NCBI RefSeq assembly: GCF_014646815.1
Contig: NZ_BMNZ01000010.1
Span: 1-64,000 of the forward strand
Direction: 5' to 3'
DNA: 64,000 nucleotides
Source of the DNA: Terrabacter tumescens
GTDB taxonomy: Bacteria > Actinomycetota > Actinomycetes > Actinomycetales > Dermatophilaceae
Made by a program: the position numbers and the translations under genes. How positions within the stretch are numbered: position 1 is the stretch's first letter; every line of letters begins with the position of its first letter. The notes beneath the pieces were generated by a model that made no database searches, was not told where the DNA came from, and saw only the letters and a list, made by a program, of their open reading frames with translations. Below are positions 1-64,000 of the stretch, piece by piece.

Positions 1-1260
1 GGCGACGAGGTAGGCGCAGAGGCCGACGATGACGGCGGTGATGAGCGTCGCGACGGCCGTCGTGAGCCGGTGGTTGACGAGCACGCCCATGATCCGTCGG
101 TCGCGCGTGAAGAGCAGGAGCGGCACGAGCGTCCCCGGCAGCGCGAACGAGAGGACGACCTGGCTCCACACGAGCGCGTTGGTCGGCTCGACGCCGATGC
201 CGAGGATGACGAGCGCGGGCACGACGGCGAGCAGGCGCCGCAGGAGCGGCGCGATGGGCCGCCGCCCGAAACCCTGCATGACGACGTCTCCCGTCTGGAC
301 CCCGACGAGGGTCGACGCGAGACCGGAGGCGAGCAGGGCGACGGCCAGCATCGTCGCGACGATCTGTCCGGCGCTGGCCGAGAGGGCGGCATACGCCGTC
401 TCGATGCTCGCGCCCGCCTCGGACGGCAGGGCGGCGGAGAAGACGACGAGGCTGACGTTGGCGACCCCGGCGACGGTCATGGCGATGACGACGCTGCGCA
501 CCGTGCGGCGGCCGGCGCGGAGGCGCCCGGCCTGGGCGACCTCCGCAGAGCCGTCGTCGTGGCCCCGCGACGCGGCGGAGTGGAAGTGCAGGGCGTGCGG
601 CATGACGGTGGCGCCGACGATGCCGACGGCGAGCAGCGCGGCCGACGAGTCGAGCGGGCTGGGGACCACCGACTTGAGGAGCGCGACCCGGTCGACGTCG
701 GCGATGAAGACCTGCCAGACGAGCGAGGCGATGATGACGACGAGCAGCACGAGCACGACGGAGTCGAAGTGGCTGCGGCCGCGGACCTTGAGCGCGAGGA
801 CGGCGAGGCTGAAGAGGGTCACGCAGACGGCGCCGGCCATGAGCGGCATGCCGAAGAGCAGCTTGAGGGCGATGGCGCCACCGACGATCTCGGCCAGGTC
901 GGTCATGATGACGACGAGCTCGGCCTGGGCCCACAGCAGCAGCCGGCCGACGCCGGGGAAGCGCTCCGAGCTGTGCTCGGCGAGGCTCTTGCCGGTGACC
1001 ATGCCGAGCTTGGCCGCGAGGTACTGGATGACCATCGCCGAGCAGCTGGCGAAGACGACGACCCAGACGAGGGCATAGCCGTGCTCGGCGCCCGAGGTGA
1101 TGTTGACGCCGAAGTTGCCGGGGTCGACATAGGCGATCGCAGCGAGCAGCGCCGGCACGAGGGTGCGGGGCGCGCTGATCGTGCCGCCGAGACCACGCTC
1201 CGGCGACCGGTCGTCCACGCGCGGCTGCTGCGCCACTCGCTCACCCATGGGACACAGCAT
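1..1260 (-). CDS. mntH: NRAMP divalent metal transporter MntH (3' end cut by window)
   Basis: Proton-coupled Mn2+/Fe2+ importer of the cytoplasmic membrane. The frame is open for 420 codons to the window edge; the family is usually 400-450 residues, so little is missing. The TM1 metal-binding motif DPGN is at residues 46-49 and the TM6 signature MPHALHFHS is present; hydrophobic helices follow one another throughout. The ATG at 1260 follows GTGAGG at a short distance; an in-frame ATG at 1248 is an alternative and no strong ribosome site decides between them. Family assignment is firm from the two motifs; Mn over Fe preference is inferred from the family. Confidence 0.9.
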   Translation of the reverse strand, partial: MLCPMGERVAQQPRVDDRSPERGLGGTISAPRTLVPALLAAIAYVDPGNFGVNITSGAEHGYALVWVVVFASCSAMVIQYLAAKLGMVTGKSLAEHSSERFPGVGRLLLWAQAELVVIMTDLAEIVGGAIALKLLFGMPLMAGAVCVTLFSLAVLALKVRGRSHFDSVVLVLLVVIIASLVWQVFIADVDRVALLKSVVPSPLDSSAALLAVGIVGATVMPHALHFHSAASRGHDDGSAEVAQAGRLRAGRRTVRSVVIAMTVAGVANVSLVVFSAALPSEAGASIETAYAALSASAGQIVATMLAVALLASGLASTLVGVQTGDVVMQGFGRRPIAPLLRRLLAVVPALVILGIGVEPTNALVWSQVVLSFALPGTLVPLLLFTRDRRIMGVLVNHRLTTAVATLITAVIVGLCAYLVA

Positions 1261-1363
1261 CGGGCCTCACGGGCGGCCGCGCCAACTCCCTGGACGTCAG
1301 TGCGACCCACGCCTCACGCCGCGAGTCGCGGACCCAGCCCGGGCCGGGCCGGACGTCCGGCGC

Positions 1364-2827
1364 TCAGCGGGCCGAGGCCACCCCGAGCAGCGCGGCGATC
1401 CCGAGCGCGCTGCGCGGGTCGTAGGCAGCGGTCCACAGACCTCCGTGGGCTGCGGCATACGCCTCGTCCTGCCACGGGTTCGGCTGCGCGGGAGCGCCGG
1501 TGCGCAGGTCGTGGACGAGGAGCGCGGCCATGAGCGTGTTGGCCGTGCCGGGCTCGAAGACCTCGATGCCGAAACGGTGCGCGCCGGCATAGGCCGCCGC
1601 GAGCGCGCGGTTCTTGACGACGGAGCGCGTGCGCGTCGGCGGGGCGACCTTGAACGACACGAGGCCGCCGTCGGCGCGGTATGCCGTCGCGCGCCACCGC
1701 TGGAGCCGCTTGGCGAGCAGGTAGTTGGGTCCCTGCTGGAGCACGACGCTGTCGTTGACGCCGGGGTCCTGGCCTGGCACGTAGTTGCGCCGCAGCAGTC
1801 GGCCGCCGCTCACCGTGCGGAGCGGCACGCGCAGCACCTTCGAGGTGCGGCGGTGGGCGTAGCTGTCGACGGAGCGCTCGACAGCAGCGCCCGGCACCGC
1901 GAAGACGTCGGTCGGGGTGGCGAGGAAGGCGAGGGCGACGTCGTCGCGCCCCTTCGCCTCGACGACCTGACGGGTCAGGGCGTCGACGGCCATCGAGACG
2001 CGGACGTTGGTCTCGCCGTCGGCGTAGACGTAGTTGCCGATCGCGAGGGGCCCCTCGAGGGAGGACACCCACCGGGTGACCGCGCCGAGGTCGTGGACGA
2101 GGTCGCCGCCGGCGCGCGCAGCGAGCGGCTCCTCGCCCGGACGCACCGGCACCGTGATCGAGCCTGCTAGCCGCCGGGTGTCGCCGATCAGCCTGTCCCA
2201 CAGGTCCTTTCGTGGCAGGTCGACGGCTGCCACATCGGCGCCCCAGCGGAGCAGCGACCGGAGCGGGCCCATCTCCGCAGCCGCACCGAGCACGACGACG
2301 GTGCGGTCCGAGAGGTCGAGCCACTCGGGGTTGTCGACGACCCGACCCACGGCCTCGGCGCACGTCGGCTCGATGGTGCCCGTCTCGACCCAGAGGTCGA
2401 GACGACGGCGCAGCGCGTCCCCCGAGAGGCGCTCCCCGGCATACGGCACCGAGAGGGTGCGGTCCGGCAGACCCTCGCCGCGGATCGTCTCCGAGCCGAG
2501 CGGGCTCACGCCGCCGTCGTCCCCGAACGCCGCGTCGAGGGGGTGGTCACCGCCGCCGTCGACCCAGCGCATCCGCTCGTGCAGGGACTCCAGGCCCCTG
2601 CGCGCGATGGTGCGGGCCGCGTCCGGCGAGGTCAGCCCCGCCTCGACGAGGCGCCGGAAGTGCGGGAGATAGCCCTGGCGCCAGTTCGTCTCGCGCTCCG
2701 CCGAGGCCGCGCCCACCGGGTCGACCGCGCGCAGGGCGTCGGCGACGACGGCCCGCCCGGTGGCGGTCGTGCTGCGGCGTCCGGACGACGGGTCGAGTGG
2801 GAAGACCACTCCGCGGGGCTCGCTCAT
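1364..2827 (-). CDS. conserved protein with central Rossmann-like segment, function unknown
   Basis: I do not recognise a characterised family for this 487-residue protein. The N-terminal third is helical and charged. Around residues 170-195 a stretch reading VVVLGAAAEMGPLRSLLRWG, followed by an acidic strand (AAVDLP), looks like a nucleotide-binding beta-alpha-beta unit. The C-terminal third is basic and aromatic (MARTSK-like, RRNYVPGQDP). No signal peptide or membrane helix is visible. It stands alone between mntH and a secreted protein on the same strand. CAGGAT lies 6 nt before the ATG, a possible weak -10 for a leaderless message. It could be a dehydrogenase-like or SAM-binding protein; the sequence does not decide. 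Confidence 0.75.
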   Translation of the reverse strand: MSEPRGVVFPLDPSSGRRSTTATGRAVVADALRAVDPVGAASAERETNWRQGYLPHFRRLVEAGLTSPDAARTIARRGLESLHERMRWVDGGGDHPLDAAFGDDGGVSPLGSETIRGEGLPDRTLSVPYAGERLSGDALRRRLDLWVETGTIEPTCAEAVGRVVDNPEWLDLSDRTVVVLGAAAEMGPLRSLLRWGADVAAVDLPRKDLWDRLIGDTRRLAGSITVPVRPGEEPLAARAGGDLVHDLGAVTRWVSSLEGPLAIGNYVYADGETNVRVSMAVDALTRQVVEAKGRDDVALAFLATPTDVFAVPGAAVERSVDSYAHRRTSKVLRVPLRTVSGGRLLRRNYVPGQDPGVNDSVVLQQGPNYLLAKRLQRWRATAYRADGGLVSFKVAPPTRTRSVVKNRALAAAYAGAHRFGIEVFEPGTANTLMAALLVHDLRTGAPAQPNPWQDEAYAAAHGGLWTAAYDPRSALGIAALLGVASAR

Positions 2828-2881
2828 GCGCCCATCCTGCCCGGTCGCCGACAGGGCGGGCGCGACCGGCGCATGACGCGC

Positions 2882-3505
2882 TCAGTCCCGTTGGCGCCGG
2901 TCGAGCACGAGGTAGTTGACCGTGGCCGTCGCGACATTGCCGGCCCGGTCATGCGCAACACAGCCGACCGTGTGCATCCCCGGCCGTCGGGTGGACACGA
3001 CGTGGCTGCCGTTGCAGCTCTGAGCGGCGACGCCGGACAGCACGTCCGTCGCACGGGGAAGCACGACGACCCTGCCTCCCTGGTCCACGACGGCGGGCTC
3101 GGCGACGGGGTCCAGCTCCGGCGGGGTGCCGTCGTAGCGGTAGGAGAAGCCGGCGTATGCCGCCGCGTGCCCAGCACCGTTGACGCACGTCCCGTAGACG
3201 GTCCGTGGAGTTGCCGTGTCGACTGTCACGACGAGACCGTCCTGACACCAGTCGATCCCACTGCCGGGGTCCACGGCCGCCCATCGATAGTGGGTCGGGG
3301 CGGAGTACCAGCCGTCCGCGTTCGGGCCGTCCTCCAGGTGCAGACCGGTCGGTGGTGTGGGGTCGTGGACGACCGCCACTGCGTGGGGGTCGGGGCTCGC
3401 CACTCCGTGCGCCCCTGTCAGGCCCAGTCCACCCCACGTGAGGACCGCGAGTCCTGCGCCCCACGCGATGGCGGAGGCCGTGCCGTGTGCGCTGGGTCCT
3501 GTCAT
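2882..3505 (-). CDS. secreted protein with Ig/HYR-like repeat
   Basis: 207 residues. A hydrophobic N-terminal segment (about residues 9-30, AIAWGAGLAVLTWGGLGLTG) is a signal peptide or anchor. Two beta-sandwich-like stretches follow: one with W-C and T-C pairs (DWCQDG, YGTCVNG), then an HYR/bacterial Ig-like block with the typical DxxSGVxxxSC...GxHTVxCVAxDRAGNVxxATVxY pattern. Such domains mediate adhesion or substrate binding outside the cell. The ATG at 3505 is preceded by GGGAG at about 6 nt. No enzymatic domain is visible, so it may be an accessory cell-surface protein. The role is inferred only from the fold pattern. Confidence 0.7.
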   Translation of the reverse strand: MTGPSAHGTASAIAWGAGLAVLTWGGLGLTGAHGVASPDPHAVAVVHDPTPPTGLHLEDGPNADGWYSAPTHYRWAAVDPGSGIDWCQDGLVVTVDTATPRTVYGTCVNGAGHAAAYAGFSYRYDGTPPELDPVAEPAVVDQGGRVVVLPRATDVLSGVAAQSCNGSHVVSTRRPGMHTVGCVAHDRAGNVATATVNYLVLDRRQRD

Positions 3506-3593
3506 GGCCGGCTCCCTGCCCGGGGCGCTCGTCCGGCGCCCAACACTGGTCGGAAGTCCTTGGTGGGAGCGGTGATACGCCCGCCGGTGATGT

Positions 3594-3605
3594 GAATTCG
3601 AATTC
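3594..3605. promoter_or_regulatory. 12-bp perfect palindrome in a divergent intergenic region
   Basis: GAATTCGAATTC is a perfect palindrome and conspicuously AT-rich for this genome. It sits between the divergent starts of the HYR-like protein (3505) and the DksA-like protein (3755), where an operator would be expected. No regulator is encoded next to it, so the binding protein is unknown. Confidence 0.3.
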
Positions 3606-3754
3606 GTGGGACGGGTCGCCCATGGGGTCACATTCGGGACAGCCGGACAGGTCCGACCAGGCCTGCCGCGAGAGCCTGATTCCGGCTCGGACGACCGGGG
3701 TGTGGTGCGCCACTCGGCCCCGCCGACCGGGCTGAACCGGAGGACGATGGGGAC

Positions 3755-4117
3755 ATGAGCACCAAGACGGCCGCCCACGCAGCAGAGCTGGCGTCGGACC
3801 GGGCCAACGAGGTCGAGCGGATCGCCGGACTCCGCCGGGAGTTCGCCGAGGTCGTCGAGGCCTCGGAGGCCAACATCGCCGACGACGAGCACGACCCCGA
3901 AGGCTCGACGATCGCCTACGAGCGCACCCAGATCGGCGCCCTCATCACCCAGGCCGAGCAGCACCTCGCCGAGATCGACGCGGCGCTCCAGCGGATCGCG
4001 GACGGCGACTACGGCCGGTGCGAGGTGTGCGGTGAGACGATCCCCGACGGCCGGCTGCTGGCCCGGCCGACCGCTCGCACGTGCATCGACCACGCAGGGG
4101 CCGCGCTGCGCCGCTGA
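3755..4117 (+). CDS. DksA/TraR-family zinc-finger protein
   Basis: 120 residues: an N-terminal coiled-coil hairpin (about 1-80, rich in A/E/R, with acidic residues in the turn) and a C-terminal zinc finger. DksA-type proteins enter the RNA polymerase secondary channel and tune initiation. Zinc ligands visible are C89, C92 and C110; the fourth position, normally Cys, is His113 (CIDH), so the site would be Cys3-His or altered. GACGAT lies 6 nt upstream of the ATG with GGAGG further up. Family membership is clear; a direct RNA polymerase role in this organism is inferred. Confidence 0.85.
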   Translation: MSTKTAAHAAELASDRANEVERIAGLRREFAEVVEASEANIADDEHDPEGSTIAYERTQIGALITQAEQHLAEIDAALQRIADGDYGRCEVCGETIPDGRLLARPTARTCIDHAGAALRR

Positions 4118-4162
4118 GCGGCTCCCCCACGGCTCGCAGCGGTAGGGCAGGGGCAGCGCGGC

Positions 4163-4771
4163 TCAGCGCAGGCCGGCTCCGATGCGCTCGAACGCCTGGT
4201 CGATGTTGCGCTCGAGGCGGCCGGAGCCGCCGTTCTGCTGGTGCTCGATGCAGGCGCGCACGGCGGCGATGGCGACGGCCACGGTGAGGCGGGCCTCGAG
4301 CGAGGCCCCCGGCCGGACGCCGAGGCGGCGCTCGAGCGCCGCCGTCAGGGCGTTCTCGATGCGGATGTTGTTGCCGACGAGGGCGGGCGCGAGCGAGGGC
4401 TCTCCGAGCAGGATCCGGCGCCGGCGCGCCCGCAGCTCCTTGTCGATCGAGCTGGGCGCGAGCATGGACGCGAGGATCCGGCGAAGGGACTCGAGCGGCG
4501 TCTCGCCGTGGACGTCCTCCTCGAGGGCGGCGGCATACGACTCGAGCTCCTCGGCCGTCGTGCCGATGACGGCGGCCTCCTTGGACGGGAAGTAGTTGAA
4601 GAAGGTGCGGGCGCTGACGCCGGCGCGGGACGCGATCTCCTCGGTGGTGACGGCCGCGAAGCCCTTCTCCTCCACGAGGTCGAGGGCGGCGAGGTTGAGC
4701 GCGCGGCGGGTCTCGCGCTTCTTGCGCTCACGCAGGCCGCACGACTCGTCGGTCAGCAGGTCCGTGCTCAT
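4163..4771 (-). CDS. TetR-family transcriptional repressor
   Basis: 202 residues. The N-terminal TetR helix-turn-helix spans about residues 18-65, with the typical ALDLVEEKGF...TTEEIASRAGVSARTFFNYFPSKEA pattern. The C-terminal all-helical half would bind a ligand. It is transcribed divergently from the drug exporter starting at 4846. The 74-bp gap holds overlapping palindromes (4801-4823), so it very likely represses the exporter and itself. The inducing ligand cannot be told from sequence. Confidence 0.92.
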   Translation of the reverse strand: MSTDLLTDESCGLRERKKRETRRALNLAALDLVEEKGFAAVTTEEIASRAGVSARTFFNYFPSKEAAVIGTTAEELESYAAALEEDVHGETPLESLRRILASMLAPSSIDKELRARRRRILLGEPSLAPALVGNNIRIENALTAALERRLGVRPGASLEARLTVAVAIAAVRACIEHQQNGGSGRLERNIDQAFERIGAGLR

Positions 4772-4800
4772 GCCCTCATCGTGTCATGTTCAGTGCATGG

Positions 4801-6978
<2,178 letters not shown>

Positions 6979-7007
6979 CCGCGCCCGAACCGGTCAGTCC
7001 CCGGTCA

Positions 7008-7116
7008 CCGTCGAGAGGCCACTCTTTGCGGGTCCGGCGCAGTCGAGAGGCCAGAGCTCGTCACGAGCTCTGGCCTCTCGACGTCCCCACACCCGCAAAC
7101 TCTGGCCTTTCGACGG
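7008..7116. repeat. nested inverted repeat, GTCGAGAGGCCA family (copy 1)
   Basis: A 19-bp perfect stem (7042-7060 with 7064-7082, loop TCA) begins GTCGAGAGGCCAGAGCTCG. It is enclosed by a second, imperfect 26-bp arm pair (7008-7033 with 7091-7116) that starts with the same CGTCGA(G/A)AGGCCA word. It lies just 3' of the MFS exporter gene. It could terminate or stabilise transcripts; it lacks a clear U-tract. Confidence 0.8.
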
Positions 7117-7153
7117 TCGGGGTTCGCCGAGTCCGCGATCTCGGGACCGGGCC

Positions 7154-7238
7154 GTATGCCGTGTGGCCAGGCGGCGTATGCCGGGTGGCCGGGGCGCGCT
7201 CGAGCGAGCCCGGCGCTGGGGGCGGCGACACGGCATAC
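7154..7238. repeat. three copies of the GTATGCCG dispersed repeat
   Basis: GTATGCCG occurs at 7154 and 7176 in direct orientation, and its complement CGGCATAC at 7231. The first and last flanks, CCGTATGCCGTGT and ACACGGCATACGG, can pair as a 13-bp stem. The inverted copy merges into the predicted -10 hexamer of the next gene. Confidence 0.75.
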
Positions 7239-7241
7239 GGT
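7236..7241 (+). promoter_or_regulatory. predicted -10 hexamer of a leaderless SDR transcript
   Basis: TACGGT fits TANNNT and ends 6 nt before the ATG at 7248, so transcription would start at the A of the start codon. The hexamer is contributed by a CGGCATAC repeat copy. Confidence 0.5.
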
Positions 7242-7247
7242 GTCCGG

Positions 7248-8069
7248 ATGACCAAGGTTGCCCTCATCACCGGCGCGTCGTCCGGCATCGGTGAGTCCAT
7301 CGCCCTCCACCTCGTCGAGTCCGGGTGGACGGTGTACGCAGTCGCCCGGCGCGTCGAGCGCATGGCCGCGCTCGAGGCGCGGGGCGTCATCCCCTTCGCG
7401 ATGGACGTCACCGACGACGCGTCGATGGTCGCCGGCATCGACCGCATCATCACCGAGCAGGGGCAGGTAGACGCCCTCGTCAACAACGCCGGCTACGGCT
7501 CCTACGGCCCGGTCGAGCACGTGCCGATCGAGGAGGCGAGGCGACAGTTCGAAGTCAACGTCTTCGGCCTGGCGCGGCTGACCCAGCTCGTCACGCCGCA
7601 CATGCGCACGCGGCGACGCGGGCGGATCGTCAACATCTCCAGCATCGGCGGGAAGATCTACGAGCCGCTCGGCGCGTGGTACCACGCCACGAAGTTCGCC
7701 GTCGAGGGCTTCAGCGACAGCCTCCGCATCGAGCTCGCGCCCTTCGGCATCGACGTCGTCATCGTCGAGCCGGGACCGATCATCTCGGAGTGGAACACCA
7801 TCGCCCGCGAGAGCCTGGTCGAGCGGTCGGTCGGCACGGCGTACGAGGACATGGCCCGGCGCATGGCCGTCATGTTCGAGCGCGTCGACACCCCACGGAT
7901 GAGCTCAGGGCCGGAAGCCGTCGCCGAGAAGGTGCTCAAGGCCCTCGAGGCGACGAACCCTGCAGCCCGCTACCCCGCCGGCAAGGGCGCCCGCGCCATC
8001 GTGACGGCGCGCAAGCTGCTGCCCGACCGGGCCATGGACCTGATCGTCCATCAGGCCTTCAAGGGCTGA
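7248..8069 (+). CDS. short-chain dehydrogenase/reductase (SDR)
   Basis: 273 residues. NAD(P)-dependent oxidoreductase of the classical SDR family: glycine motif TGASSGIG at residues 8-15, NNAG at about 82-85, the catalytic Ser (NISSIGG) and YHATK with catalytic Tyr and Lys. The substrate-binding C-terminus (about 180-273) is variable and gives no specificity. It stands alone, flanked by repeats upstream, and its 3' end overlaps the convergent LysR gene by 19 bp. The substrate is unknown. Confidence 0.9.
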   Translation: MTKVALITGASSGIGESIALHLVESGWTVYAVARRVERMAALEARGVIPFAMDVTDDASMVAGIDRIITEQGQVDALVNNAGYGSYGPVEHVPIEEARRQFEVNVFGLARLTQLVTPHMRTRRRGRIVNISSIGGKIYEPLGAWYHATKFAVEGFSDSLRIELAPFGIDVVIVEPGPIISEWNTIARESLVERSVGTAYEDMARRMAVMFERVDTPRMSSGPEAVAEKVLKALEATNPAARYPAGKGARAIVTARKLLPDRAMDLIVHQAFKG

Positions 8070-8962
8070 CCGAGTCGTCGGGCGGTCGCGACCAGCTCGG
8101 CGGCGGGTCCGGTCAGGCGGCGGGGTTCGCGCCACACCGCCCGCAGCCGTCGGTCCAGCGTCAACCCCTCCACCTCGACGACCCGCAGGGCCCCGGCCTC
8201 GACCTGTTCGCGGACCGCGAGGACGCTGACGACGGCGGGGCCGACGCCTGCGAGCACGCTCGCACGGACGGCCGCGCCGCTGGCCAGCTCGAGCAGCGGC
8301 TCAGCGCGGGTGAAATCGCGCAGCGCGTCGTCGAGGGTGGTGCGCGTGCCGGAGCCCGGCTCACGCACGACCAGGGGCGTCGCGGCCAGCTCGTCCGGAC
8401 GCAGGGAACGGCGCCTCCGGGACCACGGATGGTCCGGCGTGACCACGACGACGAGACGGTCGCGACCCACGGTGCAGCTGTGCAGGCCGCGCGGCACCGA
8501 GGGTGACTCGACGAAGCCGATGTCGCAGCCGCCGGCCTCGACCTGCTCGAGGACCTGCGTCGAGTTGTGCACCAGCAGGTGGATGCGCAGGTCCTCGTGG
8601 CGCCGGCGCAGCTCACCGAGCCATGCCGGGACCAGGTGCTCGGCGACCGTCATGCTCGCGCTGACCGCCAGCTCGTGCCGTCGTGCGCCACGGAGGGCCT
8701 GGGCCGCATCGAGCAGGCGCCCCGCATCGGCCAGGACCTCACGGGCCCAGTGCACCACGACGGTTCCCTCGGGCGTGAGTGCAGACCCTCGCGCACCGCG
8801 TCGCAGCAGCGGCACCCCGAGCTCACTCTCGAGCCGGCGCACGGCCCGGCTCGCGTTCGGCTGGGCCATGCCCTCCCGGCGCGCAGCCGCACCGAGGCTG
8901 CCGAGATCGTCGACGCCGACGAGGACGGCCAGCACCGCGAGGTCGGGCCAGGCGCGAGACAT
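8051..8962 (-). CDS. LysR-family regulator, probable regulator of yeiH
   Basis: 303 residues. The N-terminal winged helix (about 5-65) has the family pattern LAVLVGVDDLGSLGAAARREGMAQPNASRAVRRLESELGVPLL; the effector-binding type 2 periplasmic-binding fold follows. It is divergent from the YeiH transporter, the same arrangement as E. coli yeiE-yeiH. A TATGCT hexamer ends 6 nt before the ATG and overlaps the dyad at 8972-8995, suggesting autoregulation and a leaderless message. The effector is unknown; a sulfur or anion signal is inferred from the YeiE parallel. Confidence 0.9.
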   Translation of the reverse strand: MSRAWPDLAVLAVLVGVDDLGSLGAAARREGMAQPNASRAVRRLESELGVPLLRRGARGSALTPEGTVVVHWAREVLADAGRLLDAAQALRGARRHELAVSASMTVAEHLVPAWLGELRRRHEDLRIHLLVHNSTQVLEQVEAGGCDIGFVESPSVPRGLHSCTVGRDRLVVVVTPDHPWSRRRRSLRPDELAATPLVVREPGSGTRTTLDDALRDFTRAEPLLELASGAAVRASVLAGVGPAVVSVLAVREQVEAGALRVVEVEGLTLDRRLRAVWREPRRLTGPAAELVATARRLGQPLKA

Positions 8963-8968
8963 GCTCTC

Positions 8969-8974
8969 AGCATA
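8969..8974 (-). promoter_or_regulatory. predicted -10 of leaderless lysR transcript
   Basis: TATGCT on the minus strand ends 6 nt before the ATG at 8962. It overlaps the ATATGGC dyad, so bound regulator would block it. Confidence 0.5.
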
Positions 8975-9008
8975 TGGCTCTGACGAAGGCCATATCGCTT
9001 GGATATGG
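8972..9008. promoter_or_regulatory. predicted LysR operator with three half-sites
   Basis: ATATGGC (8972-8978) and GCCATAT (8989-8995) form a perfect 7-bp inverted repeat with a 10-nt spacer. A third half-site, ATATGG, lies at 9003-9008 and pairs in inverted orientation with CCATAT. Extended multi-site dyads in a divergent gap are typical of LysR-type regulation. Confidence 0.65.
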
Positions 9009-9064
9009 ATGTATGCACAATCTCCGGCTACCGGTCGTACGCTCCGGGGTCGAGGCTGGTCATC

Positions 9065-10147
9065 ATGTCCACCACTGTCGGCCCGCAGCAGTCCGCCACC
9101 TCGGCCCCACGCTCGAGCGGGGTGGCGCGTGCGCTCCCGGGCCTCGCGCTCGGTGCAGCGGTGTCGGCAGCCGCCCTCGGCCTCAACCGCTGGGTGCCCT
9201 CGCTCAGCCCGCTGCTCGTGGCCATCGTCGTCGGCGCCACCCTCGCCAACACCGGCCGGATCGGTGCCGGCCTCGAGCCGGGGCTCGCGGTGGCGTCCAG
9301 GCGGCTGCTCCGGCTCGGCGTCGCCCTGCTCGGGCTCCAGCTGGCGCTCGGCGACGTGCTCCGGCTGGGCTGGGGAGTCATCGCCGTGGTCGTCGCGGTC
9401 GTGGCCCTCGGGATCGCCGGCGGCATGGTCGTGGGGCGGCTGCTCGGCCTCAGCCGCTCGCAGACCCTTCTCATCGCCGGCGGCTTCTCGATCTGCGGCG
9501 CAGCGGCTGCGGCGGCCGTCGACGGAGTCATCGAGTCGGAGGACGACGAGCTCGTGACGTCGGTCGCGCTCGTCGTGCTCTTCGGGACCGCCATGATCCC
9601 GTTGCTCCCCCTGGCCGCTGGATGGATCGGGCTGGCGCCGGCGCAGGCCGGCATGTGGGCCGGGGCCTCGATCCACGAGGTGGCCCAGGTGGTGGCGGCG
9701 TCAGGGGTCATCGGCAGCGGCGCCCTGGCGGTGGGCGTCGTCGTCAAGCTGGGCCGCGTGCTCATGCTCGCCCCGGTGCTGGCCCTCATCGGCCTCGCTG
9801 AGCGGCGGCGCGCGGCCAGGTCCGGCGCCGGGACGGCGGGTGACGGGTCGGCGGCCGACGGGTCTACGGGCGGGGGCCGCGGCGGGCGTCCTCCCCTGGT
9901 GCCCCTCTTCGTCGTGGGCTTCGTCGCGCTCATGGCGCTGCGCACCACGGGGGTCGTACCGTCCGGCGTGCTCTCGCTGGCGAAGTGGGGTGAGACCGCC
10001 CTGCTCACGATTGCCATGTTCGCCCTCGGCACGGGCGTGCGGGTCGCCTCCCTGCGACGAGTGGGACCCCGCCCCTTCGTGCTCGCGGGGGCGACGACCG
10101 TGTGGGTGGCCGTGGTCGCGCTCGGCGGCATCCTCCTTGCCACCTGA
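9065..10147 (+). CDS. yeiH: YeiH-family putative anion (sulfate) exporter, UPF0324
   Basis: 360-residue membrane protein with about ten hydrophobic helices. The family signature GASIHEVAQVVAA is in the middle, and FSICGAAAAAAV in the preceding helix. YeiH-like proteins are annotated as putative sulfate exporters; the transported ion is not settled. The ATG at 9065 has GAGG about 9 nt upstream; earlier in-frame starts would fall inside the operator. It is divergently transcribed from the LysR gene with a multi-half-site operator between them. It ends at a convergent junction filled by a hairpin repeat. Confidence 0.85.
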   Translation: MSTTVGPQQSATSAPRSSGVARALPGLALGAAVSAAALGLNRWVPSLSPLLVAIVVGATLANTGRIGAGLEPGLAVASRRLLRLGVALLGLQLALGDVLRLGWGVIAVVVAVVALGIAGGMVVGRLLGLSRSQTLLIAGGFSICGAAAAAAVDGVIESEDDELVTSVALVVLFGTAMIPLLPLAAGWIGLAPAQAGMWAGASIHEVAQVVAASGVIGSGALAVGVVVKLGRVLMLAPVLALIGLAERRRAARSGAGTAGDGSAADGSTGGGRGGRPPLVPLFVVGFVALMALRTTGVVPSGVLSLAKWGETALLTIAMFALGTGVRVASLRRVGPRPFVLAGATTVWVAVVALGGILLAT

Positions 10148-10168
10148 CCCACCCGACTCCACCGTCGA

Positions 10169-10305
10169 GAGGCCACGAGTGGCCACTTGCCGCACGTCGA
10201 GAGGCCACGAATCGCCCTGCCTCACGAACCGAAAGGCCAGCTCTCGGGACGAGAGCTGGCCTTTCGACTGGTGGTCGAGGGCCAGACGTGGCCTTTCGAC
10301 GGTGG
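10169..10305. repeat. nested inverted repeat, GTCGAGAGGCCA family (copy 2)
   Basis: The core hairpin 10230-10266 has 17-bp perfect arms beginning CGAAAGGCCAGCTCTCG and a GGA loop. It is enclosed by arms 10169-10187 and 10287-10305, which match at 18 of 19 positions and begin CCACCGTCGA. Two more GTCGAGAGGCCACGA words lie between. It fills the convergent yeiH/bkdC junction and may end transcription in both directions. Confidence 0.8.
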
Positions 10306-10320
10306 AGCGAGCGAGGCGGG

Positions 10321-11778
10321 TCAGCCCCAGACGAGCGCCTGGGCCGGGTCGGCCATGATGGCGGCGAGGTCACTGAGGAAGCGGCTGCCGAGCTCGCCGT
10401 CGATGAGCCGGTGGTCGAAGCTGACCGCGAGCTGCGTGACGTGGCGGATCGCGATCTCGTCGTTGCCGTCGGCATCGGTGATCACCCACGGCTGCTTGCG
10501 GATCGCACCGAAGCACACGATCGCCGACTCCCCCGGGTTGATGATCGGGGTGCCGCTGTCGACGCCGAAGACGCCGACGTTGGTGATCGTCATCGTGCCG
10601 CCCGACATCTCGGCGGGCTGGGTGCGACCCTCGCGAGCCGTCGCCGTCAGCTGGCCGATGGCCTGCGCCAGCTCGAGCATCGTCATGGCGTGGGCGTCCT
10701 TGATGTTCGGGACGATCAGGCCGCGCGGGGTCGCCGCTGCGATGCCGAGGTTGACGTAGTTCTTCTGGACGATCTCCTGGTTGGCCTCGTCCCACGTCGC
10801 GTTCATGCCGGGGTTGCGCTTGATCGCGAGGACGAGCGCCCGGGCGAGCACGAGCAGCGGGGTGACCTTGACGTCCTTGAACTCGCGGCTGCCCTTGAGG
10901 CGGTCGACGAGCTCCATCGTCTTCGTGACGTCGATGGTGATCCACTCGGTGACGTGCGGCGCGGTGAAGGCCGATCCGACCATGGCCTGCGCAGTCATCT
11001 TGCGCACGCCCTTGATCGGCGTGCGCTCCTCGCGCTCCCCCGCACCGAACGGCATGCGGCATGCCGTCGCCGCCGGGACAGCGGCCGAGTCCGCTTGCGT
11101 GGCAACGCCGTTCACGGACGCACCACTCGCGTGGTTGGTCACGTCGTCGCGCGTGATGATGCCGTCGGCGCCGGTCGGGGTGACCGACGCGAGGTCGATG
11201 CCGAGGTCCTTGGCGAGCTTGCGCACGGGCGGCTTGGCCTTGGGACGGCCAATGGCAGGAGCAACGGCCGGGACGGCGGGCGCCGGCGACTCGACGCGCG
11301 CGGCCGGGACCACGGGCTCGGCGACCGGGGCCGCCGCGGCGACCTGCTCGGTCTCCGTGCGGGCAGCAGCGACCGGAGCGACGGCCACCGGTGCGACGGA
11401 GCCCTTGCGGGCCCGACGGGCGGTAGCACCGGCCTTGGCGCCGTAGCCGACGAGGATCGCCTCGGAGGCGCCTTCGGCCGGAGCCGCCTTCTCGCCGGGG
11501 ATCGACGGCGCGGCCGCCGGGGCCTCGTCACCGCCCAGGCCGTCGTCGATGGAGATGATCGGCGTGCCGACGTCGATGGTCTGGCCGACCTCGACGAGCA
11601 GGTCCTTGACGGTGCCGGCCCACGGGATGGGCAGCTCGACGAGCGACTTGGCCGTCTCGATCTCGAGCACCATGTCGTTGACCTTGACGGTGTCGCCGGG
11701 CTTGACCTTCCACTCGACGATCTCGGCCTCGACGAGGCCCTCACCGGGGTCGGGCAGGTTGAACGTCTTGATTGCCAT
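10321..11778 (-). CDS. bkdC: dihydrolipoamide acyltransferase (E2) of a 2-oxoacid dehydrogenase, likely branched-chain
   Basis: 485 residues. An N-terminal lipoyl domain (about 1-78) has the lipoylated lysine K44 in ETAKS. A proline/alanine-rich linker is followed by an E3/E1-binding domain (RKLAKDLGIDLASV...GIITRDDV). The C-terminal catalytic acyltransferase domain ends with the active-site FDHRLIDGELG. It forms the core of the complex transferring acyl groups from lipoamide to CoA. It follows the E1beta gene by 15 nt, with GAAGGG as ribosome site. The branched-chain assignment rests on split alpha/beta E1 subunits and family resemblance. Confidence 0.9.
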   Translation of the reverse strand: MAIKTFNLPDPGEGLVEAEIVEWKVKPGDTVKVNDMVLEIETAKSLVELPIPWAGTVKDLLVEVGQTIDVGTPIISIDDGLGGDEAPAAAPSIPGEKAAPAEGASEAILVGYGAKAGATARRARKGSVAPVAVAPVAAARTETEQVAAAAPVAEPVVPAARVESPAPAVPAVAPAIGRPKAKPPVRKLAKDLGIDLASVTPTGADGIITRDDVTNHASGASVNGVATQADSAAVPAATACRMPFGAGEREERTPIKGVRKMTAQAMVGSAFTAPHVTEWITIDVTKTMELVDRLKGSREFKDVKVTPLLVLARALVLAIKRNPGMNATWDEANQEIVQKNYVNLGIAAATPRGLIVPNIKDAHAMTMLELAQAIGQLTATAREGRTQPAEMSGGTMTITNVGVFGVDSGTPIINPGESAIVCFGAIRKQPWVITDADGNDEIAIRHVTQLAVSFDHRLIDGELGSRFLSDLAAIMADPAQALVWG

Positions 11779-11793
11779 GTGTCGCAGCCCTTC

Positions 11794-12780
11794 TCAGTAC
11801 GCGAGCGCGCGGTCGACGCCGTCAAGGATGCGGTCGAGGTCGGGGAGGAACTCCTCCTCCATCCGGCTCGGCGGGTAGGGGATGTTGGCCCCGTTGACGC
11901 GGATGACCGGCGCCTCAAGCTCGTAGAAGCACTGCTCGGTGACCTGGGCCGAGATCTCCGACGCCATGCCGAGGAAGCTGCTCGCCTCGTGCACGACGAC
12001 GAGGCGGCCGGTCTTGCGGACCGACGCGACGATGGCGTCGATGGGCAGCGGCGAGAGCGAACGCAGGTCAATGACCTCGATGCTCGTGCCCTCGGCCTCG
12101 GCGGCGGCCGCCGACTCGAGCATCGTCTTGACGACGGAGACGTAGCCGACGAGCGTCACGTCGGTGCCCCCGCGCAGCACGTTGGCCTCGAAGAGTCCCC
12201 GCGGAGCGCTCGTCAGCGACGTGTCGTACTCGGCGCGGTCGTGGTACCGGCGCTTCGGCTCGAAGAAGATCACCGGGTCGTCGCACGCGACGGCCTGCTG
12301 GATCATCCAGTGGGCGTCCTCGGGGTTGCTGCACGCGACGACGCGCAGGCCCGCGGTGTGGGCGAAGTAGGCCTCGGGGCTCTCGGAGTGGTGCTCCGGG
12401 CTGCCGATGCCGCCGCCGAACGGGATGCGGATGACCATGGGGATCTTCACCGCGCCGAGGGCGCGGGCGTGCATCTTGGCGACCTGGCTGACGATTTGGT
12501 CGAAGGCCGGGTAGACGAAGCCGTCGAACTGGATCTCACAGACGGGGCGGTAGCCGCGCAGCGCCATGCCGACCGCGGTGCCGACGATGCCGGACTCGGC
12601 GAGCGGGCTGTCGATGACGCGGTCCTCGCCGAAGTCCTTCTGGAGGCCCTCGGTGATGCGGAAGACGCCGCCGAGCTTGCCGATGTCCTCACCGATGAGC
12701 ACGACCTTGGGGTCGGCCTCCATGGCCTTGCGCAGGCCGTTGGTGATGCTCTTGCCGAGGGTGACCTTCTCGAGCGCCAT
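11794..12780 (-). CDS. bkdB: 2-oxoisovalerate dehydrogenase E1 component, beta subunit
   Basis: 328 residues. Transketolase-like pyrimidine-binding domain (about 5-180; EDIGKLGGVFRITEGLQ, DSPLAESGIVGTAVGMA, FDGFVYPAFDQIVSQ) followed by the C-terminal transketolase domain (about 200-320). With the alpha subunit it forms the thiamine-diphosphate E1 heterotetramer that decarboxylates branched 2-oxoacids, giving acyl-CoA for branched fatty acids. Its ATG overlaps the alpha-subunit stop codon by one base (TGATG), indicating translational coupling. Confidence 0.92.
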   Translation of the reverse strand: MALEKVTLGKSITNGLRKAMEADPKVVLIGEDIGKLGGVFRITEGLQKDFGEDRVIDSPLAESGIVGTAVGMALRGYRPVCEIQFDGFVYPAFDQIVSQVAKMHARALGAVKIPMVIRIPFGGGIGSPEHHSESPEAYFAHTAGLRVVACSNPEDAHWMIQQAVACDDPVIFFEPKRRYHDRAEYDTSLTSAPRGLFEANVLRGGTDVTLVGYVSVVKTMLESAAAAEAEGTSIEVIDLRSLSPLPIDAIVASVRKTGRLVVVHEASSFLGMASEISAQVTEQCFYELEAPVIRVNGANIPYPPSRMEEEFLPDLDRILDGVDRALAY

Positions 12781-13934
12781 CAGTTCGCCTCCTCGAAGCT
12801 CGCCTTGTAGGCGAGGTAGGCGGCACGCTCCGCCTCCATGACGGGGTGGTCCTCGGCGTAGACGTGGTCCCACATCGTCTCGCCGGGCATCGTCTCCATC
12901 GTGACGCAGCCCTCGCGCAGCTCGGCGGCGAACTGGTCGGCCTCCTCGTCGATACGGGTGAAGAAGGCCTCGTCGGCCATGCCCTCGTGGGCCAGCAGCG
13001 TCTTGAGGCGCAGGATCGGGTCGCGGAACTTCCACTCCTCGACCTCGGCCGAGACGCGGTACTTCGTCGGATCGTCGGCGGTCGTGTGCGCACCCATGCG
13101 GTAGGTGTAGGCCTCGATGAGCAGCGGGCCGTTGCCGTTGCGGGCCTCGTCGAGGCAGTGCTGCGTCACGGCGTACGTGGCGAGAATGTCGTTGCCGTCG
13201 ACCCGGACGCCGGGGAAGCCGAAGCCGCGGGCTCGCTGGAAGAGCGGGATGCGGGTCTGCTTCTCGACGGGCTCGGAGATGGCCCACTGGTTGTTCTGGC
13301 AGAAGAAGACGACGGGAGCGTCGAAGCTCGCGGCGTAGACGAACGCCTCGTTGACGTCGCCCTGCGAGGACGCGCCGTCACCGAAGTAGCAGATGACCGC
13401 GGTGTCGCGGTCGGGGTCGCCGGTGCCGACGTTGCCGTCCATCCGCACGCCCATCGCGTAGCCGGTGGCGTGCAGCGCCTGGGCCCCGATGACGATCGTG
13501 TAGAGGTGGAAGTTGTTCTCCTGCGGGTCCCAGCCGCCCTGGCTGACGCCGCGGAAGAGCTGCAGCGAGCTCTGCGGGTCCATGCCGCGCACGAAGCCGA
13601 CGCCGTGCTCGCGGTAGGTCGGGAAGACGAAGTCGTGCGGCTTGAGCGCGCGGCCGGAGCCGACCTGGGCGGCCTCCTGGCCGAGCAGGCTGGGCCACAG
13701 GCCGAGCTCGCCCTGGCGCTGGAGCGCGTAGCCCTCGGCGTCGAGGCGCCGGATGAGGACGAGGTCGCGGTAGAAGCTCCGCAGGTCCTCAGGCGTCAGG
13801 TCCGCGACGTACTTGTCGTAGTCGGGGTGGGACACACGCTGACCTTCGGGGGTCAGCAGCTGGATCATGTCCGGGCCACCGTCGCCGACCGCGGGGGTCG
13901 GCTCCTGCAGCTCGGCGACAACCTTGTCGCTCAC
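12780..13934 (-). CDS. bkdA: 2-oxoisovalerate dehydrogenase E1 component, alpha subunit
   Basis: 384 residues. The thiamine-diphosphate motif starts with GDGASS at residues 185-190 and closes with NN at 214-215. It is first in the three-gene bkdABC operon. The GTG start at 13934 has AAGGAG at 5 nt, which decides the start. An E3 (lipoamide dehydrogenase) gene is not present here and must be supplied from elsewhere. Pyruvate dehydrogenase of the alpha/beta type is the alternative reading; the long N-terminus ahead of the first conserved block is typical of the branched-chain group. Confidence 0.9.
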   Translation of the reverse strand: MSDKVVAELQEPTPAVGDGGPDMIQLLTPEGQRVSHPDYDKYVADLTPEDLRSFYRDLVLIRRLDAEGYALQRQGELGLWPSLLGQEAAQVGSGRALKPHDFVFPTYREHGVGFVRGMDPQSSLQLFRGVSQGGWDPQENNFHLYTIVIGAQALHATGYAMGVRMDGNVGTGDPDRDTAVICYFGDGASSQGDVNEAFVYAASFDAPVVFFCQNNQWAISEPVEKQTRIPLFQRARGFGFPGVRVDGNDILATYAVTQHCLDEARNGNGPLLIEAYTYRMGAHTTADDPTKYRVSAEVEEWKFRDPILRLKTLLAHEGMADEAFFTRIDEEADQFAAELREGCVTMETMPGETMWDHVYAEDHPVMEAERAAYLAYKASFEEAN

Positions 13935-14168
13935 TGGGGCTCCTTCGCCGGTGAGACCGGCCTACTCGTTCGGCCCGCAAACGGGGGTCACCCGCTCGTC
14001 GGCTTCTGGGGGCGCAAGGCCGCCGTTCGTGACGACGGACACGTGCTTGGTCCTCGACCCGGAACTTACCGGAGAGGCCTGCAAATCTCACAATGCGGGA
14101 CGGTGACGCCCGCGCGAGGTCGTCCCACCCGTGCGACGATGACCGGACCGTCGAGGACAGGGGACGCC

Positions 14169-14552
14169 GTGGCAGCACCGGACCGCACGAACAGATGGTC
14201 CGTCAGCAGGGCCTGGCGGTCGCTGCCGCTCCGGACCCGGCGCGAGCTGGTGATCGCGGCCGTCAGGGGGCACCGACCTCGGACCGACCACACGACGTGG
14301 AGCACCGCGCTCGACTGGGCGCAGCTCTACCCGGCCCTGGCCGGGTGGCGGGTCGTGGGAGGCGCCTGCTTCGTCTGGCTCACGGTCCGAGGGGTCTTCG
14401 AGCCGTTCACCTGGCTCGTGGGTGGCTTCGCCTGCTACCTGCTGGGCGAGGCCGCCTGGGCGACGTTCGCGGCCTCCCGGATCCGGCGCAGCCCCGGCCC
14501 CGTGGACCCGGGCCAGCCTCAGGCGCGCACGGTCGGCAACGCCAGTTCCTGA
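14169..14552 (+). CDS. small membrane protein, function unknown
   Basis: About 127 residues. A basic N-terminus is followed by two hydrophobic segments (around WRVVGGACFVWLTVRGVF and WLVGGFACYLLGEAAWATF) and a hydrophilic Pro-rich tail. The GTG at 14169 is chosen because AGGGG lies 5 nt upstream; an ATG at 14139 without a ribosome site would add ten residues. Divergent from the bkd operon. I recognise no family. Confidence 0.6.
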   Translation: MAAPDRTNRWSVSRAWRSLPLRTRRELVIAAVRGHRPRTDHTTWSTALDWAQLYPALAGWRVVGGACFVWLTVRGVFEPFTWLVGGFACYLLGEAAWATFAASRIRRSPGPVDPGQPQARTVGNASS

Positions 14553-14570
14553 GCCCGCACGACCGAGGGC

Positions 14571-14578
14571 GTATGCCG
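14571..14578 (+). repeat. GTATGCCG dispersed repeat copy
   Basis: Within ACCGAGGGCGTATGCCGCG, one of the longest matches to the extended consensus, between the small membrane protein gene and the convergent ATPase gene. Confidence 0.6.
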
Positions 14579-14606
14579 CGTGGCCGGGGCGGTCTCGACG
14601 GCGCGG

Positions 14607-16016
14607 TCAGCGACGGGTGCCCCAGCTCCAGGCCGGGGTGCTGAGCAGGCCCTGCCCCTGCACGAACGTCTCGCCGAGGTCCTTGACGAGGGTGACCCCT
14701 CGAGCGGGCGAGGCGAGTCCCACGGGCAGGTCATCGCCCGCGTCGTCCTCGTCGTCCGGGTCGACGACGCCGAGCTCGCGGATCAGGGCCTCGGAGTGGG
14801 AGACGACCATGACCTGGCTGCTCTCGGCCGCGGCGCGGATGAGGCGCGCCAAGGGCGCCAGGAGCTCGGGGTGGAGCGAGGTCTCGGGCTCGTTGAGCAC
14901 CATGAGCGGCGGCGGGTCGGGCGTCAGCAGGGCCGCGACGAGGAGCAGGTAGCGCAGGGTGCCGTCGGAGAGCTCGGCCCCCGCGAGCGGACGCAGCATG
15001 CCGGGTTGGTGCAGCGCCACGTCGAAGCGGCCGCCCTCGACGGTCACGTCGAGGATCGCGCCGTCGAAGGCGTCGGCCACGGCGCGGTCGAGCTCGGACC
15101 GACCGTTCTCGCGGATCGTCTGGAGCGCCGCCGCGAGGTCGCGACCGTCGTCGGTGAGCACCGGGGTGCGGGTGCCGACCTGGGGCGTGCGGGCCGGCGC
15201 GCCGGCGTCGGCCCGGAAGCCGTCGTAGAAGCGCCAGCCCCGGATCATCCGGCGGACCCGGAGCAGCTCGGGGGCCCGCTCGGGGTCGGCGAGCTCGGTC
15301 AGCATGCTCTCCCACGGGCGCAGGGACCGGGTGAGCTCGGTCCACCCCGGACGCGCCGTGCGCACGCTGCCGCCGGGGGCAGGGCCGCCGACCCCGGTCG
15401 GATCCTTGTAGGCAGCCCTCGAGCCGGTCTGCGAGCCGGGCTGCTCCACCGGGTCGGACTCCCACTCCGACGCACCATCGTCCTCGCCGGCCCCGCCCCA
15501 CTCCGAGCCCCAGCCGTCGTCGTCGGCGCTCGTCGCGCGGGTTTCGACGACGCCCCAGCGGCGCCGCACGAGGACGGACGCCGGCCGCATGACGGGACCG
15601 GCCCACACGACCTCGCGCTTGATCTCGGGGTCGCGCAGGAAGGCCGACGGCGAGCCGGCGTCGCTCCCCGACGCCTGCTGCGGCAGGCCGAGGTCGACGA
15701 GGTAGCCGAAGTCTTCGGAGGCGAAGCCGAGCTGGAGGCTGATCGGGCCCTTGCGCCGGGTGCCTTGCACGGCGTGGCCACGGTCGCGCGCGCCGCCGAG
15801 CGTGGCCGGGCCGGCCCAGAGCGCGGACTGCAGGCCGCCCTCGCGCGCGAGCGTGCCGATGACGTCGCCCCGACCGCAGCCGGCGAGCAGCCGCAGCGAC
15901 CGGTAGAGGCTCGACTTGCCGCTGCCGTTGGCCCCCGTGACGACGTCGAGGCCGTGCAGCGGGACCACGACGTCACGCAGGGAGCGGTAGCCGGACACGG
16001 CGACGGCGGTGAGCAT
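14607..16016 (-). CDS. RecF/OLD-like AAA ATPase (AAA_21 type)
   Basis: 469 residues. Walker A GANGSGKSS is near residue 29, just after the typical GYRSL first strand. A signature-like LSDGTLRYLLL, Walker B MVLNEPETSLHP and an H-loop VVSHSEALI lie near the C-terminus. The middle (about 110-330) is charged and variable, as in predicted ATPases of this group. A nuclease (TOPRIM) domain is not visible, so it is not a full OLD nuclease. TACCTT ends 6 nt before the ATG. It is a single gene with no partner that would mark an anti-phage system; biological role unknown. Confidence 0.85.
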   Translation of the reverse strand: MLTAVAVSGYRSLRDVVVPLHGLDVVTGANGSGKSSLYRSLRLLAGCGRGDVIGTLAREGGLQSALWAGPATLGGARDRGHAVQGTRRKGPISLQLGFASEDFGYLVDLGLPQQASGSDAGSPSAFLRDPEIKREVVWAGPVMRPASVLVRRRWGVVETRATSADDDGWGSEWGGAGEDDGASEWESDPVEQPGSQTGSRAAYKDPTGVGGPAPGGSVRTARPGWTELTRSLRPWESMLTELADPERAPELLRVRRMIRGWRFYDGFRADAGAPARTPQVGTRTPVLTDDGRDLAAALQTIRENGRSELDRAVADAFDGAILDVTVEGGRFDVALHQPGMLRPLAGAELSDGTLRYLLLVAALLTPDPPPLMVLNEPETSLHPELLAPLARLIRAAAESSQVMVVSHSEALIRELGVVDPDDEDDAGDDLPVGLASPARGVTLVKDLGETFVQGQGLLSTPAWSWGTRR

Positions 16017-16022
16017 TCCTCG

Positions 16023-16028
16023 AAGGTA
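16023..16028 (-). promoter_or_regulatory. predicted -10 of leaderless ATPase transcript
   Basis: TACCTT on the minus strand ends 6 nt before the ATG at 16016. A GAGGA lies within the 6 nt, so a short-leader start is also possible. Confidence 0.4.
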
Positions 16029-16056
16029 GGCGCCACGTCCGACAGCGCGAGGCCCC

Positions 16057-16590
16057 TCAGGCCGGTGACGCCCCGCCAGTCTCCTCGCCGGGACCGTCCC
16101 GGCGCCGGAGGACGAGGACCACCATGACGGCGAGTGCCACGACCCACAGCGCGAGCGCCACCACCGGGAAGGAGGCGACGACCGTCCGGGTGAACACCGG
16201 CTCGCCCGCCGGGGAGGCCCAGCCGAAGGACGTTCCGGTATTGCCCAACGCGAGCAGGGCCGTCACCAGCGCCGCCCCGACGCCGACCGCGGCGACCACC
16301 GTCGCCCTACGACCTCGCCCCGGGTCGCTCACCGCACGGAGCCACACCACGCCGGCCGCGACGGCGAGGATCGCCGCCACGACCAGGGCCACGAGCACGC
16401 CGAGCGAGCCGTCGAGGTCGGTGGACGACAGCTCGCTCACCGAACGCACCCGGCCCCAGAGCCAGATGTCGAGCAGGGGCACGACGGCACCGTCCGCTGA
16501 CTGCAGGACCATGGTGTCGGTCGGCCAGATCACGGCTGCGACGAGGAGTGCCGAGCCCACGACCAGCAGGGCCGCCACCCGTCGCCGCAC
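16057..16590 (-). CDS. four-helix membrane protein, W-x-WGR group (paralogue 1)
   Basis: 177 residues. Four hydrophobic helices (about 5-22, 53-76, 90-110, 130-160). Between helices 1 and 2 an outward loop carries IWLWGRVRSV. The same helix-loop-W-x-WGR-helix layout occurs in the two genes at 17132-18633, so the three are probably paralogues. The GTG start at 16590 follows the VOC stop by one base, pointing to translational coupling. No known family is recognised. Confidence 0.65.
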   Translation of the reverse strand: MRRRVAALLVVGSALLVAAVIWPTDTMVLQSADGAVVPLLDIWLWGRVRSVSELSSTDLDGSLGVLVALVVAAILAVAAGVVWLRAVSDPGRGRRATVVAAVGVGAALVTALLALGNTGTSFGWASPAGEPVFTRTVVASFPVVALALWVVALAVMVVLVLRRRDGPGEETGGASPA

Positions 16591-16591
16591 C

Positions 16592-17011
16592 TCAGGCCTG
16601 CTGGTCCTGGTCGGCGTCGCCCGCACCGGCGCCGCCGCTCCCGGACCAGGCCGGCACCTCCTGCAGCGACCAGCGGTTGCCGTCGGGGTCGGTGAAGTAG
16701 GCGAAGCGGCCCCAGGGCTGCTCGTCGATCTCGGACACCGCGACACCACGCCCGACGAGCTCGGCCCGGATCGCGTCGGCGTCGGCAACGACCATCTGGA
16801 GGTTGTCGAGGCCCCCGGGCACGATCTGGGTCAGGCCCTTGCCGATGGCGATCGAGCAGGCCGAGCCGGGCGGCGTCAGCTGCACGAACCGCACCTCGTC
16901 GCTCACCGTGTGGTCGTGGTCGGCGTTGAACCCGACCTTCTCGACGTAGAACTCCTTGGCCCGGTCGACATCGGTCACGGGCACCGCCACCAGCTCGAGC
17001 TTCATGTCCAT
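16592..17011 (-). CDS. VOC-superfamily (glyoxalase/bleomycin-resistance fold) protein
   Basis: 139 residues. A single VOC module of two beta-alpha-beta-beta-beta units: N-terminal VAVPVTDVDRAKEFYVEKVGF and C-terminal RFAYFTDPDGNRWSLQEVP. These usually bind a metal with His/Glu and act as lyases, isomerases, dioxygenases or drug-binding proteins; the substrate is not deducible. The Gly/Ala/Asp-rich tail is disordered. TACCGT ends exactly 6 nt before the ATG at 17011, supporting this start. Likely co-transcribed with the downstream membrane protein gene. Confidence 0.85.
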   Translation of the reverse strand: MDMKLELVAVPVTDVDRAKEFYVEKVGFNADHDHTVSDEVRFVQLTPPGSACSIAIGKGLTQIVPGGLDNLQMVVADADAIRAELVGRGVAVSEIDEQPWGRFAYFTDPDGNRWSLQEVPAWSGSGGAGAGDADQDQQA

Positions 17012-17017
17012 GACCCG

Positions 17018-17023
17018 ACGGTA
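17018..17023 (-). promoter_or_regulatory. predicted -10 of leaderless VOC transcript
   Basis: TACCGT on the minus strand ends 6 nt before the ATG at 17011; no ribosome site is visible. Confidence 0.5.
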
Positions 17024-17131
17024 GGCCCGGGCACCGACACACGGAGGCGAGCGGCACACGCGAGTTCCGGTTCGCTCCGCGCGGTGCGCCCTGCGTGCCG
17101 TGCCGCACCCCGCGGAGGAGGGCGCAGACCG

Positions 17132-17905
17132 TCAGCCGCGCGGACGCTGCGGCGGCTCGTCGTCGTCCCTGAACCCCACCGAGGGCGTATGCGTGGAGCC
17201 GGGCGACGTGCCCTCGCGCCAGGTCGCGACGGGTCGGGCCACAGGCTGGGCCGCCGAGGCCGGTTCGGCTGGGTCGGTCGGGCGCCGTCCTGCGAGCCGG
17301 GCGGCCGCGGCGGACACCCGCGCGGACGCGGCATTCGCCGGTCCCGGCAGCGCGACGGGCACGACGACGAGGGCCAGGGCCAAAGCCAGCAGGACGGCTG
17401 CGGCCACCTCGAGCCATCCCGCGGCCGTGGTGATGTCGACGAGTCCCGGCTGCAGGCCCAGCGACCGGTCGTCGAACGAGACCCGCTCGAAGACGGACGC
17501 CGCCACCGTCGCGAGCGCCAGCGCGAGCCCGACGGCAGCGAGCAGGCGCCCCTCGAGTCCGGGGCGGAGGAGCCACGCCGTGACGCCCGCCGCGGCCAGC
17601 AGCAGCACGACGACGAGGAGCACGAGCCGCGCCACGGGGTCGGGCTGGGCGAAGGCGTCGAGCGGTACCCCGTCGGAGGTGTAGACGAACTGCCGCCCCC
17701 AGGACCAGATGCTCTGCTCGTAGCCCTTCGTGAAGTCACCGACCTCGGGCACGCGCACGGCGAGGATGCGCGTCGGCCACACCGCGGTGGACGCCGCCAG
17801 CAGCAGCCCCGAGCCACCGAGCGCGGAGGTGGCCACACGCATACGCCATCGGTTCGACCGGTCCGACCCGGCGGACGACGTGACGACACTCGCTTCTCCG
17901 CTCAT
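17132..17905 (-). CDS. four-helix membrane protein, W-x-WGR group (paralogue 2)
   Basis: 257 residues. Helix 1 near residues 26-45, an outward loop with SIWSWGRQFV, helices 2 and 3 in the middle, a second outward loop (FDDRSLGLQPGLVDITTAAG), helix 4, and a long Ala/Pro-rich cytoplasmic tail of about 65 residues. The ATG at 17905 overlaps the stop of the preceding paralogue (ATGA), so the two are translationally coupled. Sequence similarity to the neighbours is concentrated at W-x-WGR. A degenerate GTATGC repeat lies in its 3' coding part near 17185. Function unknown. Confidence 0.7.
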   Translation of the reverse strand: MSGEASVVTSSAGSDRSNRWRMRVATSALGGSGLLLAASTAVWPTRILAVRVPEVGDFTKGYEQSIWSWGRQFVYTSDGVPLDAFAQPDPVARLVLLVVVLLLAAAGVTAWLLRPGLEGRLLAAVGLALALATVAASVFERVSFDDRSLGLQPGLVDITTAAGWLEVAAAVLLALALALVVVPVALPGPANAASARVSAAAARLAGRRPTDPAEPASAAQPVARPVATWREGTSPGSTHTPSVGFRDDDEPPQRPRG

Positions 17906-18633
17906 CGCGAGCGCCGGAGCTGCTCGGGACCACCGCTGGCGGACTCGCCGAACGACACGGGGGTGGTCGACAGGTGCTCCCCCGCGGGCCGCAGGCCGGC
18001 GGTGCGACCGGGGTCGGAGGGGGCCGGTGGGTCGACGCCCGGAGGGCACGATGTGCCCGGCCCCCCGGACGGGACGGCGACGCCGGCGTCGACCGGACGC
18101 ACCGCCGTCAGCGCCGAGAGCACGACGGCCAGCAGCAGGACGACCGCGGCCGCCGTCTCGAAGGAGCCGGCCGACGTCATCTCGGTGCGGACGGTGAGTC
18201 CGGCCGCCCCCTGGTCGATCTCCCCGAGAGAGCGGCCCACCCGGTCGGCCACCGTCGTCAGCACCCGGCCGGCGAGCAGACCGATCGTCACCAGCCCCAT
18301 CGCGCGACCCCAGGCCAACCGCGGGAAGAACCAGACGGCCACGCCCACCAGGGCCGCGGCGAGGAGCAGCACGAGCACGGCCAGGCCCAGCACGTTCCAC
18401 TGGTCGCGCAGCTCGACGCCCTCGAGGCCGGTCACGCGCACGCGGCCCCAGCTCCACTCCCACTGACGGGACAGGAGCGAGCCGTGCTCGCGGTCCGCCA
18501 CGGACATCTCCCACGTCGGGGCGAGCAGCGACGGGACGACGAGCAGGACGCCGAGGAGCGCGACGCCGCCGCTGAGGCGCCGACCGCCCCACCGGTCACG
18601 TCTGCCCGTCCACGCCACGTCCGCCATGTCCGC
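17902..18633 (-). CDS. four-helix membrane protein, W-x-WGR group (paralogue 3)
   Basis: 243 residues. Helix 1, then an outward loop with WEWSWGRVRV, two central helices, a second loop (VGRSLGEIDQGAAGLTVRTE), helix 4, and a proline-rich tail ending in GGPEQLRRSR. The GTG at 18633 is chosen because GGAGG lies 8 nt upstream; in-frame starts exist at 18627 (ATG) and 18702 (TTG). It lies just downstream of pat on the same strand. It shares topology and W-x-WGR with the genes at 16057 and 17132. No family recognised. Confidence 0.65.
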   Translation of the reverse strand, partial: ADMADVAWTGRRDRWGGRRLSGGVALLGVLLVVPSLLAPTWEMSVADREHGSLLSRQWEWSWGRVRVTGLEGVELRDQWNVLGLAVLVLLLAAALVGVAVWFFPRLAWGRAMGLVTIGLLAGRVLTTVADRVGRSLGEIDQGAAGLTVRTEMTSAGSFETAAAVVLLLAVVLSALTAVRPVDAGVAVPSGGPGTSCPPGVDPPAPSDPGRTAGLRPAGEHLSTTPVSFGESASGGPEQLRRSR

Positions 18634-18718
18634 CACGTCCGCGACCTCCGCCCACGACGACCGCCGCGCGTCGGCGCGGCTCAGGCCATTGTCGCCCGGC
18701 AAGGCGCGGAACGGCCCG

Positions 18719-19864
18719 TCAGCGAGGGCCGAAGGCTGCGGCGACCTCGATCAAGCGCGAGTTGGCCTCGACCTCGCCGATCGTGACGCGCACGCCGTCG
18801 TCGCCGTACTGCCGCACCGTGAGCCCGGCGTCGGAGCACGCCGTGGAGAACGCCGTCGAGTCGGGGCCCAGCGGGAACCACACGAAGTTCGCGTCGGACT
18901 GCGGCAGCCTCCACCCCTGGTCGGCGAGCGCCTGCACGACCCGGTCGCGCTCTGCGACAAGGGACTCCACGCGCTCGTTCAGCTCGTCGAACGCGTCGAG
19001 CGAGGCGATGGCCGCGACCTGCGCGACCGAGTTGACCCCGAAGGGCGTGGCCGTCTTGCGCAGGGCAGCGGCGACGGGAGGGTGCGCGACGGCATACCCC
19101 ACCCGCAGGCCGGCGAGGCCGTACGCCTTGGAGAAGGTGCGCAGGACGACGACGTTGGGGCGGTGGCGCCACACGTCGAGCCCGCGCACGGCCTCGGGGT
19201 CGCGGACGAACTCGACGTACGCCTCGTCGACGACGACGATGACGTCGTCCGGGACCTTGTCGAGGAACGCCTCGAGCTCGGCCTGGTGCACGCACGGACC
19301 GGTCGGGTTGTTCGGCGTGCACACGAGGATGACGCGGGTGCGGTCGGTGATCGCGGCGAACATCGCGTCGAGGCGGTGGCGCGCCTGCTCGTCGAGACCG
19401 ACCATGACCGGCTTGGCACCGGCGAGCTGCGTGACGATCGGGTAGGCCTCGAAGGAGCGCCACGCGAAGACGACCTCGTCTCCGGCGTCGCACGCGGCGT
19501 TGACGATCTGCGCCAGCACGGCGACCGAGCCGGTGCCGGTCGCGATGCACTCAGCCGGCACGTCGAGCGCCTTGGCGAGGCGCTCGGTGAGCGCCGTGAC
19601 GGCCATGTCGGGGTAGCGGTTGACCGTGGTGGCCGCGTCGTCGATGGCGGCGAGCACCGAGGGCAGCGGGCCGTACGGGTTCTCGTTGGACGACAGCTTG
19701 TAGGCCGTCACGCCGGCAGGTGCCGCCGCGGGCTTCCCGGGCTTGTAGTCGGGCATCTGCGCGAGCACCTCGCGCAGGCGGACCGTGGTCGCCGACGCCG
19801 GCGGGGCGGCATACGCCTCCTGCGGGGTGGCACTCTCGGTCACGCTCTCGGTGGTGTCGCTCAT
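18719..19864 (-). CDS. pat: aromatic amino acid / histidinol-phosphate aminotransferase (Pat/HisC2 type)
   Basis: 381 residues. PLP-dependent fold-type I aminotransferase: [13 protein letters not shown] near the N-terminus, [21 protein letters not shown], and the PLP-lysine motif [15 protein letters not shown]. The pattern [12 protein letters not shown] and the overall match to mycobacterial Rv3772 favour Pat, which makes phenylalanine/tyrosine from their keto acids; HisC activity is the alternative. The first ~28 residues are a disordered Thr/Ser/Glu-rich leader. TACAGT ends 6 nt before the ATG at 19864, supporting the start. Divergent from pfkA. Confidence 0.88.
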
Positions 19865-19870
19865 ACCGGA

Positions 19871-19876
19871 ACTGTA
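19871..19876 (-). promoter_or_regulatory. predicted -10 of leaderless pat transcript
   Basis: TACAGT on the minus strand ends 6 nt before the ATG at 19864. Confidence 0.5.
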
Positions 19877-20011
19877 GAGGCAGTGTCCACGGGAGCGACC
19901 GGCCCATGGACGCTCCGCTGACGTGAGGCCCTGTCTGTGGCTAGGCTCACATCGTCGCGTCAGCGCCGCCACGACACCCTGTCTGCTGCCCACTCTCCGA
20001 AAGTCCTATCA

Positions 20012-21100
20012 ATGCGCATCGGCATCCTCACCGGGGGCGGGGACTGTCCCGGCCTCAACGCCGTCATCCGCGGCGCGACCCGCGCCGCCGAGGTCACCTA
20101 CGACAGCACCGTCATCGGCTTCCGCAACGCCTGGCGCGGAGTCATGGACAACGACTACGAGATCCTCGACGTCGACCGGTGCCGCGGCATCCTGCCCCTC
20201 GGTGGCACGATCCTCGGCACGTCGCGCGACCAGCCGTTCGCTCACGAGGACGGCCTCAAGCGCGTGCGCAAGGCCTACGACCGGCACGGCCTCGACGCCA
20301 TCATCGGCATCGGCGGCGAGGGCTCCATGGGAGTCGTCAACCGCCTGCACGAGAACGGCTTCCCCGTCATCGGCGTGCCCAAGACGATCGACAACGACAT
20401 CTCCCTGACGGAGATGACCTTCGGCTTCCAGACGGCCGTGCAGATCTGCACCGACGCCATCGACCGGCTGCACACGACGGCCGAGAGCCACCACCGCGTC
20501 CTCGTCGTCGAGGTCATGGGCCGCCACGTCGGGCACATCGCGATCTGGTCGGGCCTGGCCGGCGGCGCCGCCATCACGCTGGTGCCCGAGGAGCCCTTCG
20601 ACATCGACGAGGTCTGCGAGCGCATCGTCCACCGCCACAAGAAGGGCCGGTTCGCGACGATCGTCGTCGTCGCCGAGGGCGCCCTGCCCAAGGCGGGCAC
20701 CATGGAGATCCCCGCGCCCGAGATCGACAAGTACGGCCACCAGATCCTCGGTGGCATCGGCTCGATCCTCGCCCGCGAGATCCAGGGCCGCACCGGCATC
20801 GAGAGCCGCATGACGGCGCTCGGCCACATCCAGCGCGGCGGGTCGCCCGTCGCCTTCGACCGCGTGCTCGGCACCCGGTTCGGCGTCGCTGCGGTCGAGG
20901 CCGCCCTCGACGGCGCCTGGGGCCAGATGGTCGCGCTGCAGAGGGGTCACATCGAGCGCGTGCCCCTCGCCGACGCCGTCGGCACGCTCAAGACGGTCGA
21001 GCCGGACCTGCTGCGGCTCAACGCGATGTTCCAGCCGCGCATCCCCGGCGACGAGCACCCCGGACTTCCCGTCGACGCGCCCACCCCCGTGGAACACTGA
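20012..21100 (+). CDS. pfkA: 6-phosphofructokinase, group III (predicted ATP-dependent)
   Basis: 362 residues. Phosphorylates fructose 6-phosphate in glycolysis. The nucleotide-binding start is LTGGGDCPGLN. The diagnostic phosphoryl-donor residues are G104 (in GGEGS, 101-105) and K124 (in PKTIDND). Asp104 marks PPi enzymes, whereas Gly104 with Lys124 is the combination of actinobacterial ATP-using group III enzymes. The catalytic TIDND and the F6P-binding MGRHVGH motif are intact. The next gene starts 4 nt after the stop, so they form an operon. No strong ribosome site is visible at the ATG. Confidence 0.92.
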   Translation: MRIGILTGGGDCPGLNAVIRGATRAAEVTYDSTVIGFRNAWRGVMDNDYEILDVDRCRGILPLGGTILGTSRDQPFAHEDGLKRVRKAYDRHGLDAIIGIGGEGSMGVVNRLHENGFPVIGVPKTIDNDISLTEMTFGFQTAVQICTDAIDRLHTTAESHHRVLVVEVMGRHVGHIAIWSGLAGGAAITLVPEEPFDIDEVCERIVHRHKKGRFATIVVVAEGALPKAGTMEIPAPEIDKYGHQILGGIGSILAREIQGRTGIESRMTALGHIQRGGSPVAFDRVLGTRFGVAAVEAALDGAWGQMVALQRGHIERVPLADAVGTLKTVEPDLLRLNAMFQPRIPGDEHPGLPVDAPTPVEH

Positions 21101-21104
21101 GCGC

Positions 21105-21482
21105 ATGCTCCTCAACTTCGCGTTGCAGACGGTGATCAACGCCGTCGCCCTGTGGGTGGCCGCGTGGGCCATCCCCGGCATCACCTTCGGCGGCGACACC
21201 ACCGGTCAGGTCGTCAAGACGGTCGTCATCGTCGCCCTGATCTTCGGCATCGTGAACGCCTTCATCAAGCCGCTGCTCAAGCTGATCTCGCTGCCGCTGA
21301 TCATCCTGACGCTGGGGCTGTTCGTCTTCATCGTCAACGCCCTGATGCTCGAGCTGACGTCGTGGCTGGCCGGCAAGTTCGACCTCGCCTTCCACGTCGA
21401 CCACTTCTTCTGGGACGCCGTCTTCGGCGCGCTCATCGTCACCTTCGTGTCGATGATCCTCAGCTTCATCAAGACCGACTGA
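21105..21482 (+). CDS. phage_holin_4_2 / YvlD-like small membrane protein
   Basis: 125 residues with four hydrophobic helices: an N-terminal one (LQTVINAVALWVAAWAIPGI), then VVIVALIFGIVNAFIKPLLKLISLPL, LGLFVFIVNALML and a C-terminal FGALIVTFVSMILSF. The NAFIKPLLK...LPL motif is characteristic of the YvlD/DUF360-like family named after phage holins; these are chromosomal envelope proteins, not lysis genes. It is coupled to pfkA by a 4-nt gap. A strong terminator hairpin follows. Confidence 0.85.
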   Translation: MLLNFALQTVINAVALWVAAWAIPGITFGGDTTGQVVKTVVIVALIFGIVNAFIKPLLKLISLPLIILTLGLFVFIVNALMLELTSWLAGKFDLAFHVDHFFWDAVFGALIVTFVSMILSFIKTD

Positions 21483-21566
21483 GGTCCCCTCCGTCGCTCG
21501 TAGACGTGGAGCCGGGGAGCTGCCGTGGCCGTGAGCATGCGAGCGGCTCCGGCAGGTCAATCCGGA

Positions 21567-21610
21567 ATGCCGTGAGCCCGCCTTCCGTCCGGAGGGCGGG
21601 CTCACGGCAT
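21567..21610 (+). terminator. 16-bp terminator-like hairpin carrying a GGCAT repeat word
   Basis: Perfect arms ATGCCGTGAGCCCGCC (21567-21582) and its complement (21595-21610) with a 12-nt loop. It lies between the pfkA operon and the convergent pxpC. The right arm runs into CGGCATAC, linking it to the dispersed repeat. Confidence 0.8.
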
Positions 21611-21640
21611 ACGACCCTTCCCAGACGCGGCCGCGGGGCG

Positions 21641-22501
21641 TCAGAGCAGCGGGCGCTGGAGCGCGAAGCGCAGCGGCTGACCGGGCCGCGCCTGCGCGGC
21701 GAGCGGCACGTCCTCGGGGTGCACGACGGCGACGACGGGATAGCCACCGGTGACGGGGTGGTCGGCGAGGAAGATGACCGGGCGGCCGTCCGGCGGCACC
21801 TGCACGGCGCCCTCGACGATGCCCTCGGACGGCAGCTCGTGGGTGCGCCCCCGCGTCAGCGCCGGGCCCTCGAGCCGCAGCCCGATCCGGTCGGATGCCG
21901 CGGTCACCTCGTAGGCGGCGCGTCCCAGACGGGTGAGCGAGTCGTCGGTGAACCAGTCGGCGCGCGGGCCGGGGACGGCGCGCAGCACGACCTCGTCGGG
22001 GAGCGGAGCCACCGCGGCGTGGTCGACGCCGGGCATCGGACCCGCGGGCCGGCCCAGCTCTACGGTGTCGCCGTCGCGCAACGGGGCCGGGCCCAGGCGC
22101 GAGAGCAGGTCGGTGGCGGCCGACCCGAGCACGAGCTCGCACGCCACGCCACCGCGCAGCGCCAGGTAGGTGCGCACGCCGCGGGTCGGCATCCCCAGCT
22201 CGAGCACCTGACCCGCCCTGACCGTGACGGGAGTGCAGCCGGCGTGCGCGCGGCCGTCGACGCACAGCGGTGCCGGGGCGCCGGTGACGGCCACTGTGGC
22301 CGCCTCGGTGAAGCGCAGGACGAGACCGCCGAACGTCGTCTCGAGCGCCGGCGCGCCCTCCGGGTTGCCGACCAGCCGGTTGGCGAGGCGCAGGCTCGGG
22401 CGGTCGACGGCGCCGGAGCGACCGACGCCCAGGTGCGCGAGCCCGGGACGGCCGAGGTCCTGGAGCGTCGTCAGCGGACCGGCCCGCAGCACCTCGATCA
22501 C
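21641..22501 (-). CDS. pxpC: 5-oxoprolinase subunit C (biotin-dependent carboxyltransferase-like, KipA/AHS2)
   Basis: 286 residues. AHS2 domain: begins IEVLRAGPLTTLQDLGRPG, with GVGRSGAVD and later SDRIGLRLEGP, HELPSEGIVEGAVQVPPDG and DHPVTGGYP, all family hallmarks. With PxpA and PxpB it hydrolyses 5-oxoproline to glutamate using ATP, repairing a metabolic damage product. The GTG at 22501 overlaps the pxpB stop (GTGA). It is last in the pxpABC operon. Confidence 0.92.
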   Translation of the reverse strand: MIEVLRAGPLTTLQDLGRPGLAHLGVGRSGAVDRPSLRLANRLVGNPEGAPALETTFGGLVLRFTEAATVAVTGAPAPLCVDGRAHAGCTPVTVRAGQVLELGMPTRGVRTYLALRGGVACELVLGSAATDLLSRLGPAPLRDGDTVELGRPAGPMPGVDHAAVAPLPDEVVLRAVPGPRADWFTDDSLTRLGRAAYEVTAASDRIGLRLEGPALTRGRTHELPSEGIVEGAVQVPPDGRPVIFLADHPVTGGYPVVAVVHPEDVPLAAQARPGQPLRFALQRPLL

Positions 22502-23127
22502 GGGTCGCGCCTCGTGAAGCGCACGCGGGTGCCCGGAGCGAGCAGGGCCGGAGGCTGTCGGTCGAGGTCCCACAGCGGTGCCTCGGTGCGGCCGATGAGC
22601 TGCCACCCGCCCGGCCCTTCCTGCGGGTAGATGCCGGTGAACTCGCCCGCCAGGGCGACGGAGCCGCGGGGGACGCGGGTGCGCGGGGTGCCCCGGCGCG
22701 GGACGACGAGGGCGGCGTCTCCCCCGACGAGGTAGGCGAAGCCCGGCGCGAAACCGGTGAACGCCACGCGGTAGGTGGCCGCGCCGTGGCGCCGCACGAC
22801 CTCCTCCACCGACAGGCCGGACAGGCGCGCGACCTCGTCCAGGTCGTCCCCGTCGTAGGTCACGGCCACCTCGACCTCGTGGTCGGGCCGCTCGTGGTCG
22901 GCCGCGCGCACGTCGAGGGACGCCAGCGCCTCTGCGACCCGGCTGTGCGAGGAGGTGTCGTCGAACGTGACGAGCACCGTCCGGGCCGCGGGCACGAGGT
23001 CGACGACGCCGGGGAGCGCGCCCCCGGCGCGGGCCTCCTCGAGCGTGCGGTGGAGGGCCATCACCTGGGGCAGGTCGTCGCACTCGACGAGGAGCCCGCG
23101 GTGTCCAGCCGCCAGCAGGCGCGTCAT
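22498..23127 (-). CDS. pxpB: 5-oxoprolinase subunit B (KipI/AHS1)
   Basis: 209 residues. AHS1 (allophanate hydrolase subunit 1-like) domain: VAFTGFAPGFAYLVG, RRGTPRTRVPRGSVALAGEFTGIYP and GGWQLIGRT are hallmark segments of the cyclophilin-like fold. It partners PxpC in ATP-dependent phosphorylation of 5-oxoproline. The start overlaps the pxpA stop by one base (TGATG) and its stop overlaps the pxpC start, so the operon is tightly coupled. Confidence 0.92.
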   Translation of the reverse strand: MTRLLAAGHRGLLVECDDLPQVMALHRTLEEARAGGALPGVVDLVPAARTVLVTFDDTSSHSRVAEALASLDVRAADHERPDHEVEVAVTYDGDDLDEVARLSGLSVEEVVRRHGAATYRVAFTGFAPGFAYLVGGDAALVVPRRGTPRTRVPRGSVALAGEFTGIYPQEGPGGWQLIGRTEAPLWDLDRQPPALLAPGTRVRFTRRDP

Positions 23128-23894
23128 CAGGGCACGGCCGTGAACGGGCGGAGCGCGACGCCGGCGTCGTCGACCGCGCGACGCACGGCGTGCGCCATCT
23201 CGACGGCGCCGGGGGTGTCACCGTGGATGCAGATCGACTGTGCCTCAACGGAGATCGTGGTCCCGTCGATGGCGACGACCGTGCACTCCGTGGCCATCTG
23301 GACGCAGCGGCGCGCGACCACGTCGGCGTCGTGGATGACGGCCCCCGGCTCACGGCGCGGGACGAGCAGGCCCTCGGGCGTGTAGGCACGGTCGGCGAAG
23401 GCCTCGGCGACCGCGGTCAGACCGTCGGCCTCGGCGCGGACGAGCAGCTCGGAGCCGGCGAGGCCCAGCACCGGCATCGACCGGTCGAAGAGGGCGACCG
23501 CCTCGGTGACCGCGCCGGCCGTCACGGGGTTGCTCGCTGCCGCGTTGTAGAGGGCGCCGTGCGGCTTGACGTAGCTGACGCGGGCCCCTTCGACGCCGGC
23601 GATGCCGTGCAGGGCCGCGATCTGGTAGATCAGCTCGTCGACGAGCTCGGCCGGGTCCATCTCGATGTGGCGACGGCCGAAGCCCGCGAGGTCGCGGTAA
23701 CCCACCTGGGCGCCGACGGCCACGCCGAGCTGCGCGGCGCGGGCGCACACCCGCCGCAGGATGCTGGGGTCGCCGGCGTGGAAGCCGCAGGCCACGTTGG
23801 CGCTCGTGACGACGCGGAGCATGGCCTCGTCGTCGCCGAGGGTCCACCGGCCGAAGCCCTCGCCGATGTCGCTGTTGAGGTCGATGGCGCTCAT
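23127..23894 (-). CDS. pxpA: 5-oxoprolinase subunit A (LamB/YcsF family)
   Basis: 255 residues. The N-terminal LNSDIGEGFGRW...MLRVVTSANVACGFHAGDP and the later YVKPHGALYN are the conserved catalytic segments of the LamB/YcsF TIM-like barrel. It is first in pxpABC. TACGGT lies 7 nt upstream of the ATG at 23894 with no ribosome site, so the message may be leaderless. The divergent neighbour is sbcD. Confidence 0.93.
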   Translation of the reverse strand: MSAIDLNSDIGEGFGRWTLGDDEAMLRVVTSANVACGFHAGDPSILRRVCARAAQLGVAVGAQVGYRDLAGFGRRHIEMDPAELVDELIYQIAALHGIAGVEGARVSYVKPHGALYNAAASNPVTAGAVTEAVALFDRSMPVLGLAGSELLVRAEADGLTAVAEAFADRAYTPEGLLVPRREPGAVIHDADVVARRCVQMATECTVVAIDGTTISVEAQSICIHGDTPGAVEMAHAVRRAVDDAGVALRPFTAVP

Positions 23895-23901
23895 GGGCCG
23901 G

Positions 23902-23907
23902 ACCGTA
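23902..23907 (-). promoter_or_regulatory. predicted -10 of leaderless pxpA transcript
   Basis: TACGGT on the minus strand ends 7 nt before the ATG at 23894. Confidence 0.45.
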
Positions 23908-24173
23908 CCGCCGTGCCGACGAGAGGGTCGACCGGGGCCACGGGCGGGGTCGGGCTCATGTCGGCTGCTCCTGACGCCTGGCGATGACGAAGGTGGACAC
24001 GACCATGGACGACGATAACCGCCGGCGAGCAGCGTGCACCTCTCCGCGATGTTCGAGGGCCTGCAGGCCGAGCTGCGCCCCGGCCTCCCCGGACTGCCCG
24101 ACGCGCAGGCCGTGCACTCGGGCCGCGCCACGCCCACCGGGGTGTCGGTGGTGAGGGTGTCGGCGCAGGGTCC

Positions 24174-24179
24174 TACCGT
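24174..24179 (+). promoter_or_regulatory. predicted -10 of leaderless sbcD transcript
   Basis: TACCGT ends 6 nt before the ATG at 24186; no Shine-Dalgarno sequence is visible. Confidence 0.5.
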
Positions 24180-24185
24180 CGTGGC

Positions 24186-25382
24186 ATGCGGTTGCTCCAC
24201 ACCTCCGACTGGCACCTCGGGCGCACGCTCCACGGCGTGAACCTCCACGAGGCGCAGACGGCTGTCCTGGAGCGCATCTGCGAGCTCGTCGAGGACCCTC
24301 CCGACGGGGTGCCGATCGACGCCGTGCTCGTCGCCGGTGACGTCTACGACCGCGGCGTGCCGCCCGTCGAGTCGGTGCAGCTCTTCGAGTGGACCCTCTC
24401 GCGGCTGTCGGCGGTGACGACGGTCGTCGTCACCTCGGGCAACCACGACTCGGCGATCCGCCTCGGCTACGGCGCGGGACTCTTCCGCGACAGCATCCGC
24501 ATGGTCACCGACCTCGGCCAGCTCGACCTGCCGATGCTGCTCGAGGGCAGCGACGGCGTGCGGGTCGCGGTCTACGGCATCCCCTACCTCGACCCCGACC
24601 ACGCGCGAGTTGCGCTGGCCGGTGGCAGGGAGCCGCTGCCGCGCTCGCACCAGGCCGTCGTCGGGGCTGCCTGCGACCGCATCCGCGCCGACCTCGCCGA
24701 CCGCCCGGGCGTGCGCTCGGTCGTGCTGGCGCACGCCTTCGTCGCGGGCGCCGAGCCGAGCGACTCCGAGCGCTCGATCATGGTCGGCGGCGTCGACCGC
24801 GTGGCCGGCACCGTCTTCCACGACATCGACTACGCCGCGCTGGGGCACCTGCACGGTCCGCAGGCTCCCGACTCGGCCGAGGGGTCGGTCGTGCGCTACT
24901 CCGGCTCGCCGCTGCGCTACTCCTTCTCCGAGCAGGACCAGCAGAAGGTCGTCCTGCTCGTCGACCTCGACGCGTCGGGGCCGGCTCGCGTGACGCCCGT
25001 CGAGGTCGTGCAGCCGCGCACGATGGCGACGCTGCGCGGGTGCCTCGACGAGCTGCTCGAGTCGCCGACGTTCGCCGGGGCCGAGTCCGCGTGGGTGCGC
25101 ATCACGATCACCGACCGGGTGCGACCCGACTCGCTCATGGACCGGCTCAAGTCCCGCTTCCCGCACGCCCTGCAGGTCTTCCACGAGCCCGAAGGCGCCA
25201 TCGACCGCGGCAGGTCGGGCACCACGGTCGTCAGCGAGCGCGACCCGCGCGAGCTCGGCTCCGACTTCATCGCCTACGTCACCAAGGCCGAGGCGAGCGG
25301 CGGCGAGGTCGACGTCTTCGAGGCGGGCTTCGAGGCTGCGGTCCGGGCCCAGCACCGCGCCGAGGCGCAGGAGGTGGGCTGA
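24186..25382 (+). CDS. sbcD: exonuclease SbcD (Mre11-type nuclease subunit)
   Basis: 398 residues. Metallophosphoesterase nuclease: SDWHLG (residues 7-12), GDVYDRG, TSGNHDS, a LAHAF histidine motif and GHLHGPQ give the two-metal active site. The C-terminal part is the capping/SbcC-interaction region. With SbcC it cleaves DNA hairpins and processes blocked double-strand ends. The stop is separated from the sbcC start by a single base, indicating coupling. Confidence 0.95.
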   Translation: MRLLHTSDWHLGRTLHGVNLHEAQTAVLERICELVEDPPDGVPIDAVLVAGDVYDRGVPPVESVQLFEWTLSRLSAVTTVVVTSGNHDSAIRLGYGAGLFRDSIRMVTDLGQLDLPMLLEGSDGVRVAVYGIPYLDPDHARVALAGGREPLPRSHQAVVGAACDRIRADLADRPGVRSVVLAHAFVAGAEPSDSERSIMVGGVDRVAGTVFHDIDYAALGHLHGPQAPDSAEGSVVRYSGSPLRYSFSEQDQQKVVLLVDLDASGPARVTPVEVVQPRTMATLRGCLDELLESPTFAGAESAWVRITITDRVRPDSLMDRLKSRFPHALQVFHEPEGAIDRGRSGTTVVSERDPRELGSDFIAYVTKAEASGGEVDVFEAGFEAAVRAQHRAEAQEVG

Positions 25383-25383
25383 C

Positions 25384-28377
25384 GTGCAGATGCACCACCT
25401 GTCCATGACGGCCATCGGGCCGTATGCCGGCACGGAGGTCATCGACTTCACCACCGTCGGGCGCGCCGGCCTCTTCCTGCTCGAGGGCCCGACGGGGTCC
25501 GGCAAGTCGACGATCATCGACGCCATCACCTTCGCGCTCTACGGCAAGGTCGCGCAGGCCTCCGCCGACGTCGAGCGCATCCATTCCCACCACGCCGACC
25601 CGCGCACCGTGCCCGTGGTGGTGCTCGTCTTCGAGACCCAGTCGGGGCTCTACCGCGTGCAGCGCACGCCTCGCTTCGAGCGGCCCAAGTCGCGCGGCGA
25701 GGGCACGACCGTGCAGCAGCCGACCATCAAGCTGTGGCGGCTGCAGACCCCCGACGACCTCGAGGGCGGCGACCTGCTCTCGACCAACATCGGCGACTGC
25801 GACGACGAGATCACCCGCGCCGTCGGCCTGACCCGCGACCAGTTCGTGCAGACGGTGATCCTGCCGCAGGGTGAGTTCGCAACCTTCCTGCGCGCCCGGT
25901 CCGAGGACAAGGGCAAGCTCCTCGAGAAGGTCTTCGGCACGGCGTTCTTCCGGCGGGTCCAGGACGAGATCGTCGAGGCGGGCCGCGTCGCCCAGGCCCG
26001 GCGGCAGTCCGCCGTCGACGAGATCCGTCTCGCCGTGCACGCCCTCGCCGTCTCGGCCGGTCTCGAGACCCAGCGCCGCGACGTGCTCGAGGCCCTGAGT
26101 CGCACCGCTCCTGAGTCCCTCGACGCCGAGCTGGCCCAGGTCGTCGACGAGCTGACGACCCGCGAGCGCCACGCCGGCAAGGCGAGCCGCGAGGCCATCG
26201 AGACCCACAAGCAGATGGCCGACATGGTCAGCGACGCGCGGCTGCGCATGCAGCGCCGCGAGCGCCTCCTCCAGCTGCAGCAGCAGGAGCACGACCTCGG
26301 CAAGCAGGCGGTGGCCTTCCAGCAGCTCGGCGAGGAGGTGGCCCGGGCTCGACAGGCCCGGCCCGTCGCCGGCGCCGTGCGCACCCTGGCCCAGTCCGAG
26401 GCCGCCCTCAAGCGGTCCGAGGCAGCCCTGACGCAGGCCCGTGCGCACGTCGACGCGGCGCTGCGGGACCACGGTCCCGCCGCTCTGCGCGAGGCGGCTG
26501 CGCAGGCCCGCGAGGTCGTCGGCTCGCTGACCGGCGCGATCACGCTCGAGGACGCCCTGCCCGGCCGCCTCGCACAGCTGAGGCAGCTGCGCGAGCGGCT
26601 CGACGGCCTGCACCGGTCGGTGACCGCCGTGACGACCGAGCTCGAGGCCCTCCCCCTGACGATCGCGACGCACGAGGAGGCGCTGACCGAGGGCCGACGC
26701 GTCGCCGCACTCCTCGACGGACGCGCGCACGAGGGCGAGCGGGCCAAGGAGAGGCTCGAGGCCGCCGTCGCGCACGAGGCCGCCCTGGCCCGCGTGCCGC
26801 GCGCCGAGGCGGTGGCGACCGAGGCCCTGTCGGCTGTCGCGACCGCCGAGACCGCCCTGGCCGGGCTGCGCCGGGCTCGCATCGACGGCATCGCCGGTGA
26901 GCTCGGGCTCTCCCTCGTTGCGGGCGACCCGTGCCCCGTGTGCGGGTCGCCCGAGCATCCCTCGCCGGCCCACCCGACCCTCGATGCCGTGACCCCTGAG
27001 CAGATCGAGTCCGAGGAGGGTCGCGTCGTCCGCCTTCGTGAGCAGGCGGCCCTCGCGGCCGAGGCCCTCGGCAACCTCCGGTCCGAGGTGCGTGAGCTGG
27101 CGGCCCGGTGCGACGGGCTCGACGTCGCCAGCGCCCGGTCGCGCGCGGAGGCCGCGGCCCGCGATCTCGCGGAGTCGGTGCGGGCGCGCGCCGACGTCGA
27201 GGCGGGAGCTGCTCGCCTGACCGAGCTGCGCGACCGCGTCGACACCCTCTCCGCGCAGGCAGGCCGCCTCGGCGCCGACCTCGCCCGCACCGAGCAGTCG
27301 GCCACCGACCTCGAGGCGCGCATCGCCGAGGAGACGTCCGTCGTCGAGGTCGCTCGCGACGGTCACCCCAGCGTCACGGCCCGGCGCGACGACCTCGTCG
27401 CCCGCGCCGCTCGCATCGACGCCCTCGTCGACGCGCTCGGCCAGCGCGACGTCGCGGCCGCGTCGGTCGCCGAGGACACCGCGGCGCGCGACGCCGACCT
27501 CGCCCAGTTCGGCTTCGCCGACGTCGCAGAGTGGATGGCGGCCGACCGCGGCGCCGAATGGATCAACGCCAAGACCCGCGAGATCGCCGAGTTCGAGCGC
27601 GACTGCACCCAGGTCCGGGCCGGCCTCACCGGCCCCGAGCTCGCCGACGTCCAGCTCGACGCCCTCTTCGACGACATCGAGCAGCTCGAGGCCCTCGCCG
27701 CCGCGGCCAAGAAGGAGATGGAGGCCGCGACCAACGAGCACGGCAGCCTCCGCGACCAGGTGACCCGCACCAAGCGACGGGTGACCGACGTGCGCGAGGC
27801 GATGGCCCGCAACGCCGCCGTCATCGCCGAGACCGCCGACGCCGTGCGGGTCGGCCAGCTCGTCGCCGGCAACGGCGACAACCAGCTCAACCTCGACCTC
27901 GCCAAGTACGTCCTCATCCGGCGCTTCACCGAGGTGCTCTCGGCGGCCAACACCGAGCTCGGCCGCTTCTCCGGCGGCCGCTACACGCTCGAGCACACCG
28001 ACGCGAAGAAGGGCAACGCCAAGTCGGGTCTCGGGGTGCGCGTGCACGACATGCACACCAACCAGGTCCGCGAGGTCGGCACGCTCTCGGGCGGCGAGAC
28101 CTTCTACGTCTCGCTGTCCCTCGCTCTCGCGCTGGCCGAGGTGGTGCGGGCCGAGTCCGGGGGCGTCGACCTCGGCACGCTCTTCGTCGACGAGGGCTTC
28201 GGCACCCTCGACCCCGACGTGCTCGACGACGTCATGCACACCCTCGAGGGACTGCGCGAGGGCGGACGCACCGTCGGCATCGTCAGCCACGTGACCGAGC
28301 TGAAGTCCCGGGTCGCCGACCGCATCGAAGTGCTCGTCAAGCCCGACCGCACGAGCACCCTGCGCATCACCGCCTGA
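25384..28377 (+). CDS. sbcC: exonuclease SbcC (Rad50-type ATPase subunit)
   Basis: 997 residues. SMC-like ATPase: Walker A GPTGSGKST about residue 35-43, long coiled-coil arms, a zinc hook CPVC near residue 518, then the signature LSGGETFYVSLSLALALAE and Walker B LFVDEGFGTLDPD at the C-terminus. Both ATPase halves and the hook are intact. It forms the SbcCD complex with the preceding gene and controls nuclease access to DNA ends. The GTG start is chosen because it is one base after the sbcD stop. Confidence 0.95.
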   Translation: MQMHHLSMTAIGPYAGTEVIDFTTVGRAGLFLLEGPTGSGKSTIIDAITFALYGKVAQASADVERIHSHHADPRTVPVVVLVFETQSGLYRVQRTPRFERPKSRGEGTTVQQPTIKLWRLQTPDDLEGGDLLSTNIGDCDDEITRAVGLTRDQFVQTVILPQGEFATFLRARSEDKGKLLEKVFGTAFFRRVQDEIVEAGRVAQARRQSAVDEIRLAVHALAVSAGLETQRRDVLEALSRTAPESLDAELAQVVDELTTRERHAGKASREAIETHKQMADMVSDARLRMQRRERLLQLQQQEHDLGKQAVAFQQLGEEVARARQARPVAGAVRTLAQSEAALKRSEAALTQARAHVDAALRDHGPAALREAAAQAREVVGSLTGAITLEDALPGRLAQLRQLRERLDGLHRSVTAVTTELEALPLTIATHEEALTEGRRVAALLDGRAHEGERAKERLEAAVAHEAALARVPRAEAVATEALSAVATAETALAGLRRARIDGIAGELGLSLVAGDPCPVCGSPEHPSPAHPTLDAVTPEQIESEEGRVVRLREQAALAAEALGNLRSEVRELAARCDGLDVASARSRAEAAARDLAESVRARADVEAGAARLTELRDRVDTLSAQAGRLGADLARTEQSATDLEARIAEETSVVEVARDGHPSVTARRDDLVARAARIDALVDALGQRDVAAASVAEDTAARDADLAQFGFADVAEWMAADRGAEWINAKTREIAEFERDCTQVRAGLTGPELADVQLDALFDDIEQLEALAAAAKKEMEAATNEHGSLRDQVTRTKRRVTDVREAMARNAAVIAETADAVRVGQLVAGNGDNQLNLDLAKYVLIRRFTEVLSAANTELGRFSGGRYTLEHTDAKKGNAKSGLGVRVHDMHTNQVREVGTLSGGETFYVSLSLALALAEVVRAESGGVDLGTLFVDEGFGTLDPDVLDDVMHTLEGLREGGRTVGIVSHVTELKSRVADRIEVLVKPDRTSTLRITA

Positions 28378-28417
28378 CCCTCCCGCCCTCCGCCCTTCCG
28401 TCCGACCCGCCCAACCT

Positions 28418-28585
28418 GTCGAGTGGCCCCGCCGTCACACCCGTCGACCCCGCTCCCGCGTCGAGTGGCCCCGCCGTCACACGACGGTTGGGACAGGTGG
28501 GGCCGCGGGGCCACACGAGCGAGCGAGCCACACGGGCGAGCGACACGGTCGACGTGGGACGAGTGGGACGGCGGGGCCACTCGAC
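28418..28585. repeat. inverted/direct repeat, GTCGAGTGGCC family (copy 1)
   Basis: GTCGAGTGGCCCCGCCGTC (28418-28436) has a perfect 19-bp inverted partner at 28567-28585. A 23-nt direct copy extending into ACAC occurs at 28460-28482. The interior contains further GGGGCCACACGAGCG words. It fills the 225-bp gap between sbcC and the DUF1304 gene, apart from a promoter at the right end. Confidence 0.8.
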
Positions 28586-28591
28586 GGGGCC

Positions 28592-28597
28592 TACGAT
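28592..28597 (+). promoter_or_regulatory. predicted -10 of leaderless DUF1304 transcript
   Basis: TACGAT ends 6 nt before the ATG at 28604; it lies just outside the repeat arm. Confidence 0.5.
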
Positions 28598-28603
28598 CCG
28601 AGC

Positions 28604-28984
28604 ATGAGGATCGCCGCGAGCGTGTTCGTCGGGCTGGCCGCACTGCTGCACGTCTACATCTTCTGGATGGAGAGCGTCGGCTGGACCCGGCCCGAGGTCT
28701 GGAAGCGCTTCGGCGTCGCCGACCAGGCCGCGGCCGACGTGACGCGGTCGATGGCCTACAACCAGGGCTTCTACAACCTCTTCCTCGGGCTCGGCGCCGG
28801 GCTCGGGCTCGTCCTCTGGTGGACCGGCCACGACACGGCCGGTCGCACGCTGGTGCTCTTCTGCACCGCGTCGATGGTGCTCGCCGCATCCGTCCTCGTG
28901 ACCACCGGCCGCAGCTACCTGCGCGCCGCGCTGACCCAGGGCACGCTGCCGCTCATCGGCTTCGTGCTGACCCTGCTCAGCTGA
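28604..28984 (+). CDS. DUF1304-family membrane protein
   Basis: 126 residues, four hydrophobic helices. The family features are an N-terminal helix ending in HVYIFWMESVGW, the AYNQGFYNLFLGLGAGLGL segment, and a C-terminal GTLPLIGFVLTLLS. Function of the family is unknown. Its 3' end overlaps the convergent MFS gene by 8 bp. It is a single gene with its own predicted leaderless promoter. Confidence 0.88.
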   Translation: MRIAASVFVGLAALLHVYIFWMESVGWTRPEVWKRFGVADQAAADVTRSMAYNQGFYNLFLGLGAGLGLVLWWTGHDTAGRTLVLFCTASMVLAASVLVTTGRSYLRAALTQGTLPLIGFVLTLLS

Positions 28985-30302
28985 GCTCGGCCGCGGTGTG
29001 CCGCACGCGCGCAGCGCCGACGGCGAGGATGACGACGCCGACGACGGCGGACCCGGAGGCGAGCGCCGAGTAGCCGAGCGACCCGACGACGACGCCGGCC
29101 GCCACGCCTCCCCCTGCTCCGGCGAGCCCCATGAGCACGTCGGCGAGACCCTGCGTCGCCGGACGCTCGTCGGTGGCGACCACCGACGTCAGCAGGGTCG
29201 ACCCCGACACGAGCGTGCACGACCAGCCGACCCCGAGCAGGAAGAGCGCGACGAGCAGCAGGCCTGACCAGCCGGCCTGCGAGCGCGAGGCGAGCAGGGA
29301 CGCGAGCGTCAGCACGACACCGCCGGTCATCGCGACGGGCGGCGCGCCCCAGCGGTCGACCGCCGCCCCCACGAGCGGGGACAGGGCGAACATCCCGAGG
29401 ATGTGGACCGAGATGACGAAGCCGATGACCTCGAGCTCGGCGTGACCGTGCTTCATGTGGATCGGTGTCATGACCATGACGCTCACCATCACGAGGTGGC
29501 CGAGGGCCATGACGACCATCGCCTGCAGCGCCCGCGGGTTGCTTCGCACGACGGCGAGGCCGCGTCGCATCGACCCGTCGTGGTTGGGCACGTCGACCAC
29601 TCCCCCGCACGCCGGGTCGGCGACGAGGTCCGGCTCCGCGGTACGGCGCGTCTCCTCACGGGCGGCGGCGTCGAGGGCGCGGGCCGTGAGCAGGGGGTCG
29701 GGCCGTAGCAGGCGGTCCACGACGATCCAGGCCAGCACGAACCCGACGAGCGAGAAGAGGAACGTCCCGGCCAGCTCAGGCAGCCCGAGGGCGTGCGCGA
29801 GCGCCTTGCCCGGGCCGACGAGGTTCGGGCCGGCGACGGACCCGATGGTCGTCGCCCAGACGACGATGGAGAGGTCACGACCACGGTGCACGGGGGCGGC
29901 GAGGTCAGCCGCGGCATACCTCGTCTGGTTGTTGGCGGTCGTGCCGCCGCCGAAGAGGAACATGCCGACGACGAAGAGCGGGAACGAGCGCAGGACGGCG
30001 GCGACGAGCACCAGCGCGGCGCCGACGAACGCCACCGCAAGACCCCAGCGAAGCCCGACGCGACGGCCGCGCGCAGCTGTCGCCCGTGCGACGGGGATGG
30101 TCAGCAGCGCCGTGCCGAGCACCTGGGCGGTGGTGCCGACGCCCGCCAGGGCCTCGGTGCCGCTCAGGTCCTCGGCGAGGAGGGCGCCGACCGCGATGCC
30201 GCACGCCATCCCCACACCGCTGAGGATCTGGGAGCCTACGAGAGTCCGAACCACCCTGCGCTGCAAGGCTGCCCGGTCGAGCGAGGCTGGAGCGAGGACC
30301 AC
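28977..30302 (-). CDS. MFS transporter, downstream of paaN
   Basis: 441 residues, about 12 helices. The N-terminal half has an ATAARGRRVGLRWG loop after TM2-3, and a long central charged loop (about residues 205-250) separates the halves. The GTG start is 7 nt after the paaN stop with GAGG 5 nt upstream, so it is co-transcribed with paaN and might move phenylacetate-related aromatics. That substrate is an inference from position only; the family resembles general multidrug/sugar MFS exporters. Confidence 0.85.
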   Translation of the reverse strand: MVLAPASLDRAALQRRVVRTLVGSQILSGVGMACGIAVGALLAEDLSGTEALAGVGTTAQVLGTALLTIPVARATAARGRRVGLRWGLAVAFVGAALVLVAAVLRSFPLFVVGMFLFGGGTTANNQTRYAAADLAAPVHRGRDLSIVVWATTIGSVAGPNLVGPGKALAHALGLPELAGTFLFSLVGFVLAWIVVDRLLRPDPLLTARALDAAAREETRRTAEPDLVADPACGGVVDVPNHDGSMRRGLAVVRSNPRALQAMVVMALGHLVMVSVMVMTPIHMKHGHAELEVIGFVISVHILGMFALSPLVGAAVDRWGAPPVAMTGGVVLTLASLLASRSQAGWSGLLLVALFLLGVGWSCTLVSGSTLLTSVVATDERPATQGLADVLMGLAGAGGGVAAGVVVGSLGYSALASGSAVVGVVILAVGAARVRHTAAELS

Positions 30303-30309
30303 CCGCGCC

Positions 30310-32034
30310 TCAGACGTGACGACGCGACGTGATGACCCTGAAGCGGTTCGCGACGAAGGCGGCGTCGGTGTAGGCGGAGTTGGCGGCGGGGTTGGCGCCC
30401 GTGCCGTGGAAGTCGGAGAACGCCGCCGTCTGGTTGACGAAGATTTGGCCGGTCAGGTTCTCGGACAGGGCAACTCCGCCCTCGGCCGCGGCGTCGCGCG
30501 CCGCGTCGAGCACCGACTCGTCCGTCGAGTAGACGGCGGCCGTCATCGCGCCGTGCTCGCGCACGGTGTCGGCGAGCTGCGCGAGCGACTGCTCGGTCGA
30601 GGCGGTGCGGATGAGGAAGCCGACCGGGCCGAAGCACTCCTGCGTGTAGACGTCCTCGCGGGCGACGTCGACGGCGACGAGGCCCGGGGCGCGGACGACG
30701 GCGTCGGCATACGCCGGGTGCGTCACGCGGCGCGAGTCGAGCACGACCCGGCCGTCGGCGTCCTGCGCGATCGAGGCGAGCGAGTCCGCGTTGTCACGCA
30801 CCTGGTCGTTGACGGTGGCGCCGAGCAGCTCGACGGCCTTGGCGTCGTCACCGGTCAGGCGCCCGACGGCGCCGGAGAGGCGCTCGCCGAACTCGTCGAA
30901 GGACAGGTGCCCCTCGTCGGTGTCGATGCCACCCTCGGGGACGTAGAGGTTCTGCGGCGCCGTGCACATCTGGCCGGAGTAGAGCGTAAGGCTGAAGGCG
31001 AGGTTGCCGAGCATGCCGCGCAGGTCGTCGGTCGAGTCGACGACGATGGAGTTGAGGCCGGCTTTCTCGGTGTAGACGAGCTTGCCGTGCGCGGCCGCCG
31101 ACTCCTCGAGCCAGGCACCGAACGTCGGGCCGCCGGTGTAGTCGATGATGGCGACCTCGTCGCGCTCGGCGAGCGTCTTGGCCAGGCCCTGGCCGTCCGC
31201 CTCGGCGGCGAGCTGCACGAGCGCCGGGTCGAAGCCCGCCTCGGCGAGCACCTGGCGCGCGACTTCGACGGAGATGGCGAGCGGCAGCACGGCGCGCGGG
31301 TGCGGCTTGACGACGACCGCGTTGCCCGTGACGAGCGAGGCGAAGATGCCGGGGTAGGCGTTCCACGTCGGGAACGTGTTGCAGCCGATGACGAGCGCCA
31401 CGCCGCGCGGCACGAGGCGGTAGTCCTTCTGCATGCGGGTCGGGGCCGGCTTGCCCTCGCGGTCGCGACCGGGCTTCTCCCACACCACCGACGCGGGCAC
31501 GCGCTCCTGCTCGACGAGCCCCGCCGCGATCGCCTCGACGGCGCGGTCCTGGGCATGCGGGCCCCCGGCCTGGAACGACATGACGAACGGCTGCCCCGAG
31601 GTGTGCATGACGGCGTTGGCGATCTCGAAGCTGCGCTTGTTGATGCGGTCGACGATCTCGACGCACACCGCGGCCCGCGCCTGCGGACCCGCGTCACGCC
31701 AGGCCGGCATCGCCGCCCGCGCGGCCGCGAGCCCCGCGTCGAGGTCGAGTGCCGGGTAGGTGACGCCGAGCGTCGGGCCGTAGGGCGAGACCTCGCTCCC
31801 CACGAAGGTGCCGTCGGTCGGCTGGCTCGACAGGCCGGCATACGCCGTGTTCAGGTGCGCCTCGTGCGCGGCCAGCCCGTCGGCGGCGGCGGTCTCGCCG
31901 TACACGCGTGGGCTCGGCGACTCGGGGTAGCGGGAGTACCAGCTGCGGCTTGCCAGGGCCTGACGGATCTCGTCGAGGACTCCCGCGTGCGCGTCGAGCA
32001 GGGGGTGGGTGGGCGTCGTTGCCGGTGCAGTCAC
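30310..32034 (-). CDS. paaN: phenylacetic acid degradation aldehyde dehydrogenase PaaN
   Basis: 574 residues, NAD(P)-dependent aldehyde dehydrogenase fold. The cofactor site includes IGCNTFPTWNAYPG and KPHPRAVLP; the catalytic cysteine is likely in YSGQMCTAPQN, and the C-terminal NFHGTG-like segment (DFHGTGANPAANSAY) is typical of PaaN proteins. It acts on ring-opened semialdehydes in phenylacetate breakdown. PaaZ's second hydratase domain is absent, fitting the stand-alone PaaN type. The GTG at 32034 is preceded by TAGCAT at 6 nt with no ribosome site. Divergent from paaH-paaI. Confidence 0.88.
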   Translation of the reverse strand: MTAPATTPTHPLLDAHAGVLDEIRQALASRSWYSRYPESPSPRVYGETAAADGLAAHEAHLNTAYAGLSSQPTDGTFVGSEVSPYGPTLGVTYPALDLDAGLAAARAAMPAWRDAGPQARAAVCVEIVDRINKRSFEIANAVMHTSGQPFVMSFQAGGPHAQDRAVEAIAAGLVEQERVPASVVWEKPGRDREGKPAPTRMQKDYRLVPRGVALVIGCNTFPTWNAYPGIFASLVTGNAVVVKPHPRAVLPLAISVEVARQVLAEAGFDPALVQLAAEADGQGLAKTLAERDEVAIIDYTGGPTFGAWLEESAAAHGKLVYTEKAGLNSIVVDSTDDLRGMLGNLAFSLTLYSGQMCTAPQNLYVPEGGIDTDEGHLSFDEFGERLSGAVGRLTGDDAKAVELLGATVNDQVRDNADSLASIAQDADGRVVLDSRRVTHPAYADAVVRAPGLVAVDVAREDVYTQECFGPVGFLIRTASTEQSLAQLADTVREHGAMTAAVYSTDESVLDAARDAAAEGGVALSENLTGQIFVNQTAAFSDFHGTGANPAANSAYTDAAFVANRFRVITSRRHV

Positions 32035-32040
32035 GGGTCG

Positions 32041-32046
32041 ATGCTA
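32041..32046 (-). promoter_or_regulatory. predicted -10 of leaderless paaN transcript
   Basis: TAGCAT on the minus strand ends 6 nt before the GTG at 32034. Confidence 0.5.
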
Positions 32047-32067
32047 GCCCCGCCGCACACCGCGGTC

Positions 32068-32075
32068 GTATGCCG
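32068..32075 (+). repeat. GTATGCCG dispersed repeat copy in paaN/paaH gap
   Basis: Reads CGTATGCCGTGTGG, matching the extended consensus, between the divergent paaN and paaH genes. Confidence 0.6.
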
Positions 32076-32139
32076 TGTGGCGCGCTCCGGCGACCGCCCA
32101 CCGCGCACGTGGGGCGGGCGAGACGGCAGGATGGCCGCC

Positions 32140-33384
32140 ATGGACACGGACGTCACCGAGCCCGACCGCACCAACAAGGAAACGGCGCACGAGGGGTCGT
32201 CGTTCGGCCCCGTCGGCGTCGTCGGGGCCGGCGCGATGGGAGCCGGCATCGCCCAGGTGGCGGCGAGCGCCGGCCACGCCGTCGCGCTCGTCGACGCCGT
32301 CCCCGGCGCGGCGGCGACCGCCGTCGAGAGGATCGGGAGCGCCCTGTCGCGCCTCGTCGACAAGGGACGGCTGTCGGCGGACGACGCGACGGCGGTGCTG
32401 CAGCGGATCACCCCGGCCGAGTCGATCGACGAGCTGCCGCACTGCGGGCTCGTCATCGAGGCCGTGCCGGAGGACCTCGACCTCAAGCGCCGCATCTTCG
32501 CCGAGCTCGCCGACCGCCAGCCCCCGAACACGGTCCTGGCCACGAACACCTCGAGCATCGACATCGACGACGTCGCCGACGAGGTCACGGACCCCGAGCG
32601 CGTGCTCGGCCTGCACTTCTTCAACCCGCCACCCGTGATGAAGCTCGTCGAGGTCGTGCACGGAGAGCGCACGGCGGACGCCTACGTCGAGCACGCCGTG
32701 GCCCTCATGAACGCCTGGGGGAAGACACCGGTCCGGTGCCGCTCGACGCCCGGCTTCATCGTCAACCGGGTCGCGCGCCCCTTCTACGGGGAGGCCCAGC
32801 GCATCGTCGAGGCCGGAATCGCCGACGCGGCCACGGTCGACTGGATCCTGCGCGAGAAGGGTGGCTTCCCGATGGGTCCCCTAGAGCTCACCGACTTCAT
32901 CGGCCAGGACGTCAACCTCGCCGTGGGCACCTCGGTGTGGGAGCAGACGGGCCGGGACGAGCGCTACACGCCGACGGCCTTCCAGCAGGAGCTCGTCGAG
33001 GCCGGCCGCCTCGGCCGCAAGTCCGGTCGGGGGATCTACGCGTATGCGGCCGACGGCTCGGTGGGCGCCTCAGCGGAGGCCGGCGAGCCCGACCTCGAGC
33101 TCGCCGGACGACTCGTCGGCGGACCGATCGCGACGGACCCGCTGGCCCGGACGCTCGCGATGCTCGTCAACGAGGCTGTCGACCTCGTCGCCCGCGGCGA
33201 GGCGAGCGCCGACGACGTCGACACCGCGATGCGGCTCGGCACCCGCTACCCGAAGGGCCCGATCGCCTGGGGCCGCGAGATCGGCTTCGACGTCGTGGCC
33301 CGGCAGGTGGCCGAGCTCGACGAGGCCTACCCCGGTGGCCGCTACCGGCCGAGCCCCGCACTGACCGACGGGAGCCTGTCGTGA
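32140..33384 (+). CDS. paaH: 3-hydroxyacyl-CoA dehydrogenase PaaH
   Basis: 414 residues. N-terminal NAD-binding domain with GAGAMGAGIAQ near residue 26, the NTSSIDIDD segment and HFFNPPPVMKLVEVV. The 3HCDH C-terminal domain follows (GFIVNRVARPFYGEA), and a second, shorter 3HCDH-like domain ends the protein. It oxidises 3-hydroxyadipyl-CoA in phenylacetate degradation; generic beta-oxidation is the alternative. CAGGAT lies 7 nt before the ATG at 32140; an ATG at 32131 is also in frame. It overlaps paaI by 4 nt (GTGA). Confidence 0.88.
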   Translation: MDTDVTEPDRTNKETAHEGSSFGPVGVVGAGAMGAGIAQVAASAGHAVALVDAVPGAAATAVERIGSALSRLVDKGRLSADDATAVLQRITPAESIDELPHCGLVIEAVPEDLDLKRRIFAELADRQPPNTVLATNTSSIDIDDVADEVTDPERVLGLHFFNPPPVMKLVEVVHGERTADAYVEHAVALMNAWGKTPVRCRSTPGFIVNRVARPFYGEAQRIVEAGIADAATVDWILREKGGFPMGPLELTDFIGQDVNLAVGTSVWEQTGRDERYTPTAFQQELVEAGRLGRKSGRGIYAYAADGSVGASAEAGEPDLELAGRLVGGPIATDPLARTLAMLVNEAVDLVARGEASADDVDTAMRLGTRYPKGPIAWGREIGFDVVARQVAELDEAYPGGRYRPSPALTDGSLS

Positions 33385-33869
33385 GCGATGCCCCCGGTCG
33401 AGGTGAAACCGGCACCGACGTGCCCGCCGACATCACCTCTAACGACGAGGACGCCGGGGACGCCGGGGTCGCCTTCGCCCGGCAGATGTGGGCCGACGAC
33501 GAGGCGTCGCGCCGGCTCGGCATGGACGCCGTCACCGTCGGGCAGGACCACGCCGTCGTGCGGATGGCGATCCGTGACGACATGGTCAACGGCCACGCCA
33601 TCTGCCACGGCGGCTACATCTTCACCCTGGCCGACTCGTGCTTCGCGCTCGCCTGCAACTCGCGGGGGCGCCTCACGGTGGCGGCCGGGGCCGACATCAC
33701 CTTCACCGCGCCGGGGCGGCTCGGGGACGTGCTCGTCGCCGAAGGACACGTGCGCTCGGCGTTCGGGCGCAGCGGCATCACCGACGTGACGGTCAAGCGG
33801 GAGTCCGACGGCCAGATCATCGCCGAGTTCCGCGGCCGCAGCCGCACGCTCGCGAGTCCCCGCCCCTGA
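33381..33869 (+). CDS. paaI: hydroxyphenylacetyl-CoA thioesterase PaaI
   Basis: 162 residues, single hot-dog domain. The motif HAICHGGYIFTLADSCFALA contains the catalytic Asp of the 4HBT/PaaI group. The first ~25 residues are acidic and disordered. It clears dead-end CoA esters formed during phenylacetate catabolism. The GTG overlaps the paaH stop, so it is the second gene of a paaH-paaI operon. It ends at a convergent junction with a hairpin repeat. Confidence 0.88.
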   Translation: MSDAPGRGETGTDVPADITSNDEDAGDAGVAFARQMWADDEASRRLGMDAVTVGQDHAVVRMAIRDDMVNGHAICHGGYIFTLADSCFALACNSRGRLTVAAGADITFTAPGRLGDVLVAEGHVRSAFGRSGITDVTVKRESDGQIIAEFRGRSRTLASPRP

Positions 33870-33884
33870 CTGCACTCCCCGCAC

Positions 33885-34022
33885 GTCGAGAGGCCACAGT
33901 TTGTGGGTGTGCCGACGTCGAGAGGCCAACGTTCGTGACGAACGTTAGCCTCTCGACTGGTCGGAGGCCGCAGACTTTGGCCTCTCGACTGGTCGGAGGC
34001 CGCAAACTTTGGCCTCTCGACG
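33885..34022. repeat. nested inverted repeat, GTCGAGAGGCCA family (copy 3) with 32-bp tandem
   Basis: The core hairpin 33917-33957 has 19-bp arms beginning GTCGAGAGGCCAACGTTCG with one mismatch and a TGA loop. GTCGAGAGGCCACAGTTTG (from 33885) pairs with the outer right arm ending near 34022. On the right, a 32-bp unit containing GGTCGGAGGCCGCA occurs twice in tandem (from 33956 and 33988). It fills the convergent paaI/helicase junction. Confidence 0.8.
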
Positions 34023-34049
34023 GTTGAAGAGCTGGGGTGGGTGCTGGGG

Positions 34050-35633
34050 TCAGCGGGAGCGGCGGCTGCCGGCACGGGTGCCGGCGGAGAACGACGCGGC
34101 GCTGCCACCGCTGCTCGTCGAGTAGACGGTCGAGGAGCCGCCGCGACGACCGGCACCACCAGCGCTACCGGCACCACCGGAGCGACGACCACCCTGGCCA
34201 CCGGCCTGACCACCACGGCCACCAGCGGCGCCACGACCGGCACCGGCTGCGCGGCCCGAGCCCTCGTCGCCGCGGCCACGACCGCGGCCACCCTCGCCGG
34301 CCGGACGAGTGGCTCCGGCACCACGGCCACCGGCGGGCGCCCCGCCGTTGCCGCCGCGACCACGACCGCGGCCACGGCCACCAGCGGCACCCCCGCCACC
34401 GTTGCCGCCGCGTCCGCCGCCGGCACCCGCGGGCGCCTCCTCGCGGACGAGGCCACCGGCATACGACCGGTCGCCGGGGGCGAGCTCGGTCAGGAGCGGG
34501 TGTCCGAGCTGGACGCGCGTCGTGGTCGGCTTGATGCCGGCCTTGCGCGTCAGGTCGCGCACGTCGCGCACCTGGTCGTCGAGCATCATCGTGACGACGG
34601 TGCCGTCGTTGCCGGCACGGGCGGTGCGGCCCGAGCGGTGGAGGTAGGCCTTGTGCTCGACCGGCGGGTCGGCGTGGATCACGAGCGCGACGTCGTCGAC
34701 GTGGATGCCGCGGGCGGCGATGTCGGTGGCGACGAGCGTCTGGGCGCGGCCCGAGTGGAAGTCGTCCATGTTGCGCGTGCGGGCACCCTGGCTGAGGTTG
34801 CCGTGCAGCTCGACGGCCGGAACTCCCGAGGCGTTGAGCTGCTTGGCGAGCTTCTTGGCCCGGTGCTTGGTGCGCGTGAAGACGACGGTGCGACCCGGCG
34901 CGGCAGTGAGGTCCAGCAGCACGGGAAGGTGCGAGCCGTTGTCGACGTGGAGCACGTGGTGGCTCATCGTCGAGACCGGCGACTGGGCCGAGTCGGCCTC
35001 GTGCGTCACGGGGTTGTTGAGGAAGCGCTTGACGAGGACGTTGATCGCGCCGTCGAGCGTGGCCGAGAAGAGCAGTCGCTGGCTCTTCGGCGGGGTCTTC
35101 TCCATGATCCGGCGCACGCCGGGGAGGAAGCCGAGGTCGGCCATGTGGTCGGCCTCGTCGAGGATGGTGATCTCGATGCCGTCGAGGAAGACGTGACCCT
35201 GCTGCATGAGGTCCTCGAGACGGCCGGGGCACGCGACGATGACGTCGACACCGGCACGCAGACCCTGGACCTGGGGGTTCTGGCCGACGCCGCCGAAGAT
35301 CGTCTGCGACGTGAGGCCGAGCGGCTTCGCGAGCGGCGCCATCGCGGTGTCGATCTGCGTCGCGAGCTCGCGGGTCGGCGCGAGGATGAGGGCCCGGGGA
35401 CGGCGCGCCTGGCGACGGCCGCCCGACTGGGACAGGCGCGTCAGCAGCGGCAGCAGGAAGGCGTACGTCTTGCCGGAGCCGGTGCGGCCACGGCCGAGGA
35501 CGTCGCGCCCGGCGATCGAGTCGGGCAGCGTCGCGGCCTGGATCGGCGTCGGCACCGTGATGCCGAGCTCGTCGAGGACGGTGACCAGGTGGGTGGGCAC
35601 GCCGAGGACGGCGAAGTTCGTGTCAGTGGACAC
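34050..35633 (-). CDS. DEAD-box RNA helicase with Gly/Arg-rich (RGG) tail
   Basis: 527 residues. ATP-dependent RNA helicase with all motifs: Q (TPIQAATLP), I (GRTGSGKT), Ia (PTRELA), II (DEAD), III (SAT), IV-VI ending HRSGRTARAG. From about residue 395 onward a ~130-residue tail of GGRGRG/GGRGG repeats is predicted to be disordered and RNA-binding, as in RhlE/CsdA-like cold-stress helicases. The GTG start at 35633 has GGGAG about 9 nt upstream. Monocistronic, with a long non-coding region ahead of it that may hold a cold-responsive leader. Confidence 0.92.
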   Translation of the reverse strand: MSTDTNFAVLGVPTHLVTVLDELGITVPTPIQAATLPDSIAGRDVLGRGRTGSGKTYAFLLPLLTRLSQSGGRRQARRPRALILAPTRELATQIDTAMAPLAKPLGLTSQTIFGGVGQNPQVQGLRAGVDVIVACPGRLEDLMQQGHVFLDGIEITILDEADHMADLGFLPGVRRIMEKTPPKSQRLLFSATLDGAINVLVKRFLNNPVTHEADSAQSPVSTMSHHVLHVDNGSHLPVLLDLTAAPGRTVVFTRTKHRAKKLAKQLNASGVPAVELHGNLSQGARTRNMDDFHSGRAQTLVATDIAARGIHVDDVALVIHADPPVEHKAYLHRSGRTARAGNDGTVVTMMLDDQVRDVRDLTRKAGIKPTTTRVQLGHPLLTELAPGDRSYAGGLVREEAPAGAGGGRGGNGGGGAAGGRGRGRGRGGNGGAPAGGRGAGATRPAGEGGRGRGRGDEGSGRAAGAGRGAAGGRGGQAGGQGGRRSGGAGSAGGAGRRGGSSTVYSTSSGGSAASFSAGTRAGSRRSR

Positions 35634-36036
35634 AGGTGGGTACTCCCATAAGTGGATGCGGTCGTTCTGCCCGGCGCGACGGCCTCAGCTGTGAGGTGTC
35701 GCGGCGCAAGAGCGAATCGACGGGGCCGGCGAACATTCCGCCCGGCCAAGAAGAAGCAGCCCGAGGCAGAACTGGGCGGGCCGCTGGTGTCCATGCTACC
35801 CGAGGGCGGCTCATGCCACGCACCGCCCGTCCACAGACAGGTCCGCGACCCGATCACGGCCGTGTCCCGAGGATCTTCTGGGCGTTTCGACGCAGACCTC
35901 GCAAACGGCCGGAGCGATCCGGGAAATCGTGTGACGGACGCCACAGCCCTTCCCTAACGTCGGATCCACGACGTCGTTGGGACGCCGCGAGAGCGCACCG
36001 CAACTCCCGCTCTCAAGGACAACAAGGGGACACCAC
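35634..36036. other. 403-bp divergent intergenic region without a recognised gene
   Basis: Lies between the divergent helicase and ScyD/E-like genes. No convincing coding frame, repeat of the families above, or tRNA is seen. It must hold both promoters. AAGGGGA before 36037 is the ribosome site of the right-hand gene. Confidence 0.5.
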
Positions 36037-37170
36037 ATGACGATCACCATCCGCGCCATCACCGCTGTCGTCGCCGCGTGCACGACAGCCACTGCGTTCG
36101 CTGGTCTCACCGCCTCGAGCGCCTCCGCCCACGGGTCCGGGGGAACCCAGGCACACTCGCCGAAAGTGCTGAACAACAAGGTCATCGCGCCGTTCGGGAT
36201 GGCCATCGCCGGTCAGGACGTCTGGTACACAGACGGATTCGTCGGCACCGTCAACAAGATCTCGCGAGGGAGCGACAAGGTCGTCACGACGGGGCCGCAG
36301 TCCGAGGTCGCCGGCATCGACGTCATCCAGGGCGGCCGGACCTTCGCCTTCACGTCGTCGAACGACGACCACAGCGCGACCACGCTGACGATCCGCACCA
36401 AGGGCCGTCCGGACGTCGTCGCCGACCTCAGCGGCTACGAGAAGAAGAAGAACCCCGACGGCGGCGTGACCTACGGGATCGTCGCCGGCGGAACGTCCTG
36501 CGCGCCGGGCGAGCTCGACGACTTCTTCATGAACGCCTTCCAGCTCCCCGCGACCTACACGGGCCAGGTCGACTCGCACCCGTATGCCGTGGCCTACCTG
36601 GGTGACGGTGCGTGGGCCGTGGCGGACGCCGGCGGCAACGACGTCCTGCGCGTGGACCGACACGGGCACGTGTCGACGATCGCGGTCCTCCCGCCGCAGC
36701 CGATCACGCTGTCGGCCGAACAGGTCGCCGGCCTCGGCGCGCCGTCCTGCATGGCCGGGGCGACGTACAACTTCGAGGCCGTCCCCACGGACGTCGAGCG
36801 GGACGAGCACGGCAGGCTCTGGGTCTCGACGCTGCCGGGCGGTCCTGAGGACCCGAGTCTCGGAGCCCGCGGTTCGGTCTACCGGGTCAACCCCTGGAAG
36901 CACTCGGCGCAGCGCGTCGCGACCGGCTTCCTCGGTGCGACCGACCTGGCGCTGGGCAAGGACGGCTCCGTCTACGTCGCCGAGCTGTTCGCGGGCAAGG
37001 TCACGAAGCTCAAGCACGGTCGGACCTCGACCGTCGTCACGACGGACCGTCCGCTCTCGATCGAGATCCAAGGCGGGTCGCTCTACGTCGGCACCCTCGC
37101 CGACGTGGCCTTCGGTCCCGAGGGTCCGGTGGTCAACGCTCCCGGCAGCATCACCCGCTACCGCCTCTGA
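36037..37170 (+). CDS. secreted ScyD/ScyE-like beta-propeller protein
   Basis: 377 residues. A signal peptide (about 1-31, ending ASSASA|HG) is followed by NHL/beta-propeller-like repeats (VWYTDGFVGTVNKIS, VWAVADAGGNDVLRVDRHG, LWVSTLPGG, VYVAELFAGKVTKL). The ScyD/ScyE family name comes from cyanobacterial scytonemin clusters, but family members in actinobacteria are secreted proteins of unknown role. AAGGGGA sits 6 nt before the ATG. A strong terminator follows the stop. Confidence 0.82.
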   Translation: MTITIRAITAVVAACTTATAFAGLTASSASAHGSGGTQAHSPKVLNNKVIAPFGMAIAGQDVWYTDGFVGTVNKISRGSDKVVTTGPQSEVAGIDVIQGGRTFAFTSSNDDHSATTLTIRTKGRPDVVADLSGYEKKKNPDGGVTYGIVAGGTSCAPGELDDFFMNAFQLPATYTGQVDSHPYAVAYLGDGAWAVADAGGNDVLRVDRHGHVSTIAVLPPQPITLSAEQVAGLGAPSCMAGATYNFEAVPTDVERDEHGRLWVSTLPGGPEDPSLGARGSVYRVNPWKHSAQRVATGFLGATDLALGKDGSVYVAELFAGKVTKLKHGRTSTVVTTDRPLSIEIQGGSLYVGTLADVAFGPEGPVVNAPGSITRYRL

Positions 37171-37177
37171 GTGCGCA

Positions 37178-37209
37178 GGACGCCCCGGGCGGGTCCGCCC
37201 GGGGCGTCC
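37178..37209 (+). terminator. 15-bp rho-independent-like hairpin
   Basis: GGACGCCCCGGGCGG (37178-37192) pairs perfectly with 37195-37209 directly after the ScyD/E-like stop codon; the loop is tight and no long U-tract follows. Confidence 0.8.
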
Positions 37210-37341
37210 GTGTGTGCCCGCTAACGGTTCGGTCGCATCCGTGGGCAGGCCCAGCGAAAGGTGGCAGGATCGGCCAGATCAGCGGGGTGCACCGTCGCCC
37301 CCGCACTCGGACGACCTGCTTGCCCCGGAAGGACCCTTTTG

Positions 37342-38244
37342 ATGCGTCGCTTGCCCCTCATCGCCGTCACCGGCTTCATCGCCGCCGGCCTCACGCTCTC
37401 AGCCTGCGGCTCGGACTCGCTGTCCACGTCGCCCGGCGCGGGCAGCACGCCCGCCGGGACCGCCGCCGGCGGCGGCGTCGACCAGGCCCTCGCGGCCAAG
37501 GTCCCCGCCAAGCTCAAGTCCGCCGGCAAGATCGTCGTCGGCACCGACCCGACCTACGCGCCCAACGAGATGCTCGGCTCCGACGGCAAGACCGTCGAGG
37601 GCTTCGACGTCGACGTCTTCAACGCCGTCGCCGCCAAGCTCGGTCTCAAGACCGAGTACGTCCCGGCGGGCTTCGGCACGATCATCCTCGGCGTCACGAG
37701 CGGCAAGTACGACGTCGGCGTCTCGAGCTTCACCATCAACCCCGACCGCAAGAAGCAGGTCAACATGGTGAGCTACTACAGCGCCGGCACCCAGTGGGTC
37801 GTCGCCAAGGGCAACCCGCAGAAGGTCAGCATCGACGACGTCTGCGGCAAGAGCGTCGGCGCCCAGAAGGACACCGTGCAGGCCGAGGACCTCGCCGCCC
37901 GCAGCAAGAAGTGCACCGACGCCGGCAAGCCCGCGATCACCCAGGTCATCCAGACCGGACAGGACCAGGTCACGGCCGACGTCGCGAGCGGCAAGACCGT
38001 CGCGATGCTCGCCGACTCGCCGGTCGGCCTCTACGCCGTCAAGCAGACGGGCTCGCTCGAGGCGCTCGGCGACATCTACGACTCGGCGCCCTACGGCTAC
38101 GTCGTGCCCAAGGACCAGACGGACTTCGCGAACCTCCTCGTCGACGCGCTCAAGGCGAGCAAGGCCGACGGCAGCTACGAGGCGGCCCTGAAGAAGTACT
38201 CCGTCGAGGCCGGCGCCATCGACAACTTCGCCCTCAACCCCTGA
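37342..38244 (+). CDS. polar amino acid ABC transporter, substrate-binding lipoprotein
   Basis: 300 residues. Signal peptide with lipobox LTLSAC (Cys about residue 22), a Ser/Thr/Gly linker, then a family-3 solute-binding fold: [49 protein letters not shown]. It captures an amino acid outside the membrane and delivers it to the permease encoded next. GGAAGGA is 8 nt before the ATG. The bound amino acid is not deducible; glutamine/arginine-type relatives are common. Confidence 0.9.
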
Positions 38245-38252
38245 GCGCGCGG

Positions 38253-39194
38253 ATGACCGACACCACCACCGACCGGCCGGGCGTCATCGACGCCCGGCCG
38301 GTCCGGCACCCCGGCCGTTGGGTCGCGCTGGCCGTGATCCTCGTGCTCGTCGCGATGCTCGTCACCTCGTTCCTGACCAACGAACGCTGGAACTTCCCCA
38401 AGGCGCTCGAGATCATGCGCCAGACCCCGGTGCTCGAGGGGCTCTGGAAGGGCACGATCATCGGCACCGTCGGCTCGATGGTCATCGGCATCGTGGGCGG
38501 CATCATCATCGCCGTGCTGCGCCTGTCGGAGAACCCCATCCTGCGCGGCGTCTCGTTCGTCTACACGTGGTTCTTCCGCGGCATCCCGCGCCTCGTCCTG
38601 CTCGCCATGATCGGCAGCGGTGTCGGCTTCCTCTACAACCGGCTCGACTTCGGCGTCCCGTTCGGTCAGCAGCTCGCCTCGCTCATGGGCCTGTCGAGCG
38701 ACTTCACCTTCTTCACCCTCAACGTCAACCAGTTCTCGAGCACGCTCCTCGCCGGCATCATCGGCCTCGGCCTGTCCGAGGCGGCCTACATGGCCGAGAT
38801 CGCGCGCGCCGGCATCCTGTCGGTCGACAAGGGCCAGGCCGAGGCGGCCTCGGCGCTCGGCATGAACCGGGGCCAGGCCATGCGCCGCATCGTGCTCCCC
38901 CAGGCCATGCGCGTCATCGTGCCGCCGACCGGCAACGAGACGATCGCCATGGTCAAGGACACCTCGCTGCTCTCGGCGATCCCCGTCATCACCGAGCTCT
39001 ACTACCAGACGAGCGCCATCGGCAACCGGACGCTGCTGATCATGCCGGCGTTCGTCGCCGTCACCGCCTGGTACCTCATCGTCGGGTCGGTGCTCATGGT
39101 CGGGCAGTACTTCCTCGAGAAGCGCTTCGGACGCGGCTTCGGCACCCCGAGCAACAAGCGGTTCGCCCGTCCGGCCGGGGCAGGAGGCGCCTGA
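38253..39194 (+). CDS. polar amino acid ABC transporter, permease (HisM/GlnP type)
   Basis: 313 residues. An N-terminal cytoplasmic leader and first helix precede the HisM-family transport domain (about 65-290): [33 protein letters not shown] and the EAA loop [27 protein letters not shown], which docks on the ATPase. One permease suggests a homodimeric pore. It starts 8 nt after the binding-protein stop and overlaps the ATPase start by one base. Confidence 0.9.
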
Positions 39195-40093
39195 TGTCCG
39201 ACAACTCCACCACCAGCACGACCGCGGAGTCCTCGCAGCCGCACGAGCGCTCGCGCACCGGCGAGGACGCGCCGCTCGTGCGTGCGGTCAACGTGCTCAA
39301 GAGCTTCCACGGCAACGAGGTGCTCAAGGGCATCGACCTCGACGTGCACCGTGGTGAGGTCGTCTGCCTGCTCGGGCCGTCCGGCTCGGGCAAGACGACC
39401 TTCCTGCGCTGCATCAACCAGCTCGAGGCCATCGACGGCGGCCGCATCTGGGTCGACGGTGACCTCGTCGGCTACCGCGAGGAGGGTGGTCACCTGCACC
39501 ACCTCACCGACAAGCAGGTGGCTGCCCAGCGCCGCGACATCGGCATGGTCTTCCAGCGCTTCAACCTCTTCCCGCACATGACGGCGCTCCAGAACGTCAT
39601 GGAGGCCCCCGTCCAGGTGCGCGGGGTCGACAAGAAGAAGGCACGGGCCCGGGCGCTCGAGCTGCTCGAGCAGGTCGGTCTCGGCGACAAGCCGGACTCC
39701 TACCCGGCACAGCTCTCCGGCGGCCAGCAGCAGCGCGTCGCGATCGCCCGCGCCCTCGCGATGGACCCCAAGCTGATGCTCTTCGACGAGCCGACGTCGG
39801 CGCTCGACCCCGAGCTCGTCGGCGAGGTGCTCCTCGTCATGCGCGAGCTCGCCAAGCAGGGCATGACGATGATCGTCGTGACGCACGAGATGGGCTTCGC
39901 CCGCGACGTCGCCGACCACGTCGTCTTCATGGACGGCGGGGTGGTCGTCGAGGAGGGCAAGCCCAAGGACGTCATCAGCAACCCGCAGCACGAGCGGACC
40001 AGGACGTTCCTCAAGCGCATGCGCACCGAGGACGACGAGGCGCGGGCCGACGCCGCCAGCACCGGCACGACCACCACCACGGCCGACGTCTGA
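39194..40093 (+). CDS. polar amino acid ABC transporter, ATP-binding protein
   Basis: 299 residues. Walker [10 protein letters not shown] near residue 56, Q-loop [12 protein letters not shown], signature LSGGQQQR, Walker B LMLFDEP, H-loop VTHEM: a GlnQ/HisP-type ATPase. It has an unusual disordered Ser/Thr-rich leader (~25 residues) and a Thr-rich tail. The AGGAGG ribosome site is inside the permease 3' end and the start overlaps its stop (TGATG). It is the last gene of the three-gene import operon. Confidence 0.92.
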
Positions 40094-40113
40094 GCGTCCG
40101 CGGTCTCTCGACC

Positions 40114-40156
40114 GTCGAGTGGGCACTTTCACCCCGGGTGAGAGTGCCCACTCGAC
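40114..40156 (+). terminator. 21-bp hairpin after the ABC operon, GTCGAGTGGG arms
   Basis: GTCGAGTGGGCACT and its complement form the outer stem, continued inward by TTCACCC/GGGTGAG with one G-T pair; TTTC follows. The arm word GTCGAGTGG relates it to the repeat families at 28418 and 52650. Confidence 0.8.
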
Positions 40157-40212
40157 TTTCGGGGGTGGGCGGGGCCGGGGTGATCCGGGCGCGGGGTGGG
40201 CACAATGGGGCC

Positions 40213-41562
40213 ATGACGACGGAGTCAGCCGCCACCCGCCCAGCCGACCAGCCCGAGCAGCCCGACCAGCCAGGCCTGCCGGATCACGAGATCCCGACGA
40301 TGTCGGTGGACGAGCTGCGCGCCACCCAGCTCGAGCGTCTCCGGCGAACCGTGCACGCGGCATACGACAACGTCCCGCACTACCGGGCTGCGTTCGAGGC
40401 CAAGGGATTCCACCCCGACGACCTGCAGTCGCTCGACGACGTGAGTCGTATGCCGTTCACGACCAAGGCGGACCTGCGGGCCAACTACCCCTTCGGGATG
40501 TTCGCCGTGCCCCGCGAGCAGGTCGTACGCGTGCACGCGAGCTCGGGGACCACCGGCCGTCCCACCGTGGTGGGCTACACCAAGCGCGACATCGACACGT
40601 GGGCCGACCTCATGGCCCGCTCGATCCGCCTCGCGGGCGGACACCCCGGCGACATCGTCCACGTCGCCTACGGCTACGGCCTGTTCACCGGCGGCCTCGG
40701 CGCGCACTACGGCGTCGAGCGGCTCGGCGCCACGGTCGTGCCCGTCAGCGGCGGCATGACGGAGCGGCAGGTGCAGCTCATCCAGGACTTCGAGCCGCGG
40801 GTCATCATGGTGACGCCGAGCTACTTCCTCAGCCTGCTCGACCAGATGGAGAGCGAGGGCATCGACCCCGCTGCGACGAGCCTGCAGGTCGGCATCTTCG
40901 GCGCCGAGCCGTGGACCGAGTCGATGCGCCAGGAGATCGAGCGCCGCACCGGCATGGACGCCGTCGACATCTACGGCCTCTCGGAGGTCATGGGCCCCGG
41001 CGTCGCGCAGGAGGCCGCGACGACGAAGGACGGCCTGCACATCTGGGAGGACCACTTCTACCCGGAGGTCATCGACCCCATCACCGAGGAGGTCCTGCCC
41101 GACGGCGAGGTCGGCGAGCTCGTCTTCACGTCGCTGACGAAGCAGGCCATGCCGGTGATCCGCTACCGCACCCGCGACCTGACGCGGCTGCTGCCCGGGA
41201 CGGCCGTCCCGTCGATGCGCCGCATGGAGAAGATCACCGGCCGCACCGACGACATGATGATCATCCGCGGCGTCAACGTCTTCCCGACCCAGATCGAGGA
41301 GCACGTGCTCGCCGAGCCGCGGCTGTCGCCGTACTTCCAGTGCGTGCTGACCCAGCCCGGCCGGATGGTCGAGCTGACCGTCCTGGTCGAGCCGCTCACG
41401 CGCCTCGAGCCCGGCGCCGCCGACGAGATCGCGCGCACCCTCCAGCACGCGATCAAGACCCACATCGGCACGACGTGCCGCGTCGAGGTGCGCGACCCCG
41501 GCACGATCGAGCGCTCGATCGGCAAGGCCCGTCGCATCGTCGACGAGCGACCCCGAGGCTGA
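40213..41562 (+). CDS. paaK: phenylacetate-CoA ligase PaaK
   Basis: 449 residues. Adenylate-forming enzyme that activates phenylacetate with ATP and CoA. ATP-binding loop SSGTTGRPTVVGYT near residue 113; later motifs FGAEPWTE, YGLSEVMGPGV, YRTRDLTRLLPG and TGRTDDMMIIRGVNVFP are typical of PaaK. The C-terminal swing domain is complete. It stands alone, about 6 kb from paaN/paaH/paaI, and the ring-epoxidase genes paaABCDE are not in the window. CACAAT lies 6 nt before the ATG. Confidence 0.92.
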   Translation: MTTESAATRPADQPEQPDQPGLPDHEIPTMSVDELRATQLERLRRTVHAAYDNVPHYRAAFEAKGFHPDDLQSLDDVSRMPFTTKADLRANYPFGMFAVPREQVVRVHASSGTTGRPTVVGYTKRDIDTWADLMARSIRLAGGHPGDIVHVAYGYGLFTGGLGAHYGVERLGATVVPVSGGMTERQVQLIQDFEPRVIMVTPSYFLSLLDQMESEGIDPAATSLQVGIFGAEPWTESMRQEIERRTGMDAVDIYGLSEVMGPGVAQEAATTKDGLHIWEDHFYPEVIDPITEEVLPDGEVGELVFTSLTKQAMPVIRYRTRDLTRLLPGTAVPSMRRMEKITGRTDDMMIIRGVNVFPTQIEEHVLAEPRLSPYFQCVLTQPGRMVELTVLVEPLTRLEPGAADEIARTLQHAIKTHIGTTCRVEVRDPGTIERSIGKARRIVDERPRG

Positions 41563-41664
41563 GCGGGCACCGCGCCGCGCGTGCCGGCTGCCCGACGAGG
41601 TCCGGTCGCGGGATCGCCGTGGTCCGGCTGACGCCGACGGGCCGTTCGGGCTGACCGCGGCTCG

Positions 41665-41670
41665 TAGGGT
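41665..41670 (+). promoter_or_regulatory. predicted -10 of leaderless DUF402 transcript
   Basis: TAGGGT ends 7 nt before the GTG at 41678. Confidence 0.45.
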
Positions 41671-41677
41671 GGGGCGC

Positions 41678-42460
41678 GTGCCCGACACCTCACCGCTGTC
41701 CGCTGCCCCGGTGCTTGCGCCGTATCCCGTGTGGCCGCCGGAGGGCGCCCGCACGCTCGGTGTCCCGCCGTTCCTCGACGCCGGCGACGAGGTCATGTGG
41801 CGCTACCGGGACCTCGGCTGGCGTCCCGGACGCCCCGAGAGCGTCGCACCGATGCGGGTCGTGCGCGACGACGAGCAGGGCCTGGTCGCGTGGCTCGCGC
41901 CCGGCACGGTGCAGCTGACGAAGAGGTATGCCGACGGCTCGGACCTGCGTGACGTGCCCATGGCCGAGCGGTTCCTCCGGGACGCCCAGCGCGTGCAGGC
42001 CCGGACGCGGTGGCGCGGCGCAGGCATCCTGCGCATCGCCCCGGCCGAGCTGCCGTGGTCGGTCTGGCTCTTCTGGGACGTGCCCGAGGGCGATCACCCG
42101 GGCGACCCTGCGGCACATGACCGCTGGACGTTCGAAGGGTGGTACGTCAACCTCGAGACCGTCCACCGTCGCGACGGACGCGACACGTGCACGGGCGACC
42201 ACGTGCTCGACCTCTGGATCGAGGCCGACGGCACGGTCAACGTCAAGGACGCCGACGAGCTCGAGGCGGCCGTCGAGCAGGGTCGGGGGACGGCCGAGCA
42301 GGCCGAGGCGATCCGGCACAACGGCCGCCACGCGCGGGCCTCCTTCGCGGCCGGCGACTGGCCCTTCGACGAGTCATGGACCCGGTGGCGACCCGACCCC
42401 GCGTGGACGTCCCCCGCGCTGCGCGACGACGAGCGCTGGGACATCGACCTCGTCGACTGA
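41678..42460 (+). CDS. DUF402-domain protein (possible nucleotide phosphatase)
   Basis: 260 residues. The N-terminal half is aromatic and basic. The DUF402 core lies in the C-terminal half: RWTFEGWYVNLETVHRRDG, then DHVLDLWIEADGTVNVKDADELEAA, where the acidic residues would bind a metal. Characterised DUF402 relatives are nucleoside di/triphosphatases or RNA-binding proteins; which applies here is unknown. The GTG at 41678 is favoured by the -10-like TAGGGT 7 nt upstream; a GTG at 41669 is also open. Confidence 0.8.
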   Translation: MPDTSPLSAAPVLAPYPVWPPEGARTLGVPPFLDAGDEVMWRYRDLGWRPGRPESVAPMRVVRDDEQGLVAWLAPGTVQLTKRYADGSDLRDVPMAERFLRDAQRVQARTRWRGAGILRIAPAELPWSVWLFWDVPEGDHPGDPAAHDRWTFEGWYVNLETVHRRDGRDTCTGDHVLDLWIEADGTVNVKDADELEAAVEQGRGTAEQAEAIRHNGRHARASFAAGDWPFDESWTRWRPDPAWTSPALRDDERWDIDLVD

Positions 42461-42534
42461 CCGCCGGTCGGCCGGTGGAGGCCTGTCGAAGCACGGGCGG
42501 CGACAGTCCCCCACCGGGCGACTGGAGGAGGTCG

Positions 42535-42861
42535 TCAGCTGCGGTAGATGACGCGGACCGTGACCTCGGGCAGGGAGACCATGTCGTACGCCTGGAAGTA
42601 GGTGGTCTTGCGCGTGCCGCTGAAGGTGTCGTAGGTGACGTAGCCGGACCGGCTGGCCGCGTCCACGAGGGTCACACGGTAGAGCGTCACCCAGGCGGTT
42701 CCCGTGCCGGACCAGCACGTGTCACCCGAGATCGAGTGGGTGTGGAGGGTGCTGCTGGAGCAGCTGACCCGGGTGATCGCCGAGGCGGGTGACGCGACGA
42801 CCGCGGTCATGCCGAGGACCGCCATCAACGCGACGGCGATCCGAACGATGGTGTTGCGCAT
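42535..42861 (-). CDS. small secreted beta-rich protein with one cysteine pair
   Basis: 108 residues. A signal peptide (1-29, basic start, hydrophobic core VALMAVLGMTAVVA, cleavage after PASA) leaves a mature domain of about 80 residues with two cysteines (VSCSS and DTCWS) likely forming a disulfide. Alternating beta-strand pattern (WVTLYRVTLVD, GYVTYDTF, VTVRVIYRS). AAGGAA lies 7 nt before the ATG. It could be an inhibitor, beta/gamma-crystallin-like or toxin-like domain; I cannot assign it. Confidence 0.7.
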   Translation of the reverse strand: MRNTIVRIAVALMAVLGMTAVVASPASAITRVSCSSSTLHTHSISGDTCWSGTGTAWVTLYRVTLVDAASRSGYVTYDTFSGTRKTTYFQAYDMVSLPEVTVRVIYRS

Positions 42862-42986
42862 TTCTCGTTCCTTCCCCGTGTCGCCGTTCGCGCCGCTCCC
42901 GCGCATCCACGGGGCACCAGACAGCGAACGGTCAGCGGCACCTTCGCAGCGAGTCGCCCGCGTCCGCCCTGCGAACGGCTCCTGGC

Positions 42987-43000
42987 TGCACGAACGTGCA
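42987..43000. repeat. short palindrome in intergenic region
   Basis: TGCACG-AA-CGTGCA, perfect 6-bp arms, upstream of the small secreted protein gene (starts 42861, minus strand) and of the small ORF at 43116. Could be an operator for either. Confidence 0.3.
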
Positions 43001-43115
43001 CCGACGGGCGCCCGGAGTCGCGGGGTCTGCCGCTGGGCGGTATCAGCGCTCCGCCTGCCGGCTCTGACTGTCGGGTGTGACCCTCTGTCCGCCCGGCCGA
43101 CCCGAGGAGCACGTC

Positions 43116-43325
43116 ATGACCATCCCTCCGCACGCAGCTCGCATCGCCGGCGCCTGGGCCGTGAAGTCCACGGCCATTCCGCAGCCCGATGCTGCGACCC
43201 GGTCGGTCGCCGACGCGGCCGTGGGCGCCCAATCGCTCGGCGCCCCGGCGCGACAGCCGCGACGCGACCGCTCGCACCGCATCACCGTCTCGCGGATCCT
43301 GCACCCGCTCCAGCGCCACGCCTGA
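43116..43325 (+). CDS. small hypothetical protein (69 residues)
   Basis: Soluble, basic, Ala/Arg-rich: starts MTIPPHAARIAGAW and ends HRITVSRILHPLQRHA. The support is a good ribosome site (GAGGAG, 6 nt before the ATG) and actinobacterial-type codon bias. It has no recognisable domain, and it could be spurious in this G+C-rich gap. No promoter hexamer is evident. Confidence 0.4.
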   Translation: MTIPPHAARIAGAWAVKSTAIPQPDAATRSVADAAVGAQSLGAPARQPRRDRSHRITVSRILHPLQRHA

Positions 43326-43353
43326 CCCGTCCGGCACGCCTGACCCGGGCACA

Positions 43354-43361
43354 CGGCATAC
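43354..43361 (-). repeat. GTATGCCG dispersed repeat copy
   Basis: Complement reads ACCGAGGGCGTATGCCGTG, a full-length match to the extended consensus, overlapping the convergent junction with the GntR gene. Confidence 0.65.
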
Positions 43362-43369
43362 GCCCTCGG

Positions 43370-43738
43370 TCAGCTGTTGCGCTGCGCGCGACGCACGATC
43401 TCGACGGCGGCCGCGTCGCGCACCCCCGCCTCGCGGGCCGCCGCGACGAAACGAGCGGCGAGCACGTCGAGCGCCGCCGCAGCGGCATGCTCCCCCGACG
43501 CGACGACCGTGCCGGCACGGCCGCGCGTCTCGACGAGACCCGCGGCCTCGAGCTCCTTGTAGACGCGCGCCACCGTGTTGGCCGCGAGCCCGAGGTCGGC
43601 GGCGAGTGCACGGACGGTGGGCAGCCGGTCGCCCGGCACGAGGCGGCCGGAGCGGACGAGCGCCTCGACCTGGGCCCGCAGCTGCAGGTAGGGCGGCTCG
43701 TGGGAGGCGGGGTCGACGGCGACGTCCAGTTCGGTCAC
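43370..43738 (-). CDS. GntR-family regulator, YtrA subfamily
   Basis: 122 residues. A GntR winged helix (about 10-75: PYLQLRAQVEALVRSGRLVPGDRLPTVRALAADLGLAANTVARVYKELEAAGLV) followed by a short helical tail, the length and layout of YtrA-type repressors. It is divergent from cydA with 157 bp between, so it is one candidate regulator of the cyd operon; the dyad at 43855-43869 may be its site. YtrA relatives often control ABC transporters, which cydDC also are. Effector unknown. Confidence 0.88.
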   Translation of the reverse strand: MTELDVAVDPASHEPPYLQLRAQVEALVRSGRLVPGDRLPTVRALAADLGLAANTVARVYKELEAAGLVETRGRAGTVVASGEHAAAAALDVLAARFVAAAREAGVRDAAAVEIVRRAQRNS

Positions 43739-43854
43739 CCGGGAAGTAAGGCAGTGGCGCGCGGCCGTGTCAACGCCGACCTCGCGCGTGAGCGGCGTCA
43801 CGCCCCAACGCTGGACACCGGCGGGGTGGGCCGCCGGGGCACCCGCTAGCATCT

Positions 43855-43869
43855 ACTACGTAATGTAGT
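43855..43869. promoter_or_regulatory. dyad upstream of cydA (candidate GntR or BlaI operator)
   Basis: ACTAC-GTAAT-GTAGT, perfect 5-bp arms, 27 bp before the cydA start and next to a TAGCAT hexamer (43848-43853 region). The right half ATGTAGT resembles BlaI/MecI-type half-sites, and a BlaI protein is encoded at the end of this gene cluster. Confidence 0.55.
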
Positions 43870-43895
43870 TCTGGCGCGACCCTCGCGGAGTCCCA

Positions 43896-45374
43896 ATGGA
43901 TGCAACGGACCTGGCACGGTGGCAGTTCGCCATCACCACCGTGTACCACTTCCTCTTCGTGCCGATCACGATCGGCATGTCCCTCATCGTCGCCGTCTTC
44001 CACACCGCCTGGGTGCGCACGCGCAACCCGGAGTGGATGAGGCTGGCCAAGTTCTTCGGCAAGCTCTTCCTCATCAACTTCGCGCTCGGTCTCGTGACCG
44101 GCATCGTGCAGGAGTTCCAGTTCGGGATGAACTGGAGCGACTACTCGCGCTTCGTCGGTGACATCTTCGGTGCCCCCCTGGCGATCGAGGCGCTGCTCGC
44201 CTTCTTCCTCGAGTCGACCTTCCTCGGACTGTGGATCTTCGGCTGGGGCCGGCTGCCGGAGAAGCTGCACGCCACGACGATGTGGCTCGTGCACATCGGC
44301 ACGGTGCTCTCGGCGTACTTCATCCTCGCCGCGAACTCCTTCATGCAGCACCCGGTCGGCTACACCTACAACAGGGCGAGCGGCCGCGCCGAGCTCACCG
44401 ACTTCTTCGCGGTGCTGACCAACAAGGTCCAGCTCGTCACCTTCCCGCACGTCGTCCTGTCGGCCTACATGGCCGGCGCCGGCGTCGTCATGGGTGTCGC
44501 GCTCTGGCTCATGCGCCGCGAGGCCAAGCGCGCCGCCGACGACGCGCAGGACGTCGCGCGCACCGACGCCCCGATGTACCGCCGGGCCACGCGCATCGGC
44601 GCGGTCTTCGCCCTCGTCGCCGCCGTCGGCGTCATCGTCTCCGGCGACGTGCAGGGCAAGATCATGACCGAGGTGCAGCCGATGAAGATGGCCGCCGCAG
44701 AGGCGCTCTACGACTCCGTGCCGGCCGGCCAGGGAGCACCCTTCTCCGTGCTGACGATCGGCTCGCTCGACGGGTCCCACGCCAACGCGCTCATCGAGGT
44801 CCCCGGCCTGCTCAGCTTCCTCGCGACCGGCGACTTCAAGGGCGCCGTCCGGGGCATCAACGACCTCAAGGCCGAGTACGCCCAGACGTACGGCGCGAGC
44901 GGCAACCCCCGCGTCGCCGACGTCGCGACCGCCTTCGTGCCCAACATCCCGACCACCTACTGGTCGTTCCGTCTCATGATCGGGCTCGGCATGGCGACGG
45001 TAGCCATCGCGCTGGCGGTGCTGTGGCTGACCCGCAAGGGCCGCACCCCCACCTCGAAGTGGATGGCGTATGCCGCCGTGGCCGCTCCGCTCCTTCCCGT
45101 CTTCGCCAACAGCTTCGGCTGGATCTTCACCGAGGTCGGCCGCCAGCCCTGGCTCGTCTTCGGCCTCATGACGACGGCCAACGGCGTCTCCCCCGGCGTC
45201 TCGATGGGCGAGGTCATCACGTCGATGGTCGTCTTCACCCTCCTCTACGGGGCGCTGGCCGTCGTCGAGATCAAGCTCTTCCTGCACTACGTCCGCAAGG
45301 GGGCCGAGCCCTTCGAGGAGCCGCAGGAGCCCGCCGACCGGGACGAGGACGCACCCCTCGTCTTCGCCTACTGA
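43896..45374 (+). CDS. cydA: cytochrome bd oxidase subunit I
   Basis: 492 residues, about nine helices. Quinol-oxidising, haem-bearing subunit of the high-affinity bd oxidase. His18 (VYHFLFVP) matches the haem b595 ligand; the short Q-loop fits the non-proteobacterial type; GRQPWLVFGLMTT is the family signature. CGGAGT is 6 nt before the ATG. It heads cydABDC, whose products allow respiration at low oxygen or when the aa3 branch is blocked. Confidence 0.95.
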   Translation: MDATDLARWQFAITTVYHFLFVPITIGMSLIVAVFHTAWVRTRNPEWMRLAKFFGKLFLINFALGLVTGIVQEFQFGMNWSDYSRFVGDIFGAPLAIEALLAFFLESTFLGLWIFGWGRLPEKLHATTMWLVHIGTVLSAYFILAANSFMQHPVGYTYNRASGRAELTDFFAVLTNKVQLVTFPHVVLSAYMAGAGVVMGVALWLMRREAKRAADDAQDVARTDAPMYRRATRIGAVFALVAAVGVIVSGDVQGKIMTEVQPMKMAAAEALYDSVPAGQGAPFSVLTIGSLDGSHANALIEVPGLLSFLATGDFKGAVRGINDLKAEYAQTYGASGNPRVADVATAFVPNIPTTYWSFRLMIGLGMATVAIALAVLWLTRKGRTPTSKWMAYAAVAAPLLPVFANSFGWIFTEVGRQPWLVFGLMTTANGVSPGVSMGEVITSMVVFTLLYGALAVVEIKLFLHYVRKGAEPFEEPQEPADRDEDAPLVFAY

Positions 45375-45390
45375 GAAGGGCTGAGCTGCA

Positions 45391-46440
45391 ATGGATCTCG
45401 CCACCTTCTGGTTTATCGTCCTCGGCGTCCTGTGGACGGGCTACCTCGTCCTCGAGGGCTTCGACTTCGGCGTCGGCATGCTGCTGCCGGTCCTCGGCGG
45501 CAAGCGCTACGCCTCCGACGCCGTCGACGCCGAGAAGCGCCGCCGCGTCCTGCTCAACACCATCGGCCCGGTCTGGGACGGCAACGAGGTGTGGGTGCTC
45601 ACGGCCGGCGGTGCGACCTTCGCCGCCTTCCCGCACTGGTACGCAACGCTGTTCAGCGGTTTCTACCTGCCGCTGTTGCTCATCCTCGTCGCCCTCATCC
45701 TGCGCAACCTCGGCTTCGAGTACCGTCACAAGCGGCCCGAGGCGCAGTGGAAGGCACGCTGGGACCAGGCGATCTTCTGGGGCTCGCTCGTGCCCGCACT
45801 CCTCTGGGGCGTCGCGCTGACCAACATCGTGCGCGGCGTGCCGATCGACGCGAACAAGGAGTTGACCGGCAACCTCTTCACGCTGCTCAACCCGGCCGGC
45901 CTGCTCGGCGGCCTCGTCTTCGTCGCGCTCTTCCTCACGCACGGCGCGATCTTCATCGCCCTCAAGACCGACGGCAAGATCCGCCACGAGGCGCGCCAGA
46001 TCGCCGAGCGCGTCGGTGTCGTCGCGGCGGTCCTCGCCGTCGCCTTGCTCCTCTGGATCGGTGTCACCGACGGCAAGCTCGCCTCGTGGGTCACGACCGT
46101 CGTCGCCGCGGTCGCGCTCCTCGGCGGCCTCGCGGCGAACCGTGCCGGACGGGAGGGCTGGGCCTTCATCGGCACCGCCGTCACGATCGCCATGGCCGTC
46201 GCGACGTACTTCCTCGTGCTGTTCCCCAACGTGATGCCCAGCTCGACCAACCCGGCGTGGAACCTCACCATCGACAACGCGTCGAGCACCGACTACACGC
46301 TCAAGGTCATGACGATCGTCGCGCTGGTCTTCACGCCGATCGTGCTGCTCTACCAGGGCTGGACGTACTGGGTCTTCCGGAAGCGCTTGACCGTCAAGCA
46401 CATTCCCGAGGACGCACCGCTCGAGACGGTGTCGCACTGA
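45391..46440 (+). CDS. cydB: cytochrome bd oxidase subunit II
   Basis: 349 residues, eight or nine helices. Family landmarks: VLEGFDFGVGMLLP, IGPVWDGNEVWVLTAGGATFAAFP and the C-terminal helices with TYWVFRKRLT. It stabilises the haems of CydA. It starts 16 nt after cydA and is followed 51 nt later by cydD, all in the same direction. Confidence 0.95.
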   Translation: MDLATFWFIVLGVLWTGYLVLEGFDFGVGMLLPVLGGKRYASDAVDAEKRRRVLLNTIGPVWDGNEVWVLTAGGATFAAFPHWYATLFSGFYLPLLLILVALILRNLGFEYRHKRPEAQWKARWDQAIFWGSLVPALLWGVALTNIVRGVPIDANKELTGNLFTLLNPAGLLGGLVFVALFLTHGAIFIALKTDGKIRHEARQIAERVGVVAAVLAVALLLWIGVTDGKLASWVTTVVAAVALLGGLAANRAGREGWAFIGTAVTIAMAVATYFLVLFPNVMPSSTNPAWNLTIDNASSTDYTLKVMTIVALVFTPIVLLYQGWTYWVFRKRLTVKHIPEDAPLETVSH

Positions 46441-46491
46441 CCCGCGACAGCCGACCACCCATCACCCGACACTGAAGAGAGCACGGACTCC

Positions 46492-48225
46492 GTGAAGCCC
46501 TTCGACCCACGACTCCTCCGGGCGGTCCCCGCCGCCCGGAGGCCCGTCGCCGTCCTCGCTGCAACCGGCATCGCGAGCGGCCTGGCGACGATCGCCACGG
46601 CCTTCGCGCTGTCGGCGGTCGTCGTGGCCGTCGTCGAGGGGCGTGACCTCGTCACCCCGCTCGCCTGGCTGCTCGGGCTCTTCGCGGTGCGGGCCGTGCT
46701 CGCCGCGGCCACCGAGTGGGTGGCGGCGTGGGCCGGCGTCTCGGTGTCGTCGGCGCTGCGGGCGGCGCTGCTGCGGCGCTGGGGCACCGTCGACGCGGAC
46801 GTACGGCTCGAGCCGGGTGCAGCCGTGTCGCTCGCGACCGCGGGCACGGCAGCCGTGGAGCCCTATGCCGCCCGCTTCCTGCCGACGCTCGTCACCGCCG
46901 CGGTCGTGCCGGCGCTCGCCATCGCCACGCTCGTGGTCGTCGACTGGCCGAGCGCGCTCGTCGTCGTGCTGACCCTGCCGCTGCTGCCGGTCTTCGCCGC
47001 CCTCATCGGCAAGGCGACGGCCGAGTCGACCGAGCGCCGCTGGTCCGCCCTGGCTGCACTGTCGGGCCACTTCCTCGACGTCGTGCGCGGCCTGCCGACC
47101 CTCGTCACCTACGGACGGGCCCGGCGCCAGGTGACGACGGTCCGCGAGGTCAGCGACCGGCACCGGCGCGCCACGATGGAGACGCTGCGCATCGCCTTCC
47201 TCTCGTCGGCCGCCCTCGAGCTGCTCGCGACGATCTCCGTCGCCATCGTCGCCGTGACCGTCGGCCTGCGGCTCTCGACCGGGTCGATGGCCCTCGGGCC
47301 GGCCCTCGTCGCGATCCTGCTGGCGCCCGAGGCCTACTGGCCGGTGCGCCGGGTCGGCGCGGAGTACCACGCGGCGGCCGACGGCGCGGTCGCCCTCGAC
47401 GCGATCCTCGCCCAACTCGAGCCCAACCCGACCTCCGCCCCACATTCCGCACCGAACGCCGCGTTCGGTGCCGAAAGCGCTGCTCTAACAATGAGTTCGA
47501 CGTCGAACGCCGCGTTCGGTCGGGCCAGTGGGGGTGGCGGGGCGGTCGGGCGGGTGCGCCTGACCGGCGTCACCTACGCGTATGCCGGGTCGCCGACTCC
47601 CGTGATCCGTGACCTCGACCTCGTGGCCGGGGCCGGGCTCACCGTCGTGACCGGCCCCTCGGGGGTCGGCAAGTCGACGCTGCTCGACCTGGTCGCCGGA
47701 CTGCGCCGGCCGGGTGCGGGCACGGTCGAGGCCCCGGCCTCGCACTACGTGACGCAGCGCCCGTTCCTCGCGACCGGCTCTGTGCGTTCCGCCCTGACGA
47801 TCGGCCACCCCGCCACCGACGAGCAGCTCTGGGAGGCCTTGCGCGCGGTCGAGGTCGACGGCGTCGTCGCCGCGCTGCCCGGTGGCCTGTCGGCCGACCT
47901 CGGCGACGACGGCTTCGGGCTGTCGGCCGGGCAGCGCCAGCGCCTGGCCCTCGCGCGCGCCTGGCTCGCCCCCGAGACGCTGCTGCTGCTCGACGAGCCG
48001 ACCGCCCACCTCGACCCCGAAGGCGCCGAGCACGTCGCCGCCGTCGTGGCCGAGCTTGCCGAGCGCCGGGTCGTCGTCGCCGTGACCCACCGCGACGAGC
48101 TGCTCGCCCACGCCGACCACCACGTCGTCCTCGCCAGCGCAGACGCCAGGCCGGTCGAGGTGATCCTGACAGCCGGGACCCTGCCGGCATCACCTCGAAC
48201 CGCTGGAGAGGAGGGGGCACGATGA
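46492..48225 (+). CDS. cydD: CydD, ABC transporter subunit for cytochrome bd assembly
   Basis: 577 residues. N-terminal six-helix exporter domain, C-terminal ATPase: Walker A GPSGVGKST, signature LSAGQRQR, Walker B LLLLDEP. With CydC it exports thiols (glutathione/cysteine in E. coli; mycothiol pathway likely differs here) and is needed to assemble cytochrome bd. The linker between domains (about 310-346) contains two palindromic insertions (47449-47518), and the last 26 residues resemble the CydC N-terminus. GTG start; the stop overlaps cydC. Confidence 0.92.
   Translation: MKPFDPRLLRAVPAARRPVAVLAATGIASGLATIATAFALSAVVVAVVEGRDLVTPLAWLLGLFAVRAVLAAATEWVAAWAGVSVSSALRAALLRRWGTVDADVRLEPGAAVSLATAGTAAVEPYAARFLPTLVTAAVVPALAIATLVVVDWPSALVVVLTLPLLPVFAALIGKATAESTERRWSALAALSGHFLDVVRGLPTLVTYGRARRQVTTVREVSDRHRRATMETLRIAFLSSAALELLATISVAIVAVTVGLRLSTGSMALGPALVAILLAPEAYWPVRRVGAEYHAAADGAVALDAILAQLEPNPTSAPHSAPNAAFGAESAALTMSSTSNAAFGRASGGGGAVGRVRLTGVTYAYAGSPTPVIRDLDLVAGAGLTVVTGPSGVGKSTLLDLVAGLRRPGAGTVEAPASHYVTQRPFLATGSVRSALTIGHPATDEQLWEALRAVEVDGVVAALPGGLSADLGDDGFGLSAGQRQRLALARAWLAPETLLLLDEPTAHLDPEGAEHVAAVVAELAERRVVVAVTHRDELLAHADHHVVLASADARPVEVILTAGTLPASPRTAGEEGAR
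47449..47518. repeat. palindromic insertions in the CydD linker coding region
   Basis: GCACCGAACG-CCG-CGTTCGGTGC is a perfect palindrome (47449-47471). CGAACGCCGCGTTCG recurs at 47504-47518, preceded by the 12-nt palindrome TTCGACGTCGAA. Both copies are translated as NAAFG in the flexible linker. Confidence 0.75.
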
Positions 48226-48301
48226 GCACCGCGTCCTCCCCCGACCCGCGCGTCGAGGTGATCGCGCGGCCCACGCCGGTGCCCCCATCACCTCGAACCG
48301 C
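48154..48301. repeat. 98-bp-offset duplication across the cydD/cydC junction
   Basis: GTCGAGGTGATC at 48154 recurs at 48252, and CATCACCTCGAACCGC at 48188 recurs at 48286, both offset by exactly 98 nt. The two words are also mutually inverted, so each copy can fold into a 10-bp stem. One copy encodes the CydD C-terminus and the other the CydC N-terminus (VEVI...SPRTAGE in both). Confidence 0.75.
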
Positions 48302-50114
48302 CGGTGAACGGCGGCGGCGGGTCTGGTGGCCCTCGGCCGGCACGGTCCGCGGCGGCCTCCTCGGCGGCATCGCGACCGCCTCGGGCATGGCCCTCACCGC
48401 GACGTCCGGCTGGCTCATCGTCCGGGCCTCCGAGCGGCCCGTCATCCTCACCCTGCTCACCGCGATCGTCGCCGTCCGCGCCTTCGGCATGGCACGTCCG
48501 GTCTTCCGCTACTGGGAGCGCCTCACGAGCCACGACGCCGCACTGCGCCTGCTCGCCGAGCGCCGCACCTCGGCCTACGAGGCCCTCATCCCCCTCACCC
48601 CGGCCCGCCTCGGGCGCCGTCGCCGCGCCGACGTGCTCACCGGCGTCGTGGACGACCTCACGGACGTCGTCGACGCCCAGGTGCGCGTCACCGTCCCCGT
48701 CATCTCGACCGCCGTGGCCGGCGGCATCGTCATCGCCCTGACGATGGCACTCGCGCTGCCCGTCGGTCTCGTCATGCTCGGCCTCGGCGTCGTCGTGTGC
48801 CTCGTCAGCGCCCTCGCGGCCCGCCTCGAGTCCCGTTCGCTCCCGGAGCTGCTCGCAGCTCGCGCCGAGGTGACGCGCGTCAGCGAGCTCATGGCCAGCC
48901 AGGCCGGCGAGCTGCGCGCCGTCGGCGGCTGGACGACCGCGCTCGGCTGGCTCGACGACGCCCACGCCGCCCTGGACCGGGTGACGCGCCGCATCAGCGC
49001 CGGTCGCGCGACCGCGGCCTCGCTCTTCCTCGTCGCCGTCGGCGCAGCCGTCGCCGTCACGGCGGTCATCGCTCGCGACCTGCCCGTCTCGACCCCCGTC
49101 AAGGCCCTGCTCGTGCTCACGCCCGTCGCGGTCTCGGAGGCGATCACCCCGCTCGTCGACGCCATGCGGGCCCTCGCCCGGGCCCGCGGCAGCGAGCGCC
49201 GCATCGACGCGCTCCTCGACCTGGCCCCCGCCGTCGCGGCCGAGCCAGCGTCCCCCGAGGCGTCCTCGCCCGACCGGGCGCCTGAGGACGCGTCGGGCAC
49301 CCCGGCCGGGCACACGGCATACGCCGGCGGTGACCGCAGCGACGTCGAGACGCGAGCGCTCACGGCCTCGTGGACGGGCGCGCGCACCGACCTCACCACG
49401 ACCGACCTCGACGTGCCGGCCGGTAGCCGCATCGCGATCACGGGTCCCAACGGCAGCGGCAAGTCGACCCTGCTCGCCGTCCTCGCGCGCCACCTCGACC
49501 CATCCGGTGGGACCTATCTGCTCGGCGGCGCCGACGCCCTCGACCAGCCGCTCGAGCAGGCCCGTTCCCGGATCGCCGTCGTCGACGACGAGACGCACGT
49601 GTTCGGCACCTCGCTGCGCGCCAACCTCGCCCTCGCCCGCCCCGACGCCGACGACGCCGACCTCGAGCAGGCTCTCGGCGCGGCGGGGCTCACCCCGCTG
49701 CTGCGCGCGATGCCCGACGGGCTCGACACCACGCTCGGCGCTGGCGGTCGCGGTCTTTCGGGGGGCGAGCGCGCCCGCCTCGGCATCGCCCGGGCCCACG
49801 TCAGCCGCCGACCCGTCGTGCTGCTCGACGAGCCCGTCGCCCACCTCGACCCGCCGACGGCCCGCGCCGTCGTCGAGGACCTGACCAGAGGTGGCGGCGC
49901 ACCGGGTACGTCTCAGGGGGAGGCTGCGGGGACGCCTCCGCAGACGATCATCATGGTGACCCACCGCGACGACGGGGCCGACCTGTTCGACCACGTCATG
50001 CAGGTGCGGCGCCGTCCATCGGCGACGATGTCTCCGAACACTGCTCAGCACACCGCAGAAACGGACGCCCGGCCGGACGACCGCACGCACGAACCCGACC
50101 CCCCACGTCGGTAG
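48222..50114 (+). CDS. cydC: CydC, ABC transporter subunit for cytochrome bd assembly
   Basis: 630 residues. Exporter domain then ATPase: Walker A GPNGSGKST, signature LSGGERAR, Walker B VVLLDEP. Partner of CydD. Start ATG overlaps the cydD stop (ATGA). The first ~30 residues are a basic disordered leader generated by the junction duplication, the TMD-ATPase linker (about 333-375) carries a GTATGCCG-repeat copy (HTAYAGG), and the C-terminus has a ~40-residue charged extension. Confidence 0.92.
   Translation: MSTASSPDPRVEVIARPTPVPPSPRTAGERRRRVWWPSAGTVRGGLLGGIATASGMALTATSGWLIVRASERPVILTLLTAIVAVRAFGMARPVFRYWERLTSHDAALRLLAERRTSAYEALIPLTPARLGRRRRADVLTGVVDDLTDVVDAQVRVTVPVISTAVAGGIVIALTMALALPVGLVMLGLGVVVCLVSALAARLESRSLPELLAARAEVTRVSELMASQAGELRAVGGWTTALGWLDDAHAALDRVTRRISAGRATAASLFLVAVGAAVAVTAVIARDLPVSTPVKALLVLTPVAVSEAITPLVDAMRALARARGSERRIDALLDLAPAVAAEPASPEASSPDRAPEDASGTPAGHTAYAGGDRSDVETRALTASWTGARTDLTTTDLDVPAGSRIAITGPNGSGKSTLLAVLARHLDPSGGTYLLGGADALDQPLEQARSRIAVVDDETHVFGTSLRANLALARPDADDADLEQALGAAGLTPLLRAMPDGLDTTLGAGGRGLSGGERARLGIARAHVSRRPVVLLDEPVAHLDPPTARAVVEDLTRGGGAPGTSQGEAAGTPPQTIIMVTHRDDGADLFDHVMQVRRRPSATMSPNTAQHTAETDARPDDRTHEPDPPRR
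49315..49322 (-). repeat. GTATGCCG repeat copy inside the CydC linker coding sequence
   Basis: Complement reads GGCGTATGCCGTGTG. Translated as T-A-Y-A in the disordered linker between the transmembrane and ATPase domains. Confidence 0.65.
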
Positions 50115-50117
50115 ATT
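50112..50117 (+). promoter_or_regulatory. possible -10 of blaI
   Basis: TAGATT ends 8 nt before the ATG at 50126; the gene may alternatively be read through from cydC. Confidence 0.35.
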
Positions 50118-50125
50118 GGACCGCC

Positions 50126-50536
50126 ATGCCCAGCACCCCGAAGAACCGTCTCGGCGACCTCGAGCGCGTCGTCATGGAAGAGCTCTGGACCACCGCCGAC
50201 GCCCACCCCGAGGGCCGCACCGTGCGTGAGGTCCACGACGCCATCGGGGTCGAGCGCGGGCTCGCCTACACGACCCTCATGACCGTGCTCGACCGCATGG
50301 CCAAGAAGGACCTGGTGAACCGCGAGCGCGACGGGCGGGCCTGGCGCTACACCGCGGCCTCCACCCGCGCCGAGCTCACGTCCGAGTCGCTGCACCACAC
50401 GCTCGGCGAGCTCGCCGGCGACAAGCGCCGCACGGCGCTGCTCCACTTCCTCGACGAGTCGACGCCCGAGGAGATCGACGAGCTCAAGGCCGCCCTGGCC
50501 GAGCTCGAGGCCCGCCGACCAGAACGTGCCGGCTGA
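50126..50536 (+). CDS. BlaI/MecI/CopY-family repressor
   Basis: 136 residues. Winged-helix DNA-binding domain (about 5-75: LGDLERVVMEELW...VREVHDAIGVERGLAYTTLMTVLDRMAKKDLV) and a C-terminal dimerisation helix. It resembles mycobacterial Rv1846c, which together with the M56 partner Rv1845c controls beta-lactamase and ATP-synthase genes. It starts 12 nt after cydC and precedes the M56 gene by 36 nt. This context suggests it links envelope or respiratory stress to cyd expression; that is inference. Confidence 0.9.
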   Translation: MPSTPKNRLGDLERVVMEELWTTADAHPEGRTVREVHDAIGVERGLAYTTLMTVLDRMAKKDLVNRERDGRAWRYTAASTRAELTSESLHHTLGELAGDKRRTALLHFLDESTPEEIDELKAALAELEARRPERAG

Positions 50537-50571
50537 CCCCGATCGCGCCCCGGACCCTCCACACTGATCAC

Positions 50572-51468
50572 GTGCTCCTCGTCGCGTCCCTCGTCGTCCT
50601 CGCGATCCTGCTCGCGTGGCCGGTGCCGCGCGTCCTGGCCCGCGCGACGGCTCTCCGACGCGCGCCCCGGGCCGCGCTCGTGCTCTGGCAGTCGACCGCC
50701 GTCGCCGCCGTGCTGGCCGCGCTGCTCGCCGCGCCCGCCGCGATCCCGCTGCTCGTCGGCCGGCAGGTCCGGCTCTCGGAGCACTGGGCGGTGCTCGCCG
50801 TCGCCGCAGCCCTGAGCGGGGTCGTCGCCGTGCGGCTGCTCCTGTCCGGCGACCGCGTCGGCCGCAACCTGCGCGCCGCCCGCCGCCGCCACCGCGACCT
50901 CGTCGATCTCCTCGGCGTGCCCGGCGAGGGCGCCGACCGGCACATGCGCGTGCTCGAGCACACGACGCCGACCGCCTACTGCGTGCCCGGCGTGCGCCGC
51001 CGGGTCGTCCTCACCCAAGGCACCCTCGACCGGCTCGGCCCCGACGAGCTGTCGGCGGTCCTCGCCCACGAGCGCGCCCACCTCAGCGCCCGGCACGACC
51101 TCGTCATGGAGTTCTTCACGGTCGTCCACGAGGCGATGCCCGGCTTCCTGCGCTGCGACGCCGCGCTGCGTGAGGTGAGCCTGCTCATCGAGGTGCTCGC
51201 CGACCGGGCCGCCGTGCGGCACGCGGGCCCGGTCCACACCGGTCGCGCCATCGTCGCGATGGCCGGTGGCCCCAAGCCGGCGGGCGCCATGGCGATGTCC
51301 GACAGCACCCGCGTGGCCACCGCGCGGATCGGCCTGCTCGACGCCGAGCACATCGCCGGCCTGCCGCTCCCCGTCGCCGCCGTGGGGATGTATGCCGTGT
51401 CGGCCCTCCTCGTCGTCGCACCCCTCGCGCTCTACTCCGCCGCGATCACCGAGCTGACGCTCGTCTGA
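50572..51468 (+). CDS. M56-family (BlaR1-like) membrane metallopeptidase
   Basis: 298 residues. Helices at both ends with the zinc-protease motif HERAH (AVLAHERAHLSARHD, about residue 165) on the cytoplasmic side, the downstream glutamate in LADRAAVRHAG, and no penicillin-binding sensor domain. BlaR1-like proteases cleave the BlaI repressor; the upstream BlaI is the obvious substrate. The start is a GTG. What signal it senses is unknown. Confidence 0.88.
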   Translation: MLLVASLVVLAILLAWPVPRVLARATALRRAPRAALVLWQSTAVAAVLAALLAAPAAIPLLVGRQVRLSEHWAVLAVAAALSGVVAVRLLLSGDRVGRNLRAARRRHRDLVDLLGVPGEGADRHMRVLEHTTPTAYCVPGVRRRVVLTQGTLDRLGPDELSAVLAHERAHLSARHDLVMEFFTVVHEAMPGFLRCDAALREVSLLIEVLADRAAVRHAGPVHTGRAIVAMAGGPKPAGAMAMSDSTRVATARIGLLDAEHIAGLPLPVAAVGMYAVSALLVVAPLALYSAAITELTLV

Positions 51469-51497
51469 TCCCCTCCCTGCCCGCGGACGTCGGTCGA

Positions 51498-51503
51498 TAG
51501 GGT
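51498..51503 (+). promoter_or_regulatory. predicted -10 of leaderless galE transcript
   Basis: TAGGGT ends 6 nt before the ATG at 51510. Confidence 0.5.
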
Positions 51504-51509
51504 GACCGC

Positions 51510-52526
51510 ATGCGCGTACTCGTCAGCGGCGGAGCCGGCTACATCGGCTCGCACACCGTGGTCCAGCTCGTCGCCGCCGGGCACGACGTGCTCATCGTCG
51601 ACAACTTCGCCAACAGCAAGCCGACGGTGGTCAACCGGCTCGAGGCCCTGACCGGCACGCACCTGCCGGTCCACTCCTTCGACCTGACCGACCACGACAA
51701 GACCGAGCACCTCTTCGCCAACGAGAAGATCGACGCGGTCATCCACTTCGCCGGGCTCAAGGCCGTCGGCGAGAGCGTCGAGCTGCCGCTCGAGTACTAC
51801 GAGAACAACCTCGGCTCGACCTTCTCTCTCGTGCGCGCCATGCGGCTGCACGGCGTCGACAAGCTCGTCTTCAGCTCGTCCGCCACGGTCTACGGCACCA
51901 ACCAGGAGGCGGCCACCGAGGACCGCCAGACCTCGGCGACCAACCCGTACGGCTGGACCAAGGTCATGCAGGAGCAGATCCTGCGCGACGTCGCGGCAGC
52001 CCACCCGAGCATGCGCTTCGCGCTGCTGCGCTACTTCAACCCGGTCGGTGCGCACGTCAGCGGCACCATGGGCGAGGACCCGCAGGGCATCCCCAACAAC
52101 CTCGTCCCCTACATCTCCCAGGTCGCGGTGGGCCGGCGCGAGTACCTCCAGGTCTACGGCGACGACTACGACACCGCCGACGGCACCGGCGCGCGCGACT
52201 ACATCCACGTCGAGGACCTCGCCGCGGGGCACCTCGCCGCGCTGACCAAGCTCGGCTCGATGGACGAGCCCGTCGGGGTCTGGAACCTCGGCACCGGCCA
52301 CGGCACGACCGTGCTCGAGATGCTGCACGCGTTCGAGCGGGCCGTCGGCCGCGAGCTGCCCTACCGCGTCGTCGAGCGTCGCGCCGGTGACGTCGCCGTG
52401 TCCTACGCCGACCCGACCAAGGCCAACCACGAGCTGGGGTGGCGGGCGACGCGCACCATCGACGACATGTGCGTCGACACGTGGCGCTGGCAGAGCGCCA
52501 ACCCCACCGGCTACCCCGACGCCTGA
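51510..52526 (+). CDS. galE: UDP-glucose 4-epimerase
   Basis: 338 residues. Extended SDR: NAD motif GGAGYIGSH at residues 7-15, FAGLKAVGESVELPL, catalytic YGWTK, and YFNPVGAH typical of GalE. It interconverts UDP-glucose and UDP-galactose for cell-wall and exopolysaccharide precursors. The TAGGGT hexamer 6 nt before the ATG supports the start. No galT/galK neighbours are present, so it is a stand-alone housekeeping copy. Followed by a repeat-rich convergent junction. Confidence 0.95.
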   Translation: MRVLVSGGAGYIGSHTVVQLVAAGHDVLIVDNFANSKPTVVNRLEALTGTHLPVHSFDLTDHDKTEHLFANEKIDAVIHFAGLKAVGESVELPLEYYENNLGSTFSLVRAMRLHGVDKLVFSSSATVYGTNQEAATEDRQTSATNPYGWTKVMQEQILRDVAAAHPSMRFALLRYFNPVGAHVSGTMGEDPQGIPNNLVPYISQVAVGRREYLQVYGDDYDTADGTGARDYIHVEDLAAGHLAALTKLGSMDEPVGVWNLGTGHGTTVLEMLHAFERAVGRELPYRVVERRAGDVAVSYADPTKANHELGWRATRTIDDMCVDTWRWQSANPTGYPDA

Positions 52527-52876
52527 GTCCCAACCCCACTCGAGTGGCCGCGTCGTCACACCAGCCCCACGACGGTGGTCTGGGGGCTGGGCGCTCACTC
52601 GACGGTGGAGTGGGGTGGAGCGCTCACTCGACGGTGGTCTGGGAACAAGACGCCCACTCGAGTGAGCGCGTCGTCACACCCGTTTCACGACTGAGCCGTG
52701 TGACGACGGGGCCACTCGACGGTGTTCGACGGTGGTCTGGGGCGGGGCGCTCACTCGACGGTGGTCAGAGACCAGGACGCCCACTCGAGTGAGCGCGTCG
52801 TCCCATCCGTTTCACGGCTGAGCCGTGTGACGACGGGGCCACTCGACGGTGGTGTGAGGCGGGGCGCTCAGTCGAT
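52527..52876. repeat. repeat-filled convergent junction with 127-bp tandem units
   Basis: The whole 350-bp gap is repeat. A ~75-bp segment beginning ACGCCCACTCGAGTGAGCG occurs at 52650-52724 and again at 52777-52851 (period 127 bp, few mismatches). Each contains an internal 11-bp stem CGTCGTCACAC/GTGTGACGACG (the second copy slightly degraded). The spacer word CTCACTCGACGGTGG occurs several times. It separates galE from a convergent MFS gene. Confidence 0.85.
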
Positions 52877-54226
52877 TCAGGGTCGGGGGTCGAGGGCGTC
52901 GTAGTCGCGGAACGAGGTGACCCGCGAGACCGTGACGACGACGAGCACGACGACGAGCACGCCGCCGACGACGGACGGGACCCACGTCGCTGTGAGCGTG
53001 GCCAGGGTGCCGGCGAACATCTGACCGAGCCGGGGTCCTCCGGTGACGACGACGGTGAAGACGCCCTGGGTGCGGCCGCGCAGGTGGTCCGGCACCGCGG
53101 CCTGCAGGATCGACTGGCGGAAGATCGCGCTGACGTTGTCGGCGCCACCCGCCACGGCCAGCCCGACCGCCGCCAGCGCGAGCGCCCACCGGTTGACGTC
53201 GCCGAAGTCCATCGAGGTGACGGCGAAACCGCCGAGCGTCGTGACAGCCAGCACGACGCCGAAGCCGAGGATGCCGAGGCCGTACGCGACGATGGAGTTG
53301 CGGATCGCCCGCCCCTGCCAGCGCAGTCCGGTCACCCGCCCCGAGCCGATGCTCGACAGGATGCCGCCGACGGCGAACGACGCGAGCAGGATGCCGGCCG
53401 TCACCGAGCCGCCGCCGATGACGATCGCGCCCACGGCGGGGAAGAGCACCATGGGCTGGCCGAAGGTCATGGCGATGATGTCGACGACGAAGCTCATCCG
53501 GACGTTGGGCGCCCGGCGCAGGTGGGCGAGCCCGTCGACCACCGAACGGAACCCGCCGGCCGGCGCGTGCTCCCCCTCGGGCCGGATGCGGGGCAGGGTC
53601 CAGAGGCCGAAGAAGCCGGCGAAGAAGAGCACGACGTCGACGGTGTAGGTCCACGCGTAGCCGGCCCGCGCGACGAGGACACCCGCGATGCCGGGGCCGA
53701 CCGTCACCATGACACCCGCCGAGATGCCGAGCAGGGCCGCCGCCTTGGGCAGCTGGTCGCGCGGCAGCAGCCTCGGCGTGATCGCCTGCCGGGTCGCCGA
53801 GGCGATGGTCGCGGCCACGGCGTTGACGGTCGTGATGACGTAGAACATCCAGACCTGCTCGGCGCCGAGCCACACGATGGTCGCGAGCACGACCGTCGAC
53901 GCCCACGCCACGGTCGAGGCCGACAGGGCCACGGTGCGCCGGTCGAAACGGTCGGCGATCGCGCCGCCGTAGAGGCCCGCGACGATCATCGGCAGCAGCG
54001 AGAACCAGGCGACGAGCGAGACCATGAAGGTCGAGCGGGTCAGGTCGTAGATGTGCAGTCCGACGGCCGTGTTGGTGACGAACGTGCCGACGCCGGCCAG
54101 GGTGTTGCCGAACCAGAGCCGCGCGAAGGCCGGGCTGACCCGCAGCGGTGTCAGGTCGACGAAGTGCGAGCGACGCGTGCCCTCGGGCGGCGCCGGAGCC
54201 TCGGGGCCGGGAGGTGCGTCGGTCAC
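52877..54226 (-). CDS. MFS exporter (EntS-like)
   Basis: 449 residues, 12 helices. EntS-type MFS pattern: LWFGNTLAGVGTFVTNTAVGLHIYDLT at TM1, GGAIADRFDRR after TM2, ATRQAITPRLLPRDQLPKA between TM4 and TM5. Such exporters move siderophores or drugs; no siderophore genes are nearby, so the substrate is open. TAGTTT ends 6 nt before the GTG at 54226. It is followed in the same direction by nothing; the divergent-upstream neighbour is the SnoaL-like gene on the same strand 9 nt away. Confidence 0.88.
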   Translation of the reverse strand: MTDAPPGPEAPAPPEGTRRSHFVDLTPLRVSPAFARLWFGNTLAGVGTFVTNTAVGLHIYDLTRSTFMVSLVAWFSLLPMIVAGLYGGAIADRFDRRTVALSASTVAWASTVVLATIVWLGAEQVWMFYVITTVNAVAATIASATRQAITPRLLPRDQLPKAAALLGISAGVMVTVGPGIAGVLVARAGYAWTYTVDVVLFFAGFFGLWTLPRIRPEGEHAPAGGFRSVVDGLAHLRRAPNVRMSFVVDIIAMTFGQPMVLFPAVGAIVIGGGSVTAGILLASFAVGGILSSIGSGRVTGLRWQGRAIRNSIVAYGLGILGFGVVLAVTTLGGFAVTSMDFGDVNRWALALAAVGLAVAGGADNVSAIFRQSILQAAVPDHLRGRTQGVFTVVVTGGPRLGQMFAGTLATLTATWVPSVVGGVLVVVLVVVTVSRVTSFRDYDALDPRP

Positions 54227-54232
54227 AGAGCG

Positions 54233-54238
54233 AAACTA
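54233..54238 (-). promoter_or_regulatory. predicted -10 of leaderless MFS transcript
   Basis: TAGTTT on the minus strand ends 6 nt before the GTG at 54226; it overlaps the stop region of the upstream SnoaL-like gene. Confidence 0.45.
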
Positions 54239-54667
54239 CGCCACGGCGAGAGCGCCCGGCACCGCGGGCAGAGCGGCCTCGACCTCGCGCAGGCGCGACC
54301 CGTCGCGGACCCACACCCACCGGCCCTCGGCGGTGCGTCGCGCGACCTGGGTGCGCACCGTGCCGTCGCCGGTCGTGGACGTCGTCATGGCGAGGTCGCC
54401 GCTGACGACGGCGCGCGAGCTCACACCCGTTTCGCCGCCATCGAGCACGCCCGCCGCCAGCGCCCGCCCGAACGCCTCGCGGATCGCGGTGGACCCGGCC
54501 GCCTCGCGACCACGCGGCAGGCTGACGACGGCGTCGGCGGCATACAGCCCGACGAGCCCGTCGAGGTCGCCCCCGGCGACGCAGGCGGCGAAGGTGGACT
54601 CGAGGGCCTCCGGCGCAAGGGCGCCCTGAGCGGTCGGGTGCGCGGTCGGCTGCGCGGTCGTCGTCAT
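54236..54667 (-). CDS. SnoaL-like/NTF2-fold polyketide-cyclase-type protein
   Basis: 143 residues. Single NTF2-like domain: ALESTFAACVAGGDLDGLVGLYAADAVVSLP...GSTAIREAFGRAL, then four strands. Members act as steroid isomerases, polyketide cyclases or stress proteins (limonene-epoxide-hydrolase-like); no catalytic set is evident. A Thr/Pro-rich leader of about 18 residues precedes the fold. ATG at 54667 used; a GTG at 54673 is also possible. It lies upstream of the MFS gene on the same strand. Confidence 0.8.
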   Translation of the reverse strand: MTTTAQPTAHPTAQGALAPEALESTFAACVAGGDLDGLVGLYAADAVVSLPRGREAAGSTAIREAFGRALAAGVLDGGETGVSSRAVVSGDLAMTTSTTGDGTVRTQVARRTAEGRWVWVRDGSRLREVEAALPAVPGALAVA

Positions 54668-54894
54668 GGCCACACCGTGTCACCGACCACCGACACCACC
54701 TCGTCACGCCTGTCACACCGGCCACTCCGGCCCCTCGCTGCCCCCGGCCGACCCCGAAGACGGCCGCGCCGACGCCCGGACGGGCCCTTGGCGGACGACG
54801 TGTCGACACCCAGGACGAACCAAGGACAAACCCGGGACGAGGAGTCATCGCGCTTCGGGCCTTGGCGCCCGTTTCGCAGTGTTCAATGGGCACC

Positions 54895-55440
54895 ATGTCG
54901 TCGCGCCCAATCCATGTCACCTTCGTGTGCAGCGGCAACATCTGCAGGTCTCCCATGGGTCACGTGATCCTCCAGCACATGGTCGACGACGCCGGGCTGA
55001 CCGAGCACGTCCGGGTCTCCTCGAGCGGCACCGGTGACTGGCACGTCGGCGAGCACGCCGACCCGCGCACCGTCGCGGTGCTCGCCCGGCACGGCTACGA
55101 CGGGTCGCGCCACCGCGCGCGCGAGTTCGACCCGGAGGAGTTCGACGAGGTCGACCTCGTCCTCGCCTCCGACGAGGGGCACGTGCGCACCCTGAACCGC
55201 CTGGCCCGCACGCCGGACAACCGGGGCAAGATCCGTCTCGTGCGCGAGTTCGACCCCGCCGCCGTCGCGGCCGGCACCCTCGAGACGGGTGACCCCTGGT
55301 ACGGCGACGAGGAGCACTTCGCCCGGTGTTTCGCGGAGGTCGAGGCCGCGTGCCGTGGCATCCTTCACCACGTCAGGGGACAGCTGGACGGCCGGCTGGC
55401 CGACCAGACGCGCCGCCGCGTGGATCCGGAGCAGCCCTGA
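54895..55440 (+). CDS. low-molecular-weight protein-tyrosine phosphatase
   Basis: 181 residues. The active-site loop C12-S-G-N-I-C17-R18-S has the CX5RS signature at the N-terminus, and the general-acid Asp lies in DPWYGD near the C-terminus: complete LMW-PTP catalytic machinery, like mycobacterial PtpA. It dephosphorylates tyrosine on proteins; partners are unknown. The start ATG at 54895 fits the family N-terminus; 54886 is an alternative. The VOC gene starts 5 nt after its stop. Confidence 0.9.
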   Translation: MSSRPIHVTFVCSGNICRSPMGHVILQHMVDDAGLTEHVRVSSSGTGDWHVGEHADPRTVAVLARHGYDGSRHRAREFDPEEFDEVDLVLASDEGHVRTLNRLARTPDNRGKIRLVREFDPAAVAAGTLETGDPWYGDEEHFARCFAEVEAACRGILHHVRGQLDGRLADQTRRRVDPEQP

Positions 55441-55444
55441 CCTG

Positions 55445-56236
55445 ATGCGAGACCTGAACCTGACCGTGCCTGACTATCCCTATGGATCCCCGTGCTGGGT
55501 CGACCTGCTCGTCAGCGACGTCCCGCGCGCCAAGACCTTCTACAGCGAGCTCTTCGGCTGGCAGTGGCTCGCCGGTGACCCCGCTACGGGCGGCTACACG
55601 ATGGCGCTGCTCGACGGCCACCCCGTCGCCGGCATCAGCCGCAAGCCGGACTCGGCGCCCATCCAGAGCCAGTGGACGACCTACCTCCGCGTCGGCGACA
55701 TCGAGGTGGCGGCGCGCGCCATCAACGCCTACGGCGGGCGCACGCTCGGCCGCCCGGTCTCCATCGGCGCCCTGTCGCGCACCCTCATCGCCGTCGACCC
55801 CGGCGGCGCCTACTTCGGCCTGTGGGAGCCCGGTGACCTGCCGGGCAGCGGGGTGCTCGACGAGCCGGGTTCGCTGACGTGGAACGAGCTGCTGACCCGC
55901 GACTACGACCGGGTGCAGGGCTTCTCGCTCGCCGTCTTCGGGCACGAGTTCACCGACGAGACCGATCCCGGCGGCCCGCGCTGGGCGACGGCGCACACCG
56001 GCGACGGCAACCCCGCCTTCGGACTCGCCGAGATCGACGACGAGTGGCCCGCCGAGATCCCGCCGCACTGGGTCGCCTCGTTCGCGACGCGCAACGTCGT
56101 CCCCGGCCTCGCCCGTGCGCTCGACCTCGGCGCCACCCTCCTCCAGGGCCCCTTCGACGGCCCCTACGGCGTCGGTGCGGTGCTGAGCGGCCCTGAGGGA
56201 GAGGAGTTCTCGCTCCTCGTCCCCGACCTGGACTGA
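55445..56236 (+). CDS. double-VOC-domain protein (CFP-30-like)
   Basis: 263 residues, two VOC modules in tandem. Domain 1 (about 12-130) starts PCWVDLLVSDVPRAKTFYSELFGWQW; domain 2 (about 140-263) starts SLTWNELLTRDYDRVQGFSLAVFG. Glyoxalase-like fold; resembles the mycobacterial CFP-30/hydroxylase-type proteins of unknown substrate. It is coupled to the phosphatase gene upstream by a 4-nt gap. Confidence 0.88.
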   Translation: MRDLNLTVPDYPYGSPCWVDLLVSDVPRAKTFYSELFGWQWLAGDPATGGYTMALLDGHPVAGISRKPDSAPIQSQWTTYLRVGDIEVAARAINAYGGRTLGRPVSIGALSRTLIAVDPGGAYFGLWEPGDLPGSGVLDEPGSLTWNELLTRDYDRVQGFSLAVFGHEFTDETDPGGPRWATAHTGDGNPAFGLAEIDDEWPAEIPPHWVASFATRNVVPGLARALDLGATLLQGPFDGPYGVGAVLSGPEGEEFSLLVPDLD

Positions 56237-56268
56237 CGCGCCGCCCCGCCGACAAACGCACTGATCGC

Positions 56269-56323
56269 GTATGCCGTGTGTCCGGGACCGCGCCCACCCA
56301 CCCGACCGCGGCGGACGGCATAC
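56269..56323. repeat. inverted pair of GTATGCCG repeats before purB
   Basis: GCGTATGCCGTGTGTCCGGG at 56267 and CGGCATACG at 56316, in opposite orientation, 33-80 nt upstream of the purB start. Confidence 0.65.
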
Positions 56324-56356
56324 GAACCACTCCGCGCGCTCTGGGAGGATGGCGCC

Positions 56357-57769
56357 ATGGCAACGCTTGCTGACGCAACCCCGCCCATCGCGCTCGGGGC
56401 GCTCGACGGTCGCTACCGCGGCGCCGTCGCGCCCCTCGTCGACCACCTGTCGGAGGCGGCGCTCAACCGGCAGCGGGTGCACGTCGAGATCGAGTGGCTC
56501 ATCCACCAGACGAGCCACGGCGTCGTGCCGGGCGTGCGGCAGCTGACCGACGCCGAGGTCACGGCACTGCGGGCGGTCGTCAACGGCTTCGGCACCGACG
56601 AGGTCGCCGAGCTCGGCGAGATCGAGCGCGTCACCGTCCACGACGTCAAGGCCGTCGAGTACTTCCTCAAGAAGCGCCTGAGCGCCATCGCGCCGGCGGA
56701 CGAGGACAAGGGCCTGGCCGAGCTCATCCACTTCGGCTGCACGAGCGAGGACATCAACAACCTCTCCTACGCCCTCATGGTCAAGGGCGCGGTCGAGCAG
56801 GTGTGGCTGCCCAAGGCGCAGGCGCTCGTCGAGCAGGTCGCGACGATGGCCCGTGAGCTCAAGGACGTGCCGCTGCTCGCGCACACGCACGGCCAGCCTG
56901 CGACGCCGACGACGATGGGCAAGGAGCTCGCCGTCCTCGCGCACCGCCTCGGCCGGCAGCTGCGCCGCATCGAGGGCCAGGAGTACCTCGGCAAGTTCAA
57001 CGGCGCCACCGGCACGTTCGGCGCCCACGCGCTCGCCCTCCCCGACGTCGACTGGCCCGCCGTGTCCAAGGCGTTCGTCGAGGCCCTCGGCCTGACGTGG
57101 AACCCGCTGACGACCCAGATCGAGAGCCACGACTGGCAGGCCGAGCTCTACGCCGACGTCGCGCGCTTCAACCGCATCCTGCACAACCTCTGCACCGATG
57201 TGTGGACCTACATCTCGATGGGCTACTTCGCGCAGGTGCGCGGCCAGGGCACCGTCGGGTCGAGCACGATGCCGCACAAGGTCAACCCGATCCGCTTCGA
57301 GAACGCCGAGGCCAACCTCGAGGTGAGCAACGCCCTGCTCGACGTCCTCGGCGGGACGCTCGTGCAGAGCCGCCTCCAGCGCGACCTCACCGACTCGAGC
57401 ATGCAGCGCAACATCGGCACGGCCTTCGGCCACTCGATGCTCGCGCTCGACAACGTCGCCCGCGGCCTCGCCGGGCTCGACGCCGTGCCCGAGCGCATGG
57501 CGGCCGACCTGGAGGCCAACTGGGAGGTGCTCGGCGAGCCGATCCAGTCGGCCATGCGGGCCCTCGGCGCCCAGGGCGTCCCCGGCATGGAGGAGCCCTA
57601 CGAGCGGCTCAAGGAGCTGACCCGCGGGCGCCGCATCGACGGCGACGACCTGCGCGAGTTCGTGCGTGGGCTGGGCCTGCCCGCCGACGTCGAGGCCCGC
57701 TTCGTGGCCCTGACGCCGCAGACCTACACCGCCCTCGCGAGCCGACTCGTCGACGACTACCTCGCCTGA
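56357..57769 (+). CDS. purB: adenylosuccinate lyase
   Basis: 470 residues. Fumarase/aspartase superfamily: signature GSSTMPHKVNP, THGQPATPTTMGKE and the second-region SMQRNIGTAFGHS. It cleaves SAICAR and adenylosuccinate in purine synthesis. Length and layout are of the E. coli-like PurB subgroup. GGGAGGAT is 8 nt before the ATG at 56357. It stands alone; a GGCATAC repeat follows the stop codon directly. Confidence 0.95.
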   Translation: MATLADATPPIALGALDGRYRGAVAPLVDHLSEAALNRQRVHVEIEWLIHQTSHGVVPGVRQLTDAEVTALRAVVNGFGTDEVAELGEIERVTVHDVKAVEYFLKKRLSAIAPADEDKGLAELIHFGCTSEDINNLSYALMVKGAVEQVWLPKAQALVEQVATMARELKDVPLLAHTHGQPATPTTMGKELAVLAHRLGRQLRRIEGQEYLGKFNGATGTFGAHALALPDVDWPAVSKAFVEALGLTWNPLTTQIESHDWQAELYADVARFNRILHNLCTDVWTYISMGYFAQVRGQGTVGSSTMPHKVNPIRFENAEANLEVSNALLDVLGGTLVQSRLQRDLTDSSMQRNIGTAFGHSMLALDNVARGLAGLDAVPERMAADLEANWEVLGEPIQSAMRALGAQGVPGMEEPYERLKELTRGRRIDGDDLREFVRGLGLPADVEARFVALTPQTYTALASRLVDDYLA

Positions 57770-57777
57770 CGGCATAC
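57770..57777 (-). repeat. GTATGCCG dispersed repeat copy
   Basis: CGGCATACG begins 1 nt after the purB stop codon. Confidence 0.55.
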
Positions 57778-57855
57778 GCCCGACTCGTCGGCACGCACGC
57801 TCTCGCCACGCGGGGCTTGCTGGTCACTTCCGCGCCTGAGGTCAGCGCTCGGCGG

Positions 57856-57861
57856 TAACGT
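57856..57861 (+). promoter_or_regulatory. possible -10 of mmcQ-like gene
   Basis: TAACGT ends 8 nt before the ATG at 57870. Confidence 0.4.
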
Positions 57862-57869
57862 GCCGAGGC

Positions 57870-58277
57870 ATGGCCCGCTCACGCGCCGCCCGGCTCAGCG
57901 ACATCGACGAGGCAGCCCTCGCGCTGCCCGAGGTGACGCGCGACCCGCCGTCCGGTGGGCGGCCCTCCTTCCAGGTGCGGGGCAAGACGTTCGCGTTCGC
58001 CCGCGGACCGCGCAAGGACGCCGTCGACCCGGAGACGGGTCAGCCGTACGAGGACGTGCTCGCCTTCTCGTGCACGGCCGAGGACAAGGAGTCGATGGTC
58101 TCGGACCCCGACTCGCCGTGGTTCACGACGCCGCACTGGAACGGCTACAACGCCGTGCTCCTGCTCGAGCGCGACATCGGCCGGCTCACCGCGCAGGAGA
58201 TCCGCGAGGTCGTGACCGACGCCTGGCTCGCCAAGGCCCCGAAGCGGCTGGCCACGGAGCTGCTCGGCGAGCCGTGA
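57870..58277 (+). CDS. MmcQ/YjbR-family protein
   Basis: 135 residues. Single CyaY/MmcQ-like alpha-beta domain, with the typical LPEVTRDPPSGGRPSFQVRGKTFAF start and LLERDIGRLTAQEIREVVTDAWLAKAPKRLA end. The family is called DNA-binding in databases, but its function is uncertain. It lies 11 bp upstream of the CsoR operator and probably ends before it. Confidence 0.85.
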   Translation: MARSRAARLSDIDEAALALPEVTRDPPSGGRPSFQVRGKTFAFARGPRKDAVDPETGQPYEDVLAFSCTAEDKESMVSDPDSPWFTTPHWNGYNAVLLLERDIGRLTAQEIREVVTDAWLAKAPKRLATELLGEP

Positions 58278-58287
58278 CCCGTCAGGA

Positions 58288-58304
58288 ATACCCCAGAGGG
58301 GTAT
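58288..58304. promoter_or_regulatory. CsoR operator
   Basis: ATACCCC-AGA-GGGGTAT, a perfect 7-bp inverted repeat with 3-nt spacer, matching the G/C-tract dyads known for copper-sensing CsoR repressors. It lies between mmcQ and csoR, 28 nt before the csoR ATG. Confidence 0.88.
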
Positions 58305-58331
58305 CATGTTGACCACGACGAGGAGGTGCCC

Positions 58332-58613
58332 ATGGCTGGATACACCGGCAGCAAGGACGACTACCTGAAGCGGCTGCGCCGCATCGAGGGCCAGGTGCGC
58401 GGCGTGCAGAAGATGGTCGACACCGACACGTACTGCATCGACATCCTGACCCAGGTCAGCGCCATCACCAAGGCCCTGCAGGCCGTCAGCCTCGGCCTGC
58501 TCGAGGACCACGTCGCCCACTGCGTCGTCGACGCCGCCCGCGAGTCCGACGAGGCCGCCGCCGAGAAGGTGCGCGAGGCCTCCGAGGCCATTGCCCGCCT
58601 GGTCCGCAGCTGA
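58332..58613 (+). CDS. csoR: copper-sensing repressor CsoR
   Basis: 93 residues, all-helical DUF156 fold. The Cu(I) ligands are C35, H60 and C64 (YCIDIL and DHVAHC), the Cys-His-Cys set of copper sensors rather than the formaldehyde (FrmR) or nickel (RcnR) ligand sets. AGGAGG is 5 nt before the ATG at 58332, which decides against the GTG at 58326. It regulates itself and the following copZ-copA through the dyad at 58288-58304: copper binding releases the DNA. Confidence 0.93.
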   Translation: MAGYTGSKDDYLKRLRRIEGQVRGVQKMVDTDTYCIDILTQVSAITKALQAVSLGLLEDHVAHCVVDAARESDEAAAEKVREASEAIARLVRS

Positions 58614-58690
58614 GTCCGCAACTGAGTCCGCAGCCGAGTCCACAGCCGAGCACCCCGACGCAACCCGACCACCGCCTGAGGAGGCACCCG

Positions 58691-58909
58691 ATGAGCACCA
58701 CCCAGACCGAGATCACCGTCGCCGGCATGACGTGCGGCCACTGCAGCGCCGCCGTCAGCAACGAGCTGTCGTCGCTGCCCGGCGTCACCGCCGTCGCGGT
58801 CGACCTGCACCCCGGTGAGGACTCCCCCGTCACCATCACGAGCGAGGCCCCCCTCGACCCGGCCGTCGTCGCCGACGCCGTCGCCGAGGCGGGCTACAGC
58901 CTCCGATGA
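58691..58909 (+). CDS. copZ: copper chaperone CopZ (HMA domain)
   Basis: 72 residues, one HMA domain with Cu(I)-binding MTCGHC at residues 13-18. It carries Cu(I) in the cytoplasm to the CopA pump. GGAGG lies 7 nt before the ATG. The stop overlaps the copA start (ATGA), so the two are coupled; csoR lies 77 bp upstream in the same operon. Confidence 0.92.
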   Translation: MSTTQTEITVAGMTCGHCSAAVSNELSSLPGVTAVAVDLHPGEDSPVTITSEAPLDPAVVADAVAEAGYSLR

Positions 58910-61392
58910 GCGAGGGCCAGGCGCCGGTCGCCACGGCGAGGCGGGACCCCGACGAGGTCCGCCTCGCCATCACCGGCATGACCTGTGCCTCCTGCTCCGC
59001 GCGCATCGAGCGCAAGCTCTCCAAGGTCGCCGGCGTCGAGTCCGCGACCGTCAACCTCGCCACCGAGAAGGCGCTCGTCTCCTTCACCGCCCCCGTCACG
59101 GTCGAGCAGATCCTCGCCGAGGTGAAGAAGACCGGCTACGGCGCCACCGTCATCGACGGCTCGCGCCCCGCCTCCTCGACGGCCGCCTCGCAGACGGCGT
59201 ATGCCGTGTCGCCCGAGAGCGCCCCCGTGGAGTCCGCGGACGGCCGGGTCGACACGCCTGCCGCCGACCGACCTGCGGCCGGGGCGCTGCTCGAGAAGCT
59301 GCGGTCCCAGGAGCTGGCTCGGCAGAAGGTCCGGGCCGCGGCGCCGCAGGAGAGCCGGGCCCGGACGGCCCCGGCCTCCTCGATCCAGCCCGCCACACGG
59401 CATACGCCCTCGTCCGGCTCGTCAGCGCACGGCTCGGGAGGGCACGCAGGCGCCGGTGGCGAGGACCACCTCGAGCACACGCCCGCCCAGAACGTGCTCA
59501 AGCCGCGCCTGCTCGTCGCGATCGCGCTGACCGTCCCGGTCCTGCTGCTCGCCATGGTGCTGCCGTCGTTCGGCGCCAGCCCGTGGCTGCAGCTGCTCCT
59601 CGCGACGCCCGTCGTCTTCTGGTGCGCGTGGCCCTTCCACCGCGCCGCCGCCGTCAACGCCCGCCACCTCGCCTCGACGATGGACACCCTCGTCTCCCTC
59701 GGGGTGCTCGCGGCGTGGGGGTACTCCGTCGTCGAGCTCCTGCAGGGGGGCATGCACCTCTACTTCGAGGTCGCCTCGGTCGTCACGACGTTCCTGCTCG
59801 TCGGCCGCTTCCTCGAGGCGCGCGCCAAGGACTCGGGCAAGGACGCGCTGCGCTCGCTGCTCGACCTCGGCGCCAAGGACGTCTCCGTCCTGCGCATCGA
59901 CCCGCAGTCGCGGATCACGAGCGAGCTGCGGATCCCGGTCGACCAGCTCGTCGTCGGCGACCAGTTCGTCGTGCGACCGGGCGAGAAGGTCGCGACCGAC
60001 GGCGTGGTGCGCGACGGGTCGAGCGCCGTCGACGCGAGCCTCGTGACGGGCGAGTCGACCCCGGTCGACGTCTCCCCCGGCGACGACGTCACCGGCGGCT
60101 CGATCAACACGACCGGGCGCCTCGTCGTCGAGGCCCGCAAGGTCGGGGCCGACACGATGCTCGCCGGCATTCAGCGCCTCGTCGAGACCGCCCAGACCGG
60201 CAAGGCCGACGTGCAGCGCCTCGCCGACCGGGTCTCGTCGGTCTTCGTCCCGGTCGTGCTCGTGCTGGCCCTCGTGACGTTCGTCGCGTGGCTCGCGACG
60301 GGCCACGACCTCGGCACCTCGCTCGCCGTCGCAGTGACCGTCCTCATCATCGCCTGCCCCTGTGCGCTCGGCCTCGCGACACCGACGGCGCTGCTCGTCG
60401 GCACCGGCCGCGGCGCGCAGCTCGGCACCCTCATCAAGGGCCCGCAGGTGCTCGAGGACACCCGCCGCGTCGACACCGTCGTGCTCGACAAGACCGGCAC
60501 CGTGACCACCGGCGAGCTGCGACTGCGGAGCATCGCGGTGCTCGGCAAGCTCTCGAAGAAGGCGGCCCTCACCGCGGCCGCCGCCGTCGAGCAGGGCAGC
60601 GAGCACCCCATCGCACAGGCCATCGTCGACGGCGCCCGCCTGGCCCGGCTCGAGCTGCCGCGGATCCACGACTTCGAGGCCAACCCCGGAGAGGGCGCCA
60701 CCGCACGGATCAAGGACACCGAGGTCACCGTCGGCAAGGCGGTGCTCTTCGAGAGCGTCGCCCCCGAGCTGCTCGAGCACGCCCGCGCGAGCGCCGGCAC
60801 CACGGTCTTCGTCGGCTGGGACGGCGTCGCCCAGGCCGCCCTCACCGTCGAGGACACCGTGCGCGAGTCGTCCAAGGCCGCCATCGCGCGGCTGCGCGCC
60901 CTCGGCCTTACCCCCTACCTGCTGACCGGCGACAGCGCCTCCAACGCCCGCAGCGTCGCCGAGCAGGTCGGCATCGACGCCTCGCACGTGCGCGCCGACG
61001 TGCTGCCCGCCCAGAAGCACGCCGTCGTCACCGAGCTGCAGCAGTCGGGACGCGTCGTGGCCATGGTCGGCGACGGGGTCAACGACGCCGCGGCGCTCGC
61101 CCAGGCCGACCTCGGCCTCGCAATGGGCTCGGGCACCGACGTCGCCATGGACTCGGCCGACATCGTGCTCGTGCGCCCCGACCTCGACGCGGTCGGCGAC
61201 GCGATCGGCCTCTCGCGCGAGACGCTGCGCATCATCAAGCAGAACCTCGCGTGGGCGTTCGGCTACAACACGGCCGCCATCCCGCTCGCCGCGTTCGGCC
61301 TGCTCAACCCGATGATCGCCGGGGCGACGATGGCGCTGTCGTCGGTGCTCGTCGTCAGCAACTCGCTGCGCCTCAAGCGCTGGGGCCGCTGA
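58906..61392 (+). CDS. copA: copper-exporting P1B-type ATPase CopA
   Basis: 828 residues. One N-terminal HMA domain (GMTCASC, about residue 24-30), then an unusually long disordered linker (about 90-190), eight helices, the intramembrane CPC motif (IIACPCALG, about 484), phosphorylation DKTGT (about 527) and GDGVND (about 721). It expels Cu(I). The linker coding sequence contains two copies of the GTATGCCG repeat (59199 and 59398), read in different frames and orientations, so part of the linker seems repeat-derived. Regulated by CsoR. Confidence 0.95.
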   Translation: MSEGQAPVATARRDPDEVRLAITGMTCASCSARIERKLSKVAGVESATVNLATEKALVSFTAPVTVEQILAEVKKTGYGATVIDGSRPASSTAASQTAYAVSPESAPVESADGRVDTPAADRPAAGALLEKLRSQELARQKVRAAAPQESRARTAPASSIQPATRHTPSSGSSAHGSGGHAGAGGEDHLEHTPAQNVLKPRLLVAIALTVPVLLLAMVLPSFGASPWLQLLLATPVVFWCAWPFHRAAAVNARHLASTMDTLVSLGVLAAWGYSVVELLQGGMHLYFEVASVVTTFLLVGRFLEARAKDSGKDALRSLLDLGAKDVSVLRIDPQSRITSELRIPVDQLVVGDQFVVRPGEKVATDGVVRDGSSAVDASLVTGESTPVDVSPGDDVTGGSINTTGRLVVEARKVGADTMLAGIQRLVETAQTGKADVQRLADRVSSVFVPVVLVLALVTFVAWLATGHDLGTSLAVAVTVLIIACPCALGLATPTALLVGTGRGAQLGTLIKGPQVLEDTRRVDTVVLDKTGTVTTGELRLRSIAVLGKLSKKAALTAAAAVEQGSEHPIAQAIVDGARLARLELPRIHDFEANPGEGATARIKDTEVTVGKAVLFESVAPELLEHARASAGTTVFVGWDGVAQAALTVEDTVRESSKAAIARLRALGLTPYLLTGDSASNARSVAEQVGIDASHVRADVLPAQKHAVVTELQQSGRVVAMVGDGVNDAAALAQADLGLAMGSGTDVAMDSADIVLVRPDLDAVGDAIGLSRETLRIIKQNLAWAFGYNTAAIPLAAFGLLNPMIAGATMALSSVLVVSNSLRLKRWGR
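59199..59405. repeat. two GTATGCCG repeat copies in the CopA linker coding sequence
   Basis: GGCGTATGCCGTGTCGCCCG (59197) in sense orientation encodes T-A-Y-A-V; CACACGGCATACGCCCTCG (59395) in antisense orientation encodes R-H-T-P-S. Both lie in the disordered segment between the HMA domain and the first helix. Confidence 0.7.
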
Positions 61393-61420
61393 GGTCTCCG
61401 GTCTCCTTCTGCCGCCGCCG

Positions 61421-61467
61421 GTTTGAGGTATGCCGGTAGCGATCCCTGCGGCGCGCCTACCTCAAAC
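61421..61467 (+). terminator. terminator-like hairpin after copA
   Basis: GTTTGAGGTA (61421-61430) pairs perfectly with TACCTCAAAC (61458-61467); the loop includes a GTATGCCG copy and GC-rich sequence that can pair further. Confidence 0.6.
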
Positions 61468-61491
61468 GGGTGGTGGCGAGCGGCGGGCGGC

Positions 61492-61497
61492 TAGGTT
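61492..61497 (+). promoter_or_regulatory. predicted -10 of leaderless VOC-like transcript
   Basis: TAGGTT ends 6 nt before the ATG at 61504. Confidence 0.5.
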
Positions 61498-61503
61498 CGG
61501 GGC

Positions 61504-61842
61504 ATGGTGGCCTTCGTGAAGTCGGTGACGTTCGACTGCTCCGACCCGCTGCGGCTCGCGGGCTTCTGGGCCGCGGCGCTCGGCTCGAACGTCGACGAGG
61601 ACAGCACGGACCGGCGAGCGTGGGTCGAGCCGGCGGGCTGGGGCGGGCCGACCCTGTGGTTCCAGCCCGTGCCCGAGGGCAAGACCGCGAAGAACCGGCA
61701 GCACTTCGACCTGAGGGCCGTCGGCCCGGTCGAGGCCGAGGTGGACCGGCTCACGATCCTGGGCGCGACGGTCATCGGCCGCGACGGAGACGTCGTCGTC
61801 ATGGCCGACCCGGAGGGCAACGAGTTCTGCGTCGAGTCCTGA
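61504..61842 (+). CDS. VOC-like protein (glyoxalase_6 type)
   Basis: 112 residues. Compact VOC module: VKSVTFDCSDPLRLAGFWAAALG, WGGPTLWFQPVPEGKTAKNRQHFDL, and DVVVMADPEGNEFCV. The NRQHFDL motif and ADPEGNEFC ending are typical of the actinobacterial glyoxalase-like proteins formerly grouped as Glyoxalase_6. Substrate unknown. The predicted -10 at 6 nt supports the ATG. Confidence 0.85.
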   Translation: MVAFVKSVTFDCSDPLRLAGFWAAALGSNVDEDSTDRRAWVEPAGWGGPTLWFQPVPEGKTAKNRQHFDLRAVGPVEAEVDRLTILGATVIGRDGDVVVMADPEGNEFCVES

Positions 61843-61969
61843 CGCGGCATCGATAGCCGACCCGACCCGAGCCGAGTCGCATCCGCACTTTGACGCGCAC
61901 GGCACGTTCTGGTGGGCTCGGGTCACCGACGACGGACCGGTCGTCGGGCACGACAGGGGAGGTCAGACG

Positions 61970-62992
61970 GTGACGTCGACGACAGCACCACAGCAGGCAC
62001 CGCCGGACGAGGGCCGCGGGACACGGCTCGGGTCGGGGCTCTGGTCGAGCCCGTGGGTGGTGCCGATCGCTGCCGTGCTCGGCTGGTTCGTCGGCCTGCT
62101 CCCATGGATCGTCCGGCGATCCCGGCAGGGCACCTTCGGCACGCCGTGGAACCCGCGCAACGACCTGCGCGACGCCCTGCTGCCCTTCCACCACCAGCTG
62201 CTGCCGATGCTCGTCGTCGTCACGGTCGTGGCCGGTCTGCTCGCCGGCAGCGCCCCGTGGTGCAGCACCTCCCGCCGCTCCCGGCGCCTCGTCCTCGCCG
62301 CGCTGACGACGCTCGGAGCGCTGCTCGCGGCCGGCTGGTCGGTCGTGCAGACCCTCTCCCCCGACCCCGACCTCGGCGGCTCCGGGACGACCGCCGCCCA
62401 GGTGCGGGTGGCGTTCGTCGCGGTGACCGTCGCGGGTGCACTGCTCGGTCTCGTCCTCGGCCTCACGGTGTCGCTCGGTGGTGCCGCGGTGCGCGCGGCG
62501 GCGTCGGCGCCTGCCGCCGTCTTCATCGCCGACTGGTTGGGCCAGCTCGTGCTCGGCAGCCTCGGGTCGCCGGGACCGACGTGGCTGCCGACGCTGCTCG
62601 CCGCCTTGGCCGGCGCCGGCGTCGGGTTGGCTCTCGTGGGAGCCGCGCGAGCCCACCTGCTCGCCCGCGTCGCCGCGTGGGTCGGCTCGCTCGTCCTGCT
62701 CGTCGTCACCGCGTCGGCGCTGACGGCGGTGCGCTACGTGCTCGAGGCACTGCGCGGCACGCCGATCCGTGGCGACGCCCTCTCCGAGCTGATCGTCGAC
62801 GGTCTCCGCGTCATGGGCGCGTCCCTACAGACGACCCTCACCGCCTGGGGCCCGCCGCCGGCGTCCCCGCTCACGGCCGTCGTCGTCGCTGCGACGGTCG
62901 GCGCCGTCGGCACGCTCCTCGCCGCTCGTCGCGCCGACCGAGCCGACCGCGCCGACCGCGCACCCGACGACTCGACGAGGACCACGGCATGA
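61970..62992 (+). CDS. multi-pass membrane protein, function unknown
   Basis: 340 residues with about seven to eight hydrophobic helices spread through the length (for example VVPIAAVLGWFVGLLPWIV, MLVVVTVVAGLLAG, LVLAALTTLGALLAAGWSV, VRVAFVAVTVAGALLGLVLGLTV, WLPTLLAALAGAGVGLALV, WVGSLVLLVVTASALTAV). The short tail repeats RADRAD. The GTG at 61970 has GGGGAGG 7 nt upstream. Its stop overlaps the Nudix start (ATGA). No family recognised. Confidence 0.75.
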   Translation: MTSTTAPQQAPPDEGRGTRLGSGLWSSPWVVPIAAVLGWFVGLLPWIVRRSRQGTFGTPWNPRNDLRDALLPFHHQLLPMLVVVTVVAGLLAGSAPWCSTSRRSRRLVLAALTTLGALLAAGWSVVQTLSPDPDLGGSGTTAAQVRVAFVAVTVAGALLGLVLGLTVSLGGAAVRAAASAPAAVFIADWLGQLVLGSLGSPGPTWLPTLLAALAGAGVGLALVGAARAHLLARVAAWVGSLVLLVVTASALTAVRYVLEALRGTPIRGDALSELIVDGLRVMGASLQTTLTAWGPPPASPLTAVVVAATVGAVGTLLAARRADRADRADRAPDDSTRTTA

Positions 62993-63528
62993 CGGACCAC
63001 GGCATGACGGACCGCGGGCCTGCGCCCGATGGTGCCTCCGCCCTGACACCGTGGACGACGACCGTCACGGCCTTCACCGTCCCGCGCCGCGGCTCCGAGT
63101 GGCTGATGATCCGCCACGAGCGCCTGGGCGTGACCTCGTGGGAGCTGCCCGGCGGTCACGTCGACCCCGGCGAGGATCTCGAGCAGGCCGCGGCCCGGGA
63201 GACGCTCGAGGAGGCCGGCGTCGCGGTCGAGGTCGGCGCCCTGCTCGCCACGTGCGTGCACGAGTGGCACGAGCGGCGCGCCCGCAAGCTCATCTGCTTC
63301 TTCGACGCGGCGGTGCAGCCCGGGCCGGCGCCGCGGGTCCCGGACGGCGAGCCCGACATCCGCGACGTCGCGTGGCTCGACCCTCTCGGGCTCCCGACCG
63401 ACGACGTCAGCCCGTTCCTGCTGCCCCTCGTCGAGCAGCAGCGGCGAGGCTGGCTCGAGCCCCCGACCCACTTCCGGATGACCCATCGGCGCAACGCCGC
63501 CGGCCTCTGGCAGCCCGCCGCGGTGTGA
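62989..63528 (+). CDS. Nudix hydrolase
   Basis: 179 residues. A complete Nudix box, GGHVDPGEDLEQAAARETLEEAGV (shown in two parts: G-x5-E and RETLEEAGV), gives the Mg2+/Mn2+ site for cleaving nucleoside-diphosphate-X substrates. The start repeats itself: MTDHG is followed by MTDRG from a 15-bp tandem duplication, so the true start could be the second ATG. Coupled to the upstream membrane protein by ATGA. The substrate is unknown. Confidence 0.88.
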   Translation: MTDHGMTDRGPAPDGASALTPWTTTVTAFTVPRRGSEWLMIRHERLGVTSWELPGGHVDPGEDLEQAAARETLEEAGVAVEVGALLATCVHEWHERRARKLICFFDAAVQPGPAPRVPDGEPDIRDVAWLDPLGLPTDDVSPFLLPLVEQQRRGWLEPPTHFRMTHRRNAAGLWQPAAV

Positions 63529-63588
63529 GGCGACGAGCCCTCAGCCGCGCCTCGGACAGGCCCCCAGCACCCACAAGGCGCCGGGGGT

Positions 63589-64000
63589 TCACGGCTGCGT
63601 GCCGACCCCGTCGGTCGGTGCCCACGGCAACGCGACCGGCCCCGGCGCCGAACTGCCCGCGGTCAGCTGCGGCGCCCCCGAGCCCGTCAGGTAGGCGTGC
63701 ACGTTGGCGGCCACCTCGCGCAACGGGCGCGGCGGCAGGTAGGCCGAGGCGCCCGCATCGAGCAGCCGGCTCACGGGCCCCGGCGCGCTGACGCCGAGCT
63801 CGTCGTCCTCGATCTCGGTCACGATGATCCGGGCGTCGGGGAACATCATCCGCAGCGACCCGAGCAGCTGCGGGCTCACCGGGTGGGTCAGCACGACGTC
63901 GGCGCTCGTCGGAGCCTTGAGCAGGTCGAGCACGACGTAGCCCGCGCCCAGCTCGTCCGACAGCCGCTGACGGGCCGCCTTCGACAGCTTCGTCGCCGTG
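63589..64000 (-). CDS. C-terminal part of an unrecognised protein (5' end outside window)
   Basis: The frame is open to the right edge, giving at least 136 residues. It contains a response-regulator-like or Rossmann-like alternation (VVLTHPVSPQLLGSLRMMFPDARIIVTEIEDDELG, then GASAYLPPRPLREVAANVHAYLTG) and a Pro/Gly-rich tail. The GASAYLPPRP...L pattern resembles the end of a receiver-like domain, but the phospho-acceptor region is not in view. Convergent with the Nudix gene. Confidence 0.6.
   Translation of the reverse strand, partial: TATKLSKAARQRLSDELGAGYVVLDLLKAPTSADVVLTHPVSPQLLGSLRMMFPDARIIVTEIEDDELGVSAPGPVSRLLDAGASAYLPPRPLREVAANVHAYLTGSGAPQLTAGSSAPGPVALPWAPTDGVGTQP

Follow-up and report, generated by a model that had tools for sequence, protein, structure and literature searches.

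Uptake sequences have been described for the Neisseriaceae and Pasteurellaceae, where they steer which DNA enters, and they act in either orientation and are not especially evenly spaced (as presented in PMC1939737). The USS of Pasteurellaceae is equally frequent on the two strands and in excess in non-coding DNA (PMC1939737). Neisserial dialects share a core, and some members of the family have no abundant repeat (PMC3630211). The octamer GTATGCCG, found in a Terrabacter-like actinobacterial genome (G000), is built along similar lines. Like the DUS of Neisseriaceae, which is read by ComP, it is an abundant, short, non-palindromic word whose thousands of copies are divided equally between the strands, are enriched between genes, are highly conserved and in some cases form inverted pairs within terminator-like stems; several lineages have dialects of it that keep a common core, and some relatives are wordless. 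Like the USS, which consists of a short core and a weaker flanking consensus, it has flanks less constant than its core. However, it is a different word from the USS and belongs to a different phylum. HIP1 of cyanobacteria, a very abundant octamer spread throughout the genome, matches it in abundance but is palindromic.

In the window (the whole 64-kb stretch of DNA that was analysed), 35 exact copies of GTATGCCG occur on the two strands together. The first-pass annotation had counted at least 34 against about two predicted from composition; 100 dinucleotide-preserving shuffles of the window gave a mean of 0.81 and a maximum of 3, which confirms the excess. The excess holds genome-wide, with 2358 copies (1158 forward and 1200 reverse) versus 199 (111 + 88) for a backwards-read control word. 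Nor does it come from TATG-type 8-mers in general, as had been considered: in a scan of all 8-mers over 400 kb of the genome, with genes and intergenic DNA scored separately, GTATGCCG ranked first and ranks 2 to 4 were shifted versions of it. Its single-mismatch neighbours have no comparable enrichment; GGATGCCG reaches 1.9-fold with 92 copies, and the neighbours with higher ratios have at most 12 copies each. With genes as predicted by our own script, the density is 1.06/kb between genes versus 0.41/kb within them, and 51 intergenic copies were found versus 1.1 expected. In a search of open-access literature, no title among the matches listed as containing GTATGCCG concerns a genomic word.

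As the annotation had stated, copies lie both within and between genes. For each exact site in the window, the strand is given with the number of congeners carrying the exact word over the number aligned there. Intergenic copies lie at 7154..7161 (+, 2/3), 7176..7183 (+, 0/3), 7231..7238 (-, 1/4), 14571..14578 (+, 4/4), 32068..32075 (+, 5/5), 43354..43361 (-, 4/5) and 57770..57777 (-, 4/4), at 21605..21612 (-) and 61428..61435 (+), neither alignable to congeners, and at 56269..56276 (+, 3/4) and 56316..56323 (-, 4/4), which form an inverted pair; some close inverted pairs of this kind give terminator-like stems. The other 24 window copies are inside predicted genes, several with Pfam-based resemblances: an SbcC-like gene (25422..25429, +, 3/5), an aldehyde dehydrogenase-like gene (30705..30712, -, 0/5; 31836..31843, -, 5/5), and genes resembling a DEAD-box helicase (34457..34464, -, 5/5), cytochrome bd subunit I (45068..45075, +, 5/5), an ABC transporter (47580..47587, +, 5/5) and a P-type ATPase (59199..59206, +, 0/1; 59398..59405, -, antisense, 0/1). 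Further coding-sequence copies are at 387..394 (-, 2/2), 1453..1460 (-, 2/3), 2437..2444 (-, 3/3), 4531..4538 (-, 4/4), 19090..19097 (-, 5/5), 19807..19814 (-, 4/5), 29912..29919 (-, 5/5), 36582..36589 (+, 2/3), 41926..41933 (+, 2/3), 51390..51397 (+, 5/5) and 54538..54545 (-, 4/4), with antisense copies at 1679..1686 (+, 2/3), 3155..3162 (+, 0/2), 40358..40365 (-, 5/5) and 49315..49322 (-, 5/5) and a sense copy in another frame at 40448..40455 (+, 3/5).

Most in-gene copies had been said to read TAT-GCC (Tyr-Ala) with the rare TAT codon, and 18 of the 24 do; the Tyr-Ala frame is likewise favoured in 109 of 169 in-gene copies. In a 464-kb codon sample made up of the window and 400 kb of contig C1, 107 of 176 TAT codons fall within GTATGCCG, and both TAT and ATA, which are rare, occur inside it. 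Between congeners, intergenic copies are conserved at 0.75 versus 0.28 for other 8-mers. Conservation clearly exceeds background only at the core and the C preceding it; the five bases after the core (0.53-0.67) fall below the background of 0.765. This conservation and the rare codons within the word strongly support the annotation's suggestion that GTATGCCG is kept by selection on the DNA word itself, and it is likely a protein-binding site. Another of the annotation's suggestions, a short interspersed repeat, is not supported: no more than the core of 8-9 bases is conserved and the surrounding sequence differs among sites, whereas REP or MITE elements would have homologous copies longer than the word.

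The spacing of GTATGCCG depends on strand. Copies on the same strand exclude one another over 1-3 kb, whereas copies on opposite strands are independent, a new observation. The exclusion is significant in G000 and, in ten other samples pooled, gives 149 versus 208.8 expected (P 8e-6), with all ten below expectation; in the window alone, the same-strand deficit within 1 kb is 4 versus 9.0 (P 0.054). Alternation of neighbours in single samples is significant only in G150, G175 and G092 and is absent in G178, G101 and G061. Over 800 kb the spacing is 4060 bases on one strand and 4398 on the other, or about one copy per 4 kb on each. Redundancy between neighbours on one strand, but not between those on opposite strands, suggests an orientation-specific action with a kilobase range. 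Replication polarity was not seen over 800 kb (194/181), nor was a consistent strand bias in 50-kb bins over 400 kb (102/99). A chromosome-organisation or recombination signal, also proposed by the annotation, may still apply, but polarity of the FtsK-guiding (KOPS/SRS) type was not found on this contig, read without its replichore position.

GTATGCCG is confined to one actinobacterial family, the Intrasporangiaceae, in which many genera carry it, including all nine genomes of the host genus. Among 362 genomes from the rest of the order, none had a comparable excess or more than about 180 copies. Several relatives without GTATGCCG use another word, GTACGGCG, GGATGCCG, CGAAGGGG or CGTAGACC. All five words read G-N-A in a common register set by eye, so that, as in DUS and USS, lineage dialects share a core, here only G-N-A. 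In a two-compartment scan of 29 genomes, other words ranked first in five relatives (G092, G178, G061, G101 and G016). Genome-wide confirmation covers three words. G092 holds 3117 copies of GTACGGCG and 19 of GTATGCCG, and its congener G093 holds 3681 of GTATGCCG; CGAAGGGG occurs genome-wide in all 16 g27 and all three g36 genomes; and CGGATGCCG has 1871-2347 copies in G025, G026, G178, G042 and G043. In two bilingual g15 genomes the two words number about 1000 and 1200, and the evidence for CGTAGACC comes from a single 100-kb sample, that of G016.

No clear word (lowest-compartment z at most 4.0) emerged in 16 of the 29 genomes scanned (G163, G009, G028, G030, G018, G022, G046, G090, G104, G107, G122, G185, G025, G077, G023 and G133). 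G025 and G133 nevertheless carry a word genome-wide; samples of 20-40 kb can therefore miss one, and the remaining genomes may carry a word too. As dialect words, CAGGGTGC (G009) and CGTAGCGA (G046) were set aside as probable repeats because they are almost purely intergenic, and GTAGCGGC (G122) and GTACGCCG (G023) because they are weak in the scan. About 960-1820 copies of GTACGGCG in G010, G011, G020, G021, G023, g35 and G152 may be codon background, since GTACGGCG is also frequent beyond the family (240 in 1052 kb) and intergenic enrichment was not found in G023. For this reason g3, g5, g7 and g35 were hand-scored as wordless although their GTACGGCG counts pass the count rule, and 18 of 53 genera lack a word by this scoring.

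Candidate partner genes are widespread. ComEC was found in 180 of 186 genomes and TadE in 181, and a ComEA-like gene adjoins ComEC in six compared loci and in G000. Being near-universal with or without the word, ComEC and TadE do not discriminate. Weak TadE matches (best E above 1e-7) occur in 7/18 wordless versus 1/35 word-carrying genera (Fisher P 0.0013) in a hand-scored comparison with the threshold chosen afterwards and relatedness ignored; with four doubtful genera moved, the split is 7/14 versus 1/39. Type IV pilus machinery was rejected as a partner, PilM being matched in only 7 of 186 genomes; in this the hosts, actinobacteria with Tad pili, differ from DUS-bearing bacteria. RecC was found in 89 of 186 genomes but not in G000 or in seven of its eight congeners (one of the seven 74% complete), all of which carry GTATGCCG; RecBCD is therefore not the general reader.

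At nearly an even chance, GTATGCCG is one dialect of a DUS/USS-like self-recognition word for transformation, read strand-specifically in Gram-positive actinobacteria. A Tad (Flp) pilus and ComEA would capture extracellular DNA, and a pilin-like or membrane receptor would read the word in one orientation. The word-bearing strand would then enter via ComEC and recombine. Because import would be single-stranded, each strand would need a separate copy at intervals of roughly one import tract (1-3 kb), and copies would be redundant only with same-strand neighbours. They would arise by mutation, selection or an uptake drive would maintain them, and a shift in receptor specificity would let the whole genome drift to a new dialect. 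In favour of this reading are the abundance and strand symmetry of GTATGCCG, its restriction to the family, the dialects, the conservation, the higher density in intergenic DNA, the terminator-like stems and the ComEC, ComEA-like and TadE genes, including the more frequent weak TadE matches among genera scored as wordless. Tad genes are needed for transformation in Micrococcus luteus (PMC4322843). Several observations weigh against the uptake reading. Known uptake sequences, the USS included, are orientation-independent in the account of PMC1939737, whereas redundancy here, an indirect measure, is limited to the same strand. The partner genes occur in almost all genomes, word or none, and none of those examined (PilM, ComEC, ComEA-like, TadE and RecC) emerged as a reader or receptor. 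Natural transformation is not known to have been described in the Intrasporangiaceae. The uneven alternation among samples and the borderline deficit in the window also count against it. Depletion in unshared DNA is not evident, the density in the 64 kb being 0.31/kb (2 sites in 6 kb) in DNA shared with none of five congeners, 0.44/kb with one or two, 1.04/kb with three or four and 0.45/kb with all five.

A Chi-type signal of AdnAB, the helicase-nuclease class found in actinobacteria, is the main rival; in one orientation the word would switch the enzyme from degradation to recombinase loading. It is unlikely but carries substantial weight. The enzyme would travel from a DNA end, so each end would need a same-strand word within a few kilobases, as the orientation-specific, kilobase-range spacing would fit. 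The size is also right, a non-palindromic word of eight bases being about as long as the known Chi sites of RecBCD and AddAB, which are likewise over-represented. In the account of PMC4824097, the response of AdnAB to Chi is unknown. Yet E. coli Chi splits 96 to 24 between the strands in 500 kb, whereas GTATGCCG showed neither a consistent strand bias over 400 kb nor replication polarity over 800 kb, and E. coli Chi has no same-strand exclusion there (18 versus 19.1 expected). To our knowledge, not every Chi has strand bias. GTATGCCG also differs from Chi in its enrichment between genes and its dialects within genera; switches such as G092 versus G093, or G016 in g4, would disable repair genome-wide, and 18 of 53 genera are wordless by the hand scoring. 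RecBCD as the general reader is contradicted by the distribution of RecC.

It is improbable that the word is instead bound by a protein that structures the chromosome, or that it serves as a methylation mark on one strand that distinguishes strands or self from non-self. Its even, genome-wide, conserved distribution would suit either, and the A at the third base of G-N-A in all five words is what a methylated base might require; but it is not obvious why a structuring site should show exclusion on a single strand, and genomes usually avoid restriction sites instead of enriching them. There is a negligible chance that the word is an accident of composition or codon use, or a short mobile repeat. 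The preference for the Tyr-Ala frame speaks for an accident, but the intergenic excess, the share of TAT codons inside the word, dialects that replace one another and conservation far above other 8-mers refute it, and intergenic copies have little common sequence past about 20 bases, unlike those of a mobile repeat.

Somewhat short of an even chance, the word belongs to a kind of genome tag not described before, which works strand by strand and is recognised on DNA that is single-stranded or has processed ends; the five known words could partition gene exchange between lineages of the family. It would then be the first uptake system outside the Neisseriaceae and Pasteurellaceae, the first Chi known for AdnAB, or a single word used in import as well as in recombination. 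We know of no uptake-sequence system outside those two families. Among the matches listed in the open-access search, no title or opening of an abstract reports an uptake sequence in actinobacteria. If the uptake reading is true, dialects in Gram-positive actinobacteria would suggest that the uptake-word solution evolved independently, and natural transformation would be predicted across the Intrasporangiaceae. With different words in congeners and some genomes bilingual, the family would also offer a test of how gene-flow barriers arise. Should AdnAB be the reader, the question of whether it has a Chi would be answered. Same-strand exclusion provides a quantitative signature by which readers of genome words that act on one strand can be distinguished from those blind to strand. 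The first reading of the window had not noted the dialects, the restriction to one family or the strand-specific spacing.

The longer form of GTATGCCG that had been proposed exists but is degenerate. The eight places cited for it (the copies starting at 7154, 14571, 32068, 43354, 49315, 56269, 59199 and 59398) are 0 to 3 positions off GAGGGCGTATGCCGTGTGG, that at 59398..59405 being the sole exact match, and a further place at about 17187 holds only a two-mismatch relative. The 99 intergenic copies in an 800-kb stretch give the consensus CGAKGGC-GTATGCCG-TGTGSC, against which stands the low conservation of the bases after the core. The three largest-looking word-free gaps are mixed; judging by its reading frames, one is a gene cluster of respiratory type.

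The octamer GTATGCCG, reported as over-represented in the first-pass annotation, is indeed so: the window holds 35 copies, compared with 0.81 in shuffles. Throughout the Terrabacter tumescens genome (G000; 4.71 Mb, 23 contigs), the word occurs 2358 times, 1158 on one strand and 1200 on the other, versus 199 occurrences of a control, the word read backwards. All nine genomes of the genus are enriched. Terrabacter and Terracoccus, to whose records (two and one, respectively) the ComEC of this genome shows a best-segment identity of 81–83%, are placed by NCBI in the Intrasporangiaceae; the GTDB counterpart here is Dermatophilaceae. Among 186 genomes and 53 genera of this family, GTATGCCG peaks at 4724 copies (genome G108) and lies at about control level in some genera or single species (e.g., genera g27 and g47 and genomes G092, G016 and G122). 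Outside the family, no comparable excess was found in 362 of the 396 genomes of the order, which never exceed about 180 copies and stay within low multiples of the control, and loci presumed from their titles to be extrafamilial (L136–L190) contain 15 copies in 1052 kb.

Copies of the word are also better conserved than other 8-mers. When the window was compared with five congeners (identity 0.869–0.880 across 39–53 kb alignable; 33 of 35 sites comparable), genic copies were exact in 76 of 94 comparisons versus 0.45 for other 8-mers, and intergenic copies in 27 of 36 versus 0.28, the comparisons not being independent of one another. The flanking consensus was not conserved among these congeners. 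The earlier remark that most genic copies use the otherwise rare TAT codon was borne out, as 107 of the 176 TAT codons in 464 kb lie inside GTATGCCG, along with 16 of the 26 ATA codons. In the window's share of this sequence, TAT codons inside the word were preserved in 58 of 69 comparisons, versus 18 of 40 for those outside it. Copy density is 1.06/kb between genes versus 0.41/kb within them, genes here being calls of our own script rather than of a published gene caller.

The two strands carry nearly equal numbers of copies in 50-kb bins, even where genes run one way. This is evident in a bin with 41 forward and 6 reverse genes, which has 17 versus 16 copies per strand; the most uneven bins have 7 versus 13 and 15 versus 10. 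Neighboring copies alternate in orientation (252 of 374 opposite and 122 the same in 800 kb, versus 186.6 ± 9.7 the same in orientation shuffles) because same-strand pairs are short at close range. Such pairs number 4 versus 26.3 expected below 300 bp, 27 versus 61.2 at 300–1000 bp and 134 versus 174.7 at 1–3 kb, and reach about the expected number beyond 3 kb. Opposite-strand pairs are about as frequent as expected, except for a surplus below 300 bp (37 versus 26.3). Moreover, 31 same-strand pairs were observed within 1 kb, versus 74.0 ± 7.5 when sites were drawn from the pool with at most one mismatch. Single-mismatch sites are themselves depleted within 300 bp of exact sites on the same strand (49 versus 75.9 expected) and not of those on the other strand (81 versus 76.2). 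Among 345 words with 250–500 copies, the lowest same-strand ratio (0.35) is limited to GTATGCCG and its one-base shift, with the next word at 0.74, and the same method found no such exclusion for the recombination signal Chi in 500 kb of E. coli (18 versus 19.1 expected). Ten other family samples, pooled without those of G013, G001, G025 and G133, gave 149 same-strand pairs versus 208.8 expected and 243 opposite-strand pairs versus 220.0. A second same-strand copy would therefore be nearly useless within 300 bp and partly beneficial up to about 3 kb, and a copy on the other strand would be no substitute. The function looks orientation-specific, with a kilobase range.

Close inverted pairs include one in the window (56269–56323, + and -) and, on contig C1 of the same genome, those at 54768–54798 and 586440–586468. 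The + copy comes first in 11 of the 13 pairs less than 80 bp apart in 800 kb, and several of 12 pairs viewed form perfect terminator-like stems with GTATGCCG at the base.

Relatives use dialects of the word. All 8-mers were scanned in samples of 29 genomes, with an excess required in predicted genes as well as in intergenic DNA. GTATGCCG ranked top in eight genomes, and another word did so in five relatives lacking it: GTACGGCG in G092, GGATGCCG in G178, CGAAGGGG in G061 and G101, and CGTAGACC in G016, for which this sample is the evidence. No clear word emerged in 16 of the 29, including G025 and G133; since these two carry one genome-wide, the scan misses words at a sample size of 20–40 kb. 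Genome-wide counts bear out three dialect words: GTACGGCG (3117 copies versus 294 of the control in G092), CGAAGGGG (1198–3180 copies in each of the 19 genomes of genera g27 and g36, with no other genome exceeding 396; 6 in 12 kb at a Janibacter indicus locus) and CGGATGCCG (1871–2347 copies in G025, G026, G178, G042 and G043). Within genus g15, G042 and G043 mainly use CGGATGCCG, and two genomes carry both words (G044, 1011 CGGATGCCG and 1217 GTATGCCG; G045, 968 and 1189), an apparent dialect transition. With the register set by eye, G-N-A is common to all dialect words. C is the usual base ahead of the core in G000 (61–81%), G108, G013, G092 and G016; it is no part of the shared core, because G prevails at that position in G083, G150, G175, G057 and G133.

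DNA uptake would be put first among possible functions, ahead of a repair signal, since the latter would poorly tolerate both a change of dialect within a genus and the seeming lack of any word in some genera. Most features of GTATGCCG agree with published accounts (PMC2397512, PMC1939737, PMC3630211) of DUS-type systems, named for the DNA uptake sequences of Neisseriaceae; its strand-specific redundancy does not. Depletion in unshared DNA, expected for the DUS type, did not show in the congener comparison, and the lack of conservation in the flanks is a further departure from that type. The strand specificity of the redundancy favors a word that is read on one strand, whether during DNA entry into a Gram-positive cell or by an end-processing enzyme, for example AdnAB, the actinobacterial helicase-nuclease. 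As for candidate partners, ComEC is found in 180 of the 186 family genomes (of the six genomes without a match, four are at most 81% complete), TadE in 181, RecC in 89 and PilM in only 7. The gene adjoining ComEC in G000 we take to be ComEA-like, from its sequence features and from similarity. TadE matches are weaker in genera scored as wordless, by hand per genus with a threshold set afterwards and relatedness ignored, and may offer a hint as to word presence.

Other repeats were seen. An intergenic stretch of about 75–180 bases (window ~28409–28590) recurs in numerous partial copies, both in this genome and in the congeners, and would seem to represent a family of short interspersed repeats separate from the octamer. 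Stretches of G061 (L029–L030, L084–L086) carry a longer interspersed repeat with GCCCGGGCAGTTGC, present in 23 copies in 100 kb. The second largest word-free gap in 800 kb (C1 of G000, 652566–664540) appears on inspection to contain an integrated element, one of whose reading frames resembles a primase-helicase. At window positions 24186–28377, Pfam identifies an SbcC-like gene directly after another reading frame, which by position is probably sbcD, an ordinary arrangement.
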